This document shows positions 1 to 64,000 of a stretch of 64,000 nucleotides of DNA, one piece after another. The stretch spans positions 17,807,632 to 17,871,631 of the forward strand of contig OX422183.1 of NCBI GenBank assembly GCA_949130485.1, in the 5' to 3' direction. Made by a program: the position numbers and the translations under genes. The notes beneath the pieces were generated by a model that ran no database searches, was not told where the DNA came from, and saw only the letters and a list, made by a program, of their open reading frames with translations. Origin of the DNA: Agelas oroides. Taxonomy: Eukaryota > Porifera > Demospongiae > Agelasida > Agelasidae. Numbering within the stretch: position 1 is the first letter of the stretch; each line of letters opens with the position of its first letter.

Positions 1-560
1 GTGTACATAATTCTTTCCCATGAGTGACTCCATAAAATATAGAACAGTGCATATCCTGTTTCAGGTTACATGCGTGAATTGCAGAATGCTTTCATATTTT
101 CAAGTGGTTTTCTGATTGTGAATGCCACACATAAATATAACCCACTATGTATGGTCTCTGCAGAACATGTATGTATTGTCAGGAGAAAATTATAGTCTGC
201 TTTTCTCCTTCACTGCTATCATAGAGAAGTACCCAGGAAGAGAGAGTTGGTACAATTTCCCCTGTAGCCTACCAAGTATTTAAGTAACACTAGGTATGCA
301 ATAAGTGTTGTTAACTTGGCGCATTAGCCTTGTGCAGGTTCTCCCATTAAATACGTAGAGAGCTCTTCAGCTATATCATAAGCTTTGGGTGATCTTTTTA
401 CACATTGAACACCATTGTGCAACCCCCCTCCTCTGCACCCAGGCAGTAATTATAACCAGTTATCTAGTTGTTCTTACACGTCTGACTCCATCAGGCATGT
501 GTTGCATGGAGTCAAGAGCAGATGATGATGTCATGTGTTGCATGTGCTCTTGATAGAGTT
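1..560 (+). promoter_or_regulatory. Gene A 5' flank, a duplicated and shortened copy of the gene C 5' flank
   Basis: Bases 1-215 align by eye with 27,848-28,190, just upstream of the gene C start codon; both contain a TATGGTCTCTGCAG block and a CTGCTTTTCTCC-like block. After about base 205 the match ends exactly where gene C has its ATG and signal peptide. Bases about 475-560 instead resemble 48,835-48,900, the intron before the gene D FN3 exon. The region therefore looks like promoter/leader DNA joined to pre-FN3 intron by a deletion. No core promoter element is identified. Whether it drives a transcript is unknown. Confidence 0.5.
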
Positions 561-695
561 TAAATGTCAGCTTAAAGTGAGGAGAAAAGGAAAACAGAGG
601 GTGAAAGGTGGTGCTTGTGGAAAACAGTAAAAAAAACAACATTCAAATGTGCAGATTTTTATATCTGAAATACATGTAGTGCTCCTTCCCCTCAG

Positions 696-968
696 GTCTC
701 CCCTCTCCTCCCCGGCTTCCCTCCTACACTGTTCAGCTGTATGGTTGGGACAGTGTGAACCTCACAGTGCAGTGGCAGCCTCCGCAGTATGATGGTGGGG
801 CTCCAGTCAACTACATCATCACTGTCAGTCCAGGCCTCAGTCCAGTCACCACCAGTGGAACAAGTGTTCCAGTCACTGTACCCTACAATGTGGGACACAC
901 TGTCAGTATTGTGGCTACCAACTGCAATGGAAGCAGCAGTGCTACCATGGTGACCATACCAGCCATAG
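696..968 (+). CDS. Gene A exon: fibronectin type III domain
   Basis: A 273-bp phase 1-1 exon between CTCAG and GTATGT. The 91-residue product has the FN3 signature VQWQPPQYDGGAPVNY (B-strand Trp, proline-rich turn, C-strand Tyr) and ends VTIPAIG. It contains potential N-glycosylation sites. The FN3 exons of genes B, C and D are nearly identical in DNA sequence. FN3 domains usually act as spacers or ligand-binding modules of extracellular proteins. Confidence 0.9.
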
Positions 969-1732
969 GTATGTGTTGCAGTGAAATTACTGTACAGCAA
1001 GAACTTTTCACATGGTACAAAGGCAGTTTGTACCTGAAAAAATGTTTTTGCAAACGTTTAAAACAGGTATATAGCTATATACACACACAGATTTGCCAAT
1101 TAGCTGGGATGGCATGCACAAGTCTGGCAGGCATCTCTAGTATGGTTATCCTCTTGCTTTCATCCTGGTAAGAGATTCTCAATATGCTGAGACCCTCTAC
1201 CTTACTGTCTAACCCAACACAAGCCCCACTACCTGCTCTTAGCAGAGTTCTTCCTCTGCAGTTGGATAAGAGGATAACAGAAGGTGCCATTAAATGTTGG
1301 TGTCACTGATACTTTCAATGTTCACATTCAGTTAGAAATTGAAACTTCAACCCTCAGTGAAGTCGTATGTGTTGTACAATCAACATTATTAATTTTACAA
1401 GTGCATGGTAGCCATATTGTAAGCACAGAGTTTAGTCCCCTCACCTCACCTCCTTGGCGACTGTTCTTGTCTGCTTTCTTCTGCATTAGGAGGCAGGATT
1501 AGAGATATAAAGCACTGATTCATGGTGCAAATAATGGATGTGTCTTTCTTCCTATACCCACCTTCAAAATTAGTGCTTTAACCATAGACATGCCCATATA
1601 CGGGCTTTTCTCCAACACTATAGCTACATAAAAAAAGTAAATAGCTACATGTTTGTACCTAACCACAACACCTGCCCACCAAAGCTTATTACATAGCTGG
1701 TTATTATGAAGTAAAATTCTTTCGCTCTCCAG
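969..1732 (+). other. Gene A intron, nothing recognised
   Basis: 764 bases of A/T-rich intron between the FN3 and CCP1 exons. I see no further exon, RNA gene or clear mobile element in it. Confidence 0.6.
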
Positions 1733-1912
1733 TCAACTGTAGTGATCCCACTCCTCCTATGAATGGTTCCATTGATCCATATCAAAACACAAATGAGGGA
1801 GCTGAGATCTCATTTAGGTGTAACCCAATGTTTGCTCCATCTACAAGAATGACTGCTACTTGTGCATCTAATAGGATGTGGACCCCTGACCCAGGCAGTC
1901 TTCCATGCACAT
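1733..1912 (+). CDS. Gene A exon: CCP/sushi domain 1 (type a)
   Basis: A 180-bp phase 1-1 exon. Four cysteines sit in the CCP order (NCSDP, FRCNP, TATC, SLPC) with the conserved Trp between the third and fourth. The PYQNT...GAEI motif defines what I call type a. The closest relative here is the gene D exon at 50,493-50,672. CCP modules form about 60-residue beads in adhesion and complement-type proteins. Confidence 0.9.
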
Positions 1913-3148
1913 GTGAGTATCTTAGTGTATTCAGATTTGTGTGTAGCATCTCAAGCCACATGGTCTTACATGCACATTGTTAGCCTCATGCATTCCTGGG
2001 CTCATTCCATCTTTGGGAGAGTGGAAACAAGTCTCTGTATTGACACACCTGGAGTGGGAAGTGTTGATGATATTTTGTGAATGTATTTTCATGCAATTTA
2101 GAGATTTGCAATCATCAACTGATTTTTCTTTCTGTTCCCTTATTAACTGCATAATTATATGTGACAATAGTGAATTTGTTATTGTCGAGCGCAGTGAACC
2201 GGAGCAAGGTTTAGTAATCGTGACGTAGGTGTAAAGTACTATAGGAGACTCAAGGCTCGGCAGTTGCGTTGCAGTCTCAGCCCCGCAATGTCAAATTTAT
2301 GTCACACTTTTGGCCCCCAGGGGCCCCCCGCAAGCTACAAGCACACGTGACCTCCATCACTGTTGAGTAAGCAGTCGGACTAGCTCTAGTTGACTATGGC
2401 ACTGCAAAGCAGCGAGCGAATTCAGCGTAAATATCCGCCTCCGTAGCTCATGATCTCAATCGTGGATAGCACTACTGAGCAAACGAGCAAGCTCGGTGTG
2501 AGTTTCCAGCTCGACTTTCATCTAAACAAGTGAACAAATTCGGTGTATGCACCCAACTCGATCTACATCACTCAGCAGTTTCTACACTCTTCTTACGGGC
2601 AGTGTATTGCTGTTTGTCTGCCCTAACTGAACTCCCTTGCTCAGCAGTTCTGGACTGACTGAAGGAAAGCTGAGGACTGGCTTTCCACTTTCAACAGCTA
2701 CTGTTCAAGGACTGTATAGCCTCAGGCCAATGAATAGCATAGGTACGAGGCTCTGGTAGCTATCGTAATCTATCATTTAGTGCATAGATAGTAGAGCAGC
2801 AGAACAGGGATTGGAAACTCCTTCTTTGTATTTGTGCTACTCTATAGAGTGCCTATGGTTAACCATCTGGTTTAGGGTTTTAGCACCCTCATAAGTGTCA
2901 AATTGTGCATTAATGGAAGTTTCCAATCCCTTTCCTGCTACTCTACTCTTACAGTGACCAACTTCATGTTCTTACTATTTATGCTTAGTGTCTCGACAAT
3001 ACGTCAGTAGTGGCCAGGCTCTGCTTTGCGCGTGAGGCTTTCTGCATGTATGTACCCTATATCTATATCTATAATGTGTTAATGAAACTTAAATTAGGAT
3101 GTGAGCTACTGACTTTGAACACATTCAAGGCAAATATTCTCTTCACAG
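1913..3148 (+). mobile_element. Gene A intron with nested inverted-repeat elements
   Basis: An outer element of about 820 bp is suggested by TATTGTCGAG near 2,177 and its inverted copy CTCGACAATA near 2,993. The enclosed DNA is visibly richer in CpG than the flanks. Nested inside, GATTGGAAACTCC (near 2,810) and GGAAGTTTCCAATCCC (near 2,918) face each other, flanked by inverted GTAGAGCAGCAG-like ends. No coding sequence is seen. The element type is not identified. Confidence 0.45.
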
Positions 3149-3328
3149 TTGACTGTGGTCCACCAGTTGCCCCACAGCATGGATTTCTGGAGAGCTACAC
3201 TAACACAACAGTAGGTTCAGAGGTGTTCTACAGGTGTAACCAACATCTGGTTCCAGAGGGGAGGAGGAGAGCTGTGTGCACTAGGAATGGGTGGAGCCCA
3301 AACCCTGCTGACCTGAGCTGCACTATAG
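3149..3328 (+). CDS. Gene A exon: CCP domain 2 (type b)
   Basis: A 180-bp phase 1-1 exon starting V/L-DCGPP and ending SCTIG. Cysteines are in DCGPP, YRCNQ, AVC and LSC, with Trp in NGWSPNPADL. The LESYTNTT motif marks type b. Equivalent exons are 18,252-18,428 (B), 36,348-36,524 (C) and 50,965-51,144 (D). Confidence 0.9.
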
Positions 3329-3769
3329 GTATGTTGCAGTGACAAATGTCAACTTGTGCTTAGGTGTTTCTTTGGTTCTCTGCATATGTGACTTTGATAC
3401 ATTCTTAATTGTAAAAAGTCACAGTGCACTTTACTCAATGGTAGTGTTATGCTTATTGTTGCTGTTCATGAAGAAACCATCCCGCAAGCCATAGGACTCA
3501 TTGAGCAGAGCTGAAGTGTAAGTGCATGGTTGCCTACATATATGTAGCCACATCAATACAGATCAGTAGTGGAGGAACATATTTTAGATTAGGGGGGAGG
3601 GGAGCTGAGTAATATGTGTGTGCATAACCACTCTGAGCACACAGCAGCTGTGGAGGTCTGGTAAACTGCCTATTCCATTTTGGTTCCAATATTTCTGTTA
3701 TGTCATGTAAACTGGATTGTGAATTCAAAACATTCTTGGAAACCGGTGAGCTCCAGGGCACCCTACTGC

Positions 3770-3905
3770 TACGAAGAGTTAGGATCACCCTGGTCCACTC
3801 AAGGAGTTAGGATCACCGGTGTAGGATCACCCTGGTCTACTCAAGGAGGTAGGATCACCCTGGTCTACTCAAGGAGTTAGGATCACCCTGGGATTTAGGA
3901 TCACC
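3770..3905 (+). repeat. Short tandem repeat, unit GGATCACCCTGGTCTACTCA-like
   Basis: About four imperfect units of roughly 30 bp beginning TAGGATCACC lie in the gene A intron between CCP2 and CCP3, just after a fragment (3,655-3,770) of the repeat family also present at 30,330-30,640 and 58,420-58,740. Confidence 0.7.
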
Positions 3906-4257
3906 CGTTCAATGTTCATGTCACCAGCAAATTGTTAATATGCAGTGTGGAATGCAATCTTCAATGACGTCAAGTGTTAAATTAGAAAAGAACAATGCAC
4001 CAGCACTTTAGCACACTTGAACGAAAATAGAATAGGCGGGTGGTTCCCAGAATGTCTAATCCCATAATGTCTAACACTTGTGCAATTAATCCCAAAATGT
4101 CTAATACTTTGATTAATTAGGGCTAGCATAAGATACTGAGGCAATAGGAGACATCATGAGACATTAGGAGACAACATGAGACACTATGAGCCAATAAGAG
4201 ACATCATGAATGAAACGGGACTGTATGAGACAGCATGAGACACTAAGAGACATTAAA

Positions 4258-4451
4258 GGTACGTTTCAACTGTCGCTGACACAATTAGATAGTATACACT
4301 CGATTGAACCAGTAGCGTGTGGCATATAAGCTGACTGTGGCCAACTACGATCGACAGGCAAACTTCGAATGCGACCTACTCCTCTGCCGTTGCTCATCAA
4401 TACACAGCATTACTCACTCTTACAGATCGCAATATGCCTCCTATGGAGGTG
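4258..4451 (+). repeat. About 190-bp duplicated segment, near-identical to 53,690-53,881
   Basis: Both copies read through TCAACTGTCGCTGACACAAT and end at CCTCCTATGGAGGT with only a few differences. The second copy is the middle of the foldback element at 53,227-54,164, so this intron copy is probably a fragment of the same mobile family. The remaining DNA from 3,906 to 4,257 contains short degenerate GAGACAnnATGAGACA repeats. Confidence 0.75.
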
Positions 4452-4639
4452 TATAAATAGCCGCATACTTGTTAGTATGCATCATTCAACTATTTGACTC
4501 CCATGTGGAACAAATCAGGAATAACTCAGGAAGAGAGCCCGAGAAGAGGTTGTACCGATCCCATCAATCTATAATGATGCGTTGATTGAGCTTAGCACGC
4601 AACATGACCATCCAATGGTAGCTCCTAAACTGCCAAGTT

Positions 4640-5100
4640 TTACAAATTTACCAATGGAATTAAATCACTAGATGCTTTTGGGGCACATGGCTTGAGCTGC
4701 CGGTGCTCTACCACTGACTACAACAACCGGACAACAACCAACCCTCACAGTCCTCTATATGTAGAGTGTACTACACAAGTGGAACTGAATACCTCAGTTG
4801 TACCGACTTTTCACTCTCTATTTTTGCCTCATAACATCTAAGTCACTTTTCCATTGTGAGGCAAGAATGTAAGCATTTGGAATGAGAAACCACTCAGCAT
4901 GGGTTCTCTCCTGAGTGAGAAAATTTTATGATTGACACCTCCCTAATGGAGATCTGATGGCATATGCTGAGCAGCTCCCAGGTGTAGTCACCAGGAATCA
5001 AACCTGGCTTGAGCCGCCAGTGCTCTGCCACTGAGCAACAGCAACCGGACAACCAACAGTGCTTACATGTAATGCACAGGTGGTACCTCACAACATCACC
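4640..5100 (-). repeat. tRNA-derived SINE-like copies (two, adjacent)
   Basis: On the minus strand, GTTGCTCAGTGGCAGAGCA resembles a tRNA A box and GGTTTGATTCC (4,994-5,004 on plus as its complement) a B box. A second, more decayed copy lies near 4,690-4,760. Shared flanking words (CAACCGGACAACC, ACTCAGCATGGGTTCTCTCC) recur at 15,975-16,500. These are polymerase III-type retroposon signatures. The exact ends are uncertain. Confidence 0.55.
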
Positions 5101-5180
5101 TTATTTCTTTTATTTACCGGGCAGACAAATTTATGGGCTGTCTTCAACTCAGTTGCATACAATCAACTTTCTCCCTCCAG

Positions 5181-5366
5181 TCAACTGTAGGACGCCCCCT
5201 GCCCCTGAGAATGGTATGATTGAGAACATCAGCACAACAGAGGTAGTCTTCAGGTGCAACCCAGGCTTTGTTCTAGCTGGGAGGATGAGTGCTACTTGTG
5301 TGTCACCAGATGGAATATCAGTAGTTGGTACCTGGACACCTGACCCTGCTGACCTTGTGTGCAATG
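5181..5366 (+). CDS. Gene A exon: CCP domain 3 (type a)
   Basis: A 186-bp phase 1-1 exon, two codons longer than other type a exons. Cysteines are in NCRTP, FRCNP, ATC and LVC, with Trp in GTWTPDPADL. The insertion falls between the third Cys and the Trp (SPDGISVVG). Confidence 0.88.
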
Positions 5367-6083
5367 GTAAGAATTATAAATACGTTTTAAGGACATACAT
5401 GGAGCATGAAATATGTTGCTGTATATGTTACGATGGCCTTTATTTTTTATTGATGCCAGTTGGCATCCTCTGACTTGACCAAAATGTAGCATCCATGGTG
5501 TCACTTGGCTTTGAAGATAGATTTTACACTAGCAGAAATGGAGGAATGGGTGGGTTTATAGGCACAGGGTGGATGCACATGGTGGTTGTTGTGTCTAGTT
5601 CTAAAAAGAGCTTGGTCGACACTGGGTTGGCCATTTCTCTCCTTCTTTGGCACAAATGGGCTTAGAAAATGTTACTCCACTTTTGTCACTGTAAGCAGTT
5701 TTTTTGTCTGGACAGGCATTTGAGTGCTCTGACTATTAGAATTTTAATAATGAGTGGGTATATTTATAGTCATGAATCTGCACAGAAGCTGTTTGAGTGA
5801 CCCATCCATGCATAGGCTAAAATTGAAAATGGGAATAGAATGCAGCAGTTGATTGGTTAGGGAATCCATAGATTATCAAATATTCCATGCACCATCAGTG
5901 ATGGCAGGAATACCAAACACCTCGCAATAGTTACATGTATAGAGTATGCATGAAGTATGAGTCTGACCCTAATACTTGTTGTCATCCAATCCAAGCCACT
6001 CTATATACCCTTGTCACTAGCTATACTTGGTCCATGCACACAGTGCTACATTTATATAGCATGATAATATTGTTGTTCTCCAG
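5367..6083 (+). other. Gene A intron, nothing recognised
   Basis: 717 bases between CCP3 and CCP4. No exon-like open frame with splice sites and no clear repeat structure were seen. Confidence 0.55.
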
Positions 6084-6281
6084 CCAGTGTTGTTGTCTGT
6101 GAAGAGCCCACTCCCACCAGTGGAGTCACCGTGGTCCAGCCACACAGCAATGTAGTGAACTCAGAGATAGTCTATCGATGTGAGGAGTCAGGGTTTACTC
6201 CATCAAGTAACAGCTCACTGTGTGGGGAAGATGGAATGTGGAGTCCAGACCCTTCCCAAGTAGAGTGCAGGATGTTAACAG
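6084..6281 (+). CDS. Gene A exon: CCP domain 4 (type c)
   Basis: A 198-bp phase 1-1 exon. Cysteines are in VVCEEP, YRCEE, SLCGED and VEC, with Trp in GMWSPDPSQV. A short RMLTG linker follows the last cysteine, a feature of type c exons only. Equivalents are 21,258-21,455 (B) and 40,542-40,742 (C). Confidence 0.88.
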
Positions 6282-6774
6282 GTACATTAATGGAGATTAC
6301 ATAAAGATTAACTCTTCAGTCAGCACCAATAGTAAAAACACCATCACTTAAACTGTGTAATATAACCCGTTGCCTAGGCAAGTATTGCTTATAACTCTAT
6401 TCCAGTACAGGCTGGACACAATCATGTGACATACATGCATAGGCAAATTTATATGAGGAGATGTCTGCACTGAAACACACTCAGATTTTTCTTGATTGGT
6501 AGTCTTTACAAGTATTGGTATCTTAGAAAAATGAAAATGGACACCAATCAAAAGCTTTATGGTTATAGTGGATTCCATTAAACTCCTGAGTCAGTGAGGC
6601 AGTAAGACTGCTTGAATTAGGTGACGGTGAAGATGCTGCTGACAGGTATTTCTGATCTTTGTGGCACTCCTAGCTTTCAACCTAAGAAAAAGAGTTCGAA
6701 GTTGTTGAAGTAGGAATGCAATTATATTTTAGAGAGACCTCATATAGTCATGTGGATAGAAAATGTGTCCACTC

Positions 6775-7145
6775 CCCTCTGCTCCTTGCCCCCATTTCCC
6801 CACCTCCAGTTTTTGATTACTTGCAGTAAGGAGAGAAGCACCAGCAAATCTTTGTAATAACCATATCCCTCCCTGGGCAGTTGGTCTTGCACATTGGTGT
6901 CTCCAGTTTTTGCAGTATGCATACTGCAAGTAATCAAAAACTGGAGGCGGGAAGGCCTGGGAATGAGGTAAGTATGGCCTGGGTAACAGGTTACATAATA
7001 GTTATAGCCTTCTCTGGTGGGTAGTCTTGCATGCATGTTGGTGTCATGCTTGCATATTGGTGTCATGCTACACCCGACACCAATCTGCAAGACCAATTGC
7101 CCAGGGAGTGATATGGCTATTACAAAGATTTGCTTCTCTCCTTTC
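6775..7145. mobile_element. Inverted-repeat element in gene A intron
   Basis: Bases about 6,833-6,905 (GAAGCACCAGCAAATCTTTG ... TTGGTGTC) reappear inverted at about 7,075-7,142 (GACACCAATCTGCAAGACCA ... TTGCTTCTCTC), with a further short palindrome around TGCAGTATGCATACTGCA at the centre left. This is MITE-like, without a visible coding region. Confidence 0.6.
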
Positions 7146-7244
7146 TTTCATTAGGGAAATGCCATTAGTAGTATGTTATAACATACAATCATTTTGTCTC
7201 CTCATTTGAAAGGTGGATTATTGGTAGCGTTCTGTATATTATAG

Positions 7245-7418
7245 GTTGTGGGCAGCCACTTACCCCTGGTAATGGTTCCATCCAGGCATATCAAAACACA
7301 ACTGAGGGATCTGAGATATTCTTCAGATGTGACCCAGGGTTTGTCCCAGCTGGGATGATGAGGGCAATGTGTAGAACAGATGGGTGGACCCCTGACCCTG
7401 CTACTCTTGTGTGTACAG
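7245..7418 (+). CDS. Gene A exon: CCP domain 5 (type a)
   Basis: A 174-bp phase 1-1 exon preceded by TATAG. Cysteines are in GCGQP, FRCDP, AMC and LVC, with Trp in DGWTPDPATL. It carries the PGNGS and YQNTTEGSEI type a motifs. Gene C has a matching exon at 41,113-41,292. Gene B has none in this position. Confidence 0.87.
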
Positions 7419-7710
7419 GTGATATGATAGGTTAAAACTATAGGTGCACATTACACAATGCAAATGGGTGGAACAGAAACATAATGCTGCCATATTTTTG
7501 CGATGACAGAAAGTTGTGAGTGCCACAGGTGGGCTTTCTCAGTCAGCATCACCCTCCGCCCATCATGTCAGCCATTCATTATTGATTCCGAGTACAAAAC
7601 CAAGCACACATGCTAAAATTACTTTGCTAGATTGTAAGCATGACAGAAGTATTGTGACAGCAATTGCACACAATTAAACTAAGAACCATACTATATATAC
7701 CTGTACTCAT

Positions 7711-7809
7711 GGTAGCCTCGTACCCAGGCCTCCCCTGTTTTTTTGTTCTTCGGTTTGCGTAGTACAGCAGAAGAGCAGCGAAATGGGGGAGGCCTGGGAA
7801 CGAGGCTAC
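7711..7809. mobile_element. Palindromic MITE of the TAGCCTCGTNCCCAGG family
   Basis: Ends are GTAGCCTCGTACCCAGGCCT and the inverted AGGCCTGGGAACGAGGCTAC, 99 bp in total. Related copies lie at 28,309-28,362, 36,677-36,715, 41,685-42,240, 54,464-54,568, 57,286-57,396 and 61,619-61,762. The rest of this intron (7,419-7,874) holds nothing recognised. Confidence 0.75.
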
Positions 7810-7874
7810 ACTTATGGTAATATGTTAAATTGGAAATGAAAATAAATTTATGTCTGGATACTATTGTTCTCCAG

Positions 7875-8069
7875 TCAGTGCCACTGTCTGTGGGGCTCCA
7901 ATCTTTTCCAGTGGAGTCAGTGGAGTGGCTGTGGAGCCATTCAGTAGTACAATAGTCAACTCAGAGATAGTCTACCAGTGTCAGCCAGGACTTCTACCAG
8001 AGGGAAGGAGGACATTGCTGTGTGGGGAGGATGGGAGGTGGAGTCCTGACCCTCAGGGCCTGTGCACAG
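7875..8069 (+). CDS. Gene A exon: CCP domain 6 (type d, membrane-proximal)
   Basis: A 195-bp phase 1-1 exon. Cysteines are in TVCGAP, YQCQP, LLCGED and GLC, with Trp in GRWSPDPQGL. The EPFSSTIVNSEIVYQC stretch marks type d, which always precedes the transmembrane exon, here by only a 65-bp intron. Confidence 0.9.
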
Positions 8070-8134
8070 GTATAAACTTTACTTATAAATCCTTCCTACA
8101 AATCTGTCCTCATTGATCCTCACTCCTGTTTCAG

Positions 8135-8445
8135 ACAAAAGCCTCTCTACAGCTGCTACTGCAGCCATTACAGCTGTTGTCTGCCTACTGGTGGCATTCG
8201 TTACTGGGGCTCTGTGTTGTGGTTTGGTTACTGTCTGCATCAGCAGGTGGAACACAAAGGGACGTAGCTCTAAGCCAGCACCAAACACACAAGAACAGCA
8301 GCAAGCAGCTGTAGTGTATGAGGAGGTGGCTACACAGAGTAACAAGATTGAACTGAAAGAAAATGTGTCATATGGACCAGTGAAACAGGACCAGACGTTT
8401 GAACTGAAAGAGAATGTTGCATATGCACCAGTGAAACAGAATTAA
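8135..8445 (+). CDS. Gene A last coding exon: transmembrane helix and ITIM-like tail
   Basis: The exon opens with DKSLSTAAT, then a hydrophobic helix (about AITAVVCLLVAFVTGALCC onward, some 25 residues) closed by the basic stop-transfer ISRWNTKGR. The tail has a Gln-rich NTQEQQQAA, then tyrosines in VVYEEV, VSYGPV and VAYAPV, the last two inside a duplicated ELKENV unit. All three fit [ILVS]xYxx[ILV]. It ends KQN-stop at 8,443-8,445. The final motif (APV) differs from GPV in genes B and C. Confidence 0.9.
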
Positions 8446-8709
8446 TCATTGGATATCCAGTAGTAATAACTGTAGGAAAATACATCACTTTTACACTGAA
8501 CAGAAAGACAAAGTTGCTAGCTAGTTAACAGCTGAACTAGTCTCTGTAGTTTGATGAGATCCAGAATGTGTGTGTGTTGAAATAGTACAATATGTATCTG
8601 TTATTGTTTACAATCACCATCTAGTTTAATGATGTCCATGATAGTACAGCGTGGTTCTTAGCTTTGTTGAACTGACATTGTGGTTACATTTGCTAGCAGA
8701 CAGATGCCT

Positions 8710-8875
8710 ACCACTGGAATGGTAAACAATAAACATAGAGAGAAGGTACAATATACCTTGACAGAATTTCATGGAAACTATGATAAACAGTAATATGAAA
8801 CATGTTTATTGTTTACCATTCCAGTGTGTTTCATATTTACTGTTTATCATAGTTTCCATGAAATTCTGTCAAGTT
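8710..8875. repeat. Interleaved inverted repeat in gene A 3' region, with candidate polyA signal
   Basis: Block 1 (8,711-8,735, ACTGGAATGGTAAACAATAA) is inverted at 8,801-8,826. Block 2 (8,758-8,802, TTGACAGAATTTCATGGAAA onward) is inverted at 8,827-8,874. The order is 1-2-1'-2', so transcribed RNA could fold into alternative long stems. An AATAAA lies at 8,728-8,733, about 285 nt past the stop. Related sequence follows genes B (23,153-23,214, opposite orientation) and C (43,205-43,293). Confidence 0.75.
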
Positions 8876-10347
8876 CATATCTTCCCCTGTGGCAAGTATT
8901 TGTCTGCTAGCCATGTAGCTCAAGGATATATGAGTTCATAATTGTACAGAATAACAATACCTTAACCTAAAGTCATTTTGCAGCGAAAGCATTGTTTACA
9001 TAATATTCGTACAGTTACACTTACATGACACAGGATTCAATGATATTAACCAACCCTTGTCTTCAGGTTATGACTTCAGTCATGTCCATGGACTTTTGTG
9101 GTCATTAACCAGCTTCCATGCTATAACTGTTGTATTATACATAATTATGTAACACCTTTGCATGGTTTATGTCCCAGATCTCTAGAAGGCTCTGTTAGCT
9201 AGTGAAATAGGGAAAATGGGAGTTGCACAACCAAATCTTTCACGGTGTCACTTCCTCCATGTTGTATGTTACATCCTCTATGTTCCATGTTACATCCTCC
9301 ATGAATTAGTGTGATGCGAAACTCCTCTATTCTGGGCACCTTTGGACCCCCCAAAAAGTACATAAGAAAAGTTCTATTTCAGGGTCTACTTTATATTGTG
9401 TGTTTGGGATGTCCTAAATTACAGAGGCATCCTCATTTCAGGCATTTGGAATAGAGAGCTTCCAGTGCACACAGCTAGGAGAGAGTCTGGAGTGTTTCTG
9501 GTTTTTGCTACAGACTCCTAGTACATCAAATTTATACTGACTGGAGTGCAAGGAGTCTGTTTGGAGCCTGTTCTTCCTTACATGAGTACTGTAAGTAAGA
9601 TAGGCTGAAGTAGTAACAGGTCAAGTTGACACTGGTACCCACATTGTTGCTATGGGACTTGAGTGGGCAGCACATCTTTCAATGTAAACAGTTGCCATGG
9701 TATTTCCTTGTACACTGCTTGTGCTGCACATACGTGGGTGCAGTGTAATCTTGTAGCAGTTTTTACCTAGCAACGCGTACTTTAACACATGCAAGCTACA
9801 TATACACCATAGAGCTACAAAAGCTGTCATACCCAATTGTGCCATTTGACAGCATGTACTTCAGTACTTGAGTATGTATCATGAATACTTCAGTACTCAT
9901 TACCTGTGCAGAGTAAAGCAAATAGACGATGGATATAATTATACCATCTGTGTGTCATTTGCTCCAATGCCAGGTCCCGGTTTGCATGAGTCCTGGCTGG
10001 ATCTCAATTTATTTCTTTCTCCAACAAAGAAGAGCATGTCCTGTGCAGGGGGTAACTTTGCTATAACTCAAGGGTGATGTGGTTCTTGCCCTTGGAATGT
10101 AACCCTGACGTCATGTCCTCCCTCCAGCGTGAGCTCCACACTGATGAATGCTGGCCTGTCTGGGTCGAGGTCACGCAATAAACGTAGCTAGCTATTTTAG
10201 TGGCTATCGTCGTGTTTTTCGGGTCTTTAACCTTTGGACCTAGAGTTTCACGTTTACGGACTCGCCCACGAACAAGCAAGTTTAGCTACGTGATTCAGAC
10301 ATGGGTGCGCAAAAAGTGGTGAGATGTCCATATTTGTGAAGTAGGTA

Positions 10348-10791
10348 AGGCCACTCCAAATGAGACTATAGTTTCCCGTCCTCCGCCCGCCCCCTCTGGA
10401 GACTACCGCGCCATTTGGCCATTATGGCCATTATTATTCTAAATACCCGAAATATTTCAAAATTATCTGCAGTGCCGTGTCCGGTCATCCAACGTGCAAC
10501 TTACTGCTAGTGCGTAGTACAGTAGCAAACGTACTAGACTCGTGTAAAAGCAGACATAGCACCAACGTCGCCCGATTCAGTGGAACGCTAATAGTATGAA
10601 TGTGTTCGACAGCTCCAGGATGCGGACATTCTGACGCAGACTCGCAGTTCATCCGGACATTGTTTCTCGCGCGAATTTAATTCGTGCTTATAATGAGATT
10701 CATAGTAATGGTTAATGGTAATGGACCGCCCGCCCGCATGTAAAATGAAAAAAGTCAGGACGGGAAACTAAAGTCTCATTTGGAGTGGCCT
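10348..10791. mobile_element. MITE with AGGCCACTCCAAATGAGACT ends
   Basis: The left end AGGCCACTCCAAATGAGACT continues as ATAGTTTCCCGTCCTC. The right end is its inverted copy (GACGGGAAACTAAAGTCTC, then ATTTGGAGTGGCCT). The internal DNA is CpG-rich, has no open frame of note and differs in base use from the flanks. Confidence 0.8.
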
Positions 10792-10906
10792 AAACTAAAA
10801 TTGGGGGGGGGTAGATGCATGTAAAAAGTGACTTCCGGCTTTATGTGTCACAGTACAAAACGTTGCAACTACTAGTGCACATGGTTGGATTGGCCTTTCA
10901 GTTTGT

Positions 10907-11115
10907 AGGGGACACTTCCAAACTAAAAATTAACGTCATTATGACGCTAAGGGGGGGAGGGGGTTAGGGCCATGACGCTAAGAATGTTCTACATGTATAT
11001 CTGCCACTGTCTTCAAGTCCAGGTATGACTATCAGCTACTTTTGCCATGACGCTAAGAGGAGGGGAGGGGGTCCAAGACTTAACGTCATAATGACATAGT
11101 TTGGAAGTGTCCCCT
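10907..11115. mobile_element. Short MITE with AGGGGACACTTCCAAAC ends
   Basis: Ends are AGGGGACACTTCCAAAC and GTTTGGAAGTGTCCCCT as a perfect inverted pair. The inner arms carry AACGTCAT and ATGACGCTAAG repeats. It is about 209 bp and non-coding. Confidence 0.8.
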
Positions 11116-13689
11116 TACGATTTTCTTGTTCAGTTGATTTATTTATACCCCTATTTGTAATGTACTTTCATATTTGTAGTAACAAATATGTAGTCTATAC
11201 AGTGGGAATGTGCTATGCCCTGAAAATTGAATAGCAACTTTTGGATATCTTTTGTGCAGGTGGAGACATTGCATGGGCTGGATACCAAAACCTGTTCACA
11301 CACAAACATACACAAAAAGTATAGCTAGCCTATAATGGAGCAAGTCTAGGCCTCTCATGTACAGCTTAACCTTAATAAGTACAGAGAGATCACTCTATTG
11401 AATGTAGGCACCCATGAGATTGTGCAAAAAATGTGTCCTAAATTTGTTTAAAGGTGCATTGACATTCATGTAGCAAAGTGTCTTCTTCAAGTGGGGGGGC
11501 GGGGGCAAAACAGTGTCCTGGTTAACCAAGATGTTCTAAGATGAATGTTTATAACTGACATAAATAGCAATATTTTACAACCACTATTGGGAAACTCAGT
11601 ACATTTATATTGTGTGTTGTGTACAGTATACTATGGTTGTTCTCTAACTTGAGTGTTTTACTGTGAAAGCACTTGGGTCACTTTACCATGACCATATTTT
11701 TAGGTCATCCCAACCAGTGACAGACACCTCAATTCAAGGGATGCTACCAAATAAGTTTCTTGAAATTGTATCAAGGAGCTTCTTCTTTTCAGTCAAATCA
11801 GTCTTTAACCAGTTTGGCTACATTCTTGGCATCTCTACACCATAATCATGCAGCCAAGCCAATTCTCCAAGGCTAGATGTGCAAGTTCAAAGATACTCAA
11901 ACTATTTCCAGACATGCTGGTTTATAGAAAGGAGGGACTAATTCAAGGTGTTCAGGAGACCAATTCAGAAGCATGCCTTGGACTGTACGATGTGTCACAC
12001 ACATGTAACTGAGATGCACAAAATATGTAACCCAAATGTTTCCTCATTTTTGAAGCTACTGCTTCATCTTGCTTACTTTCAATTTTCCTTTCCTCATTTT
12101 GCTTACTAACAAACTTTGTCTACTTAACAATATTAGTAAGGAGGTACTCTTTGTGAATCTCTGCTTCAGTTCATCAATCAGTTGTTCCATCCAGATGACG
12201 TATGTACCAGTGTGGAGGAGTAGCCTCAAAAAACACTTTGTTCTGTAATGCAGTCACCACACCACTAAAACTTCCTACTCTTCACATATCTCCAGAGTAT
12301 GTTTTCACCTTCCCCCATCCAATTGTTCAACGTACCTATAACAAATAAATAACCACATCTCAGCTATGTTGAATTTCATATGTACACAGGTTTATAGGTT
12401 AAACATACCATAACCCTGCCTAGCCAAACCCCCAAAATTCCCTAGATTACCAAATACCTCTAAATAACTATCTGTTGTTATCCTTTATTGATTTGTTGAG
12501 TAGGAAAATGGCAAAATCCCAACTGAATATTTGGTTTTTGTTCGTGCAAGCTCATCAACTATGTTGTTGATTTTTTTAGTCTGTGTATTAGTCCTAATAC
12601 TAGTGTACAAAACCATTTAATTAGCAGCCTTATTTCCAGCCCCCAATCTTCCTTTTGCCTACTGTGGAGGTTGGAATGCCTTGATATGTTATACATGAAG
12701 GCTCATGCAACTTAACAGAATATTTCAATACACAGGTTTTGATATGTTGGTTACTTCTGCTACCCACCTGCTGTCATTATGCTACAGGTATGTGACTACA
12801 ACTTTTATGTACTTATAACATTAAAGTGTAAAAGTATTTGGAAATGGCAAACCTACTGGCATGTTCTCCAGAGTTCAGCATCCCTAATGTGAAGATTCTT
12901 GGGGTGCTTGTGAGGCAGTGCATGGCCTTATGTTTGCAGATTCTATTTTTGCACTGTTTCAAGCCCACAATGGGTTAGCTCTTCGATAGTAGAGATGGCT
13001 ATATAATTTTATAGTAAAAAGCTGCATGGGTGCTCCCACAGCTAACATGCATGAGCCGGTCTCCAAGTAGCCCAGTAGTACGTAATTACCTGTCTTTCTC
13101 CATCTCTGGCCTTTATGAGACTTAGCAAATTGTGCACTACATTAAATATACATTTATGAAGATAATTTAAATCTTATGACTGTAACCTTGGTACTAGGAT
13201 GGAGCAATCAGTCACCAACCATTTGGTAGCATAGTTAGAGGGTTTGCGATGTACACCTTTACTATAGCATGCCCATACATTACTACATGTCTACACTCAT
13301 ATTAGTTAACCTGTTACTGAGCAGCTAGCAACTCTGAAAGTGGGTCTTACTTGCAAACCAACTTGCAAAGCACTGTATCTCTGTTGGCTCCTTTTCATAG
13401 CATTGAACATGCTTACAGGAAACCAACTCCATTTGATTGTTTACATGAAATGGTTTAAACCATATTAGGGTTTTCACATGGTTGCGGTAAATGTACAAGC
13501 TGTGGACAATTCTATATCTTATACATGTACAAATACAGATAAAGTATCATGTGTGTACTCACGGTCACTTAAACTGTACGTGGGAAGAGAGTGAGTTTCT
13601 GGTTTTACAGCTAACAAGATGCCTCTGCATCTGGTCCTGATTGAACATTTATTGCCGAGTGGGAAGTGGGGCAAATATTTGTGCAATGT

Positions 13690-14262
13690 CTGTAATTGAC
13701 AAAACCGAGGAATCAGTGACCAGGGGCATCACCGAGTCCTAGGACACAGTAATTGGGAGTCACTGAATCCTCCGACACCGTCATGGAACCACAAAGATAA
13801 CTGTAAATGCAGCCTGAACCTTATATTTCCTTTCTGCCTCCTACCTGAAGCATATGATCCATTGTTGACAGATGCAGTGATATGTATGAAATATCCATCG
13901 CATGCCGAGTAGTATATGTAGTTGACATAGTAATTATTGCTGTATGCATTGCTCTTTTTGTTTTCATTATCGTAGTTCTAAAACTTTTCCTTTTCCTGTT
14001 GTAGTTATTTAATGCACTGTCTGGGTGAATTGTTATTTGCCAACCAATGCTTCTGAAGTGCATATAGCATGATACTGTATCCACTTTTATTTGGGGGGTC
14101 ACTGGATCCCAGAAGGAATCACTATATCCTAGGACTCATTGACCCAGGGGGTCAGTGATTCTTAGGATACAGTGACCAGGGGTCAATCAATCCTAGCACT
14201 GAGTGACCGGGGGGTCACTGGATGGGAGTCACTGAAACCTACGACACCGGTCTTACTGAATT
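13690..14262. repeat. Degenerate GTCACTGAATCCTAGGACAC repeats upstream of gene B Ig exon
   Basis: Words such as CAGTGACCAGGGG, TCCTAGGACACAGT and GGAGTCACTGAAncCT recur at 13,700-13,790 and 14,095-14,255, bracketing about 300 bp of unlike sequence. The right block stops about 20 bp before the Ig exon acceptor. This is probably a mobile element with subterminal repeats. No coding sequence is seen. Confidence 0.5.
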
Positions 14263-14283
14263 GCAACATTGTCTTGTATGCAG

Positions 14284-14691
14284 CTACTGTTGTCTTAGAC
14301 TCCAGTGTGGGTATGAGACGGGCCTGCCCTACGGAGATTGTAACTTACACCTGCACTGTCAACCAGGGAGCTCTTCTGAACTGGATTGTTGAGCCATACG
14401 TCTCTGGCGCCACTCGTATACGATTTCTGCTGAGTAGTACACCCACTGGGAGTAGTGTGAACTGCAACAGTGTTGCATCTGTACAGTGTGAAGACTTTGA
14501 CTTTGTGGCCACCCTCACAAACGCTGCCAACCCCATGACTATAATGAGTGGTACTGGTACAGTAACTGTGGCTGATATGACCTCCACCCTGACATTCACT
14601 GCTACAGTCAGACTGAATGGGACAGTGGTGCAGTGCAGAGGAGTAACTGCAGAGGGGTTCCCGATGAACAACAGTACTATCAGTGTTGCAG
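14284..14691 (+). CDS. Gene B exon: Ig-like domain (type 1)
   Basis: A 408-bp phase 1-1 exon between TGCAG and GTGTGT, 136 residues. The Ig pattern is VTYTCTV (B-strand Cys), LLNWIV (core Trp), MTSTLTFTAT (E strand) and NGTVVQCRG (F-strand Cys without the usual Tyr two residues earlier). Two further cysteines (VNCNSV, VQCEDF) could form an extra disulphide; the gene D copy keeps them. Several NxS/T sites are present. The ligand is unknown. Confidence 0.8.
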
Positions 14692-17062
14692 GTGTGTCAG
14701 TGTAGTGTTGTACCATAATCACTCAAAAATATGCCCTTGGGCAATGAACTTAAGTGGACCCTCAAAGCGAAGGTGGGCGTATTTTTAAAAGTTATGATAT
14801 TTCAAAATACCCCTGCCCACCTCACATACATGCAGTTAGCCTAGCCTCACATGCAATTAGTCTAGCCTTACAATTGTACGCATGCACTGATTCTTCAATG
14901 CCTCGATCTGTACCTGCTTGTATAGAAATGGTGCTTGCCTTCATTGGTTAGTCTCACCTTTTCACAGAAGTGCTTATTCTGTTTAATGCAACAGGAATAC
15001 CGATAGCAAAGCCTACAAACTAGACAAGAGAGTACACAATCAATGATGCAACAGGTGAAGCCCTGAACACTGACCTCAAGGCCTACAGACTAAAAGAGTG
15101 CATGATAGAGAAGACAAATAATGAAAAAGCAGTTATCATCCTAGGCAGCTAACAACAGTTGGCAACAGGTGACATTCTTACGATCCCTTTCCCATTCCCG
15201 CATGTATGTAGCCAACTGCCATGATGCTTAAAACTCTTGCCTCATGTTGGAAGTTGGGGTGTCGGGTGAGGGAGCACCAACACTGCTAAACACATCGTAG
15301 CTCCCATTTGTTGAGGCAAGGCTCGCATAATTGTGTTGTGTAACTGGTGCCTTCTCCTATTGCATGGGGATTGTTGAGGGAGATGGGGGGGGGGGGGGGT
15401 GGGGGTGATGGCCACTTGTTCTGGATTATGCTACTTGTGGGGGTGGGGCTGAATAGTTCAAGGGATCTGGATAAGGATTCTTCATGCTGGGAGCTAGTGT
15501 TACAGAAAATGGTTAGACTGTTGGTGGGGCTAAGTTGGGGGGGGGGGGGGGGGTAGCTGGTCCTTGGGGGGAGTCAGGGTTGGGCTTGGGGTGGGTGTAG
15601 GGCTAAACTGTAGGGGGAAGGGCTATGGTTAACATTTTCTAAACTACTTGTATGGGGCATGCACAGCATTACCGAGAGTACCAGCCTGAATTGGCTGTTC
15701 AGTATCTCCTGTACGGTGTTGATACTGTCATCCTGCATCTGGGGGGGGGGCTCCGACAGTATCTCCGGGGAGGTAATCAGTTCTTCGATGTAAATCTCCC
15801 TGGACCGAAGTACGTATCTCAGGGTGCAGCTGTGAGTAGTAGTTTTAAATGCTGATGTCATCTCTGCAGCGTTGTGGTATAGGTGTATTGATGAAGACAG
15901 TAGGAGGGTTTGGGAAAACTTTATTCACTGCTTTTGAGGCCCATCATTTCGCTCATCGGTGGTGAGCTTTTTCAAGGGTCTAGAGAATTTACATGTTTTG
16001 AGGCGAAAATGGAGAGGCCAGCAGTCGCCAAAAATTGAACCCAGGACACCTGGCTTGTGTAGCAAGTGCTCTGCCATGGAGCTATGACAACCGGACAACC
16101 ACCAGCCCTCACAATCCTCCATATGTCCTGCACAGGTGGTAGCTACTGAATTCCTTAGTTGCACACCCATCCGGCTGTTGTAGCTCAGTAACTGGCTGCA
16201 CAAGCCAGGTGTCTTGGGTTCAATTCCTGGTTACTGTCAGCCTCTTCTCTATTTTCACCTCAAAATATGTAAACCCTCTTTATTCCAACATGAGGCAAGA
16301 GTTCTAAGTGTTTAGGTTTAGAAAACCACTCAGCATTGGTTCTCTCCTGATGAAGTGAATTTTCCGGTCGACCCCCTAACTGAGGTCTGGCAGCACATAC
16401 TGAGTGGCTGCCGGGTGTGCGATTGAGGCAAGAAAGGTGTCCTGGGTTCAATTCCTGGTGACTGCCAACCTTCACTTTCCTCTATTTTTGCCTCAGAACA
16501 TCTAAATTCTGTTTATGCCACATCCTTGGCATGCATCTGAGTGGAGGCTATCAACTGTTGGAATTGACTTGACTTGACCAGATTTCTCATGACTAGCATA
16601 AAGGCCTGCTTGGAGGTCCATAACAAGCTCCTCTTTTGCTGACAGGACATTTACTTGACCACTCAAAAACATGTACATCGAGCACTGTTGTAGCTAGCTC
16701 ACAGCCATTAATTCTCACTCTCAATCACTTCCCACACAATCACTGCCATGTTAATGATTCAATTAAATAACTCAAAATGCACATTTATGCTAGTCTGAAC
16801 ATCATTGGCATTATACTGCATGTACCAGAATTTTGTATGACAATCTGAAATGAAATGCTTTGTAGATGAGCAACACACCCTTACAGGTGGACACAAAGTG
16901 TTGTCGGCCACTCTACAAACTGTTGCTCAGTCACCCAATTAATGACCACTTCCACATACCAAGTCATGTTGAGACATATTTGAAAGACCGTTCTAACAAG
17001 TGTGATAACATTTTGTTAGCTAAGCATTCTAACGGTAGTTGAGTTTGAACTGTCTCCCCCAG
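14692..17062 (+). other. Gene B intron with G-runs and SINE-like copies
   Basis: G tracts lie at 15,382-15,400, 15,537-15,552 and 15,740-15,750, giving strong G-quadruplex potential on the plus strand. tRNA-like SINE pieces fill about 15,975-16,520. An open frame on both strands around 15,650-15,860 is unrecognised and interrupted by a G-run. The rest shows nothing. Confidence 0.5.
15975..16520. repeat. Cluster of tRNA-derived SINE-like copies
   Basis: A minus-strand copy (about 15,975-16,150) is followed by plus-strand pieces with A/B-box-like sequence, for example TGTAGCTCAGTAACTGG near 16,178 and GGGTTCAATTCCTGG near 16,215 and 16,445. The tails share TTTTTGCCTCAGAACATCTA-like sequence with the copies at 4,640-5,100. 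Orientation changes suggest independent or rearranged insertions. Confidence 0.55.
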
Positions 17063-17332
17063 GTCTCCCCTCTCCTCCCCGGACTCCCTCCTACACTGTT
17101 CAGCAGTATGGTCGGGACAGTGTGACCCTCACAGTGCAGTGGCAGCCCCCACAGTATGATGGTGTGGCTCCAGTCAACTACACCATCACTGTCAGTCCAG
17201 GCCTCAGTCCAGTCACCACCAGTGGAACAAGTGTCACTGTCACTGTGCCCTACAATGTAATACACACTGTCAGTATTGTGGCCTCCAACTGCAATGGGAG
17301 TAGCACTGCTGTCATGGTCACCATCAGAATTG
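17063..17332 (+). CDS. Gene B exon: fibronectin type III domain
   Basis: A 270-bp phase 1-1 exon, one codon shorter than in A, C and D. It has VQWQPPQYDGVAPVNY and NVIHTVSIVASN, and ends TIRIG instead of TIPAIG. Its DNA is otherwise nearly identical to the other three FN3 exons. Confidence 0.9.
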
Positions 17333-17622
17333 GTATGTTGTAGTGAAATTACATACATATGAAATGATCATATATGCCAGAATGCATATTGACTCAGATT
17401 TGTTAACTGAGTGTGTCACATATACACAAAGTGTGTAAGCCAAGGACACTGCATGACTCAAGCTGATTATTTTTATAACAAACTGGTACCACGTAACTTA
17501 AGATTAGAGTAAAGAAACTTTTGCATACCAGTATGGCATCACAGTGTAACATGTACACTACAGCGGCTCCAGAGTGGATACCTGGCAATTTACATATTTC
17601 ATTGTCTTGCTTCCTTCTCCAG

Positions 17623-17802
17623 TAAACTGTAGTGGTCCCACTGCCCCTGGTAATGGCTCCTTTGAACCATATCAAAACACAACTGAGGGAGCTGAGATAT
17701 TCTTCAGATGTAACCCAGGGTATGTCCCAGCTGGGAGGATGAGAGCAGTGTGTGGAGCAGATGGGAGGTGGAACCCTAATCCTGCCACTCTTGTGTGCAC
17801 AT
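17623..17802 (+). CDS. Gene B exon: CCP domain 1 (type a)
   Basis: A 180-bp phase 1-1 exon beginning VNCSGPTAPGNGS with the EPYQNTTEGAEIFFRC motif. Four CCP cysteines and Trp (GRWNPNPATL) are present. The donor is GTGAGT. Confidence 0.9.
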
Positions 17803-18251
17803 GTGAGTGTCCACACAGAGTTGCAGCATTTGTTGTACCTGTACAATAGCTACTGTATTGTACATACTGTCTATGTGTAAATGAGTGCTTGGTGTTTTAT
17901 TCATTACTACTTGGAAGGTTTATGAGTCACCTTTCACGTGCATGTATCTGAATATGCATGCATCAGAGGTTCAGAGGTGTTCTATAGAAAGTTTGTCGCT
18001 CAATTTTGACCATCTCCATATGATGGCGTGAATTTTATGTATAGAAGACTCTAAAGGTCTTCTTGGCTAGACGTAATCATGTTGGAACTGGTCGCATGTG
18101 GCTGTATTGTCAGTTTATATAAATATGTGTGAAGTATACTGTACTGGCTTTTATACATCAACTGCAGATATTTTTATACTAATGAACAGGATAGTTTTAT
18201 GGTTACAGACTCTCAGTTGGTGCAACGTATACATTACATGTACCTCTTCAG

Positions 18252-18428
18252 TTGACTGTGGTCCACCTGGTGACCCACAACGTGGATCTCTGGAGAGCTA
18301 CACTGGCACAACAGAAGGTTCAGAGGTGTTCTACAGCTGTAACCCAGGTCTGGTTCCAGCGGGGAGAATGAGAACTGTGTGTACTAGGAATGGGTGGAGT
18401 CCTAACCCTGCTGACCTGAGATGTGCAG
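18252..18428 (+). CDS. Gene B exon: CCP domain 2 (type b)
   Basis: A 177-bp phase 1-1 exon: DCGPPGDPQRGSLESY, YSCNPGLVPAG, TVC and NGWSPNPADLRC. This is a standard CCP cysteine pattern. Confidence 0.9.
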
Positions 18429-18776
18429 GTGTGCTTCATACTTGGCAAACTATTTTTTCATGTGTAAGGGAGTGAGGATACTATAGGCTATACTTATCTA
18501 CCTACACAGATTAACTGTGTTCTATAAAGCAGGAATTTGTGCAGAATTCCTCTAGACCTCAGTGTAGCTATTTGGTCCAGAGTACAACTACATGTATAGC
18601 ATGGAACTTTATTAAAAGAAGATATTTGCAACTAAATTGATACTCTGAATGTATCCAGTCACATGATGCATTTAGAGAGGCAGATGACAGACAGTGTGTA
18701 TCTACCAATTGTAACGGGAGTTCTCTGCTATCTCCCAGTCCATTTACTGCATAAATTTACTCAAGTGTTGACACCA

Positions 18777-18868
18777 AACTAACCGCCCCATCCATTTGAG
18801 CCATAAATGCCCCACCCATTTAAGTCATAAATGCCACACCCAATTAAGCCATAAAATGCCCCACCCAT
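18777..18868 (+). repeat. 92-bp direct repeat, left copy
   Basis: Built of short GCCCCACCCATTTAAGCCAT-like units. It is identical over 92 bp to 20,202-20,293. The copies flank about 1.33 kb of unrelated DNA inside the gene B intron between CCP2 and CCP3. Confidence 0.85.
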
Positions 18869-19242
18869 CTGAGCTTACTGTTGTAACTAGGTCACAAGCA
18901 AGCCTTCCACAGCTTAGTCGAATACATCTTTACAACCCCCAGCCCCATTCCCATTTTCCAAAGTTAACCATAGGATACCCCCTTGGTGAAGAGATAATTG
19001 AGCCGGAGGCTGAGGTGGTGGATAGTGAGAGTATCCGCTCAGGCAATGTGCTTGTACAGTCAACCCACCCAGGCCCGCAACCCCGTCCGCAGGGGATCTC
19101 CACCTAGCTACCACAGTGTATTTAACTGCGAGAGGAAGGACAGCTGTAGTCAAAAAGACCCCGTCTTTATCCATCTCCACATAGATACATGTGTATAAAG
19201 TATAAAGTCCTTATCCTAACACACTCACACTTGTAATTTAAA

Positions 19243-19567
19243 ATGCGAATGAGCTTCACACCCATAACGTAACAGTAGTAACTCAAGTGTGAATGAGCTT
19301 CACACTCGTAACGGTAAATGAGCCTCACAGTAGTACATGTAACTGAAGTGTGAATGAGCTTCACACTCATAATTTAAAAATGTGAATGAGCTTCACACTC
19401 GTAACATAACGGTGAATGAGCCTCACAGTGGTAACTCAAGTGTGAATGAGCTTCACACCCGTAGCATAACTGTGAGTGAGCCTCACAGTAGTAACTCAAG
19501 TGTGAGTGAGCCTCACACTCGTAATTTTTAATGTGAATGAGCTTCACACTGTGAGTGAGCCTCGCAG
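19243..19567. repeat. Array of about eleven short hairpins GTGAATGAGCTTCAC
   Basis: Units GTGAATGAGCTTCAC and GTGAGTGAGCCTCAC recur every 25-45 bp with spacers like ACTCGTAACATAAC. Stem positions often change together (GTGAA/TTCAC versus GTGAG/CTCAC), though mixed units also occur. Translations give CEAHSH repeats, but no long frame or splice context supports coding. Confidence 0.8.
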
Positions 19568-20201
19568 ATGACACAGAGCAGCCCCAACCCAGCCCTAGCC
19601 CTAGCTCAGCCTTACGGAACCGACTACAGCCCTAGGCGTACCGTTACTATAGTAAAGCACACGCCATAACTAGCGTAACAATGCCGTTACTAGGATAGGT
19701 ACGCCGTTACTAAGAGAAGCACGCTCCCATTTAAAGCCCGTCGACCGAGTATCACACACAAACAACTAATAATACTCACCGTGAGATGGTCGCCGCAGTA
19801 CAGACCCGAATTATCTTCGGTACAGGAGCGCCTACTAGCGAAGAACAAGCCTCCCAGACGTTCCACCAAGACGACACGATAGCAAGCCAGAATCCCGTAC
19901 GTTAACCGTTCGCCCATCCCCCTAGTTATTATAAGTTAATATGATAACTCCACCCATTCAGCCCCACCCCCAATTTGTTTAGTAATTTGAATATTTATAG
20001 CACTGTGAATGCCCATAGCACTATGTGCCAACCAAAAGCTGGGCTCCTCAAAGCAAACCTTAGGCGGGGAGTGGTCCCGCCCTTTCTGTAGTAGGCCACG
20101 GGTCGGGAGTTCAAAGGGACCGAAACCCGTGGTCATGCGAGGACCGGAAAGGGTACTCCCCTGAAGACCAGTATTTTTTGAGCATATCTCCCAAAAACAG
20201 T
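19568..20201. other. CpG-richer insert within gene B intron
   Basis: Between the hairpin array and the right 92-bp repeat lies sequence with many CpG and TAACGG/CCGTTAC words (19,620-19,920), unlike the flanking intron. No recognisable gene is present. It is probably part of an inserted segment bounded by the 92-bp repeats. Confidence 0.4.
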
Positions 20202-20370
20202 AACTAACCGCCCCATCCATTTGAGCCATAAATGCCCCACCCATTTAAGTCATAAATGCCACACCCAATTAAGCCATAAAATGCCCCACCCATTTAAGCC
20301 ATAAATGCCCCACCCATTTAAGCCATAAAATGCCCCATCCATCTAAGCCATAAATGCCCCATCCCCATCT
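20202..20370 (+). repeat. 92-bp direct repeat, right copy, with extra tandem units
   Basis: The first 92 bases match 18,777-18,868 exactly. Four or so more CCATTTAAGCCATAAATGCC units follow, so the right side has a longer minisatellite. Confidence 0.8.
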
Positions 20371-20506
20371 CCCTTTATGTTTTAACTTCACACATTATGT
20401 ATGTGTGAAATTTTGAACATCGATGTGCCAGCGGTGTTGGTGCTCCCCCACTCGACATACAACTTCTGTTAATCCATCTCTGCTTGATGTCACCTTCTCT
20501 CTATAG

Positions 20507-20686
20507 CCAACTGTAGTGATCCAACTGTCCCTGGAAATGGTGTTATTGATCCATATCAAAACATGCTGGAGGGAGCTCAGATATTCTTCAGATGTAATCC
20601 AGGGTTTGTCCCAGCTGGGAATATGACAGCAGTGTGTGAAACAGATGGCAGGTGGAACCCTGACCCTGCTACTCTTGTGTGTACAT
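20507..20686 (+). CDS. Gene B exon: CCP domain 3 (type a)
   Basis: A 180-bp phase 1-1 exon (acceptor CTATAG): NCSDPTVPGNG, FFRCNPGFVPAG, AVC and GRWNPDPATLVC. The PYQN motif reads PYQNMLEGAQI. The following 571-base intron shows nothing. Confidence 0.9.
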
Positions 20687-21257
20687 GTAAGATAATCAAG
20701 GCCAGTGTAATATTAGATCTTCACAACATTTTATCTCCTCACGTACATACAATTGTGTTTTAATTCATTTCCTTGTGCACACGTGCAAAGTGGGGTTAGG
20801 CAATCATTTTGTCTGTATATCAGTCTGTCAGCAAAAAATTACTCAAACAGGCGATTTTGTGTCATTACAACTCATACACATGACTGTAAATCTCAGTACA
20901 TGTATACCTAAAAGTGACTAATTTGTGTTCTATTTTATCAAATTCCAGCAATTTTTATTACTACTATTATTGTTAGGAATCTCTGGGCTGTTCTCGTACC
21001 TTGATGATAAGATTTGAGTACAAAACTGTGGATGAAATTGGTCATTCCCATTTCAACATATAATGTATTACACATGCATATAAGCTAGCTACCACAATGT
21101 TTTGGGGTGTAGTTTCAAGAAGATAGGTAAGTGCTTTATTGAGTACCTGTAGTTCTGTGATGGTAACTGCTTCTACCCATGCAATGTTCTGCTATTGCCA
21201 ATTGTTGCATATCAATTATGCAACTATTATCGATACCTGTAACTTCTTGTTCCTCAG

Positions 21258-21455
21258 GCAGCCCCACTGACTGTAATGCTCCCCCCACCCTTGCCAGTGG
21301 GGTGACTGGTGAATACAATGCTACCACAGTGAGCTCAATGATAGTCTACCGATGTCAGCAGCCAGGGTTTGCTCCATCATCACCAAGCTCAGTGTGTGTA
21401 GAAGATGGGAGGTGGAGTCCAAACCCCTCTCAAGTGGTGTGTGTGATGTTACCAG
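21258..21455 (+). CDS. Gene B exon: CCP domain 4 (type c)
   Basis: A 198-bp phase 1-1 exon: TDCNAPPTLASGV, YRCQQPGFAPSS, SVCVED, GRWSPNPSQVVC, then the VMLPG linker typical of type c. Confidence 0.9.
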
Positions 21456-21614
21456 GTTTGTTGTTGAGATTTCCAGCAACTACAGTAGAACCTAAGCAAT
21501 ACTGCGAACTGTCAGGCTCGTACTAATGTATTCATCATTTAGACATACTTATTACAGTGATGTATTCAGATTCAACAAATGCAGATTGATGCTATCACAT
21601 TTGTTATTTCCTAG

Positions 21615-21800
21615 CCAGTGCCATTGACTGTGAAGCTCCTTACTTTTCCTGTGGAGTGACTGTAGAGCCATTTAGCAGTACCACAGTGGGCTCAGAGATA
21701 TTCTACCAGTGTCAGCCTGAATTTCTTCCAGAGGGTAGGAGGACATTGCTGTGTGGGGGAGATGGGAGGTGGAACCCTGACCCTCAGAGTCTGTGTACAG
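21615..21800 (+). CDS. Gene B exon: CCP domain 5 (type d) with an extra cysteine
   Basis: A 186-bp phase 1-1 exon too open-ended to start with ATG. It reads IDCEAPYFSCGVTVEPF, YQCQPEFLPEG, LLCGGD and GRWNPDPQSLC. The fifth cysteine (FSC) is absent from the A and C copies, which have FSSG. An unpaired cysteine next to the membrane could allow disulphide-linked dimers. This is inference. Confidence 0.88.
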
Positions 21801-21873
21801 GTAAATGCAAACTAGCTGCTTTTTTTGTTTGTTAATTTTTATTATGTAAACTTGATCTTTACTCCTGCTCCAG

Positions 21874-22184
21874 ACAAAAGTCTGTCTACAGCAGCTACTA
21901 CAGCCATTGCAGCTATTGTCTGCTCACTGGTGACATTCATCACTGGGGCTCTGTGTGGTGCTTTGCTCACTGTCTGCATCAGCAGGTGGAACAAGAAGGG
22001 ACGTAGCTCTAAGCCAGCACCAAACACACAAGAACAGCAGCAAGCGGCTGTAGTGTATGAGGAGGTGGATACACAGAGTAAGAAGATTGAACTGAAGGAG
22101 AACGTGGCATATGGACCAGTGAAACAGGACCAGACGTTTGAACTGAAAGAGAATGTTGCATATGGACCAGTGAAACCAAATTAA
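21874..22184 (+). CDS. Gene B last coding exon: transmembrane helix and ITIM-like tail
   Basis: The layout matches gene A: DKSLSTAAT, a helix around AIAAIVCSLVTFITGALCG, basic ISRWNKKGR, then VVYEEV and two VAYGPV units within ELKENV repeats, ending KPN-stop (22,182-22,184). All three tyrosine motifs fit the ITIM consensus, and YEEV also resembles Src-family SH2 ligands. Confidence 0.9.
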
Positions 22185-22570
22185 TGATGTTCAATTTATA
22201 CTAACAGTAATTAAGCATCAATTTTACCTACACCGAGCACAAGATTGTACTGTCACTACTGTGTGTGTGTGTGCAGATGTATGTTTACCAACATTGTTGC
22301 ACTTAGTGTCTGTAATAATTTGTTTGTTGTTGTTGTTGTTTGTTTGCTTGCTTGTTTGTTATGCTGCAATGCTATGATATTTTCCATGTTCACTTGTTTT
22401 TATTTTCATATTTGTCATCTACATAACTGTGAACTAGTGCATTTATATTTCTTGCCATTTACAAGTTTATGTAGCCACTAGCTTTGACAAGCCTCTCTGC
22501 ATAGGACCAGCATCCAGTACAATGACTATAGGCAAATGCTCCATTTTGCACTGCACACACATATGCACAC

Positions 22571-22572
<2 letters not shown>

Positions 22573-22632
<60 letters not shown>
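22573..22632. repeat. (CA)30 microsatellite
   Basis: Uninterrupted CA dinucleotides over 60 bp downstream of gene B, absent from the corresponding place after genes A and C. Confidence 0.97.
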
Positions 22633-22634
<2 letters not shown>

Positions 22635-25049
22635 TAGTTATACCCAAAGTAGTGTCGATGGTTTCACTAGCTAGGAGATCAGGAATACTGTGATTGTAAC
22701 TTGTGTCTGTTGAAATAGCTGTATCCGTACAATTGATGCTATACAATCATACTTGTTGTCTGTAATAAGTCATCACTTTTTGTGCTATACTGCACTTTAC
22801 AGCATGACTATTATGGTCCAATTACCTGCAGCTTATACTGTACTACAGTTGTTGCCAATAGCTTTGACAATGGACATAAGGTTTGCATTCAACAAGCACA
22901 CTATAGTTAGTAGTTCAAATGTTCAGCCCACATCATTATTATTTATTTATCTGTTCATTACAAACATGTGCACAATCGAGCCTTCTGTGCTCACACTAGT
23001 ACTTGAGCTCCCAAATAACAATGTGAGATAGGTTCTTAAGTGACACTCGTGAAAATCACTGTTTTGAGTTTACAGTATGATCTAGCTCTTGTTGCAGTGA
23101 ATGTTGTGCTAAACAGATGAACCATGAAAGATTTGCTTAAAATGATGATTGACAGAATTTCATGGGTAACTACTGTGGAATGATAAACAGTCAACACATT
23201 TGTCAGAAACACGTTGGCTACCAATATTTATTTTAGACATCTGCATGTAGCTAGCTAATGAAACCAGAATGTCAAGGATATAGCGATATCAGTTATGCAT
23301 TCATTTATAATAATCAGATAATGCTATCCTATAACCTGAAGTCATTTTGAAGTGAAAACAAAAAGGGTGATCTGGTATAGTTTTCAATACATTACAGCCC
23401 TTGTTTCATGTGTAATGTTATGTGTCACTTCATGGTAGGCCCAATGAATCAGTGTGATGCAAAATTAATGGTATCAAAGTGGAACTCCTCTATTGGACCC
23501 CCAAAAAGTTCATACTATGTTTTGGGATGTCCTAAAATACAGAGGTATTCTTATTTCAGGGGCTTGAGAATAGAGAGATTCTACTGTACACAGTGGAGAG
23601 TCTTGATTGTTTCTGATTTTTGAGGGATTCCTAGTACATCAACTCTCCAATATTACTGGAGAGTTGATGTACTAGGAGTTTGTAGCACAAAGTCTGTTCT
23701 TTCTTGAGTACTGTATAGTAAGATAGGCTGAAGTAGTAGCATGTCAAGTTGACACTAGTATCTACACTGTTGCTATGGGACTTGAGTGGGCAGCACAATC
23801 TGCAACAGTATGTGCCTAGCAACATATACAGTAACACTACATGTGCAGTGGGTAAATTTGCATAGCATCCAGGTCTGCCTTCAATGTGCTTTACTGCCAA
23901 GTTGTTTATGGCTATACAATCATTCAATAAGACAGCAGCTTTCATGTGCTACTTTTGTGATGCTGTTGCCGATTAAAGCCAGTGATTTGATTGTTTTCTT
24001 GCAGGAGATATAGCCAGCCCTATCCCTTAGTCACTCCATTACTGCTGCTGATCATAAGTCCTGCATGCATGGTATTGGTGAAAATATGTCCAGTATACAA
24101 AGGTGTCCCTTTGTTACATCTATGCTTGCCCTAATTATTTAATGGAGGTATTTGCATGATTTATTGATTGTTTATTCATTGCAACATAGAAAATGTATGA
24201 AGTGTGGCGAGGTTTTCACCCAACCATAAGAGGGTGAGAATACAGTTTTCTTGTTACGTATGAATAGGGAAGTCATGCCAATACAATCCCAACTTTGTTG
24301 GGAAATCCACAAAAATCGTACTTTGCTCGGAGCTTCTCAGTCGGTTTATGCACATGACCTTTGACCCCGGGATTTCTGTGCGTATATAGTAGCTGGAGAC
24401 GAAGCTAATGGATAAAGTGAAATAGCACAATCTGGTGTAAAGAGCGCCTTTAATGCGGACTGTATCGACACAGCCGTAAGTTTAATAGAATATAGACACA
24501 AGTTGCTTGTAGCTAGTTGCATTTCTCAGGTCATAGACTCCCTGCGAGAGTAGGTCCCCGGTCCTCGGTTCCCTGGGTCCAGTGTTGGTTAGTGTCCTCA
24601 CAGTTATGGCATGGCTATCTCGTTTGATTGTACAAGCAACCAGCCATAAACAACGGATTTCCATTGTCATGTGAAAATGGAGACCCTCTAAAATGGGGAC
24701 CTGGTGTCGTGTGCAAATAGGGCGCTCCCATTTTGGGGCCCCAAGGGCCCAAAAATGTTAAAGTTCTAGGGCCATGGGGTTTAATATATTAACATTTTGA
24801 GGGGATTGGGGCCCCCATACATCATGTTATAGTGGGTGACTCTAATGGCAGTTAACTGTAAGTAGGAGTTATGTATTGAGTGGGTTGACCTATGTACATC
24901 TAACTAGAAACAGAATCTTACGAAATAGTACAGTACATAGAACAAGTGTATTGTAACTGTTCGCTTCCAGCCTTCTCAGCGTAGAAGAATCTCGTTCTGC
25001 AACATATAAACCAGCAACAATTACATCAGTCACAGTTATCACTACTGAT

Positions 25050-25256
25050 GACATGCAGTGACTTACTTGAGGCCCAGCCGACGTAATACAACTTTCCATC
25101 ATCAGTACAAGCGAAGTGTTGCGCCCTTTTTCTGAGAGCACGTTTGTCTTCTTTTGTAAAGTGTGCTGGATAGTTCCGCTTGCTAAGGTAGCTGTGGATA
25201 ACACTGAAACTGAATCTTCCGTCTGCAGTTGATGATGATATGCATAGGCTAAGCAT
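25050..25256 (-). pseudogene. Fragment resembling the N-terminal part of a GIN/Ginger-type integrase
   Basis: The minus-strand frame reads VIHSYLSKRNYPAHFTKEDK, then RALRKRAQHF and DGKLYYVG. This matches the pattern (yL..g.yP....k..kr.lRr.a..F...dg.LyY) I associate with the region before the zinc-binding HHCC domain of GIN/Ginger and Gypsy-like integrases. A GTAAGT follows shortly after. No HHCC or DDE core is seen, so this is at most a relic or one exon. Recognition is from memory of the pattern only. Confidence 0.35.
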
Positions 25257-25682
25257 ATAGTCTCACATAGTTGAATCTAGGTGTTGGTGAAATGTCTGAC
25301 TAGCTGGAACATGGATCATGCATGCCTAACTCTTTGTCTTTAAATGTTTTATGCATGTGGGCACACAATGGATTCTCTAGGCTTACGTGTATACAGTTCT
25401 AGGGTAACACTTAACATCTCTCACAAGCCTTGTAAATGTTCACTTCTTTCTACAACTCCTGATAGCAGTGCCTACTTAACAGTTGCTCCTCCTTCTCCTG
25501 AGTTGGGCTGTTAAAGTTTGGGCTAGAGCAGTTGTAAGTTCTGTAGTGTGTGAAGTTGATCTAGGAACAATGTAGACTTGATTTGCAGGGTTTCATACAG
25601 AGGGGGAGCACTGGGATTTCCCCTCCCCCCAGAAATTTGATGTTATAATTGCCTCAACAGCTACAATAGGGACCCATTAGGG

Positions 25683-25978
25683 CAGTGGCGTAGCTAGAAG
25701 CTGACAGTTGGTAGGGCACAAGTACAGACTGGGAACGAGACATGTACTTGGGTAGGCGTGGTTTGTAGACACATGTCCGTCGTACTCAGTAGACGAAGAG
25801 AAGCCCAGCGTGCCTGGCGGTTGCTCGAATGAAACTACGTACGTACAGCACTGTTACACTGGCGGTTGTGTAGCTCCAGTAAGTGAGAAAGCCGGACGGT
25901 AGGGCTCCAGTTGGTAGGGCACTTGCAGCAGTTGGTAGGGCCTAGGCCCTACCAGGCCCTACCTTAGATCCGCCACTG
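25683..25978. mobile_element. hAT-type MITE with 8-bp target-site duplication
   Basis: The element begins CAGTGGCGTAGC and ends GATCCGCCACTG. It is flanked on both sides by CATTAGGG (25,675-25,682 and 25,979-25,986), an exact 8-bp duplication as made by hAT transposases. The interior repeats GTTGGTAGGGC and has no open frame. A related end pair lies at about 63,055-63,708. Confidence 0.88.
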
Positions 25979-27847
25979 CATTAGGGTTTTGTAGATTTTA
26001 ATGAAATTCTGGACATATTAAAGGACAAGAATTGTCAGATTCAGCTATATAAAGCCTATATACTCTTTTATTGTGTTGTATGTGGAAAACAAGTGGTAAA
26101 TAGAATGCAGTCATATAGAAAGCCCAGCTTATTCTGTTTCTGGCTCACAACAAAATCTTTGGCATAGATCTCTTGCTTGCATCAATTTGGTACTCCTAGA
26201 TATCATGCTATAAAGACCGCTTCCTTGACATTATGCACTGTCAAAAAAATTGGGTTACTTCTGACCATATTTTGGTCAACTCAGTTGCATTCCTGTTGTG
26301 TGTGTGACACACAAAGGTCAAGAAGTGCTTACGATTTGAATCAGAGTGTAGTTGAGAAGCTTCCCTATTTAGTATCTCCTTTAAGAAAGCCTATAAATCA
26401 GCAGGTAACACATGACCTCCACCCAATCAGATGTGCTGAATGAGGTGACATGTTTGACGCTCAGCGGCTAGATTGCCATGAAACAAAGGATGGTATGCAA
26501 CTGTGGGAGTTTTGCGCCCAAGAGAGCTTGAAAGGTAGGCCTATAGTACAGCAGATGGAGCTGCTTAGTAGGCCAATTAGCACTATTTCTAGGCCTCTCG
26601 CAAACCAAGCACTTTTAATATGGCCACATTCAACAAGAGTATGGTTAACCACTAACCAGTATGGCATTTTACCCTGAAACTAGTGTTCTCCATGGCACAT
26701 TACGTAAATCCTTGGGTAAAGTGGCCTTTGTCGGTATATACCTTTGGTGCTCTTTCGCATACTTGCTATAGCCAGAGGGTGCTGTTAACTCACTATGTGT
26801 ACACCATGAACTCATGGTACACATCCGTCCATGTAGCTTGTGCATTGTGCACTCATGGTACACATCCATCCAAGTGGCTTGTGCACTCATGTTCTTTCAC
26901 CAGCATGCAGTGGGATGATGAAGTGCAGCCAAATAGCAGAAAACCTCTTTTCTCTTTTGTTTGGTATGAATATGATGATGTACTAATTAATGGAATGTTT
27001 TTGTAATACAAGTACAAGAGCATTGAAATTTGGAACTAATTTTAATAGCAAACAAAATAGGTATGGCCTTGTGGGCAAAACTTTATCATTAAAACAACCC
27101 TAGATGTAGGTAGCCTGCTGTCCAAGAAACAGCAGTGATAAACAACAGTGGCTGACTAGACAGTACTGTGAAGATGGCAAAGTTTCACGCAGTTGACTCT
27201 GCTTTGAATAGTAGTGGCATCTCCAAGAATCTTGTCCAAGAGCATTCAGACAAGTGCGTAGCTGGGTCCACGAGAGTAAAACAAGCGATCAAGAACTGGC
27301 TACTACAGTGGAGCTACCATCACATTGACAGGAAGTACACTTAAATTTGTGGTTGTATAAGTGCATGTCTATTGATGCCAATTGCTTAATAATTAGCAGC
27401 GATATACATTAGATGTGTAGTATGTGTGGTTGCCCGATTGCGAAGTGGCTTGGGTTAGGGTCAGGATTAAGGCTGGTGGAATGAACTCCTTTTTTGTCAC
27501 CAGATTAAAAAAAAAAAGACACACTGTCTGCTTAAAATCACAAATATGGTTAGTCATGGTGTAGTCTTAAAATCAAATTGTTTTGCCTTGCATTATTATG
27601 ACATTTGTCAAGAAGTGTCAAACTTAATGAGATTCATTGTCTGTTGAGGCAAAAGCTCTTTCCCTAGATTTGGGTGCTGTTGGCTATATCTATGTTTAAG
27701 TGACTACTGAGAAAATTTTGATAGTCAATTCTTTAAAGCAAGAGACATAATTCTTTCCATATATAAGATTGCACATTATGCCATACTTTTGGGCATTTTA
27801 TGCGTAAATGAAAGCAGATATTTCTATTCACTCAAGGCTCCAAAGTG

Positions 27848-28192
27848 TGTAATTCTTTCCCATAAAAATTTTCCATGAATTATGTCCTTTTCCATTTGAC
27901 CAAAATCGGTCACTCATTGCTTTTGCAATAGAACATCACATATCCAGTTGCAGGTTACATGTGTGAATTCCAGAATGCTTACATATTTTCATGTTGTACA
28001 TTTTCAGAATGCTTTTGTGATTTTCTGTGATTTCATCAGACGTATTTACATGTGTGAAGTGCAGAATGCTTTCATGGTTTTCTGATTGTGGAATACCACA
28101 TATTGACATAACCATTATGTATGGTCTCTGCAGATCATGTATGTACTGTCAAAAGGAGAATTATAGTCTGCTTTCTCCTTCACAGCAACAAC
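27848..28192 (+). promoter_or_regulatory. Gene C 5' flank and leader with a short upstream ORF
   Basis: The part near 27,910-28,190 is duplicated at the left edge of the window. It contains internal repeats of CAGAATGCTTTCATG type. A small upstream ORF starts at an ATG near 28,138 (MYVLSKGEL, stop) and lies before the real start at 28,193. TCTCTGCAG just before it could be a 5'-UTR acceptor. No TATA box is assigned. Confidence 0.45.
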
Positions 28193-28247
28193 ATGCTGAC
28201 GTTGGTAGTCTGTTTGGTTGTGATTTTTGTGACACCCATTTGTGCAG
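28193..28247 (+). CDS. Gene C exon 1: signal peptide
   Basis: ATG followed by MLTLVVCLVVIFVTPICA, then G|GTAAGAC. It is a classic short leader: a hydrophobic core and small residues (ICA) at the cleavage point. It ends in phase 1, matching the acceptor phase of every downstream exon. No equivalent was found for genes A, B or D. Confidence 0.85.
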
Positions 28248-28308
28248 GTAAGACACTCAACTGTGTACACCCTGTATGTGCAGCTTTATACCCTTGCTTA
28301 TGAATGGC

Positions 28309-28362
28309 CTAGTCTCGTACCCAGGCTCTTGGTGGCCGCCAAGAGCCTGGGTACAAGACTAG
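28309..28362. mobile_element. 54-bp hairpin of the TAGCCTCGTACCCAGG family
   Basis: CTAGTCTCGTACCCAGGCTC pairs with GAGCCTGGGTACAAGACTAG around a short centre. This is a minimal copy of the palindromic MITE seen at 7,711-7,809, 62 bp inside gene C intron 1. Confidence 0.8.
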
Positions 28363-28499
28363 AAATTGCCAAGCAACTCACTTTCTGCCTGAAAGTTGAT
28401 CACCAATCATGTTCCAAAATGCTGTTATATGGCATAATTTATACAATTCAAATTGAACTGTCACTGTATTTTTAATACAGATTTCACACCTATAAAATG

Positions 28500-28780
28500 T
28501 GTTATGTGCATCTCCAGAATCAACACGATTGTGATAAGAATCGACTCAATATGTGATAAAATTCACTCGATTTGCACCACGTTCAACTCAATTGTCTGCA
28601 AAATCGACTCGGTCAAAAAAAATCGCCTCAATTGTGATAAAAATCGACTCGATTGTCTGCAAAATCGACTCAGTCAAAGAAATCAACTCGATTGTGAGAA
28701 AAATTGAGTCGATTTGTTTGACTGAGTCGATTTTTATCACAATCGAGTTGATTTTTTTGACTGAGTCAACACTGTGGAGG
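28500..28780. repeat. Degenerate AATCGACTCGATTGTGATAA repeats with an inverted arm
   Basis: Words AATCGACTC, GATTGTGATAAAAATCG and GTCTGCAAAATCGACTC repeat from 28,515 to 28,700. From 28,706 the complement appears (TTGAGTCGATTT, GACTGAGTCGATTTTTATC). The block can fold back on itself and lies in gene C intron 1. No coding is supported. Confidence 0.7.
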
Positions 28781-31029
28781 ATTGGCGAGTCATGGTGACA
28801 TCAGACTTGTGGCGTGTTTGCGAGTGAATGTTCGCAACACGAGACTGGTTAGCGCCTTCACTCTCAAACAACGACACCAATGTCGATATTTAGGTGGCGC
28901 TCGAACAATGACGCCGCTCGGAATACAAGGTCTGGAAGATCTGACCACATGCATGGCAGCAGGTAGACAGAGGTAGACACACAGTGGGGGGGGGGGGGGG
29001 AAGAGAGTGGGGGTGGTCTGCTGAAGGATCTCAAGGCCCTTTCCTCTAATGTTAATTGGAAGCTGGAACAGTTGCAATGCAGGATCAATACTGCTTACTG
29101 TTAGGCATGAAATATTATAGTCGGGCACTGTGTGTGTTTTACCCTCTATCCACCTGATTTCACAGCACATGACTACCCTCATAATTGTGTATCGCAAACA
29201 ACTAGAAACCTAAGGCAACACAGGCGTGGTATCAAGACTACACCATGAAATCTTGTATATAAAATTGATTTTGTTGGTGTGGTCACACATCGTGTTTGAG
29301 ACATGTCTGGTGTTAGATTATTCCCTGTTCACCCTTCTCCACGCAACATTGAACTGCTGGCTCGAGGATATAACTGACCTAGTAACCATGGCAACCACCA
29401 CTTGGATATCACATACCAACCATGGAATCATGGATGTTTTGTCATGTCATGTTTACAAAGGTAACCACCACCATTCAAATCAAAATGAACCCATATCAGG
29501 CAAGTGTAGGATTACTTTACAGTACATCTCCACTAACTGCCATTACATTCTGTCATGTATCTCCCAATCCCATAGCAGTCCCAGAACTATTTTTACAACA
29601 CTCAGAGGAAAGGACCCAAACAACATTTGGGAAAAAAATGATCAGAATTGAAATATTGGTTTTTGAGATAGCAAAGGTCAAAGTGCACTAATGATGACCT
29701 TTTGACCTGAACTTTATGGGATATACTTGATAATTACATCAAACGAAAGGAAATTTTATGAGGTACAAGTGGTGTAAGTTGTAGGTCATAAAGCTAATCT
29801 CAATCAAAGGTATGGTTGACGATTTTTCATCTGGCTCTAACTCTGAAGCTACACAACATAGAATGCTGAAACTCACTGTGGGTTCATATCTCAACAGGCA
29901 CTGTGTAAATACCAAGTTTCATTCAAATTGGTGAGGGAAAGGATTTTTGTGTTGATTTGACATGGAATGACCCTATATTTTAGCTGTATCTTCAGAATAA
30001 CAAATAATAGAAGTTCAAACAAAATCCAGAAATCCACTTTGAAATCTAGAAATCCAATCTGAAATCTGAAATCCAGTGGATTTCAAAATCTCGTACGCCA
30101 AGATGTGCCGTGGCGGACCCCTCGCATGCAGCTATTCGGCGACTTGGGCTATCAGAATCTCTACTCCCTTCTGCATTCTGTAAGTAGCCAGGTTTGTCTT
30201 CACAACTTGCAGCCCTCGTACAGTAAACGTTCACGCTCCAGCTACTCCTCCCAAGTGTCTCTCCTCACCATCTGGTTTCACCCACACCGATATAGTCTCA
30301 TTCCCAGACTGAATGTTTCGCACCCGCCGGTCTGGTCAACTGCCTATTCCATTTTGGTTCAAGTGCGCCGGAATGCTGGCGCATTGTTCTTTTTAAATTG
30401 AACGCTTGATGTCATTGAAGGTTACATTCCACACTGTGTGCTAACGAAATGGACGTTGATTGGGAAACCCTAGCCGTCGCGTGTAGACTAGGCTATTTGA
30501 AAGGAGCATGGGTAGACTGTCTTGGAGTTTGCTGTTTACTAGAGCGTTTTTGAATTCACAATCCAGTTGACATGACGTCATGGTGATTTCAAAATATTGG
30601 AACCAAAACGGTATAGGCAGTTTACCAGACTATTTTCCCACTCGGCAAAAAGTAGCACGAGACTAACACTGATAGTGCTGGAAAGTGGTTTGCAGAGCAA
30701 TAATGAAAATGTTACTTATTGTCCGCATGCGGCACACGGTTGCGTTAAATTACAGTCTAAACAGACATATGGAATATGTACAACAGATAATATGTGTACA
30801 TATACATTATATGAAAATTCCACTGTTCAACTTGCTAGTGTGGGACTTACTCAGGCTTACCTCAATAATACATGTACAACACTAAATCAATTGATGGATA
30901 GAGACACACGCTCTGCTGAGCACATCTAACTATGAAAGCTTGCGCATGGTTATGTAGTACAACGATAACGTGACACACTAGTATGAATACCAGTGAGTTA
31001 CCTCCACTCTCTCACCTTTCTCATTGTAG
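28781..31029 (+). other. Rest of gene C intron 1
   Basis: Contains a G run (28,987-29,000), a copy of the repeat family shared with 58,420-58,740 (about 30,290-30,650), and otherwise unassigned DNA. Open frames at 29,226-29,691 lack splice context or recognised domains. Confidence 0.45.
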
Positions 31030-31362
31030 ACAATGTGGAACTGACTTCAAACAAAGAAAGGCAGTTCACATCTCCTGGAGACCAGGTGATATTCACTTGT
31101 CGAGTGTTTGGGTCAGTATATCTGGAATGGCACAGTCCACTCGTTACTCAGTCAACTGCATACTTAGCAAGTTCTACACCTCCAGCAATCTTGATTCGAG
31201 GTCCATTTACTGTTTCTCTCATCAGTGTTAGTGGCACCCCTCTAAATGCTAACTTCACTTCCACTCTGCAAGTGACTGCATCTAGGATGTTTATGAGGAA
31301 TGCAGCAACTGTAATGTGCCTTAGCAGTACTGCTAACAAAACAGACAACTTCACAGTTGCAG
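31030..31362 (+). CDS. Gene C exon 2: Ig-like domain 1 (type 2)
   Basis: A 333-bp phase 1-1 exon (acceptor TTGTAG, donor GTAAGT): VELTSNKERQFTSPGDQVIF, TCRVF (B Cys), YLEWHS (core Trp), NFTSTLQVT (E strand), ATVMCLSS (F Cys). It is a tandem duplicate of the next exon. A cysteine present there (FTCPGD) is Ser here (FTSPGD). Confidence 0.82.
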
Positions 31363-32323
31363 GTAAGTGAAGATAATTTACGTTACCTGTGTTAGTCTAT
31401 GGGAGATACTGTTGGTGTGTACAATGTGAATATATTACACAGTATAATATTGTATATGGTTTGTGGAAATTTATGTGTGCAGCTCACTGATGAATCTGCT
31501 AGAGCAAAAGCAGAAACCATGAAAAACGAACCCAGTTGGAAATTTTCATCATTACAGAGTGCAAGTGAAACTCTAAGAGACTCCCTGAAGTCAAAGTCAA
31601 AAGAAAAGTAAAGTTCACACCCAATCAGCAAGCTTACTCTTTGGATGAGGACACTGGTCACACAAAGCCTCATTCCCAGGTGGTTGAAACATCTGGGAGT
31701 GAAGCTAGTCACACAAAAACCATCCTTTACCCAACAAGCAAATTGTGGCATGCTGTATAGCTGCATTTACTCAACATTAGTCTGAGATCCCAGCATATTT
31801 CAACATCATTCCTAATCGCACAGCAGCTCTTCACTTCTTCTGTGTCAGTTTTGGGCATGTTTACGGGCATATAAATCATCTGGTAGGGGTCAGTCATAGT
31901 CACTGCAGCAGATTTGAAGTGGGAGTAAGAAAATTTGTCTTACTCAATCTCTGACATGCCATAAGCAAAATCATCACACTGAGCTATAAGGTCTTAAAAA
32001 TGCTGTGAGCAACTTGGGCCCCTTTTATACTTGTATACCAGATGAATGTAGTGGGTAAACCTGAGCAAGTGCATAATGCATAATTATACTTGTCTTGAAT
32101 GGAAACATCACAACTTGCCTACTGACTAGCAGGCAAATACACTATACCACTTCTTACCAGAGATATGGTACCACACATGTAGTCATTAACTGAACCATGA
32201 AGCTATATAGCATGAGAATATCTCCTACCCACTTGCAACCTATAACCGTCATTAGCTTAGGCCTCAGCAAATGGGGATCCTCACACAACAGTTACCTCCA
32301 CTCTGTCACCTTTCTCATTGCAG
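31363..32323 (+). other. Gene C intron 2, nothing firmly recognised
   Basis: A lysine/serine-rich open stretch (about 31,480-31,611) follows a GTGCAG acceptor-like site but is out of phase with the Ig exon donor and has no recognisable domain. No other feature is seen. Confidence 0.45.
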
Positions 32324-32659
32324 AGAATGTGGAGCTGACCTCAAACAAGGAAAGCCAGTTCACATGTCCTGGAGACCAAGTGACATTTACCTGTCGAGTG
32401 TTTGAATCAAGTTCTCTGGAATGGCGCAGCCCACTCATTACTCAAACATTTGCATACATATCAACAGATACACCACTGCAAACCTTCATTCGAGGTTCAT
32501 TTACTGCTACTCTCATCAGTGTTAGTGGCTCTGCTCTGAATTCCAACTTCACTTCCACTCTACAAGTGACTGCATCCAGGATGTTCATGAGGAATGAAAC
32601 AACTGTGACGTGCCTTAATAGTGCTTCAGATAACAAAACAGACAACTTCACAATGGCAG
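32324..32659 (+). CDS. Gene C exon 3: Ig-like domain 2 (type 2)
   Basis: A 336-bp phase 1-1 exon: VELTSNKESQFTCPGDQVTF, TCRVF, SLEWRSPL, NFTSTLQVTASRMFMRN, TVTCLNS. It has the same frame, length class and motifs as exon 2, so one arose from the other by tandem duplication including about 50 bp of preceding intron (GTTACCTCCACTCT and CACCTTTCTCATTG are shared). Confidence 0.85.
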
Positions 32660-33386
32660 GTAAATTGTACTAATAGTATTATTGCAGACCTGTTTTAATT
32701 ACATAATTGAAACGCAACATGAATTTGTAGCATTTTCTGTTTTCAAGGAGTCACTTCCTAACAAAATTGGAGCTATGTTTTGATCGCACTTCAAATCTTC
32801 AATCAGAGGAGAGCGTGATTGGCATATGAGACTCCAGACCAGAGACATAGCTAGGCGCTAAGTATTGGGGAAGTAGTGTGATCCAAAGTGCCATGCAAAT
32901 TTTGGTTATGGTGTTGAACAGGGGAAGCTTCCACTGTACATATACAGGGTAAAACTACAAACCTTTTGGCTGGGAACACTGTTCTTCAGACTTTCATTAA
33001 TTGGCACTAGAAAAGATCAATCTATATTATCACTCTCTTCTTCTCTCTTATATGAGGATTGGATAAGGGTTAGTGTTAGGGTTAATGGCCCTTTTCTCTG
33101 TGCTAATCACACCTCTCTCCAGCACTTTCAGAAGCAAATAGAACGCTGTTATGTTGATTCCTATGGCTCATCCCTTCTGCTTTTCTTTCTTCCTACTACT
33201 CTTTAGCAAAGTAGTGGTTTAGAAAAAATGCAGGCATGTTGAAAAAGAGTATATTGCATACTAATAGGGCACAATGAATAAGCGGAATGCATACCTGAGT
33301 TGTATGGTACATTGGTTACATAGAGGCAGTTGTCAATATGGTTGGGTCTGATCATAATGTGTGTATTGAACTTCCTTTATCAACAG
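32660..33386 (+). other. Gene C intron 3, nothing recognised
   Basis: 727 bases before the FN3 exon. No exon, RNA gene or clear repeat structure is visible. Confidence 0.5.
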
Positions 33387-33659
33387 GTCTCCCCTCTCCT
33401 CCCCGAACTCCCTCCTTCACTGTTCAGCAGTATGGTCGGGACAGTGTGACCCTCACAGTACAGTTGCAGCCTCCACAGTATGATGGTGGGGCTCCAGTCA
33501 ACTACACCATCACTGTCAGTCCAGGCCTCAGTCCAGTCACCACCAGTGGAACAAGTGTTCCAGTCACTGTGCCCTATAATGTGACACATACTGTCAGTAT
33601 TGTGGCCACCAACTGCATTGGGAGTAGCAGTGCTGCTGTGGTGACCATACCAGCCATAG
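33387..33659 (+). CDS. Gene C exon 4: fibronectin type III domain lacking the core Trp
   Basis: A 273-bp phase 1-1 exon. It is the same sequence as the other FN3 exons except that QWQPP is QLQPP, a one-base change replacing the near-invariant B-strand tryptophan with leucine. YDGGAPVNYTITV and NVTHTVSIVATN are intact. Confidence 0.9.
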
Positions 33660-33937
33660 GTGTGTTGTAGTGAAATGATCATATTTGCCAAACTATTAAC
33701 TTTGGCTCAGGTTTTGTTGGATGTGTAATTTACACACAGAGTGTGTAAGCCAAGAAAACTGACAAGCTGATTAACTCTGTTGCCATATATGTTTAGAGTA
33801 AAGCAACATTTGTGAGCTGTAGTGATCGTACTGTCCCTGGAAATGGTTCTAGCTATAAAGCTGGATTGTCCACATACCACTAGACCGTCTTTACATAAGT
33901 GTGTAACAATTCATACTTGTCATTTCCCCCTCTACAG

Positions 33938-34117
33938 TCAACTGTAGTAATCCAACTGTCCCAGCAGATGGTTCTATTGAGCCATATCAAAACACAACTG
34001 AGGGAGCTGAGATATTCTTTAGATGTAACACAGGGTTTGTTCCATCTGGGACGATGAGGGCAGTGTGTGGGGCAGATGGAAGATGGACCCCTGACCCTGC
34101 TGCTCTTGTGTGCACAC
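33938..34117 (+). CDS. Gene C exon 5: CCP domain 1 (type a)
   Basis: A 180-bp phase 1-1 exon: NCSNPTVPADGS, EPYQNTTEGAEIFFRC, AVC and GRWTPDPAALVC. A decayed partial copy of its first 40 bp (GTAGTGATCGTACTGTCCCT, near 33,820) lies in the preceding intron. Confidence 0.9.
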
Positions 34118-36347
34118 GTGAGTGTCCATTCACAGCCTATACGTGCATATACAGTAGGTCTGTATGTATATTTGAGTGCCTGGCATTCCAATTGTCATCA
34201 TTCATTACAATAGCTATCTGCCCCTTAATTGTCACAATTCGTGCATTGAATGGGAAGGTATGCTACAAAAAAGAACCCTCTATTGTGGGCACAAAAGCTT
34301 GGTTAGGAGCTTTTTGAAAGGTAAAGAAATTGAATGGGTTGATTGTTGCAACTGGGCTGGCAAAAGACATAACCATTACTTCACTTTACACATTAACCAG
34401 AAGTTTCAGATTTGTGTGACACATGCATCTGACAGTGTTCAGTTACTGTGGCTGCTTGCTTCTTGAGATCTTCTGGCATCATGGTGCTGTAACTAGTGAA
34501 GGAAATGTCATTCAATTAGTGTATTGCCGTAGTGTCCTGGTCAAGTGCCCATGGGCGCTCGCAGCTCAAGCACCAAAAATTGGGGGTGGGCGGTTACACG
34601 GAGGAGGTGCTTGAATTGTCCAACTATCCCTGTGCAAGTGCCCCCCCCGATCCGAAGTTAGCTGACAGGTGCTACTGAATTGTAGCTTCGCCCGTGCTTC
34701 ATTTTTTAGCCGAACGAGGCCAGAGCAGCAGTGGAGAAAGCAACTCGAAGTCTCATTGCCAGGGCTTCGCAGCGTTTGTCACTTGCAGTATGCGAATTTC
34801 GTACTGCAAGTAGGCTCTTCCACAATATGCTAAACAAAAGACCTATTATGCCATTCTCTAATGCTGCTAAATGTAGCCTATTATGCCATTCTCTAATGCT
34901 GCTAAATGTAGCCTATTATGCCATTGATCCTCCCCTATTATTCCATGTTATACTCTCAAAATAATGATAATTCATTTCATCAAACATTACAACAATAATA
35001 TTATTAGTCTCTTTTGTTGTATTGGAGCACGGATGAAGTTTGTCCAGCAACGATGCAACACTGTTTCTCTCTGACCGAGTTTCGGATTCTCCTCCACTAC
35101 AGCCGCTACTGCTTAAGCTAGAAACGCTACATGTAGCTTCACTACTATCACTAAAAGTCATAATTTCTGCACGTGGTCTTGTGGGTTTAAATTATTTGGG
35201 TTTAAAAGGTCACCTCTCACGTGACCTTAAGTGAATTAGTTTACCAATTGTTCTGGCATAATTCCTCAGTGCCATAAGTTACCTATTATGCTCAAAACAA
35301 TGCCAGCATAATGTGGAAGAGCCTAACTGCATATGAAGAACCCTGCGGACGAGGCTACAACTGGTGTGTGCAAACCTTCCTGCCGGGTGTAGTGGTGCCT
35401 GAAACTCATCAGAATGCTCGCAGCTACAGTGTACGTGAGCTCAAACTGTGAACTTTTGAGTCACCACGCAAAAATGTTGTGTGATGGGCAGTTACACGGA
35501 GGACTTTGAAAAACCACAGAACTGTCAAAACATTTGGGACATTATGGTAGGTCATAGCCTTCCAGTTACATTGTATATTGCAAGTTTGGATCCCCACTTA
35601 CATGAGAACACATTCCATATTTCTGTCTAGAGCAAATGTAGCTATTTACAAAGAAATGTTGATTGCTGTGCTCCGGCACGGCTCAGTAACTGTGAAACGG
35701 AGAGATTATGACATTGGTTCATAGAAGTGACTTGGTGAATGATATGTGAGGTAGCATTTTTTGCACTTGCTTTGTGATCCTCAGTTGGACCTCATACAGT
35801 GTTAATAGTTCTTTGGTATCTACAGTAGATGTGTAGTTTAGGGTACTCAAAGATACCTTTTGAACCTTGTCTGGCAAATGACATTACGCTAAAGCTCCAT
35901 GCAAAGCTTGATGCTCCCAAGTTTCCTCTAACATCCTCTCCTTTTCCGGTTAAGTACCCACAACTGTCAGAGGCTAGGAAGCATCACATGACAGGTGGGT
36001 GTGGTCAACTAAGAAGCCATAAGAATTCATACAGCTGGACTTTCAGTGAAGACTAGAGGTAATACTTTCATGCGCAGAGATACAGTGTGAATACCATGAC
36101 AAAGTGTATCAATAAATTGGTTGAGATACAGCGGATCATACAGGATAGTTGTATATTCACCGTTGGTGCAACATAAAAACTGTGACTTTTGCACTTATTT
36201 GTCTTTCTGTTGCCCTCCATTAACTGCACAGTCATGCATACCACATGCATGTATACAATAGAATTTGCATACCATGAGTTGATTAAGAAAAGAGGCAGTC
36301 AGCTATAAGTTTTAAACATTCTATCATAGCTAATATCCTCTATGTAG
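34118..36347 (+). mobile_element. Gene C intron with nested inverted-repeat element (34,812-35,324)
   Basis: Ends AGGCTCTTCCACAATATGC and GCATAATGTGGAAGAGCCT are inverted copies. Inside, CCATTCTCTAATGCTGCTAA is tandemly duplicated. The element lies within a larger CpG-richer stretch (34,540-35,500) ending CGGACGAGGCTAC, suggesting insertion into an older element. The remaining intron is unassigned. Confidence 0.6.
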
Positions 36348-36524
36348 TTGACTGTGGTCTACCTGGTACCCCTCGGAATGGATCTCTGGAGAGCTACACT
36401 GACACAACGGAGGGTTCAGTGGTGTTCTACAGCTGTGGCCCAGGTCTGGTTCCAGAGGGGATGATGAGAGCTGTGTGCACTAGGAATGGGTGGAGTCCAA
36501 ACCCTGCTGACCTGAGCTGTGTAG
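36348..36524 (+). CDS. Gene C exon 6: CCP domain 2 (type b)
   Basis: A 177-bp phase 1-1 exon without an internal ATG-start frame: DCGLPGTPRNGSLESYTDTT, YSCGPGLVPEG, AVC and NGWSPNPADLSC. It aligns residue for residue with the type b exons of A, B and D. Confidence 0.88.
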
Positions 36525-36676
36525 GTGGGTTGTAGTGGCTGGAACTTAATTACATGACGATTGTAGTTGGCAGTTTTATAAAATGAGGGGAAGATGAGAA
36601 ACTAGGCTGTACTTACCTACCTACACAGGTTGCCTGTGTTTGTGTAGGGTTTCTCCAGACTATAATGTATGGGATG

Positions 36677-37250
36677 TAGCCTCGTACCCAGGAGGAGGCT
36701 GGGTACAAGGCTATACAAGATGCTGAGAGTTATATGGAGCTTTAGTGGAAGGACGTTTTTGCTGTTAAATTCGCACTCTGAATACAGTGGAACCCCTCTA
36801 TAGTGGACACCACTGGGATGAACAATTTTGTTGTTTATAGTGAGGTGTCCCTAGCTAACTCAGGGGCTTCTGGTATATTTCCAGTAGACGTGATACTGCG
36901 TAATGGAACTGTTGAGCACAACGTGGCAATGTTTTCAGAGCTTTCCCTTGCTGTACGCTGGCAGGGAAGGCTAGGCAGAGGTGAGTAACAGCACTAATGT
37001 AATGTCAAGTTAACTCCAGCAGCGATGGTGGACAATCTTGCTGAAGAGGTTGACGAGTGTCCACTGAGTCGGGGTTGTTATGTATTGTTTGGTACAATTG
37101 GGAGTGAAGTGTCCATTATACGGAGTAGCAGGGTGTCCGCTATTCAGGGGTTTCTAAAGTCTATGGAGAAACGGTTGGGACTTTCTGAATTGTCCATTAT
37201 GTCGTGGATGTCCGCTGTTGAGGGGTGTCCGTTAAGTGCCCATGCAGAAA
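36677..37250. mobile_element. Palindromic MITE fragment and pogo/Tigger-like repeat
   Basis: 36,677-36,715 is a short TAGCCTCGTACCCAGG hairpin. From about 36,784 the phrase CAGTGGAACCCCTCTATAGT and later GGTGTCC(G/A)CTATTCAGGGG resemble termini of pogo/Tigger-like elements. The open frames here are short and unrecognised. Confidence 0.45.
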
Positions 37251-37255
37251 TAACA

Positions 37256-39757
37256 AGCTTGTACAAGGATGCTACAACTTTGTCAACAAGGTTGTGACAT
37301 GGATGTAACAGGGTTGTGGACATGCTTGTCACAACCATGTCACAACCTTGCCAGTACCTTGTATATGAAACTGTAAACAGACTTAGACAACCATGTAATA
37401 AGTATGTACAACCTTGTCACAATGTTGTTACAAGGCTGCCGAATTTCGTTCTGACAAGGTTGTACAACTTAATTTCAAATTCAAAAATCCAATACTCTGA
37501 TTGATCCAATGATCAACAATTATAGTGTTACAACACATACACATAATATGCATACTGACTCAAGTTCAGAAAGTCTAAGACAGCAACACTATCAGGAAAG
37601 CTGTGTTCATTAGGTTAGAATTCCATGAAGCAGCTATAATCAAGTGTAACATTCATCACACTTGCTGGTAAGCTGGTTTCGTTGCAGCTTGTCCATAGAC
37701 CCTTAGATGGCCAACTTCTTTGACAACTCTGAAAGAAAGGATTTGGCACAACATGTCACCATAATGGACACTGTCCTGAAGCATGCTTGCGTATATGTAA
37801 GTGAGTAACAAGACTCAAACTGCATCTTTGTTGCTGTACCTTGAGTTAACTCATTGCACGCGGGAGGCAGGAAGACATGGTGCTAGTTCAGGTGATTGCG
37901 AGTTTAGCCGAGGTAGTCAGATATGAAGCTTTTACTCAAACATAGCAAGCAAACAGCCTCCAGTTTTCACTTGAGGTAGGAGTTCTACCTTCAAATAACT
38001 TGGAAACTGGCTTATAAGTTGGAGCTGTAAGTATCCAGTAGTAGAATCATGCCATTTCAAATTGAGAGTCAGCCACAATGTATAGGGAGTAGAGAAGGGC
38101 TTCAAACAAGTTGAAATAGCTCACTTGGCAGCGATACGCCACTTAGATAAACTAGTCCAGCCTAGTTACTCGCTATGTACACAATTCAAGCCACTGCCCA
38201 GGGCTTGCTAGCACGCTTGTCGACTTTGACCTTCAGACCTGACAACGCTGATTATGGGCAATTTCCGCTTTGCTAAACTGAATGTGTAAATTATTTGCGC
38301 GTGCAATGAGTTAAGATATCTAGCTGATACAGAGTAGCCTTGTTTCCAGGCTAATTGCACATGTCATAACAAGAGAAAAGGAACAGCCAGCTGTGAGATA
38401 GATCACATGATGAGTAGTTCCCAAAATTGGTTCGAGCCAGTAGAGGCATGTGCCAAATGTACTTTGATTAGCCTAAGATGGTAACAGAGTGACCCACTGT
38501 ATACAGCCTAGATAATGATACTGTACAGGCTCATTGCTACATCTGAATATAATAATCCACTTACATAGCCTATATAGGTCACGCACAATGTAGCTGGTAC
38601 GACAGCTTGCAGCATAATGCATATGCAATAAAAAAATCACAATGGTAGGCAGCTGTACCTGAAACAGCAAAGATGAAATACCCCTTGGGCTTGACTTGCT
38701 CCCAGAAGCATACTCTCTTCACTAGTAGGGCAGCACTGGGCGTGTAGGCTCAAGCCATTATGAGCAAAGTATGGTGGACACTCTGTCATCTTCCAGCCAC
38801 TGCACGCATACCATTTTCAAACCCGTCTTTACGCAGCTGTTTTTAATCTTCAGTCACGGACTTTGCATGCGCATTGCGCAATTCTATTTGAAGCACACTC
38901 TAAGTCGGTCTGTTCTACGTGGCTGGGTTCCTATCAAAATTTCACGCGTTTGTGGGACAGTGCGATAAAGGCTTTTTGAAGAAACCATAAAACGTGGCTG
39001 TCATAGCCCTTGAGTAGTATGAAGCCACTGATTGACCAGGTAAACCACGTTTACTCAGCAACACAGTGCTGCAGGTGATAAAAAAAACAAACAGGGAAGC
39101 TAGAGTACAAGACTACCAAACAGGGAAGCTGGGTACAAGACTACCAGCTCGCTGCATGCAGTTTGATTCTCTCCCACTCCCTAAATGTGGCAAGACGGTC
39201 GGTGTTCTGAGCATCACACAGGGAAGGCCCTTGTCATAAAAATGTTATATAGTTGTAGGGAAGAGCATAACAGATAGCCACATGAATGAGCGACTGATAT
39301 ACTACGTGCATGCAACATGCACGTAACATACAACACGCATGTAGCACACAGTGTGCATGCAACTGCACGTAACATACAACACGCATGTAGCACACAGTGT
39401 GCATGCAACTGCACGTAACATACAACATGCATGTAGCACACAGTGTGCTGTTACATGTCGATACTGGCCCGGAAACATGTTGCATGCCTGTTGCCAAAAA
39501 TGCAACATGCATGTCACATGCAGGTACCTGGTAACAACAACAACAGCAAAAAAAAAAAAAAAAACAGGTTTTGCAGCAGTTTGTCTCAAACTTGTATAGG
39601 GTCTTGTGACAGCTTGTCACAACCTTGTACAAAGATACCAGTTTGTGACAAGGTTTTACCAGATTGTCATAACCTGGAAACAAGGTTGTTGATAGCATGT
39701 TTCTTGTATACAAGCTTGTTACAACCATGTCACATGCTTGTGCAACCTTGTCATTTT
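37256..39757. mobile_element. Candidate foldback element with ACAACCTTGTCAC subterminal repeats
   Basis: Clusters of TTGTCACAACC/GGTTGTGACA words occur at 37,256-37,470 and again at 39,570-39,757, both strands mixed, bracketing about 2.1 kb of unlike DNA in the gene C CCP2-CCP3 intron. The interior shows no recognised transposase. Ends and target duplication could not be fixed by eye. Confidence 0.45.
39309..39450 (+). repeat. 46-bp tandem repeat, three copies
   Basis: ACGTAACATACAACACGCAT begins at 39,321, 39,367 and 39,413, a 46-bp period. GTGCATGCAACTGCAC inside each unit is partly palindromic. An A tract follows at 39,547-39,564. Confidence 0.9.
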
Positions 39758-39957
39758 TGTATGGGTGGGGTTCACATGATGCCTTTAGAGAATTGACAGT
39801 GGACAGGGGATAACTATACGTATACCATTGTACTCTGCTGTATTTACTGCAAACACTTTTTCAATTTAAGTTTTCAGATACAGTTTCAGTTGTATTACTA
39901 ACTGTATGCCCTCTTTTTCACCGTGTTCCCTTTGACATCACCCCTTCCTTCCTGTAG

Positions 39958-40137
39958 TCAACTGTAGTGATCCCACTGTCCCAAGAAATGGTTCCATTGA
40001 TCCATATCAAAACACAACTAAGGGAACTGTGATTGTGTTTGGATGTAACCCAGGGTTTGTCCCAGCTGGGAGGATGACAGCCGTGTGTGCATCAGATGGG
40101 AGGTGGAGCCCTGACCCTGCCACTACTGTGTGCACAT
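39958..40137 (+). CDS. Gene C exon 7: CCP domain 3 (type a)
   Basis: A 180-bp phase 1-1 exon: NCSDPTVPRNGS, DPYQNTTKGTVIVFGC, AVCASD and GRWSPDPATTVC. In this copy the usual EGAEIFFRC is TKGTVIVFGC. Confidence 0.9.
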
Positions 40138-40541
40138 GTAAGAATAATCAAGGTGTAATATTGGATTCTCAGACCATTTTATATACCTCCTCACCAGTTG
40201 CAATGATGGGGGATGGTCTTAGTTCCTGTGGACACAGGTGCAGAGTGGGGTTAAGTAGTTAGTTCTGTCCACCTGTCAATCTGTCAACAGAAAGATTACG
40301 TACTCATTTTGGAATATAACTGTCTGGGTACAAGATCATGAGTTAAATTGGTCAGCCCATCCCAGATACATGAATACATATAATTGTTTTTGGGGTGTGG
40401 TTTCAAAACGTGTGTGTGTGTGTGTGGAGTAAGTGTTCTGTATAGTTCTTTGATGATAACTGTTTCCACAAAGTACTGCATTGTTGATCTAATTGTTGCA
40501 TATCAATTATTATGCATGGCGGTTTTTTTTTTTGTTTCTAG
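40138..40541 (+). other. Gene C intron 7, nothing recognised
   Basis: 404 bases with a short TG run (about 40,411-40,424). It is homologous in part to the gene B intron at 20,687-21,257 (AATAATCAAGGTGTAATATT versus AATCAAGGCCAGTGTAATAT). No gene is present. Confidence 0.5.
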
Positions 40542-40742
40542 TCAGTTCCATTGACTGTAGAGCTCCTTCCACCCTTGCCAATGGAGTCACTGTGCTTGAG
40601 CTCCACACTACTACAGTGAACTCAGTAATACTCTACCAGTGTCAACAGTCAGGGTTTGCTCCATCAAGTAATAGCTCAGTGTGTGAAGAAGATGGAAGGT
40701 GGAGCCCAGATCCCTCACAAGTGATGTGTGTGATGGTACCAG
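40542..40742 (+). CDS. Gene C exon 8: CCP domain 4 (type c)
   Basis: A 201-bp phase 1-1 exon after a poly-T tract: IDCRAPSTLANGVTV, YQCQQSGFAPSSNSS, VCEED and GRWSPDPSQVMC, then the VMVPG linker. Confidence 0.9.
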
Positions 40743-41112
40743 GTACACTAATGGAGATTACAAAGTATATACCAATACCAGTTCTCTTCTCTACTGTTCT
40801 CTCTTATTCACCAAATTGTACCACCTATGACATCACCCTTAATGTTCAGTTTCCTGAGTTTTGTTAGTTCCACTAAAAAAGAATTACGGATCGAAATGTC
40901 TGGACTTTGTTAGTTAATCCGGTGCTACAAATTAGCTCAACAATACCTATACCCTACTAAAGTAATCGTTACTTGGAATCTACTATGGTTGCTGACTAAA
41001 GAGGGTGACTACCTATAAGAATTGAGAATTAATACTTCAACTTATTGTCTCCATTGATAGAAAAGTAGATTTTCAGTGACATTTACTATTTGTGCATTAT
41101 TCTTCCATGCAG

Positions 41113-41292
41113 TCAGTTGTGGGAGACCCATTACCCCTGACAATGGTTCCATTGAGCCATATCAAAACATACTGGAGGCAGCTGAGATATTCTTCAAGTG
41201 TAACCCAGGATTTGTCCCAGCTGGGAGGATAACAGCAGTGTGTGGAGCAGATGGGAGGTGGAACCCTGACCCTGCCTCTCTTGGGTGCACAG
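41113..41292 (+). CDS. Gene C exon 9: CCP domain 5 (type a)
   Basis: A 180-bp phase 1-1 exon: SCGRPITPDNGS, EPYQNILEAAEIFFKC, AVCGAD and GRWNPDPASLGC. It is the counterpart of gene A 7,245-7,418 and is missing from gene B. Confidence 0.9.
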
Positions 41293-41684
41293 GTGAGGTG
41301 TTTCAAGTGTAGGTTATAAAACTATAACTGCACATTAGGCAATGTGAATGGGTGAAGTAGAAACTTAATGCTTCCATATTTTGCACTGACAGAAAGTATC
41401 CCAGTTGGGGTAGCCTTCTCAGTCACTGTACACCAGCATCACTCTCCTTAGCACTCATTCATTAATCATTTCTAGTACATACATGCGCTAAAACTACTTT
41501 CCTAAATTGTAAGCCCTGGCATGACAGAAGTAGTGTGACAGCAATTGCACGCAAACTAAGAACCAGTGTACATTCACGGTAACATGTTAAAATGAAAGTA
41601 AATGACAATGCAATGACAGAAAGTACTCCAGGTGGGCTAGCCTAGCTTCTCAGTCACTGTATGTACCAGCATCACTTTCCTTAG

Positions 41685-42240
41685 CCTCATTCCCAGGCTC
41701 GTGCGTGGGCGGGGAGAAAAGAGCCTGGTACACATTGTTTGCGCATGCTCAGTTCCACCAGGATTTCTGGGAATTTGGAAATTTCCGTAAAATCTGCTCC
41801 GTTGCAAGGCACACCGACTTCTCCCGTATAAAAGATGCCTGCCACTGACCACGCTCTGTGTACACGATGACGAGGGAGCGACGAAGGTACTCAGCTCTTC
41901 GCTTGCAGGAATTGTTCACGTGTTTGTCCATTCCAGCTAAACGCTGCAGCACGTGACTGATGCAATCTTTCCCTTTGAAGTTTACCGATCGCCTCGAACG
42001 AAGCAGTGCAGACCGTTACCGTCAAAGCGATATTGTTTTTGACTTCAAAACCGCCCGTATGTATCCCACAGGGAGTATAACCAGGCAGTGCAGCCTTTCA
42101 GAAGGTAAACGAAATTGACCGTAATTTTAGTGTAGCGGAGTAGTACGCAGGTTACCAAGGGAATTTGGCGCATGCGCGAGCAGTGTGTACCAGGCTCTCT
42201 TTCCTCCTCCCCTGCACAAGAGCCTGGGAACGAGGCTACA
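41685..42240. mobile_element. Long inverted-repeat element of the TAGCCTCATTCCCAGG family
   Basis: It begins TAGCCTCATTCCCAGGCTC and ends GAGCCTGGGAACGAGGCTA. Inner arms AGAGCCTGGTACACA and TGTGTACCAGGCTCT pair as well. About 555 bp, CpG-rich, inserted in gene C intron 9. It is probably the longest copy of this family in the window. No coding was recognised. Confidence 0.75.
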
Positions 42241-42404
42241 CTTTCCTTAGCCTTAATTAAAGCACATGAACAAAAAATCTCTCTCCTAGATTATAAGCAT
42301 GACAGAAGCAGTGTGACAAGCAATTGCACACAAACTAAGAATCAGCATACACTCATAGTAACATGTTAAACTGGATGTGAAAGTAAATCATGTTTGTTCC
42401 CCAG

Positions 42405-42599
42405 TCAGTGCCACTGTCTGTGGGGCTCCAATCTTTTCCAGTGGAGCCAGTGGAGTGACTGTGGAGCCATTTGGTAGTACCATAGTCAACTCAGAGATAC
42501 TCTACCAGTGTCATCCAGGCCTTCTACCGGAGGAAAGGAGGACATTGCTGTGTGGGGAAGATGGGAGGTGGAGTCCTGACCCTCAAGACCTGTGCACAG
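42405..42599 (+). CDS. Gene C exon 10: CCP domain 6 (type d)
   Basis: A 195-bp phase 1-1 exon, nearly identical to gene A 7,875-8,069: TVCGAPIFSSGASGVTVEPF, YQCHPGLLPEE, LLCGED and GRWSPDPQDLC. A 61-bp intron separates it from the transmembrane exon. Confidence 0.9.
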
Positions 42600-42660
42600 G
42601 TATACGCTTACTTATCCTTTCACACAAATCTGTCCTCATCGATTCTTACTCCTGTTCCAG

Positions 42661-42965
42661 ACAAAAGTCTCTCTACTGCTGCTACTACAGCCATTACAGC
42701 TGTTGTCTGCCTATTGGTGGCATTCATTGCTGGGACTGTGTGTGGTGCATTGCTCAATGTCTGCATCAGCAGGTGGAACAAGAAGGGACATAGCTCTAAG
42801 CCAGCACCAAACACACAAGAACAGCAGCAAGCAGCTGTAGTGTATGAGGAGGTGGATACACAGACTAAAAAGATTGAACTGAAAGAGAATGTGGCATATG
42901 GACCTGTGAAACAGGACCAGGAGTTTGAACTGAAAGAGAATGTGGCATATGGACCAGTGAAATAA
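42661..42965 (+). CDS. Gene C exon 11: transmembrane helix and ITIM-like tail
   Basis: 101 residues. The helix is at about exon residues 10-36 (AITAVVCLLVAFIAGTVCGA region), then basic SRWNKKGH. Tyrosines are at exon residues 62 (VVYEEV), 80 (VAYGPV) and 97 (VAYGPV). The last two sit in a 17-residue duplicated unit beginning ELKENV. It ends GPVK-stop, two residues shorter than in A and B. The tyrosine spacing (18 and 17) is longer than in a classical ITAM, so independent ITIM-like sites fit better. Confidence 0.9.
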
Positions 42966-43371
42966 TTGGATACCCAGTAATGATAGCTGTAGCAAATGTA
43001 TCTCTTACACTAAACAGAAAGACAATTTGAAACTCGTAGATGTCTAAACTATTCAGTTATTTGATTAGAAAATCTATAATGTAATTTCCGTGTAATGATG
43101 TTTATGATAGTATGGCCTGGTTCTTATATAGCTCTCATTGCAGCAAATGTCATGTTAGACCTAACATTGTGGTTACATTAGCTAGCAGACAGAAGCCTAA
43201 ATAAACACACTGCAATAGATAAACAGTAAACATGTTTCTGATAAATGTGTTTATTATCATTCCGTGATAGTTACCCATGAAATTCTGTCAAGCTTCATTA
43301 GCAAATCTTTTCTTGTAGCATGTACTTGTCTACTGGCTGCATATATCAGTTATGCATTCATTTACTCGACA

Positions 43372-43672
43372 TTATAGTGTTGTTTTAGTTTAATGTTCGG
43401 ACTAGTAGTTTAGTTTTAGTTTAATTAGGCTACAGATCCTAATTGTTAGTTTAGTTTTAGTTTTAATTACCAAATCTAAAATGAGTTAGTATCGGTACTT
43501 TTAGTTTTAGTTAACTACCATTTTTGGGTGATTTCAAATTAGTTTAGTTGTAGTTTTTAATTATCGGACTAAGGCAGCATCAATTTTAGTTTTAGTTTTA
43601 ATTACTAAAAGGTTTTATGCCTTACTAAAATGCATTTTAGTTTTGGTTTTAGTTAACTAAAACAACACTACG
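43372..43672. mobile_element. TAGTTTTAGTTTTAATTA-rich MITE
   Basis: It starts AGTGTTGTTTTAGTTTAA and ends TTAACTAAAACAACACT as an inverted pair. The interior is a degenerate TTTTAGTTTAG series. A second copy starts CAGTGTTGTTTTAGTTAACC near 63,219. Confidence 0.7.
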
Positions 43673-44740
43673 TCGACAAGTAATATCTCAACCTAAGGTC
43701 ATTCTGCAGGGAAAATATGCATGTTACCGTTACACTTACATGTACAGTAACTATTGCCCAGCTACTATAGTTGTTACTTCTTGGTAACATTTTCTAATGA
43801 AGGGTCAGTTCTTCCCATATATGACACCTATGTACCTCTAGAATCCACCCGGTAAATGTGTACAAGTGAGTTATTCACTAGAGTCAAACAATTATAAGCA
43901 GCATTGCATGTTTCTATTTCCCATATCTAGATTGCTCATTAGCTAGTGAAATAGGTTACTGAATTATGAACTTTAGGCCATTGCATTGTAGTTTGCAACT
44001 ACAAGTGTAGCGCTGTCTGCACCTCCTCCACATTGCATGTATCATTAACGGCCCTAATGAACCACTGTGATGCATTAGTACATAAAATTCTTTGTGTACG
44101 AGAGAGTCCTGGTTTTAACTATAGTCTCCCACACTCAAACCCCAGGCTTTCTGTTTTGAAATTTTGTCTCACAAGTTAAAAAAATGGAAATCCTGGGTTT
44201 GATGCTAAACAGACTCTTGGCCAGTACATCAACTCTCCAATGACTGGAGAGATGATGTACTGGGATCATTGGAGAGTTGATGTGCTGGGAGTCTATAGCA
44301 TAAAGTGCATTCTGTGATGAGTACTCTACAGCAATCTAACTAACAAGTGTGTAAAGTTGACATTCAGGTAGTACCCACATTGTTGCTATGGCACTTGAGT
44401 GGGCAGTGCATTCTTTTGATGTTATTCAAATGCAACATAAACATTTGCCATGGTATTTCCTTGTACATAGCTGGTTGGACTATGTACACATGCATGGCTG
44501 GCCTGGGCAGTGTAATGCAATGGATAGTAATTCTGAACAGTGTTCATCATTAGTCAATGCATGATTGTGCCATTCCTACCACGTATAATCCCTGTACATT
44601 GTAGGGGATGAAGAACTATTATTTATAAGTGCAACTGTTCCAATGTTTAATCTACCAACTTGTATGTGTGTTGAAACAGCAACCACCAAACTTTGCTATA
44701 GCTTGATGTCCATAGTAAAATCACTTCTAGTTGCTATACT

Positions 44741-44832
44741 GCAACAGTTCTGATTGTACTGTGTTGCAACAGTTCTGATTGTACTGTGTTGCAACAGTTC
44801 TGATTGTACTGTGTTGCAACAGTTCTGATTGC
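44741..44832 (+). repeat. 25-bp tandem repeat, about 3.6 copies
   Basis: GCAACAGTTCTGATTGTACT repeats at 44,741, 44,766, 44,791 and 44,816 with almost no divergence, implying recent expansion. Confidence 0.92.
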
Positions 44833-46298
44833 AAGATGTGGTCCACACTGACAGCAGTTATTCAATTTTTGCATTGAACCACTTGCGGGGAACCACTTGG
44901 CAAACTCTACCATCATCCATTTGCTGTATGGCTATAGAATAGTTGAAGAACAGCTACACATTAGCCACTGGGTGGTGGTAGTTCAAGGACTCTGCTTCAC
45001 AGTAGCTATAGGATGGTGGTGATTCAAGGTCTCTTTGCTAGTGCTGCACGCAAGAAACACAAAAACAACTTTGGCCAACAGCCACTAATGAAATTCATCT
45101 TCTGTTAGAACGGATGCGATGACATCATATATTTACCTCTCAGGATTCACTACCGCTTGTACATCGGGGCAGTGTGTATGCTCAGGTATGTGGTTGCATA
45201 TGCCGCAAGTGTCATGTAGCTAGCTCAACTAGTGCTATTTTGAAGGTTGTTCTAAATTTAAACAGTTCTCGATGCCTCATCAGATCACACCGGTGTACGG
45301 TGTGGGGTTCATTGTACCTAGCTAAGCCTAAGGCTATATTTGTGTATAAAAGCCGACCATGCCATTCTACTATGCCATTCTGCCTAGCTATTCTTTTCCA
45401 GGCCTGGCTTTCAGTACAGTATGCTAGTGACAAGACTGCATGCCTTGGTTTTCTCATCCTCTGCTGACATGCATATGAATCTGGCTATAGAGCCTGGACT
45501 AGTCTCATTTACTTACCAATCTGGCAACAGCTAGCCTACTGTCTAGTATTAACCAGAATGACTAATGATTAATTAGTCGTAGCCAGATGGTCTGGAACTA
45601 ACAGACAAGATGCAGGGTAGGTAGAGTCTCTAGTGCTAAGGCATTTCAATCATTGACACTACAGAGCACATGCACTTGATCTTCTGCCTCACTGATCTCA
45701 AATCACTGACACACAGAGTTCTGAAGGATGCTGTTGTGTTGGACACTTCCAGTGGTGTCACTGGTCATCTCAACACTTAACAGTGTTACAGGTTGGTGTT
45801 GTGTGGATGTTGTAACTGCTGCACTGACTCAGAAGAGCAATGAGTTATTGTATCCTATGTAAGATTTGTGCAGTACCCCCTCCTTGCACTCCAAGTTACA
45901 GTCATTTAGGGTGGTGCCCAGTGGATGTCTAGCCCAGTGGACAATCAATGCCTACAGGTGATGGTGATCAGCAGGGCTTGCTTCATGAAGTATACATGGC
46001 ACAGACTGATGACTGCATCATAGGGATAATGTAAAATACATCTCAATATTTGAGCCTAAGGCTGGCATAAGCACTTTGTATGGCTTTTCTTCGGAAGGAG
46101 AAATGCTTCCGGTCGGCTCCTATAAATGGGGGTTCTGACGGCACATACAAAGTGGCTGCTGCTTTTACCCAGCTCGCTGGTGGCAGCAAAAGTACCTCGG
46201 TACTAACCATGCAGAGTTAGAGTTAGCCTAAAGATCCAGCCTGAGAATCGAACAGTGTCTATGGATAAATGCCATCTATCCTCTGCTCCAATGCCAGA

Positions 46299-46370
46299 GC
46301 TCCAGTGGCTCAGTTGGTAAGAGCATCTGACCGGAATTCAGAGGACTCAGGTTCGAATCCTGGCTGGATC
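46299..46370 (+). ncRNA. tRNA-like sequence, probably SINE head or tRNA pseudogene
   Basis: The 72 bases fold as a tRNA: acceptor GCTCCAG/CTGGATC (one mismatch), D stem GCTC/GAGC, anticodon stem TCTGA/TCAGA with loop CCGGAAT, T stem TCAGG/CCTGG with loop TTCGAAT. The B box GGTTCGAATCC is perfect. Position 33 is C rather than the near-universal U, and the tail GGATCTCAAT-like sequence recurs near 10,000, so a retroposon origin is likelier than a working tRNA. The anticodon would read GGA. Confidence 0.6.
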
Positions 46371-47392
46371 TCAATGTCATTTTTCGCCAACTGATTTTAT
46401 GGTCACCTAATGAGTCACACTTCATCTTTCCTATCACTTTTGACAAACCTGCTCCCCCCAAGCATCTCTGTCGTATTCTCTAAACTGTTTCTTTCCACAC
46501 TTTCCTGGATGGCCTATTAAGGTAGGACAACCTTGAATTGTGGATTGGCCTGATTCCAACTCATGAATAGTACATTTGATCATGATGGTGCTATTAAGAT
46601 TTATTGGTTTAGTGACATTTTTTCATGGTGGCAACTGGAATCAACAAGGGGGCATGTCCTTTTGCTGTGGTGTGTGGCCCTTTGTAGTGGGCTGGCGACA
46701 CTTTCATGTGACCGGGTGGAACTTTGAAGATGTCCTCCAACACTTAAAAAAAGACACTAAGCAGATTTTCTAGCTTTTTGAATGTGATGCTTGGTCATTT
46801 GTGTGTGAAAAGCTGGGATTGAATGTTTAACATGCAGGAAAGGCCAAGAGCCATTCTGGAAGATGGGTATGATTACACAGTTCTCTGGCAAAGGTACTGT
46901 AGAATGGTGACTCTTCGACCTTGTAGATCCTGTCTGTTTTTGGGCTAGCCAGAATGTGTGTAAGTTGGCTCCAGTCTAGGGGCAATGACAGTTGTAACTA
47001 ATAATTATAATGTATGATGTCATAGTTGGTATGATGATCTAGTGCGCATGTGCAGTTCTGGGTCCTGCACCTCATGCTATGCCAGAAATAAAATGATGTC
47101 CTCTACTTGTCTAAATCCTCCTGCATCCAAGTGGTCACGACAACAGGGAGTACATAATTTTCTAGCCATAACTCCCTAGCCTAGAGGTGAAGCATGTCTA
47201 GTTTTGCATGGGGTGAGTTGAGCTTTCTGAAACTGGGTTCAGTTTTAGTTGGTTTCAGTGGAGGTGTGTCACGTTTTTCTTGAAAGGCAACATAGCCAAA
47301 TACCTGTTTTTGAGGTCAGCTGTGAACTTTTCCAGTAGACTGGATTTGAAGTGGTCCCATGACAAACCCATAGGTGAAGTTTTTACTTGTTT

Positions 47393-47428
47393 TGTGTGTG
47401 TGTGTGTGTGTGTGTGTGCATGTGTGTG

Positions 47429-47526
<98 letters not shown>
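47393..47526. repeat. Long TG microsatellite
   Basis: About 134 bp of TG with rare CA/CG interruptions. A CA run of 37 bp follows at 47,799-47,835. Confidence 0.97.
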
Positions 47527-47527
<1 letters not shown>

Positions 47528-47739
47528 AGGAAGACTAAAATGCTGTTATAGATAAGTTGGGTTAATAGTTGGTGAGAGATAGCTACTCAGCATATTGATG
47601 AATATTGGTAAATTAAGGTATGACAACCTTGGATCATGCCAAATCACATGGATGGCTAAATGTGCAAGGTCTACACACAAGACTGACAAACTGCTCCCTC
47701 TACCTGATAATGCCAATCTTTAGCCTCCCAGCTAAAATA

Positions 47740-47780
47740 GAAATTTGCACCCTCTCCAACTTGGAGAGGGTGCAAATTTC
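47740..47780. repeat. Perfect hairpin, 20-bp arms, 1-base loop
   Basis: GAAATTTGCACCCTCTCCAA, one C, then its exact reverse complement. It lies about 195 bp upstream of the gene D Ig exon. It is not part of any repeat family seen elsewhere in the window. Confidence 0.9.
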
Positions 47781-47795
47781 TCTGACCACATCATC

Positions 47796-47837
<42 letters not shown>

Positions 47838-47973
47838 CTCATAGCCTTTGTTCAGTAACCAGGGTGCTACATTTGCAACCATGTTGTAATTTGATTTACT
47901 TTTCCTCAGACCTAAATCTTGACCTTGGTGAAGTAGTTGTTTCACTTCATTGTGTAACCTTCCTCATCTCTAG

Positions 47974-48357
47974 CCACCATTACCCTGACCTCTACTCTGG
48001 ACGGGAGACAGGCTGCCTGCCCTGGGGAGTTGGTGACCTACACCTGCACCGTGACCCAGGGATTTCTTATCGGCTGGACTGCTGCTCCAGTTCTTGTGAA
48101 TCCTTCTCTGGTGCGCTTTGCACCCTCTGATCCAGCTAGGAGGATGGTGGGATGCAGTGATATTGCAACCATACAGTGTGCTAACTTGGACTTTCTGGCC
48201 ACCTTCACAAGTGTTGGCACTGTTGTAAATGGAGCAGCAGACATGACCTCCACCTTCAGGTTCACTGGAAGACCTGGGCTCAATGGAACAGTGGTAGAAT
48301 GCAGTGGTATGACCTCACCTCCTACACCATCAGAAAGCCACACTCTCACTGTTGCAG
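47974..48357 (+). CDS. Gene D exon: Ig-like domain (type 1) with GC donor
   Basis: 384 bp, phase 1-1: ACPGELVTYTCTVTQG, IGWTAAP, ATIQCANLDFLATF, MTSTFRFTGRPGLNGTVVEC and TLTVAG. It aligns with gene B's Ig, including the extra cysteine pair. The exon ends G|GCAAGTG: the donor is GC, not GT, in an otherwise ideal splice context. Confidence 0.8.
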
Positions 48358-49011
48358 GCAAGTGATAATGTTGCAGTAGATGAGCCCACATATAGAGAGA
48401 CATGGTATATAATCTCACACTGACTACCCAATATGTGATAGAAACTACCAGCCTACAAGTAGTAATTTGGGAGGTTTTAGTGGGAGAGGCTGCACACAGC
48501 TAAGGAACAAGCTACTTTTTGCACATTTTTCAATCTATCACAAATCCAGCATCTGGTACATGTGTTTGTAACTAACTATATTGCATCGCTACTTGGCTAG
48601 TGCTAGAAACTAGGTGGCAGTGGACTATTTAACTGTACCTTCAAAGCCCTTGGATGCTTACCCTGCACCAACCTGACTAAAACAGCTGTTTGCACTCAGG
48701 CAGGTATCTGTTGATGGCTTTTAAGTATGTACACTGCAGCTATGGCTGCAGCAAGGTACATGCTTCAGCTGTATAATTGTACATGTCTGAACAGTGAACA
48801 CGTACTTCACACCACACATGTCCACCGTTGACTGTTCTAATGTGTCTGATTCCATTAAGCATATGTTGCATGGAGTACAAGTGTAGGAATGGTTCTGCAT
48901 GTGAGGAGAAAAAGAATTGGTGGGGGGGATGAAAGACAGTGTTAACGTGGGCTTTCAGGTGTACAAAGTTTACATCTAAAGTATGTATCATGGTTCTTTC
49001 TCCCCTGACAG
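48358..49011 (+). other. Gene D intron before FN3
   Basis: 654 bases. The portion near 48,835-48,900 matches 475-560 at the gene A left end (ATGTTGCATGGAGT). No additional exon is seen. Confidence 0.5.
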
Positions 49012-49284
49012 ATCTCCCCTCTCCTCCCCGGACTCCCTCCTCCACTGTTCAGCAGTATGGTCGGGACAGTGTGACCCTTACAGTGCAGTGGCAGTCCCCA
49101 CAGTATGATGGTGGAGTTCCAGTCAACTACACCATCACTGTCAGTCCAGGCCTCAGTCCAGTCACCACCAGTGGAACAAGTGTTCCAGTCACTGTGCCTT
49201 ACAATGTGATACACACTGTCAGTATTGTGGCCACCAACTGCAATGGGAGCAGCAGTGCTGCCATGGTGACCATACCAGCCATAG
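49012..49284 (+). CDS. Gene D exon: fibronectin type III domain
   Basis: A 273-bp phase 1-1 exon with VQWQSPQYDGGVPVNYTITV and NVIHTVSIVATNCNG, ending TIPAIG. It is nearly identical in DNA to the other three FN3 exons. Confidence 0.9.
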
Positions 49285-50492
49285 GTACAGAAGCTGAGAA
49301 GGGCATTCTGCAGTTTTGCAAGTATTATGCATGTTAGATAAGACTTTTATTGGAAATGTATCTATAGACTGGATAGACAGTGAATGAACTACAGGTGGGC
49401 ATAATTATCATTCTATCCAGAGTACAACTTGCAACAGGATATAGCATTAGCATGGGTAAGATTGTTACCAGTGTATGCTGTATGAGGTAGTGTAAAAATT
49501 AATGATGTTGGAATGGGGCTTTGCCTGTATGTTGACTTTTGCTCTTATGCTATCATCCCTACCATAATTGCATACTTTTTGGAATGCTATCTCTAAATTT
49601 CTAACATTAAGCAATACTATAACCCAATTGAAAGTAATCAACTGCAATTTAATCAATGTACAAGTTAAGCAAACAAGCCACTGCAACTCCGTTCTGTGGT
49701 CGAGGAAATGCAACTGAACTGGAGGCCTGCATGGCATGCATATATAAACTTGGAGATCTTGACTACATGTCATAAGTGTGAATAGTAGCTACCTAAACAA
49801 TGCAAGAAATGTAAATATGCATTTCTGCTCCACTATACACTAAGCCTTAACATTTAACTAATCCCAGAAAGCTAGTCTATGGATATTCCATCTATAAATA
49901 ACTGTATCTACTACAGTATGCGTACACTGAAGGAATGGCAGAATGGCAGTATGGCAGAATGACAAAATGGGATGGCTCTTCTCGGCTTCCGTACATAGGT
50001 ATCTCTCAGTCTTTGGATGCTGAAAGTTCAAAGACAGCTAGCTAACATTTGTCTGGTTGATGTACATTATTCAACATCACTAATTGTACCATGTACATTT
50101 ATTTATTTTTAGCTATTTGTTACGCAGTAAGCACTCACGAAGTCTACCAAAGAAATTACAGTAACATTTAGCAACTTTGTTCCTCAGTACAGATCACAGC
50201 ACCATTTGTGAGTGGTAGCCTCAGCATTGAAGCTTTACTGTTTTATGGATTGTGTTCTTCTTGGTTAGGAATGTAGGTGGCACAGATGGTAAAGACTACC
50301 AGGTTTAACAACTGCCTTCAACATAGCACTTTAATCACAAATGTATAGCTGTTTTACTCATATGGAGGTGTACGCATCCACCTGCTTATGTAACATATTA
50401 AATACACATTGCATAGCTGCTTGTGTCTATTCTGATTACACTAGAACCCCTACATTTTCCTGCTTGTGTCTAATGCTTCTTTCTCTCTCCAG
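49285..50492 (+). other. Gene D intron, nothing recognised
   Basis: 1,208 bases between FN3 and CCP1. Apart from a short GGAATGGCAGAATGGCAGTA repeat near 49,935, nothing is recognised. Confidence 0.5.
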
Positions 50493-50672
50493 TCAACTGT
50501 AGTGATCCCACTCCTCCTAGTGATGGTTCCATTGATCCATATCAAAACACAACTGAAGGAGCTGAGATCTCATTTGGTTGTAACTCAATGTTTGTTCCAT
50601 CTACAAGGATGACTGCTACTTGTGCATCTAATGGGATGTGGACCCCTGACCCCAGCAGTCTTACATGCACAT
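50493..50672 (+). CDS. Gene D exon: CCP domain 1 (type a)
   Basis: A 180-bp phase 1-1 exon: NCSDPTPPSDGS, DPYQNTTEGAEISFGC, ATCASN and GMWTPDPSSLTC. It is the closest match to gene A CCP1. Confidence 0.9.
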
Positions 50673-50964
50673 GTGAGTATCTACTATAGTGTATGTACAC
50701 ATAATTATTACTAGGCTCACCTTTTGCCATTGGGGAGAGCCTGGGAACAAGGCCATATGCATTCACACACCTGGAGTGGGAAGTGTGAAAGTCGATGTAC
50801 ATGTCCTTTGAACTTAGAGAAGGCCTTGGAGATTAACTAAACTGATTTTTGTTGTTGTTATCCTATATATAGGATAACAGTGCAAATGACATATCTATGG
50901 GTTGAGAAAAAGGTAGAATAGTAAATTTGGGGTTACTTTAAACATTCAAACATCCTTTGTGCAG

Positions 50965-51144
50965 TTGACTGTGGTCGACCAGTTGCCCCACAGCGTGGAT
51001 ATCTGGAGAGCTACACTGACACAACAGAGGGTTCGGAGGTGTTCTACAGCTGTGACCCAGGTTTGGTTCCAGAGGGGAGGATGAGAGCTGTGTGCACTGG
51101 GAATGGGTGGAGTCCAAACCCTGCTGGTGTGAGCTGCACTGTAG
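50965..51144 (+). CDS. Gene D exon: CCP domain 2 (type b)
   Basis: A 180-bp phase 1-1 exon lacking an ATG-initiated frame: DCGRPVAPQRGYLESYTDTT, YSCDPGLVPEG, AVCTGNGW and SPNPAGVSC, then the GTATGT donor. In this copy ADL before the last Cys is AGV. Confidence 0.88.
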
Positions 51145-51356
51145 GTATGTTGACTGGTGTCGAATTCTTGTGTGAGCCAAAGGTGTTTTGAAGTTATGGT
51201 CCTCTCTCACATTTTTAAATGCAGGAAGTTACACTGCGTGCATGCAGATTTACTCAGTTTCATTGTGTATGCTGCAGACAGTAGTTGTTTATGAAGAAAC
51301 CACGAATACTAAGCTATGTTGTCCAAGAACTCACTGAGAAAGAGTAAGGGTTACTC

Positions 51357-51390
<34 letters not shown>

Positions 51391-51626
51391 TGGCGTACGG
51401 TAGTACGCCATATGTAGGGATGACCCCGAAAAAAAATGGCGGCCACATTCAAAGTGCACAAATGACACGCTCGAAATGTCCGCGTTAGATAAGTCAACGG
51501 CCTCCATGAGCCATATCAGACATTATCGAGTGCTTCCATGGGCAACAGGATCGTTAAATTTGCTGGAAAGCATCGCTAAGTACCTGACAGTCAAGTCGCT
51601 AAAAAAGGCAAATCGTCTATCTTCTG

Positions 51627-51657
<31 letters not shown>

Positions 51658-52038
51658 CTTCTTCTTCTTTTGCTCACCACGATAGCACGACAACGGCTGA
51701 AGCTATTACAACGATTCAAACGCGAAAGATCAGCATAAATTACTGGGTATTGTACCCACCACTCATCGTTCTCAAAGAAAGAAGTCGAATTAATCGGCGA
51801 TTCTCAGGTAACCCCACGCTTATGCTTGCTGCTATACGCCATTTTGTTAGAATAGAATATTCATAGCGATTACGTCAACAGAAGTTCAACAGCTACAGCA
51901 CGTGAAGTTGGCATGCAGCTGCGGTTATTCTACTTCCGTAGAGAACTTGACGATCGATTGATTCCCAAACGATTGCATATGTTGCTACTTTCATACAGCA
52001 GTTGACGTACTTGTGCTGGATTTGACAAGGAACGCAGT
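51145..52038. other. Breakpoint region after gene D with AT and TTC microsatellites
   Basis: Homology to gene A's intron fades near 51,335. (AT)15 lies at 51,359-51,388 and (TTC)14 at 51,629-51,670. Between and after them the DNA is CpG-richer than gene D. An open frame from 51,476 (MSALDKSTASMSHIRHYRVL) is unrecognised and runs into the TTC tract. Confidence 0.5.
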
Positions 52039-52200
52039 ATGCGTAACGTCCACAAGAAACGGGCGCGGGATAAGCAGAACTATCTGCGAAACAAAGAAAG
52101 CAAAAGGCAAGCGTCCCGTAACAAGTACTGGAAGAACCCGGAAAAACACTCTTACTCTCCAAGGGTTCCTTTACCACAGTTATGCCTTACCTCTTTATGA
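52039..52200 (+). CDS. Small basic ORF resembling the KRxASRxYYxxNPEK region of transposon proteins
   Basis: 53 codons: MRNVHKKRARDKQNYLRNKE, SKRQASRNKYWKNPEKH, then an unrelated tail and TGA. The Lys/Arg-rich NKESKRQASRNKYWKNPEK resembles repeats found upstream of helicase regions in large invertebrate transposon proteins (recalled pattern, not searched). It is probably a fragment of such an element. Translation in the host is doubtful. Confidence 0.35.
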   Translation: MRNVHKKRARDKQNYLRNKESKRQASRNKYWKNPEKHSYSPRVPLPQLCLTSL

Positions 52201-53097
52201 CCTATGTACCTGCCACCCACCATACACAACCTACACACACCTGCCCACAATGTATAACCAGCTATAGAAACTGTTCCTTGGACAACACACAACATACAGT
52301 GTTACAACCCTGTCATACAACAGAACAGGTAGACAGTCATGTATATACCACAGTGCCTTAGAACAACCACTCACACACACATGCACATACCCAATTAGAC
52401 AACAGTTACACCCATGATTCCATTGTCAAGTGGATAAGTGCAAACAGCTAACATCCTCCAGAAATCCATCAACATCAACAATAAACTACATAACAAGTCA
52501 TTTCACTTGGGGTGTGGTTACACAACAACAACAAAAAAAAAACAGAAACAAGTCACAAAAAAGTTTGCCAAACGCAAACAAGCACATGTAGGGATGAAAT
52601 CCTCAAAAACCAACCAAACAAGACGGGAACGACACCACAATACTTTTACACCATCCCTACATCTTGTGCCATTTTGCCACCTGTACACAACACAAAACCC
52701 TCTACATTTGTACTTATTAGCCCACACCAACCACAAACAAACATAGTACTTCACTCCATTCAACTATCTCACAAAATAACCCATCCTTCACAAAGCATTA
52801 CAAAATTACCACTACTCACTTCACAGCTACCTGTATACAAGACAACCCATATCTATCATGCTAAACAGGCATAAAACTTAACAACATAATGCACATTCCA
52901 ACATAACACACACACTCACCACTCCTCACTCACTCCACACCTTCTACACACAACTTGGACCATACCTGCTACACTCAGTAGCAACCACCAACAACACAAC
53001 ATACTCACTATGCACAACGCACCCACGCCACACCCTTCCATCTACAAGACAACCCTCTTCTACACACAACTAAAAAACAAATACAAACACACAGTTT
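52201..53097. repeat. G-poor, A/C-rich tract with one arm of an inverted repeat
   Basis: The plus strand is strikingly poor in G (ACACAACATACAGTG, CCACCAACAACACAACATAC and similar). Bases 52,552-52,679 are the left arm of an exact 128-bp inverted repeat. The frames are low-complexity Thr/His/Asn-rich and probably non-coding. Confidence 0.6.
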
Positions 53098-53225
53098 TGG
53101 CAAAATGGCACAAGATGTAGGGATGGTGTAAAAGTATTGTGGTGTCGTTCCCGTCTTGTTTGGTTGGTTTTTGAGGATTTCATCCCTACATGTGCTTGTT
53201 TGCGTTTGGCAAACTTTTTTGTGAC
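53098..53225. repeat. Right arm of exact 128-bp inverted repeat
   Basis: The reverse complement of 52,552-52,679 without a mismatch by eye. The arms are 418 bp apart. The right arm abuts the foldback element starting at 53,227. Confidence 0.92.
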
Positions 53226-53226
53226 T

Positions 53227-54164
53227 TTATATATATGTTCCGCGCAATCTGAGAATTTGCGCAATCTCGAGAATGCGTTGCGCATTCTCAGAATCCCGAG
53301 ATTGCGTTCTAATCTCGAGATTGCGCACTATACTTGCGCAATCTCGAGATTGCGCACTACATTGCGCTAACTCGAGATTGCGCAAGTATAGTGCGCAATC
53401 TCTTTTACCCCAACGCGCGCATGTGCAGAAACCATCTCGAGAAGCTACTAAAAAATGGCGACTTTGTGTAGTGTTGATTCATAATTTGCGTTATATCTTG
53501 TAAAATAGCAGAGTTCAGGCAATGATAGTTTGGCTTAGCTTGGTTGAAAACAAACCTGCCTTACTCAGGACGTAGTCAGGAGTCCTGCTAGTAAAGTTGG
53601 AATAAGCTACAACGGTGGAAACGCGGGTACCCGCTGTGTACCTGAAAATGACCAATAATACACGCAAAAGATGGCTGACAGTTTCAGCGAAGGTACGTGT
53701 CAACTGTCGCTGACACAATTAGATAGTATACACTCGATTGAACCAGTAGCGTGTGGCATATAAGCTGACTGTGGCCAACTACGATCGACAGGCAAACTTC
53801 GAACGCGACCTTCTCTTCTGTTGCTCATCAATACACAGCATTACTCACTCTTCCAGATCGCAGTATGCCTCCTATGGAGGTAGACGCCGCTTATCAAGGA
53901 TGTCTTCCATCCTGCGAGCTACACAGTAGATCACTCACTGTCGGGCGTACAGGCAAAGTTCGTAGATTGCGCACACGTGTTACGCAATCTCCAGATTGCG
54001 CACACATATTACGCAATCTCCAGATTGCGCACATGTGTTACGCAATCTCCAGATTGCCTGCGCAATCTCGAGATTAGAACGCAATCTCGGGATTCTGAGA
54101 ATGCGCAACGCAATCTCGAGATTGCGCAAATTCTCAGATTGCGCGGAACATATATATATATATA
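53227..54164. mobile_element. Foldback element made of GCGCAATCTCGAGATTGCGC palindromes
   Basis: Both ends are TATATATGTTCCGCGCAATC followed by about 100 bp of inverted arm. Inside the arms, short palindromes such as GCGCAATCTCGAGATTGCGC (53,336-53,355) and ACGCAATCTCCAGATTGCGC-like units repeat. The centre contains the 190-bp segment also found at 4,258-4,451. It is inserted in a TATATA stretch. No transposase frame is present, so it would be non-autonomous. Confidence 0.82.
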
Positions 54165-54463
54165 GCCACATCAACACAGATTTTGTTAGGAGAGTCACTG
54201 TGTTCCCTCAACCTTGACCATGCAAGCAAGCATAAATAGCTTGGCAAGCACATCCATATGTGAAAAGTATTGGATTAGGGATCTGGGGAGGTACAGATGT
54301 CAATCAGACACTATGGCTATTATTGAATTCACTAGCTACTCAATTTTGAGTGGCTACTATTCAAGTGTGGCATCTAGCTATTCCTCTGCAAAGTGTGTAC
54401 CAGTAGGAGCACATGCATCTATCAAACTGTCATGAAGTAACCCCTCCCAATTCCCTTCCTTCT

Positions 54464-54568
54464 TAGCCTCATTTCCAGGCTCTCATACCTCCAGCTTTTA
54501 CCGCCTGCTGTATGAAAAGTGGAAACGTTGAAAGCTGTGGGGGCGTGAGAGCCTGGGAATGAGGCTAG
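54464..54568. mobile_element. Palindromic MITE of the TAGCCTCATTTCCAGG family
   Basis: TTAGCCTCATTTCCAGGCTC and GAGCCTGGGAATGAGGCTA form inverted ends around about 65 bp. Confidence 0.75.
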
Positions 54569-54804
54569 TCCATGTATCATGATATGGTTTGTTCACATGC
54601 TAGCCTCATACGTATACTAGCTGCAGCTACTATTTGAAGGTAGCCACTGAATGCTTCTAATTGTGCAAGAAAGTGGTAACTTATTAAGGATGATACAACA
54701 CATTCTCAAAAAGGTCCGGAATTTTTTTATTCCGCATTACAAGATTTCCACTAAATTTCGATTGTTTTTGAGCCAAAACATCAAAACGCCTCAGGATATG
54801 GCAG

Positions 54805-55312
54805 GTGTTTAGGACCTAAACGTGGCGGGGTGTTTAGGACCTAAACATGGCGGGGTGTTTAGGACCTAAACATTGTGGGGTGTTTAGGACCTAAACATTG
54901 CAGGGTGTTTAGGACCTAAACGTGGTGGGGTGTTTAGGACCTAAACGTGGCGGGGTGTTTAGGACCTGAACATTGTGGGGTGTTTAGGACCTAAACATTG
55001 GAGGGTGTTTAGGACCTAAACGTGGTGGGGTGTTTAGGACCTAAACGTGGCGGGGTGTTTAGGACCTAAACATTGCAGGGTGTTTAGGACCTAAACATTG
55101 CAGGGTGTTTAGGACCTAAACATTGCAGGGTGTTTAGGACCTAAACATGACAGGGTGTTTAGGACCTAAACGTGGTGGGGTGTTTAGGACCTAAACACTG
55201 CAGGGTGTTTAGGACCTAAACACTGCAGGGTGTTTAGGACCTAAACATTGCAGGGTGTTTAGGACCTAAACATTGCAGGGTGTTTAGGACCTAAACGTGG
55301 TGGGGTGTTTAG
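54805..55312. repeat. 25-bp satellite with 15-bp palindrome, about 20 copies
   Basis: The constant core GTGTTTAGGACCTAAAC includes the odd-length palindrome GTTTAGG-A-CCTAAAC. The eight or so bases between cores take only a few forms (GTGGCGGG, ATTGCAGG, ATTGTGGG, ACTGCAGG). The unit length is constant at 25 bp throughout. Confidence 0.95.
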
Positions 55313-56640
55313 CCATGCAAAGTGACAATGTTATGCTTAAACTAAACAACAAGTTTACATGAATCCTTCCTTTAGGAACAGTTTGCTAAAATTGCACAGC
55401 ATTCAAACAGAACTACAGTCCACGATACTCATTCAACTAATCAATCAGCTGTATATATAAGCAAGTCAAGGAGCTGAAGACACATGATGGTGAGCATCTA
55501 ACCACCACACAAAGGTATTTTAGTACAAGCTGACCACTATGTATGCACCTTCACCTCTTTGAATTGCTAATACCGTATAACGTACCGGAAATATTGCCCC
55601 AAACTGACTGTAAAAAAACATTGGCGGAAACTAAATTTGGCAGTGGCGCTTCAGTTCCGTTTATCAAGAAGCGTTGTCGTTTCTCGCTTGAGGTACTTGA
55701 ACAAAGCCATAAGTTTGAAAATTTACAAGAAATAAAAGTGGTAGCATGCTAGCATTGAGCTAGCTACATGTACAGCTGGTGCTGGACAGGGCCAAGAGCG
55801 CTACTGCATGCATTACGTCATTACACGTTGCATGCAAAATAATTTTAATTCGGCGGTTTCAATCCCGACTGCTATAGCCGCCAAATTTAATTCCCCATCA
55901 AATTTTCCTGCTATAAAGTATTCAATACAGAAAATTTACTACCAAAAATGGCTGGAGTTGCCATAAGCCCACTGTGCAGGACACAAGGTCCACTTCAGTT
56001 GAAATGTTAACATTCAAGCTCATAAACCTAAATACCTATCGGAGGTGGAACAAGTGTTTCGCTCAATACCACAGCTCATCGGCTGCACTGGGGTTCACAG
56101 CAACTATCATAACTTTACCTGCAATTCTCTCATTACTCCACAGAAAGCTGCAGTCTGAATAGAGCCTGAACACCTGAACTGTGGCCTCAATCTCACCTCT
56201 ACTATCAAGTATATGCATATATGCAAGAGGAAGGCCTGGGAAAGCTCATCATGTGCAGTGATGTCAGTAGCGTTGAAGTCTGCATACACCTGAACTGCAT
56301 GAGGAACCACTGAAATGAAAGGCAATAGAGATCCACATGACATTGTGCTATGAAACTCATCATTATAGTGCTTGTAACAACTATGATGTAATGAGTAACT
56401 TATAACATAACTGTTTACAACGGAAATGTGAGTTTTGGTGACTTTAGCATCATGTGTTTTGCACTTTGGTGGCAGTGATTTCTACCCAGCTAGTGCATGA
56501 GTGTGCAAACGGGGCTGAGCAATCACTGGTAGCTAAATGAATTTGTGGTATTGAATACTTTATAGCCGGAAAATTTGACGAGGAATTAAATCCCTGGACA
56601 GGCAGCTGAAATGTCAGGATGAATATAGAGAAGCAGGAGA
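55313..56640. mobile_element. Inverted-repeat element (arms 55,887-55,928 and 56,549-56,590) and flanks
   Basis: AATTTTCCTGCTATAAAGTA on the left is inverted as TACTTTATAGCCGGAAAATT on the right, followed by TTCAATAC/GTATTGAA. The interior of about 620 bp shows no recognised gene. The open frame at 55,543-55,752 is unrecognised. Confidence 0.55.
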
Positions 56641-58029
56641 GATGACAAATTAGGTAAGGTCAAGGCAACTGAAACAAAGCAGGACTGTTTTGGGATGACA
56701 CCTCAGAGTGCATGCAGTTGTGTGGAGGCATATATGGGAGAAGATTGGTGGACTGCTGGTGTCTTGATCTTCCCACTTTGAGTACGATGGGACTAGTTTT
56801 ATACCCAGACCTCCAAGCACAAGACTATAGACCTCTCTTACTAGAATACAACAATAAGTGTTGGGTAGTAAGTGCTCTGCTGAGCACCTCAAGTTTGCAT
56901 GGCAAGTTAGGTACTCCATGGGGTACAATGCAAATTGTTGTAACATGAAGTTGAATCCCTCCCTTCCTTCTCCCTCCCCAAAACGTCACATCTAGCCATC
57001 ACTTTCAATTGTTCTAGTGTATGACACTATCCAGAGAACATCTACTTTATGCGAGGTACAGGCAAACTTTCTACCTTTCAGAACTTGTAGCTGTGGAAAT
57101 CTTGGTGTTTGTGGAGGATGTATGCATGTACTGAAGGGGGAGGGGGGGTTCTACATGCATACAGAAATAAGTATTTTCCAGGAAGCTTGGGCAACAACAT
57201 GCAAAACACTTTAATATGTAACGAGGTACATGAATATGCACAGGTGTGCCTCAAGCACACTCTTGCACAGGTGGTAGAGTTAGAAACGAGCCTCATTCCT
57301 AGTCCTCCACCACAGCTATTGTCACTTGCAGTGCAAGTAGTGCTGTTCATCCTGCAAGCAATGACAGCTGTGATGGTGGACAGGGAACAAGGCTAGGTAG
57401 AAGCCATGCGTATCTACTACTATATGTAGGAGTTTGCAGGCAATCACTGGACCAACTACAAATACGTACACAAAAGGGTTTTAGCAGTTACACGATTCTA
57501 CGTTATAAGTAGTTTATAGTTTTTGCACATCATTATAAGGCATTGATGACTATACACGATTGTGACATTTTATTACACATGCTGTCTGTACTACATGTAG
57601 CCCTGAGCAACACAAAATGAAAATGCTGTCTTAATGTAAATACAATAGGAAGTCACTTATCCGAACTTCAGTTATCCGAATCTTCACTTATCCAAACTTC
57701 AGTTATCCGAATCTTCACTTATCTGAACCACCAAAATTCGCATATATTTTGTTGTCCATTAAATGGAAAGTGTTCTGCTTTGTATACAAGTAGTTATCTG
57801 AACATCTAAGGTCCCAGCAGGTTCGGATAAGTGACTTCCTACTGTAAGTACTCCTGCTGGCCTACTCAAGTGTCTAGAGAGTCCCTACAGTATTTCTAGG
57901 AAGCTAGTATTGCTAGCCAGACACAACCAGAAAACAGTACAGATTGCGTTCAGCAACACTGTAATACACAACTCAAGTGATTCATGCTGGAGATGTTGGT
58001 TGGGTCCCAATAATTTTTTTTAATTCCAG
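56641..58029. mobile_element. Repeat-derived DNA with Tigger-like MITE (57,646-57,841)
   Basis: TAGGAAGTCACTTATCCGAA and its inverted copy bound 196 bp with repeated ACTTCAGTTATCCGAATCTT inside, typical of pogo/Tigger-like MITEs. 57,286-57,396 is another palindromic GAGCCTCATTCCTAG-type copy. No gene is recognised. Confidence 0.65.
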
Positions 58030-58178
58030 ACATTGAGTCAGAGGTAAACTATTTTGTAGTAGAGACATCGAACACACATGTAGAGATCACTGAATTCTCC
58101 AACAACAGTCAGCTTACAAGCTTTGTAGCTACATTACAGAATGACACTGCTCTGAAGTGTGTTATTCCTCTGGGTTGA
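58030..58178 (+). pseudogene. Possible Ig-exon relic
   Basis: After a TTCCAG acceptor the frame entered in phase 1 reads DIESEVNYFVVETSNTHVEI, then NSQLTSFVATLQNDTALKCV and a TGA at 58,176. The LTSFVATLQND...LKC part resembles the E-F strands of the cluster's Ig exons (FTSTLQVT...TVMC), but no first half or donor is present. It could be a decayed exon of the receptor family or chance. Confidence 0.3.
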
Positions 58179-58379
58179 GAGCTTGACACATGACTTCACA
58201 GCCAAGAGCACATAAGATAAAGGAGGGAGAGAAGAACGTATCCACCTGTAACTCTCAATAGTTACAATACGTGTTTTATGACCTGTCCTTATGGATTTGT
58301 AAAGTAAGTGTAAGTGTTGATGGACGCCCTATTTCTATGGCACAATGCCTAGTCTCATTCCAAGACCCTCAATTATAGC

Positions 58380-58775
58380 CCCAGCAAGTAGTCTTGTGCC
58401 CAGACTATTTTTGGCCGAGCGGAAAAATAGTCTGGAAACTGCCTATACAGTTTTGGTTCCAAATCACTGTGACGTCACGTCAACTGGATTGTGAATTCAA
58501 AAACACTCTAGTAAACAACAAGCTCCAAGACAGCCTACTCATGCTCCTTTCGAAAGAAACAATAGCCTAATCTATACGCGGCAACTAGGGTTGCCCGGTC
58601 ATTGTCCATTTCGGTAGTAGATCGTTGGCACACAAAATATTCGATGATGTCAAGCGTTAAATTAGAAAAAAACAATGCGCCAGCATTCTGGCGCACTTGA
58701 ACGAAAATGGAATAGGCAGTTGACCAGACCCATTTTTCCGGTGGGTGCGAAAAATGCAGTCTGGGAACAAGACTA
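58380..58775. mobile_element. Repeat element shared with gene C intron 1 and gene A intron
   Basis: Sequence around AACTGGATTGTGAATTCAAA and GCGCCAGCATTCTGGCGCAC is shared with 30,330-30,640 and 3,655-3,770. The ends AGTCTTGTGCCCAGACT and AGTCTGGGAACAAGACTAG are inverted. It is MITE-like and the internal frame is short. Confidence 0.6.
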
Positions 58776-59389
58776 GGTTGCATGTACCATAATCATGCAA
58801 TGATGCATATGGAAGGTCTGGAAACGAGAATGCACAATGGCTGAATGCACATGTAAAGCACACTTTGAAATGCTTCTGGACTACCAACATTCTATTTTTG
58901 GTGCACATTTTGCTGGTTTCAAAAAAAAATCGAATTTACATGCTCTTTCCCCCTCCTTTTTTCTCATGTGCTCTTGTTCCCAGAATATGACTTCCTCCCT
59001 TCTAGAAATGTTCTTACATGTACAAGTGTCTTACCTCAGTTAGACTTGTAGCAGTGGACGTGGCTCGCCGCGTGCAACTTGCTGTGGCCTGACACGTTCC
59101 CTTATAACGGACATGCAGCTGCACTGAATGGCTTCCTAGCAACGGTGCTTGCAGGTGTGCTTCAAAAAGAGTGCACACCGCCGCTGCTGTCATGACTGTG
59201 TATAGATGTTAGAGAAGGAACCAGAAGAGACAGAGGGATAAGGCTGAATTATCCGTAGCGTCCGACTTCGGATTTATAACCTGTGGCTACTCCACGGCTA
59301 CGCCAAATACATGTATGCAGCAAGGAAATCTGTTATTGTGATAAAGAACCAAGACAAGATTAGTGAGTGAAGAGAAAAATATGCAAACG
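58776..59389. other. Unassigned stretch
   Basis: About 600 bases downstream of the DUF7869-like gene's stop. No gene or clear repeat is seen. Confidence 0.5.
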
Positions 59390-59725
59390 TTAGTAATCTT
59401 GAAGACTTTCTTTTAAGGTCTTCTTGATTTTACTCCCTAGCCTACCAGTTTCTGTTAACTTAAATCCAAATGCCAGAATTGACTGTGCAGCCACCTCAGC
59501 AGGCTCATGTCTCTTGTCAGGTCTCCAAGGTGTTGTGTAACTGCCACGGTACCACTCAATTGTTGCTGTATTTGTGACAGTGTTGTACTGGAGGCATTTT
59601 CTAACCCACGGCTGACCAGTGTATTGGTCCCTTGCTGGAAGCACTGCAACAAGGTCACCTACTACAGGTGATTCACCTCCTTGGGCAGCTGTTTTCTTTT
59701 GCCTCTTCAGCTTTCCAGTGTAAAC
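59390..59725 (-). CDS. DUF7869-like gene, last exon
   Basis: A 336-bp phase-0 exon after TATAG: VYTGKLKRQKKTAAQ, then SPVVGDLVAVLP, PWVRKCLQYNTVTNTATIEW, YRGSYTTPWRP, ending KESLQDY-stop. The GDLVAVLP...W...VEWY pattern suggests a small chromatin-reader-like or SH3-like beta domain (inference). It encodes 111 residues and the stop. Confidence 0.7.
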   Translation of the reverse strand, partial: VYTGKLKRQKKTAAQGGESPVVGDLVAVLPARDQYTGQPWVRKCLQYNTVTNTATIEWYRGSYTTPWRPDKRHEPAEVAAQSILAFGFKLTETGRLGSKIKKTLKESLQDY

Positions 59726-59811
59726 CTATAGGCATTTGCAAATGCACAAAATGTGTCAGTAAAAGCAATGCTTGATGACCAATCTTGTTTCCTGTCCATC
59801 GTCTGAATGTT

Positions 59812-60214
59812 ATAGACCTTATGCAATACCTCACGTAATTAAACGTGAAACGGACAGTGGACGGAATCCGGATACTACGCCGCCATTTTGAGTGGCAAGG
59901 AAGACCGCGGTCTATGGAGCTTAAGTACGGCGAAGCACTTTGCGAGCTCGCTGCATCAACGAGGCATGCAGGTAAGCTTATTCGCTTCAGTGAGCGTTAG
60001 GTCCTGTTGAGGCCTTGTACATTCTCGGTGTTAATGTAAAATCACTTCCTGCGCTGGTGAGAAAAGAGCTCGCAAACTGCTTTGCTGTACTTAAGCTCCA
60101 TAGACCGCGGTCATTTTTGCCACTCAAAATGGCGGCGTAGTATCCGGATTTCCGTCCACTATCCGTTTCACGTTTGTTTACGTGAGATGATGACGTCAAA
60201 TGCATAAGGTCTAT
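59812..60214. mobile_element. MITE inside the DUF7869-like gene intron
   Basis: ATAGACCTTATGCA and TGCATAAGGTCTAT form the ends. Longer inner arms pair around GTCCACTATCCGTTTCACG, GGATACTACGCCGCCATTTT and CTATGGAGCTTAAGTACGG. A long open frame runs from the exon into it but bypasses a consensus donor. Confidence 0.85.
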
Positions 60215-60265
60215 CCCTAAATTCTGTAGTAATTCGTATGTATATTGTAGTTTCATACTTCTTAC

Positions 60266-60910
60266 CTCATGCTGTTCACTCTCTTTTTGTAGGAGCCTTG
60301 CAATGGCTGGATCGTGCACTTGAGCACTTTCAGAGTTACTCATACTGGCTGAGCGTGATGGACTTGTTGCACTGCTCCATTGAAGTATTGGCAGGTGGAT
60401 AGATTCACAACTCGCTTCTTGGTGTGACAGTCTGTCCACTAATGCTTCCCATTCAGAGCACTGAGCTGGAGAAATGTACTCTGATTGGTGTTTGATGTCT
60501 TTCATCAGTTTCTCCAATCCCAATTCCTCTGCTTTAGGAGGCACTAGGCTACACAAAGTGGGACAGCCTGCTTGGAGTACCTTGATGTTTCCTGAAACTG
60601 GCAGCCACTCTTTCTCGGTTGACCAATTCTTGTATTTCAACTCGACCTCTTCACCAACCAGCCTAAACCGAAAATGATGAGGTCCAGTATGCCCATGGAT
60701 GTCCTCCAGGTATGGCTGAAACAAATCTTTGATGTTGTATGTTTCCTTGATCTCATGTACTTTGGGAGTTGGAGTGTAGCTTGCTTCAATTGCTGTAACT
60801 AGCTCTTGTGGAGTAACTGCATCATGTTTCTCCAAATATAGCGAGAAGCGTGAAAACATTTGGTCAACATCCTCATGTGTGTGTCCGACAGGCAAAAAGG
60901 ATAGTTTGAT
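60266..60910 (-). CDS. DUF7869-like gene exon with GHTHEDVDQ motif
   Basis: A 645-bp phase-0 exon. It starts IKLSFLPVGHTHEDVDQMFS right after a GGCAG acceptor and ends EQHE before GTAAGAAG. The start ATG-like codon inside it is not used: the reading frame continues upstream by splicing. The second half (EYISPAQCSEWEALVDRL, LLQKESEQHE) is charged and looks helical. Confidence 0.78.
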
Positions 60911-61139
60911 CTGCCAAATTTTGTAGAGAGATAGATCAATTTTGCAGTAATGGAAGTAGGTAACATGCTTGAAACATTTATGTACTCTTGTTGAAATTTT
61001 TCACTGTGCATATGTGTATTCTCTCTTTTTCAGTTGAAAAAAGGGCCTCGATCACGTTGGGTTTGCGAATCACATACATCCCTCAAACAAGTTTTGGTTA
61101 GTTGTATATAAATATTTGATATTCTACCTACATGAGGAG

Positions 61140-61762
61140 ATATACTCCGCTAGATTGCTTACCCTCAGCTGCACCTCAGGTAAACCATCTAGCGGAGTAT
61201 GTCTGTGTGTTTATACTCTGAGTATAGGCAGTATCTCCATATTGAGACAGTAAGCTGTCACTCAATTTTGTGTAAATTATTCTGGTACAACATGTAAACT
61301 ATTCTGGTACAATATGTAAACTATTCTGGTACAATATGTAAACTATTCTGTTACAATATGTAAATTTCGTGCAAACTACACAATTTTTACATAATAGGAG
61401 TATAGGACTCCTTATACTCCGCTGTTTGTCCAATGAAATATATGTAGAAAGTGATGTAATGGTATAATGCTGGTTATAGTGTGTATGATATATAGTTTCT
61501 ACACTATAAAATTAATATGTTAGACACCTCAAGCAATGGGAATCTGCATGATTTTTGACCTCTTAGTAGTACTAGTACTTCACTTAACACTACTTATAAA
61601 AATTTGGAGGATATATTGTAGCCTCATTCCCAGTCCTCCACCACAGGTATCGTCGCTTGCAGTACGAATAACGCGTTATTCGTACTGCAAGTGACGATAA
61701 CGCGTTATTCGTACTGCAAGCGACGGTAGCTGTGGTGGATGGAGGACTGGGAACGAGGCTAG
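61140..61762. repeat. Intron repeats: 22-bp tandem array and palindromic MITE
   Basis: CTATTCTGGTACAATATGTAAA repeats about four times in 61,275-61,367. 61,619-61,762 is a TAGCCTCATTCCCAG palindromic copy whose centre TTGCAGTACGAATAACGCGT is itself repeated and inverted. ATACTCCGCTAGAT and ATCTAGCGGAGTAT (61,142-61,200) also pair. Confidence 0.75.
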
Positions 61763-61785
61763 ATATATTGAATTGAGCTAATTAC

Positions 61786-62058
61786 CTTTCTGAACACCTT
61801 GTGTTTTACCAGATAGCTGAGCAGTGCCAGTATAAACTTGTTTTTGTTTTGTCCACTGCAGTTATCCATTTGGACGTAGAGAACTGGTGGCATGTGACCC
61901 TTTTCCTTTGCGATGTTTTCAAGGCACTTCATGAGGACTGTAGCCGTCAGGTTAGAGTCCTCGGGAAACTGACCATAACCCATGTAAACATATGCTCCAT
62001 GGCCATGTGTCAGTGCACCGACAATGTGCACTTTCAGCTGTTGCTTGTTGCTTGTGGC
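61786..62058 (-). CDS. DUF7869-like gene exon with QMDN motif
   Basis: A 273-bp phase-0 exon. It reads ATSNKQQLKVHIVGALTHGH, then GYGQFPEDSNLTATVLMKCL, VLYVQMDNCSGQNKNKFILA and LVKHKVFRK before GTAATT. The QMDN Asp is a likely metal-binding/catalytic position by analogy with RNase H-like folds. The next exon continues FRK|IKLSFLPVGH without interruption. Confidence 0.78.
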
Positions 62059-62164
62059 CTAAAGGAAAACAGAATTTGTATAGATAATAGCAGAGTTTAC
62101 CGTGCTATTTGGGATTAATAACATGAGTAATGCCCTAAATAACATGAGGCAAAGTTGAGTGCTA

Positions 62165-62790
62165 TTAAGGGTGGTCGGAACTAACAACCGTGCGGATCAA
62201 AAAGTAAGCAAAAAGCTGTTGTCATAAAACAACCTGGGCAAATACCCTAAGCCACTTACTGGAAGACTCTGGTGCGCCTGCACAAGAGGTGGTTCTTTCT
62301 CAAAGAGCGGCTAAGTGCGGTTTACATAACTTTGTAAAAATCTGGCCTGTGTTTACCGGAATTGGACTTTAGTTTGCTTTGCAACATCCTGGGGGTGTGG
62401 ACTTGACCCTAACTGAACTTTTTTCATGAAATACGTGCTGAAAAGCCGGGCATTATACACCTGCAAGCTCGTGAAAAGTGCGAAGTGCATGCTTCTGTTT
62501 GTCTTACGATGAAAAGTGTTCTGTAATTGAATTCTTCTCGTAATAACAGCTCCGTAGACAATGTTTTAAGTTAGTAAGTTACTCTGTTCAAAAATTTTAT
62601 CAACAAATAGGTCTGGACATTGGCCCCTCTACTGGACAAGGCAGACTCATAAACATGTATGTGTGTTTAGTAGTCCGCACGGAAGCCAAGTTGCAACAGG
62701 CTGTGCGTTTACAAGCCTTTTTATTGTCGAGATACAACCCCCTAGCAACCGGCCACGCATGCACCTCCAATTAGTTCTGACCACCCTTAA
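62165..62790. mobile_element. MITE with TTAAGGGTGGTCGGAACTAA ends
   Basis: The left end TTAAGGGTGGTCGGAACTAA pairs with the right end TTAGTTCTGACCACCCTTAA. It is 626 bp, CpG-rich and non-coding. It lies in the 1.7-kb intron between the two upstream DUF7869-like exons. Confidence 0.82.
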
Positions 62791-63054
62791 TCCCAAATAC
62801 AAGTACCACAGTGATCTGTGCTGCTATTAATATAAACTATATTTGTGTACTAATTCACAGATAAACAATATCAGCATGCACATTTGCCGATCAATGTCAC
62901 TGATTGATTTACTGTGCTATTTCATAGAAATACTCTATGGACACTAAATGTGTGATTCTACTAGCTATACTATTTTTTGGAAATGCCATGATTATTTACA
63001 CATACTCATGCTTGAGTATAGAAATGGTTGCCAGTACACTCTTTCCACTGACTT

Positions 63055-63708
63055 CAGTGGTGGATCTAGAAATTTAGAAAGGGGGGTTCAGTCACTGGCG
63101 CGCCGGAAATTTTTGGGTTGCCACGCCCACTTTCGGTCACGTGAACGCAATAAAATAAAATATAGCTGGAAGGCCGAACCGAGGGGTCCGTCACAAAAGA
63201 AATCTCGTACACTGTCCGACAGTGTTGTTTTAGTTAACCTTTAATTGACTAAATACATTAATTTTTAGTATGGCCTTTTTAAAATTTAGTTAACCAAAAC
63301 TACAACTAACTAAAATTTTTTGCTAAGCTGGGAACTATAACTAAAATATCCAAGAACATACAAGAAGAAACCTGTCGGCAGAAATCCAAACTGAAATCCA
63401 GAAATCCAAACTGAAATCCAGAAATCCACTCTGAAATCCGAAATCCACGTGAAATTCGAAATCTCATACGCCGAGGCGCGCCGTGTAGGACCCCTCGGGC
63501 CGAACTGAATATCTCGAAGCAACTCTAGGCCTAGTCAAACGTCTGGAGATCAGTAAGGAACTGATACGTGAGTGTGTAACTGTGCCTGGTTAATTGTTGC
63601 TGCATAATCATTTGATGGACTCGTGCAGTTACGTACGCAAAATACATTACTAGCCGCCAAAGGGGGGTGCATTTGCACCCCATTTACCCCCCCTAAATCC
63701 GCCACTGG
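63055..63708. mobile_element. hAT-like element with CAGTGG(T/C)GGATCTA ends, containing other repeats
   Basis: It begins CAGTGGTGGATCTAGAAATT and ends CTAAATCCGCCACTG, the same end type as the MITE at 25,683-25,978. The flanks share GACTTC imperfectly. A TTTTAGTTAAC-type repeat (63,219-63,330) and GAAATCCAGAAATCCA repeats (63,380-63,460) lie inside. Confidence 0.6.
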
Positions 63709-63748
63709 ACTTCTATAGAACAACAGAATGCAGTTGGATACTTGGTAC

Positions 63749-63878
63749 CTTTGATTGGCTGATGAAATGTGGAATGCATGTTTTTTGTTGGTCCATCCCA
63801 TCAACTATTATTGTGATGTAACCATCGGGGTTGTGGCGTGACTTGACACAATGGCTATAGTATTTCTCCCTCTCGAGT
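63749..63878 (-). CDS. DUF7869-like gene exon with DGMDQ motif
   Basis: A 130-bp exon, acceptor CTAACAG (phase 2) and donor AAG|GTACCAAG (phase 0). Its 43 full codons include LEREKYYSHCV, PDGYITIIVDGMDQQKT and CIPHFISQSK. The DGMDQ aspartates precede the QMDN and GHTHEDVDQ motifs as expected for this family. It has no ATG. Upstream exons must lie beyond 64,000. Confidence 0.75.
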
Positions 63879-64000
63879 CTGTTAGGAAAGGAGTGTCATA
63901 ATGAGGAAAATTAACCAGTGTGTTGCCTGTAGTTAGCAGGGTTGTACATAACCACACCATTACCACTATCAAGAGCACATAAGAAGTTAAGAACGGGCAG
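63879..64000. other. Right window edge, intron of the DUF7869-like gene
   Basis: 122 bases with no exon visible. Confidence 0.5.

Follow-up and report, generated by a model that had tools for sequence, protein, structure and literature searches.

Four receptor units in the window

The window, by which we mean the whole stretch of 64,000 nucleotides analysed here, holds four units (A, B, C and D), all on the + strand. An earlier note on this DNA had described them as four same-strand paralogues, which is borne out, positions included. An FN3 exon is present in 4/4 units, with 87-90% identity to the copy in unit B, and the TM/tail exons of A and C are 85 and 89% identical to that of B. The 19 CCP exons (6 in A, 5 in B, 6 in C and 2 in D) match in order between units and have invariant Cys, Pro and Trp residues. 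Internal exons are all of phase 1-1 with AG/GT borders, the sole exception being a GC donor after the Ig exon of D. Chance similarity is ruled out, as the best non-self paralogue matches have E-values of 1e-45 to 1e-61. TM segments are hydrophobic stretches assigned by eye. Units A and B comprise the following features.

142..216, +, unit A leader-region relic, 88% DNA match to window 28112-28186
696..968, +, unit A FN3
1733..1912, +, unit A CCP 1
3149..3328, +, unit A CCP 2
5181..5366, +, unit A CCP 3
6084..6281, +, unit A CCP 4
7245..7418, +, unit A CCP 5
7875..8069, +, unit A CCP 6 (Pfam-scanned)
8135..8445, +, unit A TM/tail with VVYEEV, NVSYGPV, NVAYAPV and a stop
14284..14691, +, unit B Ig-like exon, class igB
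17063..17332, +, unit B FN3
17623..17802, +, unit B CCP 1 (Pfam-scanned)
18252..18428, +, unit B CCP 2
20507..20686, +, unit B CCP 3
21258..21455, +, unit B CCP 4 (Pfam-scanned)
21615..21800, +, unit B CCP 5
21874..22184, +, unit B TM/tail with VVYEEV, two NVAYGPV and a stop

No Ig exon had been seen in unit A, and indeed none lies between the tail of the previous gene and the FN3 of A. We rejected the window edge as the cause, as the stretch upstream to the previous tail is without an Ig exon. Unit A looks 5'-truncated, because it has no upstream Ig exon and retains at 142-216 a relic of a C-type leader region, which corresponds to the 5' flank in C and not to the signal peptide core. For unit B, a search for a leader exon found none. 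Units C and D are laid out as follows.

28193..28247, +, unit C leader exon (MLTLVVCLVVIFVTPICA), phase-1 donor CAG|GTAAGA
31030..31362, +, unit C Ig-like exon 1, class ig2, Ser before PGD where exon 2 has Cys
32324..32659, +, unit C Ig-like exon 2, class ig2, modelled V-type Ig fold
33387..33659, +, unit C FN3
33938..34117, +, unit C CCP 1
36348..36524, +, unit C CCP 2
39958..40137, +, unit C CCP 3
40542..40742, +, unit C CCP 4
41113..41292, +, unit C CCP 5
42405..42599, +, unit C CCP 6
42661..42965, +, unit C TM/tail with VVYEEV, two NVAYGPV and a stop
45728..45791, +, unit D probable leader exon (MLLCWTLPVVSLVISTLNSVT)
47974..48357, +, unit D Ig-like exon, class igA, GC donor
49012..49284, +, unit D FN3
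50493..50672, +, unit D CCP 1
50965..51144, +, unit D CCP 2, the last recognised exon

Unit C reads as a complete gene of 11 exons and 804 aa, with an alternative start at an in-frame ATG at 28121. Its leader region has 10 non-self DNA matches, nine of which have an Ig2 exon 0.6-5 kb downstream; the tenth is the relic in A. The igA gene at C1:18181494 (L066) is preceded by an exon similar to the probable leader of D, with an identical donor. Downstream of D, no tail match (E<=0.001) occurs before the Ig, FN3 and tail exons that belong to the following gene. Half of the units look defective, A being without leader and Ig and D without a tail, so part of the variation between units that had been described is probably decay. 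The described counts of outer Ig exons stand (one in B, two in C, one in D, none in A). The single "type 1" said to be shared by B and D does not, as the two exons are 45% identical and fall into two classes. Ig "type 1" and "type 2" are homologous to each other (phmmer, approximately 1.5e-4 to 2e-3).

Across the 259-Mb genome, matches to the tail number 121, of which 116 lie on the chromosome of the window, and 32 tail places lie on a single strand inside 0.7 Mb. We use at least 111 as the lower bound for tail-bearing places on that one chromosome. On these matches, the window is a small slice of a predicted receptor cluster of chromosome scale. The places L001-L008 are unrelated Sushi places from an initial survey, outside the receptor family.

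Domain identity and tail motifs

The Ig, FN3 and Sushi assignments fared differently in Pfam. Sushi (PF00084) holds in 3/3 window exons scanned of the 19, each exceeding 20.7 bits. Four FN3 exons scanned, that of C among them, give three sub-threshold fn3 rows (15.3-17.9 bits, cut-off 25), with none for C; all four also give PKD rows, above cut-off only for C (26.6 vs 23.5 bits). Pfam Ig families match 0/10 Ig exons (four scanned at E<=0.5 and six at E<=1). A profile search of the PDB supports FN3, with Titin at 1.2e-8 and the prolactin receptor at 0.011, and a fold search supports the Ig assignment in C. For the second Ig exon of C, structure modelling gives a V-type Ig domain, and the model has what we take to mark an Ig domain, namely a beta-sandwich fold with a B-strand Cys, a C-strand Trp and an F-strand Cys. 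The best Foldseek match of this ig2 model has an E-value of 1.6e-3 and a TM-score of about 0.5, with none at E<=0.001. For an exon of the Ig1 type the structure model has a pLDDT of 43 and is unusable. In a PDB profile search for the Ig, the first 60 rows of 237 are all antibody chains, but the best E is 0.028. We abandoned profile-profile comparison as proof of Ig: aligning 25 Ig exons in hhalign with 20 I-set domains of the same genome (20/24 loci, four repeats being excluded) gives a probability of only 15%.

The tails bear a VxYEEV motif and repeated NVAYGPV tyrosine motifs. The ITIM consensus is [IVLS]xYxx[ILV], and motifs of this type are present in 3/3 window tails, as VVYEEV and NV[AS]Y[GA]PV, so that by sequence the window tails are ITIM-like. 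In many relatives, the first tail motif has a P at -2, outside the ITIM consensus. An ITAM has the consensus YxxL/I x6-8 YxxL/I; we discarded this reading, since by eye the tyrosines of the three window tails are wider apart and position +3 is V. Tail frequencies refer to the best 30 of the 121 places by score, which include the window's own L009, L012 and L013 and the duplicate pair L026/L027. The repeat tally, selected by motif, missed the tails L032 and L033.

Separate histories of the modules

Judged by their sequence trees and pairings, the Ig, FN3 and tail modules carry different evolutionary histories, and this is the new result of our analysis. The Ig classes igA, igB and ig2 were set by hand from the sequences, prior to any tree. 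The FN3 of L039, a copy of that of unit A, was excluded from all counts, and the first Ig of L055, a near-copy of that of L054, was left out of one count. On the FN3 tree, the exons of genes with different Ig classes are intermixed. An AU test rejects the constraint of one clade for igA and for igB (p<1e-5; 5.6e-6 and 1.5e-7) and for ig2 (p 0.015). The ig2 rows are partly clustered, with equally few changes in 23/500 shuffles. Two mixed igA/igB pairs of FN3 exons are supported at 99/99 and 100/98. Two Ig classes are each paired with two tail types. Mantel tests, on 8 to 11 genes each, find no significant correlation between Ig dS and FN3 dS (igA r 0.20, p 0.20; igB r 0.15, p 0.29) or between FN3 and tail (r -0.28, p 0.88).

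All 276 pairs of FN3 exons are above the shuffled 99% level, versus 35/276 pairs of upstream introns. We dropped this exon-limited similarity as proof of conversion, and the argument rests on the tree conflict, because, in the part of a report available to us, introns that vary from one paralogue to another are described as a general rule in a freshwater sponge (PMC7385117). Conservation downstream of FN3 comes from 7 sequences only and was kept out of the evidence. GC3 is higher in FN3, at 0.54 vs 0.39-0.46.

Mean dN/dS of the Ig exons is 0.48-0.66, that is, not above 1. Model M2a is preferred over M1a in the three Ig classes (LRT 15.4, 21.9 and 14.1) and also in the FN3 control (LRT 31.7); the tails are not positive (LRT 4.6, p 0.099). 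These values come from our own implementation of M1a/M2a with branch lengths fixed from IQ-TREE, and recombination violates the assumptions of the model. Because the FN3 control is positive too, the codon test is uninformative for selection specific to Ig, and we set Ig-specific diversifying selection aside.

A candidate recognition system

The layout had been likened to that of allorecognition and innate immune receptors. The conserved stalk and tail, the divergent Ig exons and the tandem array all hold, with the reservation that part of the variation is probably decay. The sequence reads as intact coding exons for a leader (in C, and probably in D), V-type Ig, FN3, two to six CCPs, a hydrophobic segment and a tail with tyrosine motifs. 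With moderate confidence, we take the cluster to encode type I membrane receptors of a demosponge, diversified in the germline, that would recognise non-self, self or both and signal through their tyrosine motifs. The distal Ig would bind the ligand, held away from the membrane by a rod of FN3 and CCPs. Clustering driven by the ligand may then allow phosphorylation of VxYEEV and NxxYGPV by a Src-type kinase, and the phosphorylated motifs could dock SH2 or PTB proteins. The repertoire would diversify by duplication and by exchange of exons, either through gene conversion or through shuffling between symmetric phase-1 introns, which would leave stalk and tail interchangeable and let old Ig classes persist. 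A wider proposal, which we offer only tentatively, is that of a sponge histocompatibility or immune complex of more than 100 genes. In it, a shared and amplifiable cassette of tyrosine motifs (from a single docking repeat to at least 12) would serve several types of ectodomain and V-type Ig would be exchanged over homogenised FN3 and tail, making a germline combinatorial system at the base of the animals.

In their working, the closest known systems appear to be the Botryllus fester co-receptors (FcoR) and Hydractinia Alr, a likeness of plan that we do not extend to membership. In the portion of the source at hand, FcoR have a signal sequence, V-type Ig, Sushi, TM and a long tail with ITIM, hemITAM or core YxxI/L/V, and FcoR/fester form a clustered multi-gene family within the allorecognition locus of Botryllus schlosseri (PMC12065747). 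The plan of V-type Ig, Sushi, TM and a YxxI/L/V or ITIM tail is found here as well, with an FN3 added between Ig and Sushi. In this chordate system, by that portion of the source, the Sushi is followed by two C2-type Ig, the 53 loci pair with fester genes and HECT ligases lie adjacent; FN3 is not mentioned there (PMC12065747). Unlike FcoR, the sponge units have Ig followed by FN3 and two to six CCPs, and their tails repeat NVAYGPV; between CCPs and tail no Ig was recognised in the four units with the profiles used, which were other than C2 Ig profiles. The cnidarian Alr are described, with the aid of AlphaFold, as clustered single-pass receptors of the Ig superfamily, of low mutual identity and in one interval (PMC11067881), with V-set and I-set domains (PMC11999971). 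By description, the sponge units share this single-pass, clustered, Ig-superfamily plan; Alr number at least 41 loci, and the partial descriptions available make no mention of CCP (PMC11067881, PMC11999971). Sponge SRCRs form large expanded sets and can join Sushi and FN3, according to the part of the source available (PMC8242945). These and the TIR-Ig families are likewise large expanded sets of sponge receptors, defined by SRCR or TIR domains; Pfam scans of selected exons give one sub-threshold Hepsin-SRCR row, for the Ig exon of B (E 0.083, 14.1 bits vs 26.6), and no row for TIR. The same scans give no row for Calx-beta, VWA or Wreath, the domains that define sponge aggregation factors. Chicken BG and mammalian KIR and LILR also form clusters of Ig-type receptors, which evolve by exchanging parts; many have tyrosine motifs, and they are not known to have a CCP stalk. 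For these vertebrate families we note a likeness without a claim of homology.

Sponges reject foreign tissue, and we know of no genes identified as deciding this rejection. A mapped cluster of predicted V-type Ig receptors with tyrosine tails, on a plan like that of tunicate and hydrozoan allorecognition receptors, is a concrete candidate region, and the separate histories of its Ig, FN3 and tail modules suggest that a germline repertoire may diversify by exon exchange with signalling retained. It is possible, though not probable, that the cluster is an allorecognition complex proper, in which polymorphic Ig domains decide fusion or rejection by binding like with like or a linked ligand. The resemblance in plan to FcoR and Alr, the linkage on a single chromosome and the ITIM-like motifs in 3/3 window tails all point this way; however, the count of at least 111 tail places exceeds the 41 Alr or 53 FcoR loci given in the source portions available. 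Innate receptors for food bacteria, symbionts or pathogens, comparable to the expanded SRCR and NLR families of sponges, are another reading that we regard as somewhat doubtful. For one marine sponge, the available part of a report has individuals expressing differing parts of their receptor repertoire and Sushi or immunoglobulin genes among those responsive to LPS (PMC8242945), but the closest characterised look-alikes found work in allorecognition, and we identified no microbial-binding feature.

Two further readings would do without recognition or without exchange. Adhesion or developmental receptors, with Ig classes as marks of cell type and a copy number due to the high duplication rate of freshwater sponges, seem unlikely to us. 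Mean dN/dS below 1 agrees with them, as do the widespread tandem duplication and big integrin and E3-ligase clusters reported for Ephydatia muelleri in the part of the source available (PMC7385117). However, deep Ig classes over intermixed FN3 exons and two tail types would be unexpected for ordinary adhesion paralogues. As to the FN3 exons, their similarity may reflect constraint at the codon level, with synonymous sites kept for RNA or splicing, in place of exchange. The higher GC3 could come from biased codon use as well as from biased conversion, and the introns upstream of FN3 are mostly unalignable, both in keeping with constraint, which we nevertheless consider very improbable. Under constraint alone, the FN3 and Ig trees should be congruent, but the one-clade arrangements are rejected (igA and igB p<1e-5, ig2 0.015), and the two mixed igA/igB pairs keep their support of 99/99 and 100/98.

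Gene units of the window and the cluster around them

The four units A to D, paralogous receptor genes built from Ig, FN3, CCP and TM/tail exons, all lie on one strand (+), as the earlier note proposed. Exons of each kind (Ig, FN3, CCP, tail) match their counterparts in the window with E-values far too low for chance. A comparison of the unit exons with every stop-to-stop frame of at least 25 aa, in either orientation, brings up nothing else in the window at E<=0.01, other than different frames or overlaps of the same exons. The window has a GC content of 41-45%. Internal exons are preceded by AG and followed by GT, in phase 1-1 throughout, with a GC after the Ig exon of D as the sole non-GT donor. 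By reading of its exons, unit C is a complete gene, with 11 exons that encode 804 aa, the membrane segment being assigned by eye. Open frames run from the Ig exon to the stop in B (635 aa), from the FN3 exon to the stop in A (564 aa), and from a probable leader to the second CCP, without a tail, in D (360 aa).

Exon order in unit C and in the gene that follows unit D
Unit C, + strand: leader, two Ig, FN3, six CCP, hydrophobic segment, tail
Gene following D, contig C1: Ig at 17895481, FN3 at 17899587, tail at 17906157

The same note saw no Ig exon in A and tails in three of the four units, and both observations hold: there is no Ig exon in the stretch between A and the tail of the preceding gene, and no tail match for D ahead of the exons of the next gene. 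A still keeps a 75-bp relic of the flank of C's leader exon (142-216), and these absences probably reflect decay.

The genome comprises 259 Mb in 141 contigs, of which C1, which carries the window at 17807632-17871631, has 32.7 Mb and C2 26.2 Mb. Searched with the window tail (150 of 152 candidates scored), it gives 121 matches at E<=0.001. C1 holds 116 of these, which merge within 1.5 kb into 111 places, 99 of them at 13-22 Mb. Two Ig queries (51 and 42 matches) and an FN3 query (51) likewise fall on C1 in all but one case each. C1 has 77 distinct Ig exons and 49 FN3 exons, 42 of the latter with an Ig exon at most 5 kb upstream; these genome-wide exon and tail counts are lower bounds. Between 17.65 and 18.36 Mb there are 32 tail places, + strand without exception, and the order Ig, FN3, tail recurs along these 0.7 Mb, with one Ig exon on the - strand and some genes in which an Ig exon precedes the tail and FN3 is undetected. 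Five compact genes at 18.21-18.35 Mb combine two to four CCPs with a second tail type. Judged from exons rather than gene models, similar tails follow Sushi and another sandwich-like domain near 20 Mb, and an unrecognised exon near 13 Mb.

Two tail exons of identical protein sequence (L026 and L027, C1:13110578 and 13135086) lie about 24 kb apart in opposite orientation with nearly identical neighbouring frames, and are probably a recent inverted duplication. A lone relative lies outside the cluster, at C16:1099500-1104000 (L071); it has Ig, CCPs and tail, and an FN3 that matches in two frames.

Separate histories of the Ig, FN3 and tail exons

For each of 23 genes, grouped by Ig exon class (igA, igB, ig2), divergence was measured in the last Ig exon and in FN3. 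Between genes of the same class, mean synonymous divergence is 0.56 for Ig versus 0.22 for FN3, and Ig is the more divergent of the two in 78 of 83 pairs. Pairs from different classes (170) have an FN3 divergence of 0.212, no different from the 0.224 within classes (permutation p 0.80). The Ig tree recovers igB and ig2 as clades at 100/100, and igA requires two changes. On the FN3 tree, a one-clade constraint is rejected for igA (AU p 5.6e-6), igB (1.5e-7) and ig2 (0.015), and mixed igA/igB pairs are supported at 99/99 and 100/98. Counting against this mixing, ig2 rows are partly clustered: equally few changes arise in 23 of 500 shuffles for ig2, compared with 365 for igA and 179 for igB. FN3 divergence does not track tail type either: in 19 genes it is 0.182 vs 0.182 (p 0.42). 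Both tail types are found with igA and with igB. Over 1,001 bp or more, two genes match at 95%, and this block takes in their first Ig exon alone; their remaining alignable pieces are 79-87% identical, one short piece 92%. These conflicts of trees and divergences, together with the block confined to Ig, make exon exchange, through conversion or shuffling, the best explanation of the separate histories.

Over available pairs, dS is 0.79 for Ig (12 pairs), 0.17 for FN3 and 0.41 for the first CCP in a 10-gene set, and 0.47 for the last CCP and 0.27 for the tail in a 13-gene set. GC3 along the gene is highest in FN3 (0.54). FN3 homology ends close to the exon edge, a median of 5 bases upstream of the first codon (170 different-class pairs), but PMC7385117 reports that introns are generally variable between clustered paralogues in Ephydatia muelleri.

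NG86 dN/dS of means is 0.48 for igA, 0.55 for igB, 0.66 for ig2, 0.45 for FN3 and 0.40 for tails. Site models that include an omega >1 class are preferred for all three Ig classes and also for the FN3 control, not for tails; since the control fails, we draw no inference on diversifying selection from them.

Tail motifs and a proposed role in recognition

NxxYxP[VMA] occurs at least once in each of the best 30 of the 121 tails, and 26 of these 30 have YxxV/I ahead of it. Among 34 tails selected by motif, 15 have one copy, 17 have two, L017 has four and L070 twelve. L070 (C1:20570301-20572400, - strand) is an open frame of 433 aa that contains a hydrophobic segment and 12 or more copies of NxxYGP[VM] interspersed with YEEV, a tail cassette amplified inside one exon; a second 433-aa frame matching it lies 218 kb off, at C1:20789694. 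Both motif kinds of the window's three tails conform to the ITIM consensus, YEEV is also near the Src-SH2 optimum, and NPSY in the relative L028 resembles NPxY ligands of PTB domains. An ITAM reading was rejected, the ITAM being absent from the window's three tails.

The distal Ig would bind a ligand, binding could cluster the receptors, clustering may lead to phosphorylation of YEEV and NVAYGPV, and the phosphorylated motifs might then dock SH2 or PTB proteins. We lean towards germline recognition receptors, with the likelihood divided roughly equally between allorecognition and recognition of microbes. Botryllus FcoRs, located in an allorecognition locus, join V-type Ig, Sushi and C2 Ig domains to a TM segment and to tails with ITIM, hemITAM or YxxI/L/V (PMC12065747), and the Alr of Hydractinia are Ig receptors that cross the membrane once and occur in clusters (PMC11067881); on paper the sponge receptors would resemble both in their working. 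Titles and abstract openings in the open-access literature yielded no account of this sponge family.

Other elements and loci

Downstream of unit D, open frames on the - strand at window 59987-61000 and 61759-62058 together cover both halves of Pfam DUF7869, one half each (E 5e-34 and 6e-34), and probably represent a single mobile element, whole or in remnants. A satellite occupies 54804-55312 (25-bp unit, 20.4 copies, 91% matches), and one intron of unit B repeats the 24-bp unit GCCCCACCCATTTAAGCCATAAAT at 18785-18868 and again at 20210-20361. A tandem I-set array lies at C4:7171661-7199313, its best, equal-scoring exons spaced 4.4 to 8.8 kb. Contig C141 (22,436 bp; L072, L073) is mitochondrial and carries cox1 and also atp9, whose presence there is a demosponge trait; its cox1 match is interrupted by about 1.2 kb, intron-like, with TGA within frames. 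An additional cox1 match, free of stops, is on C107.
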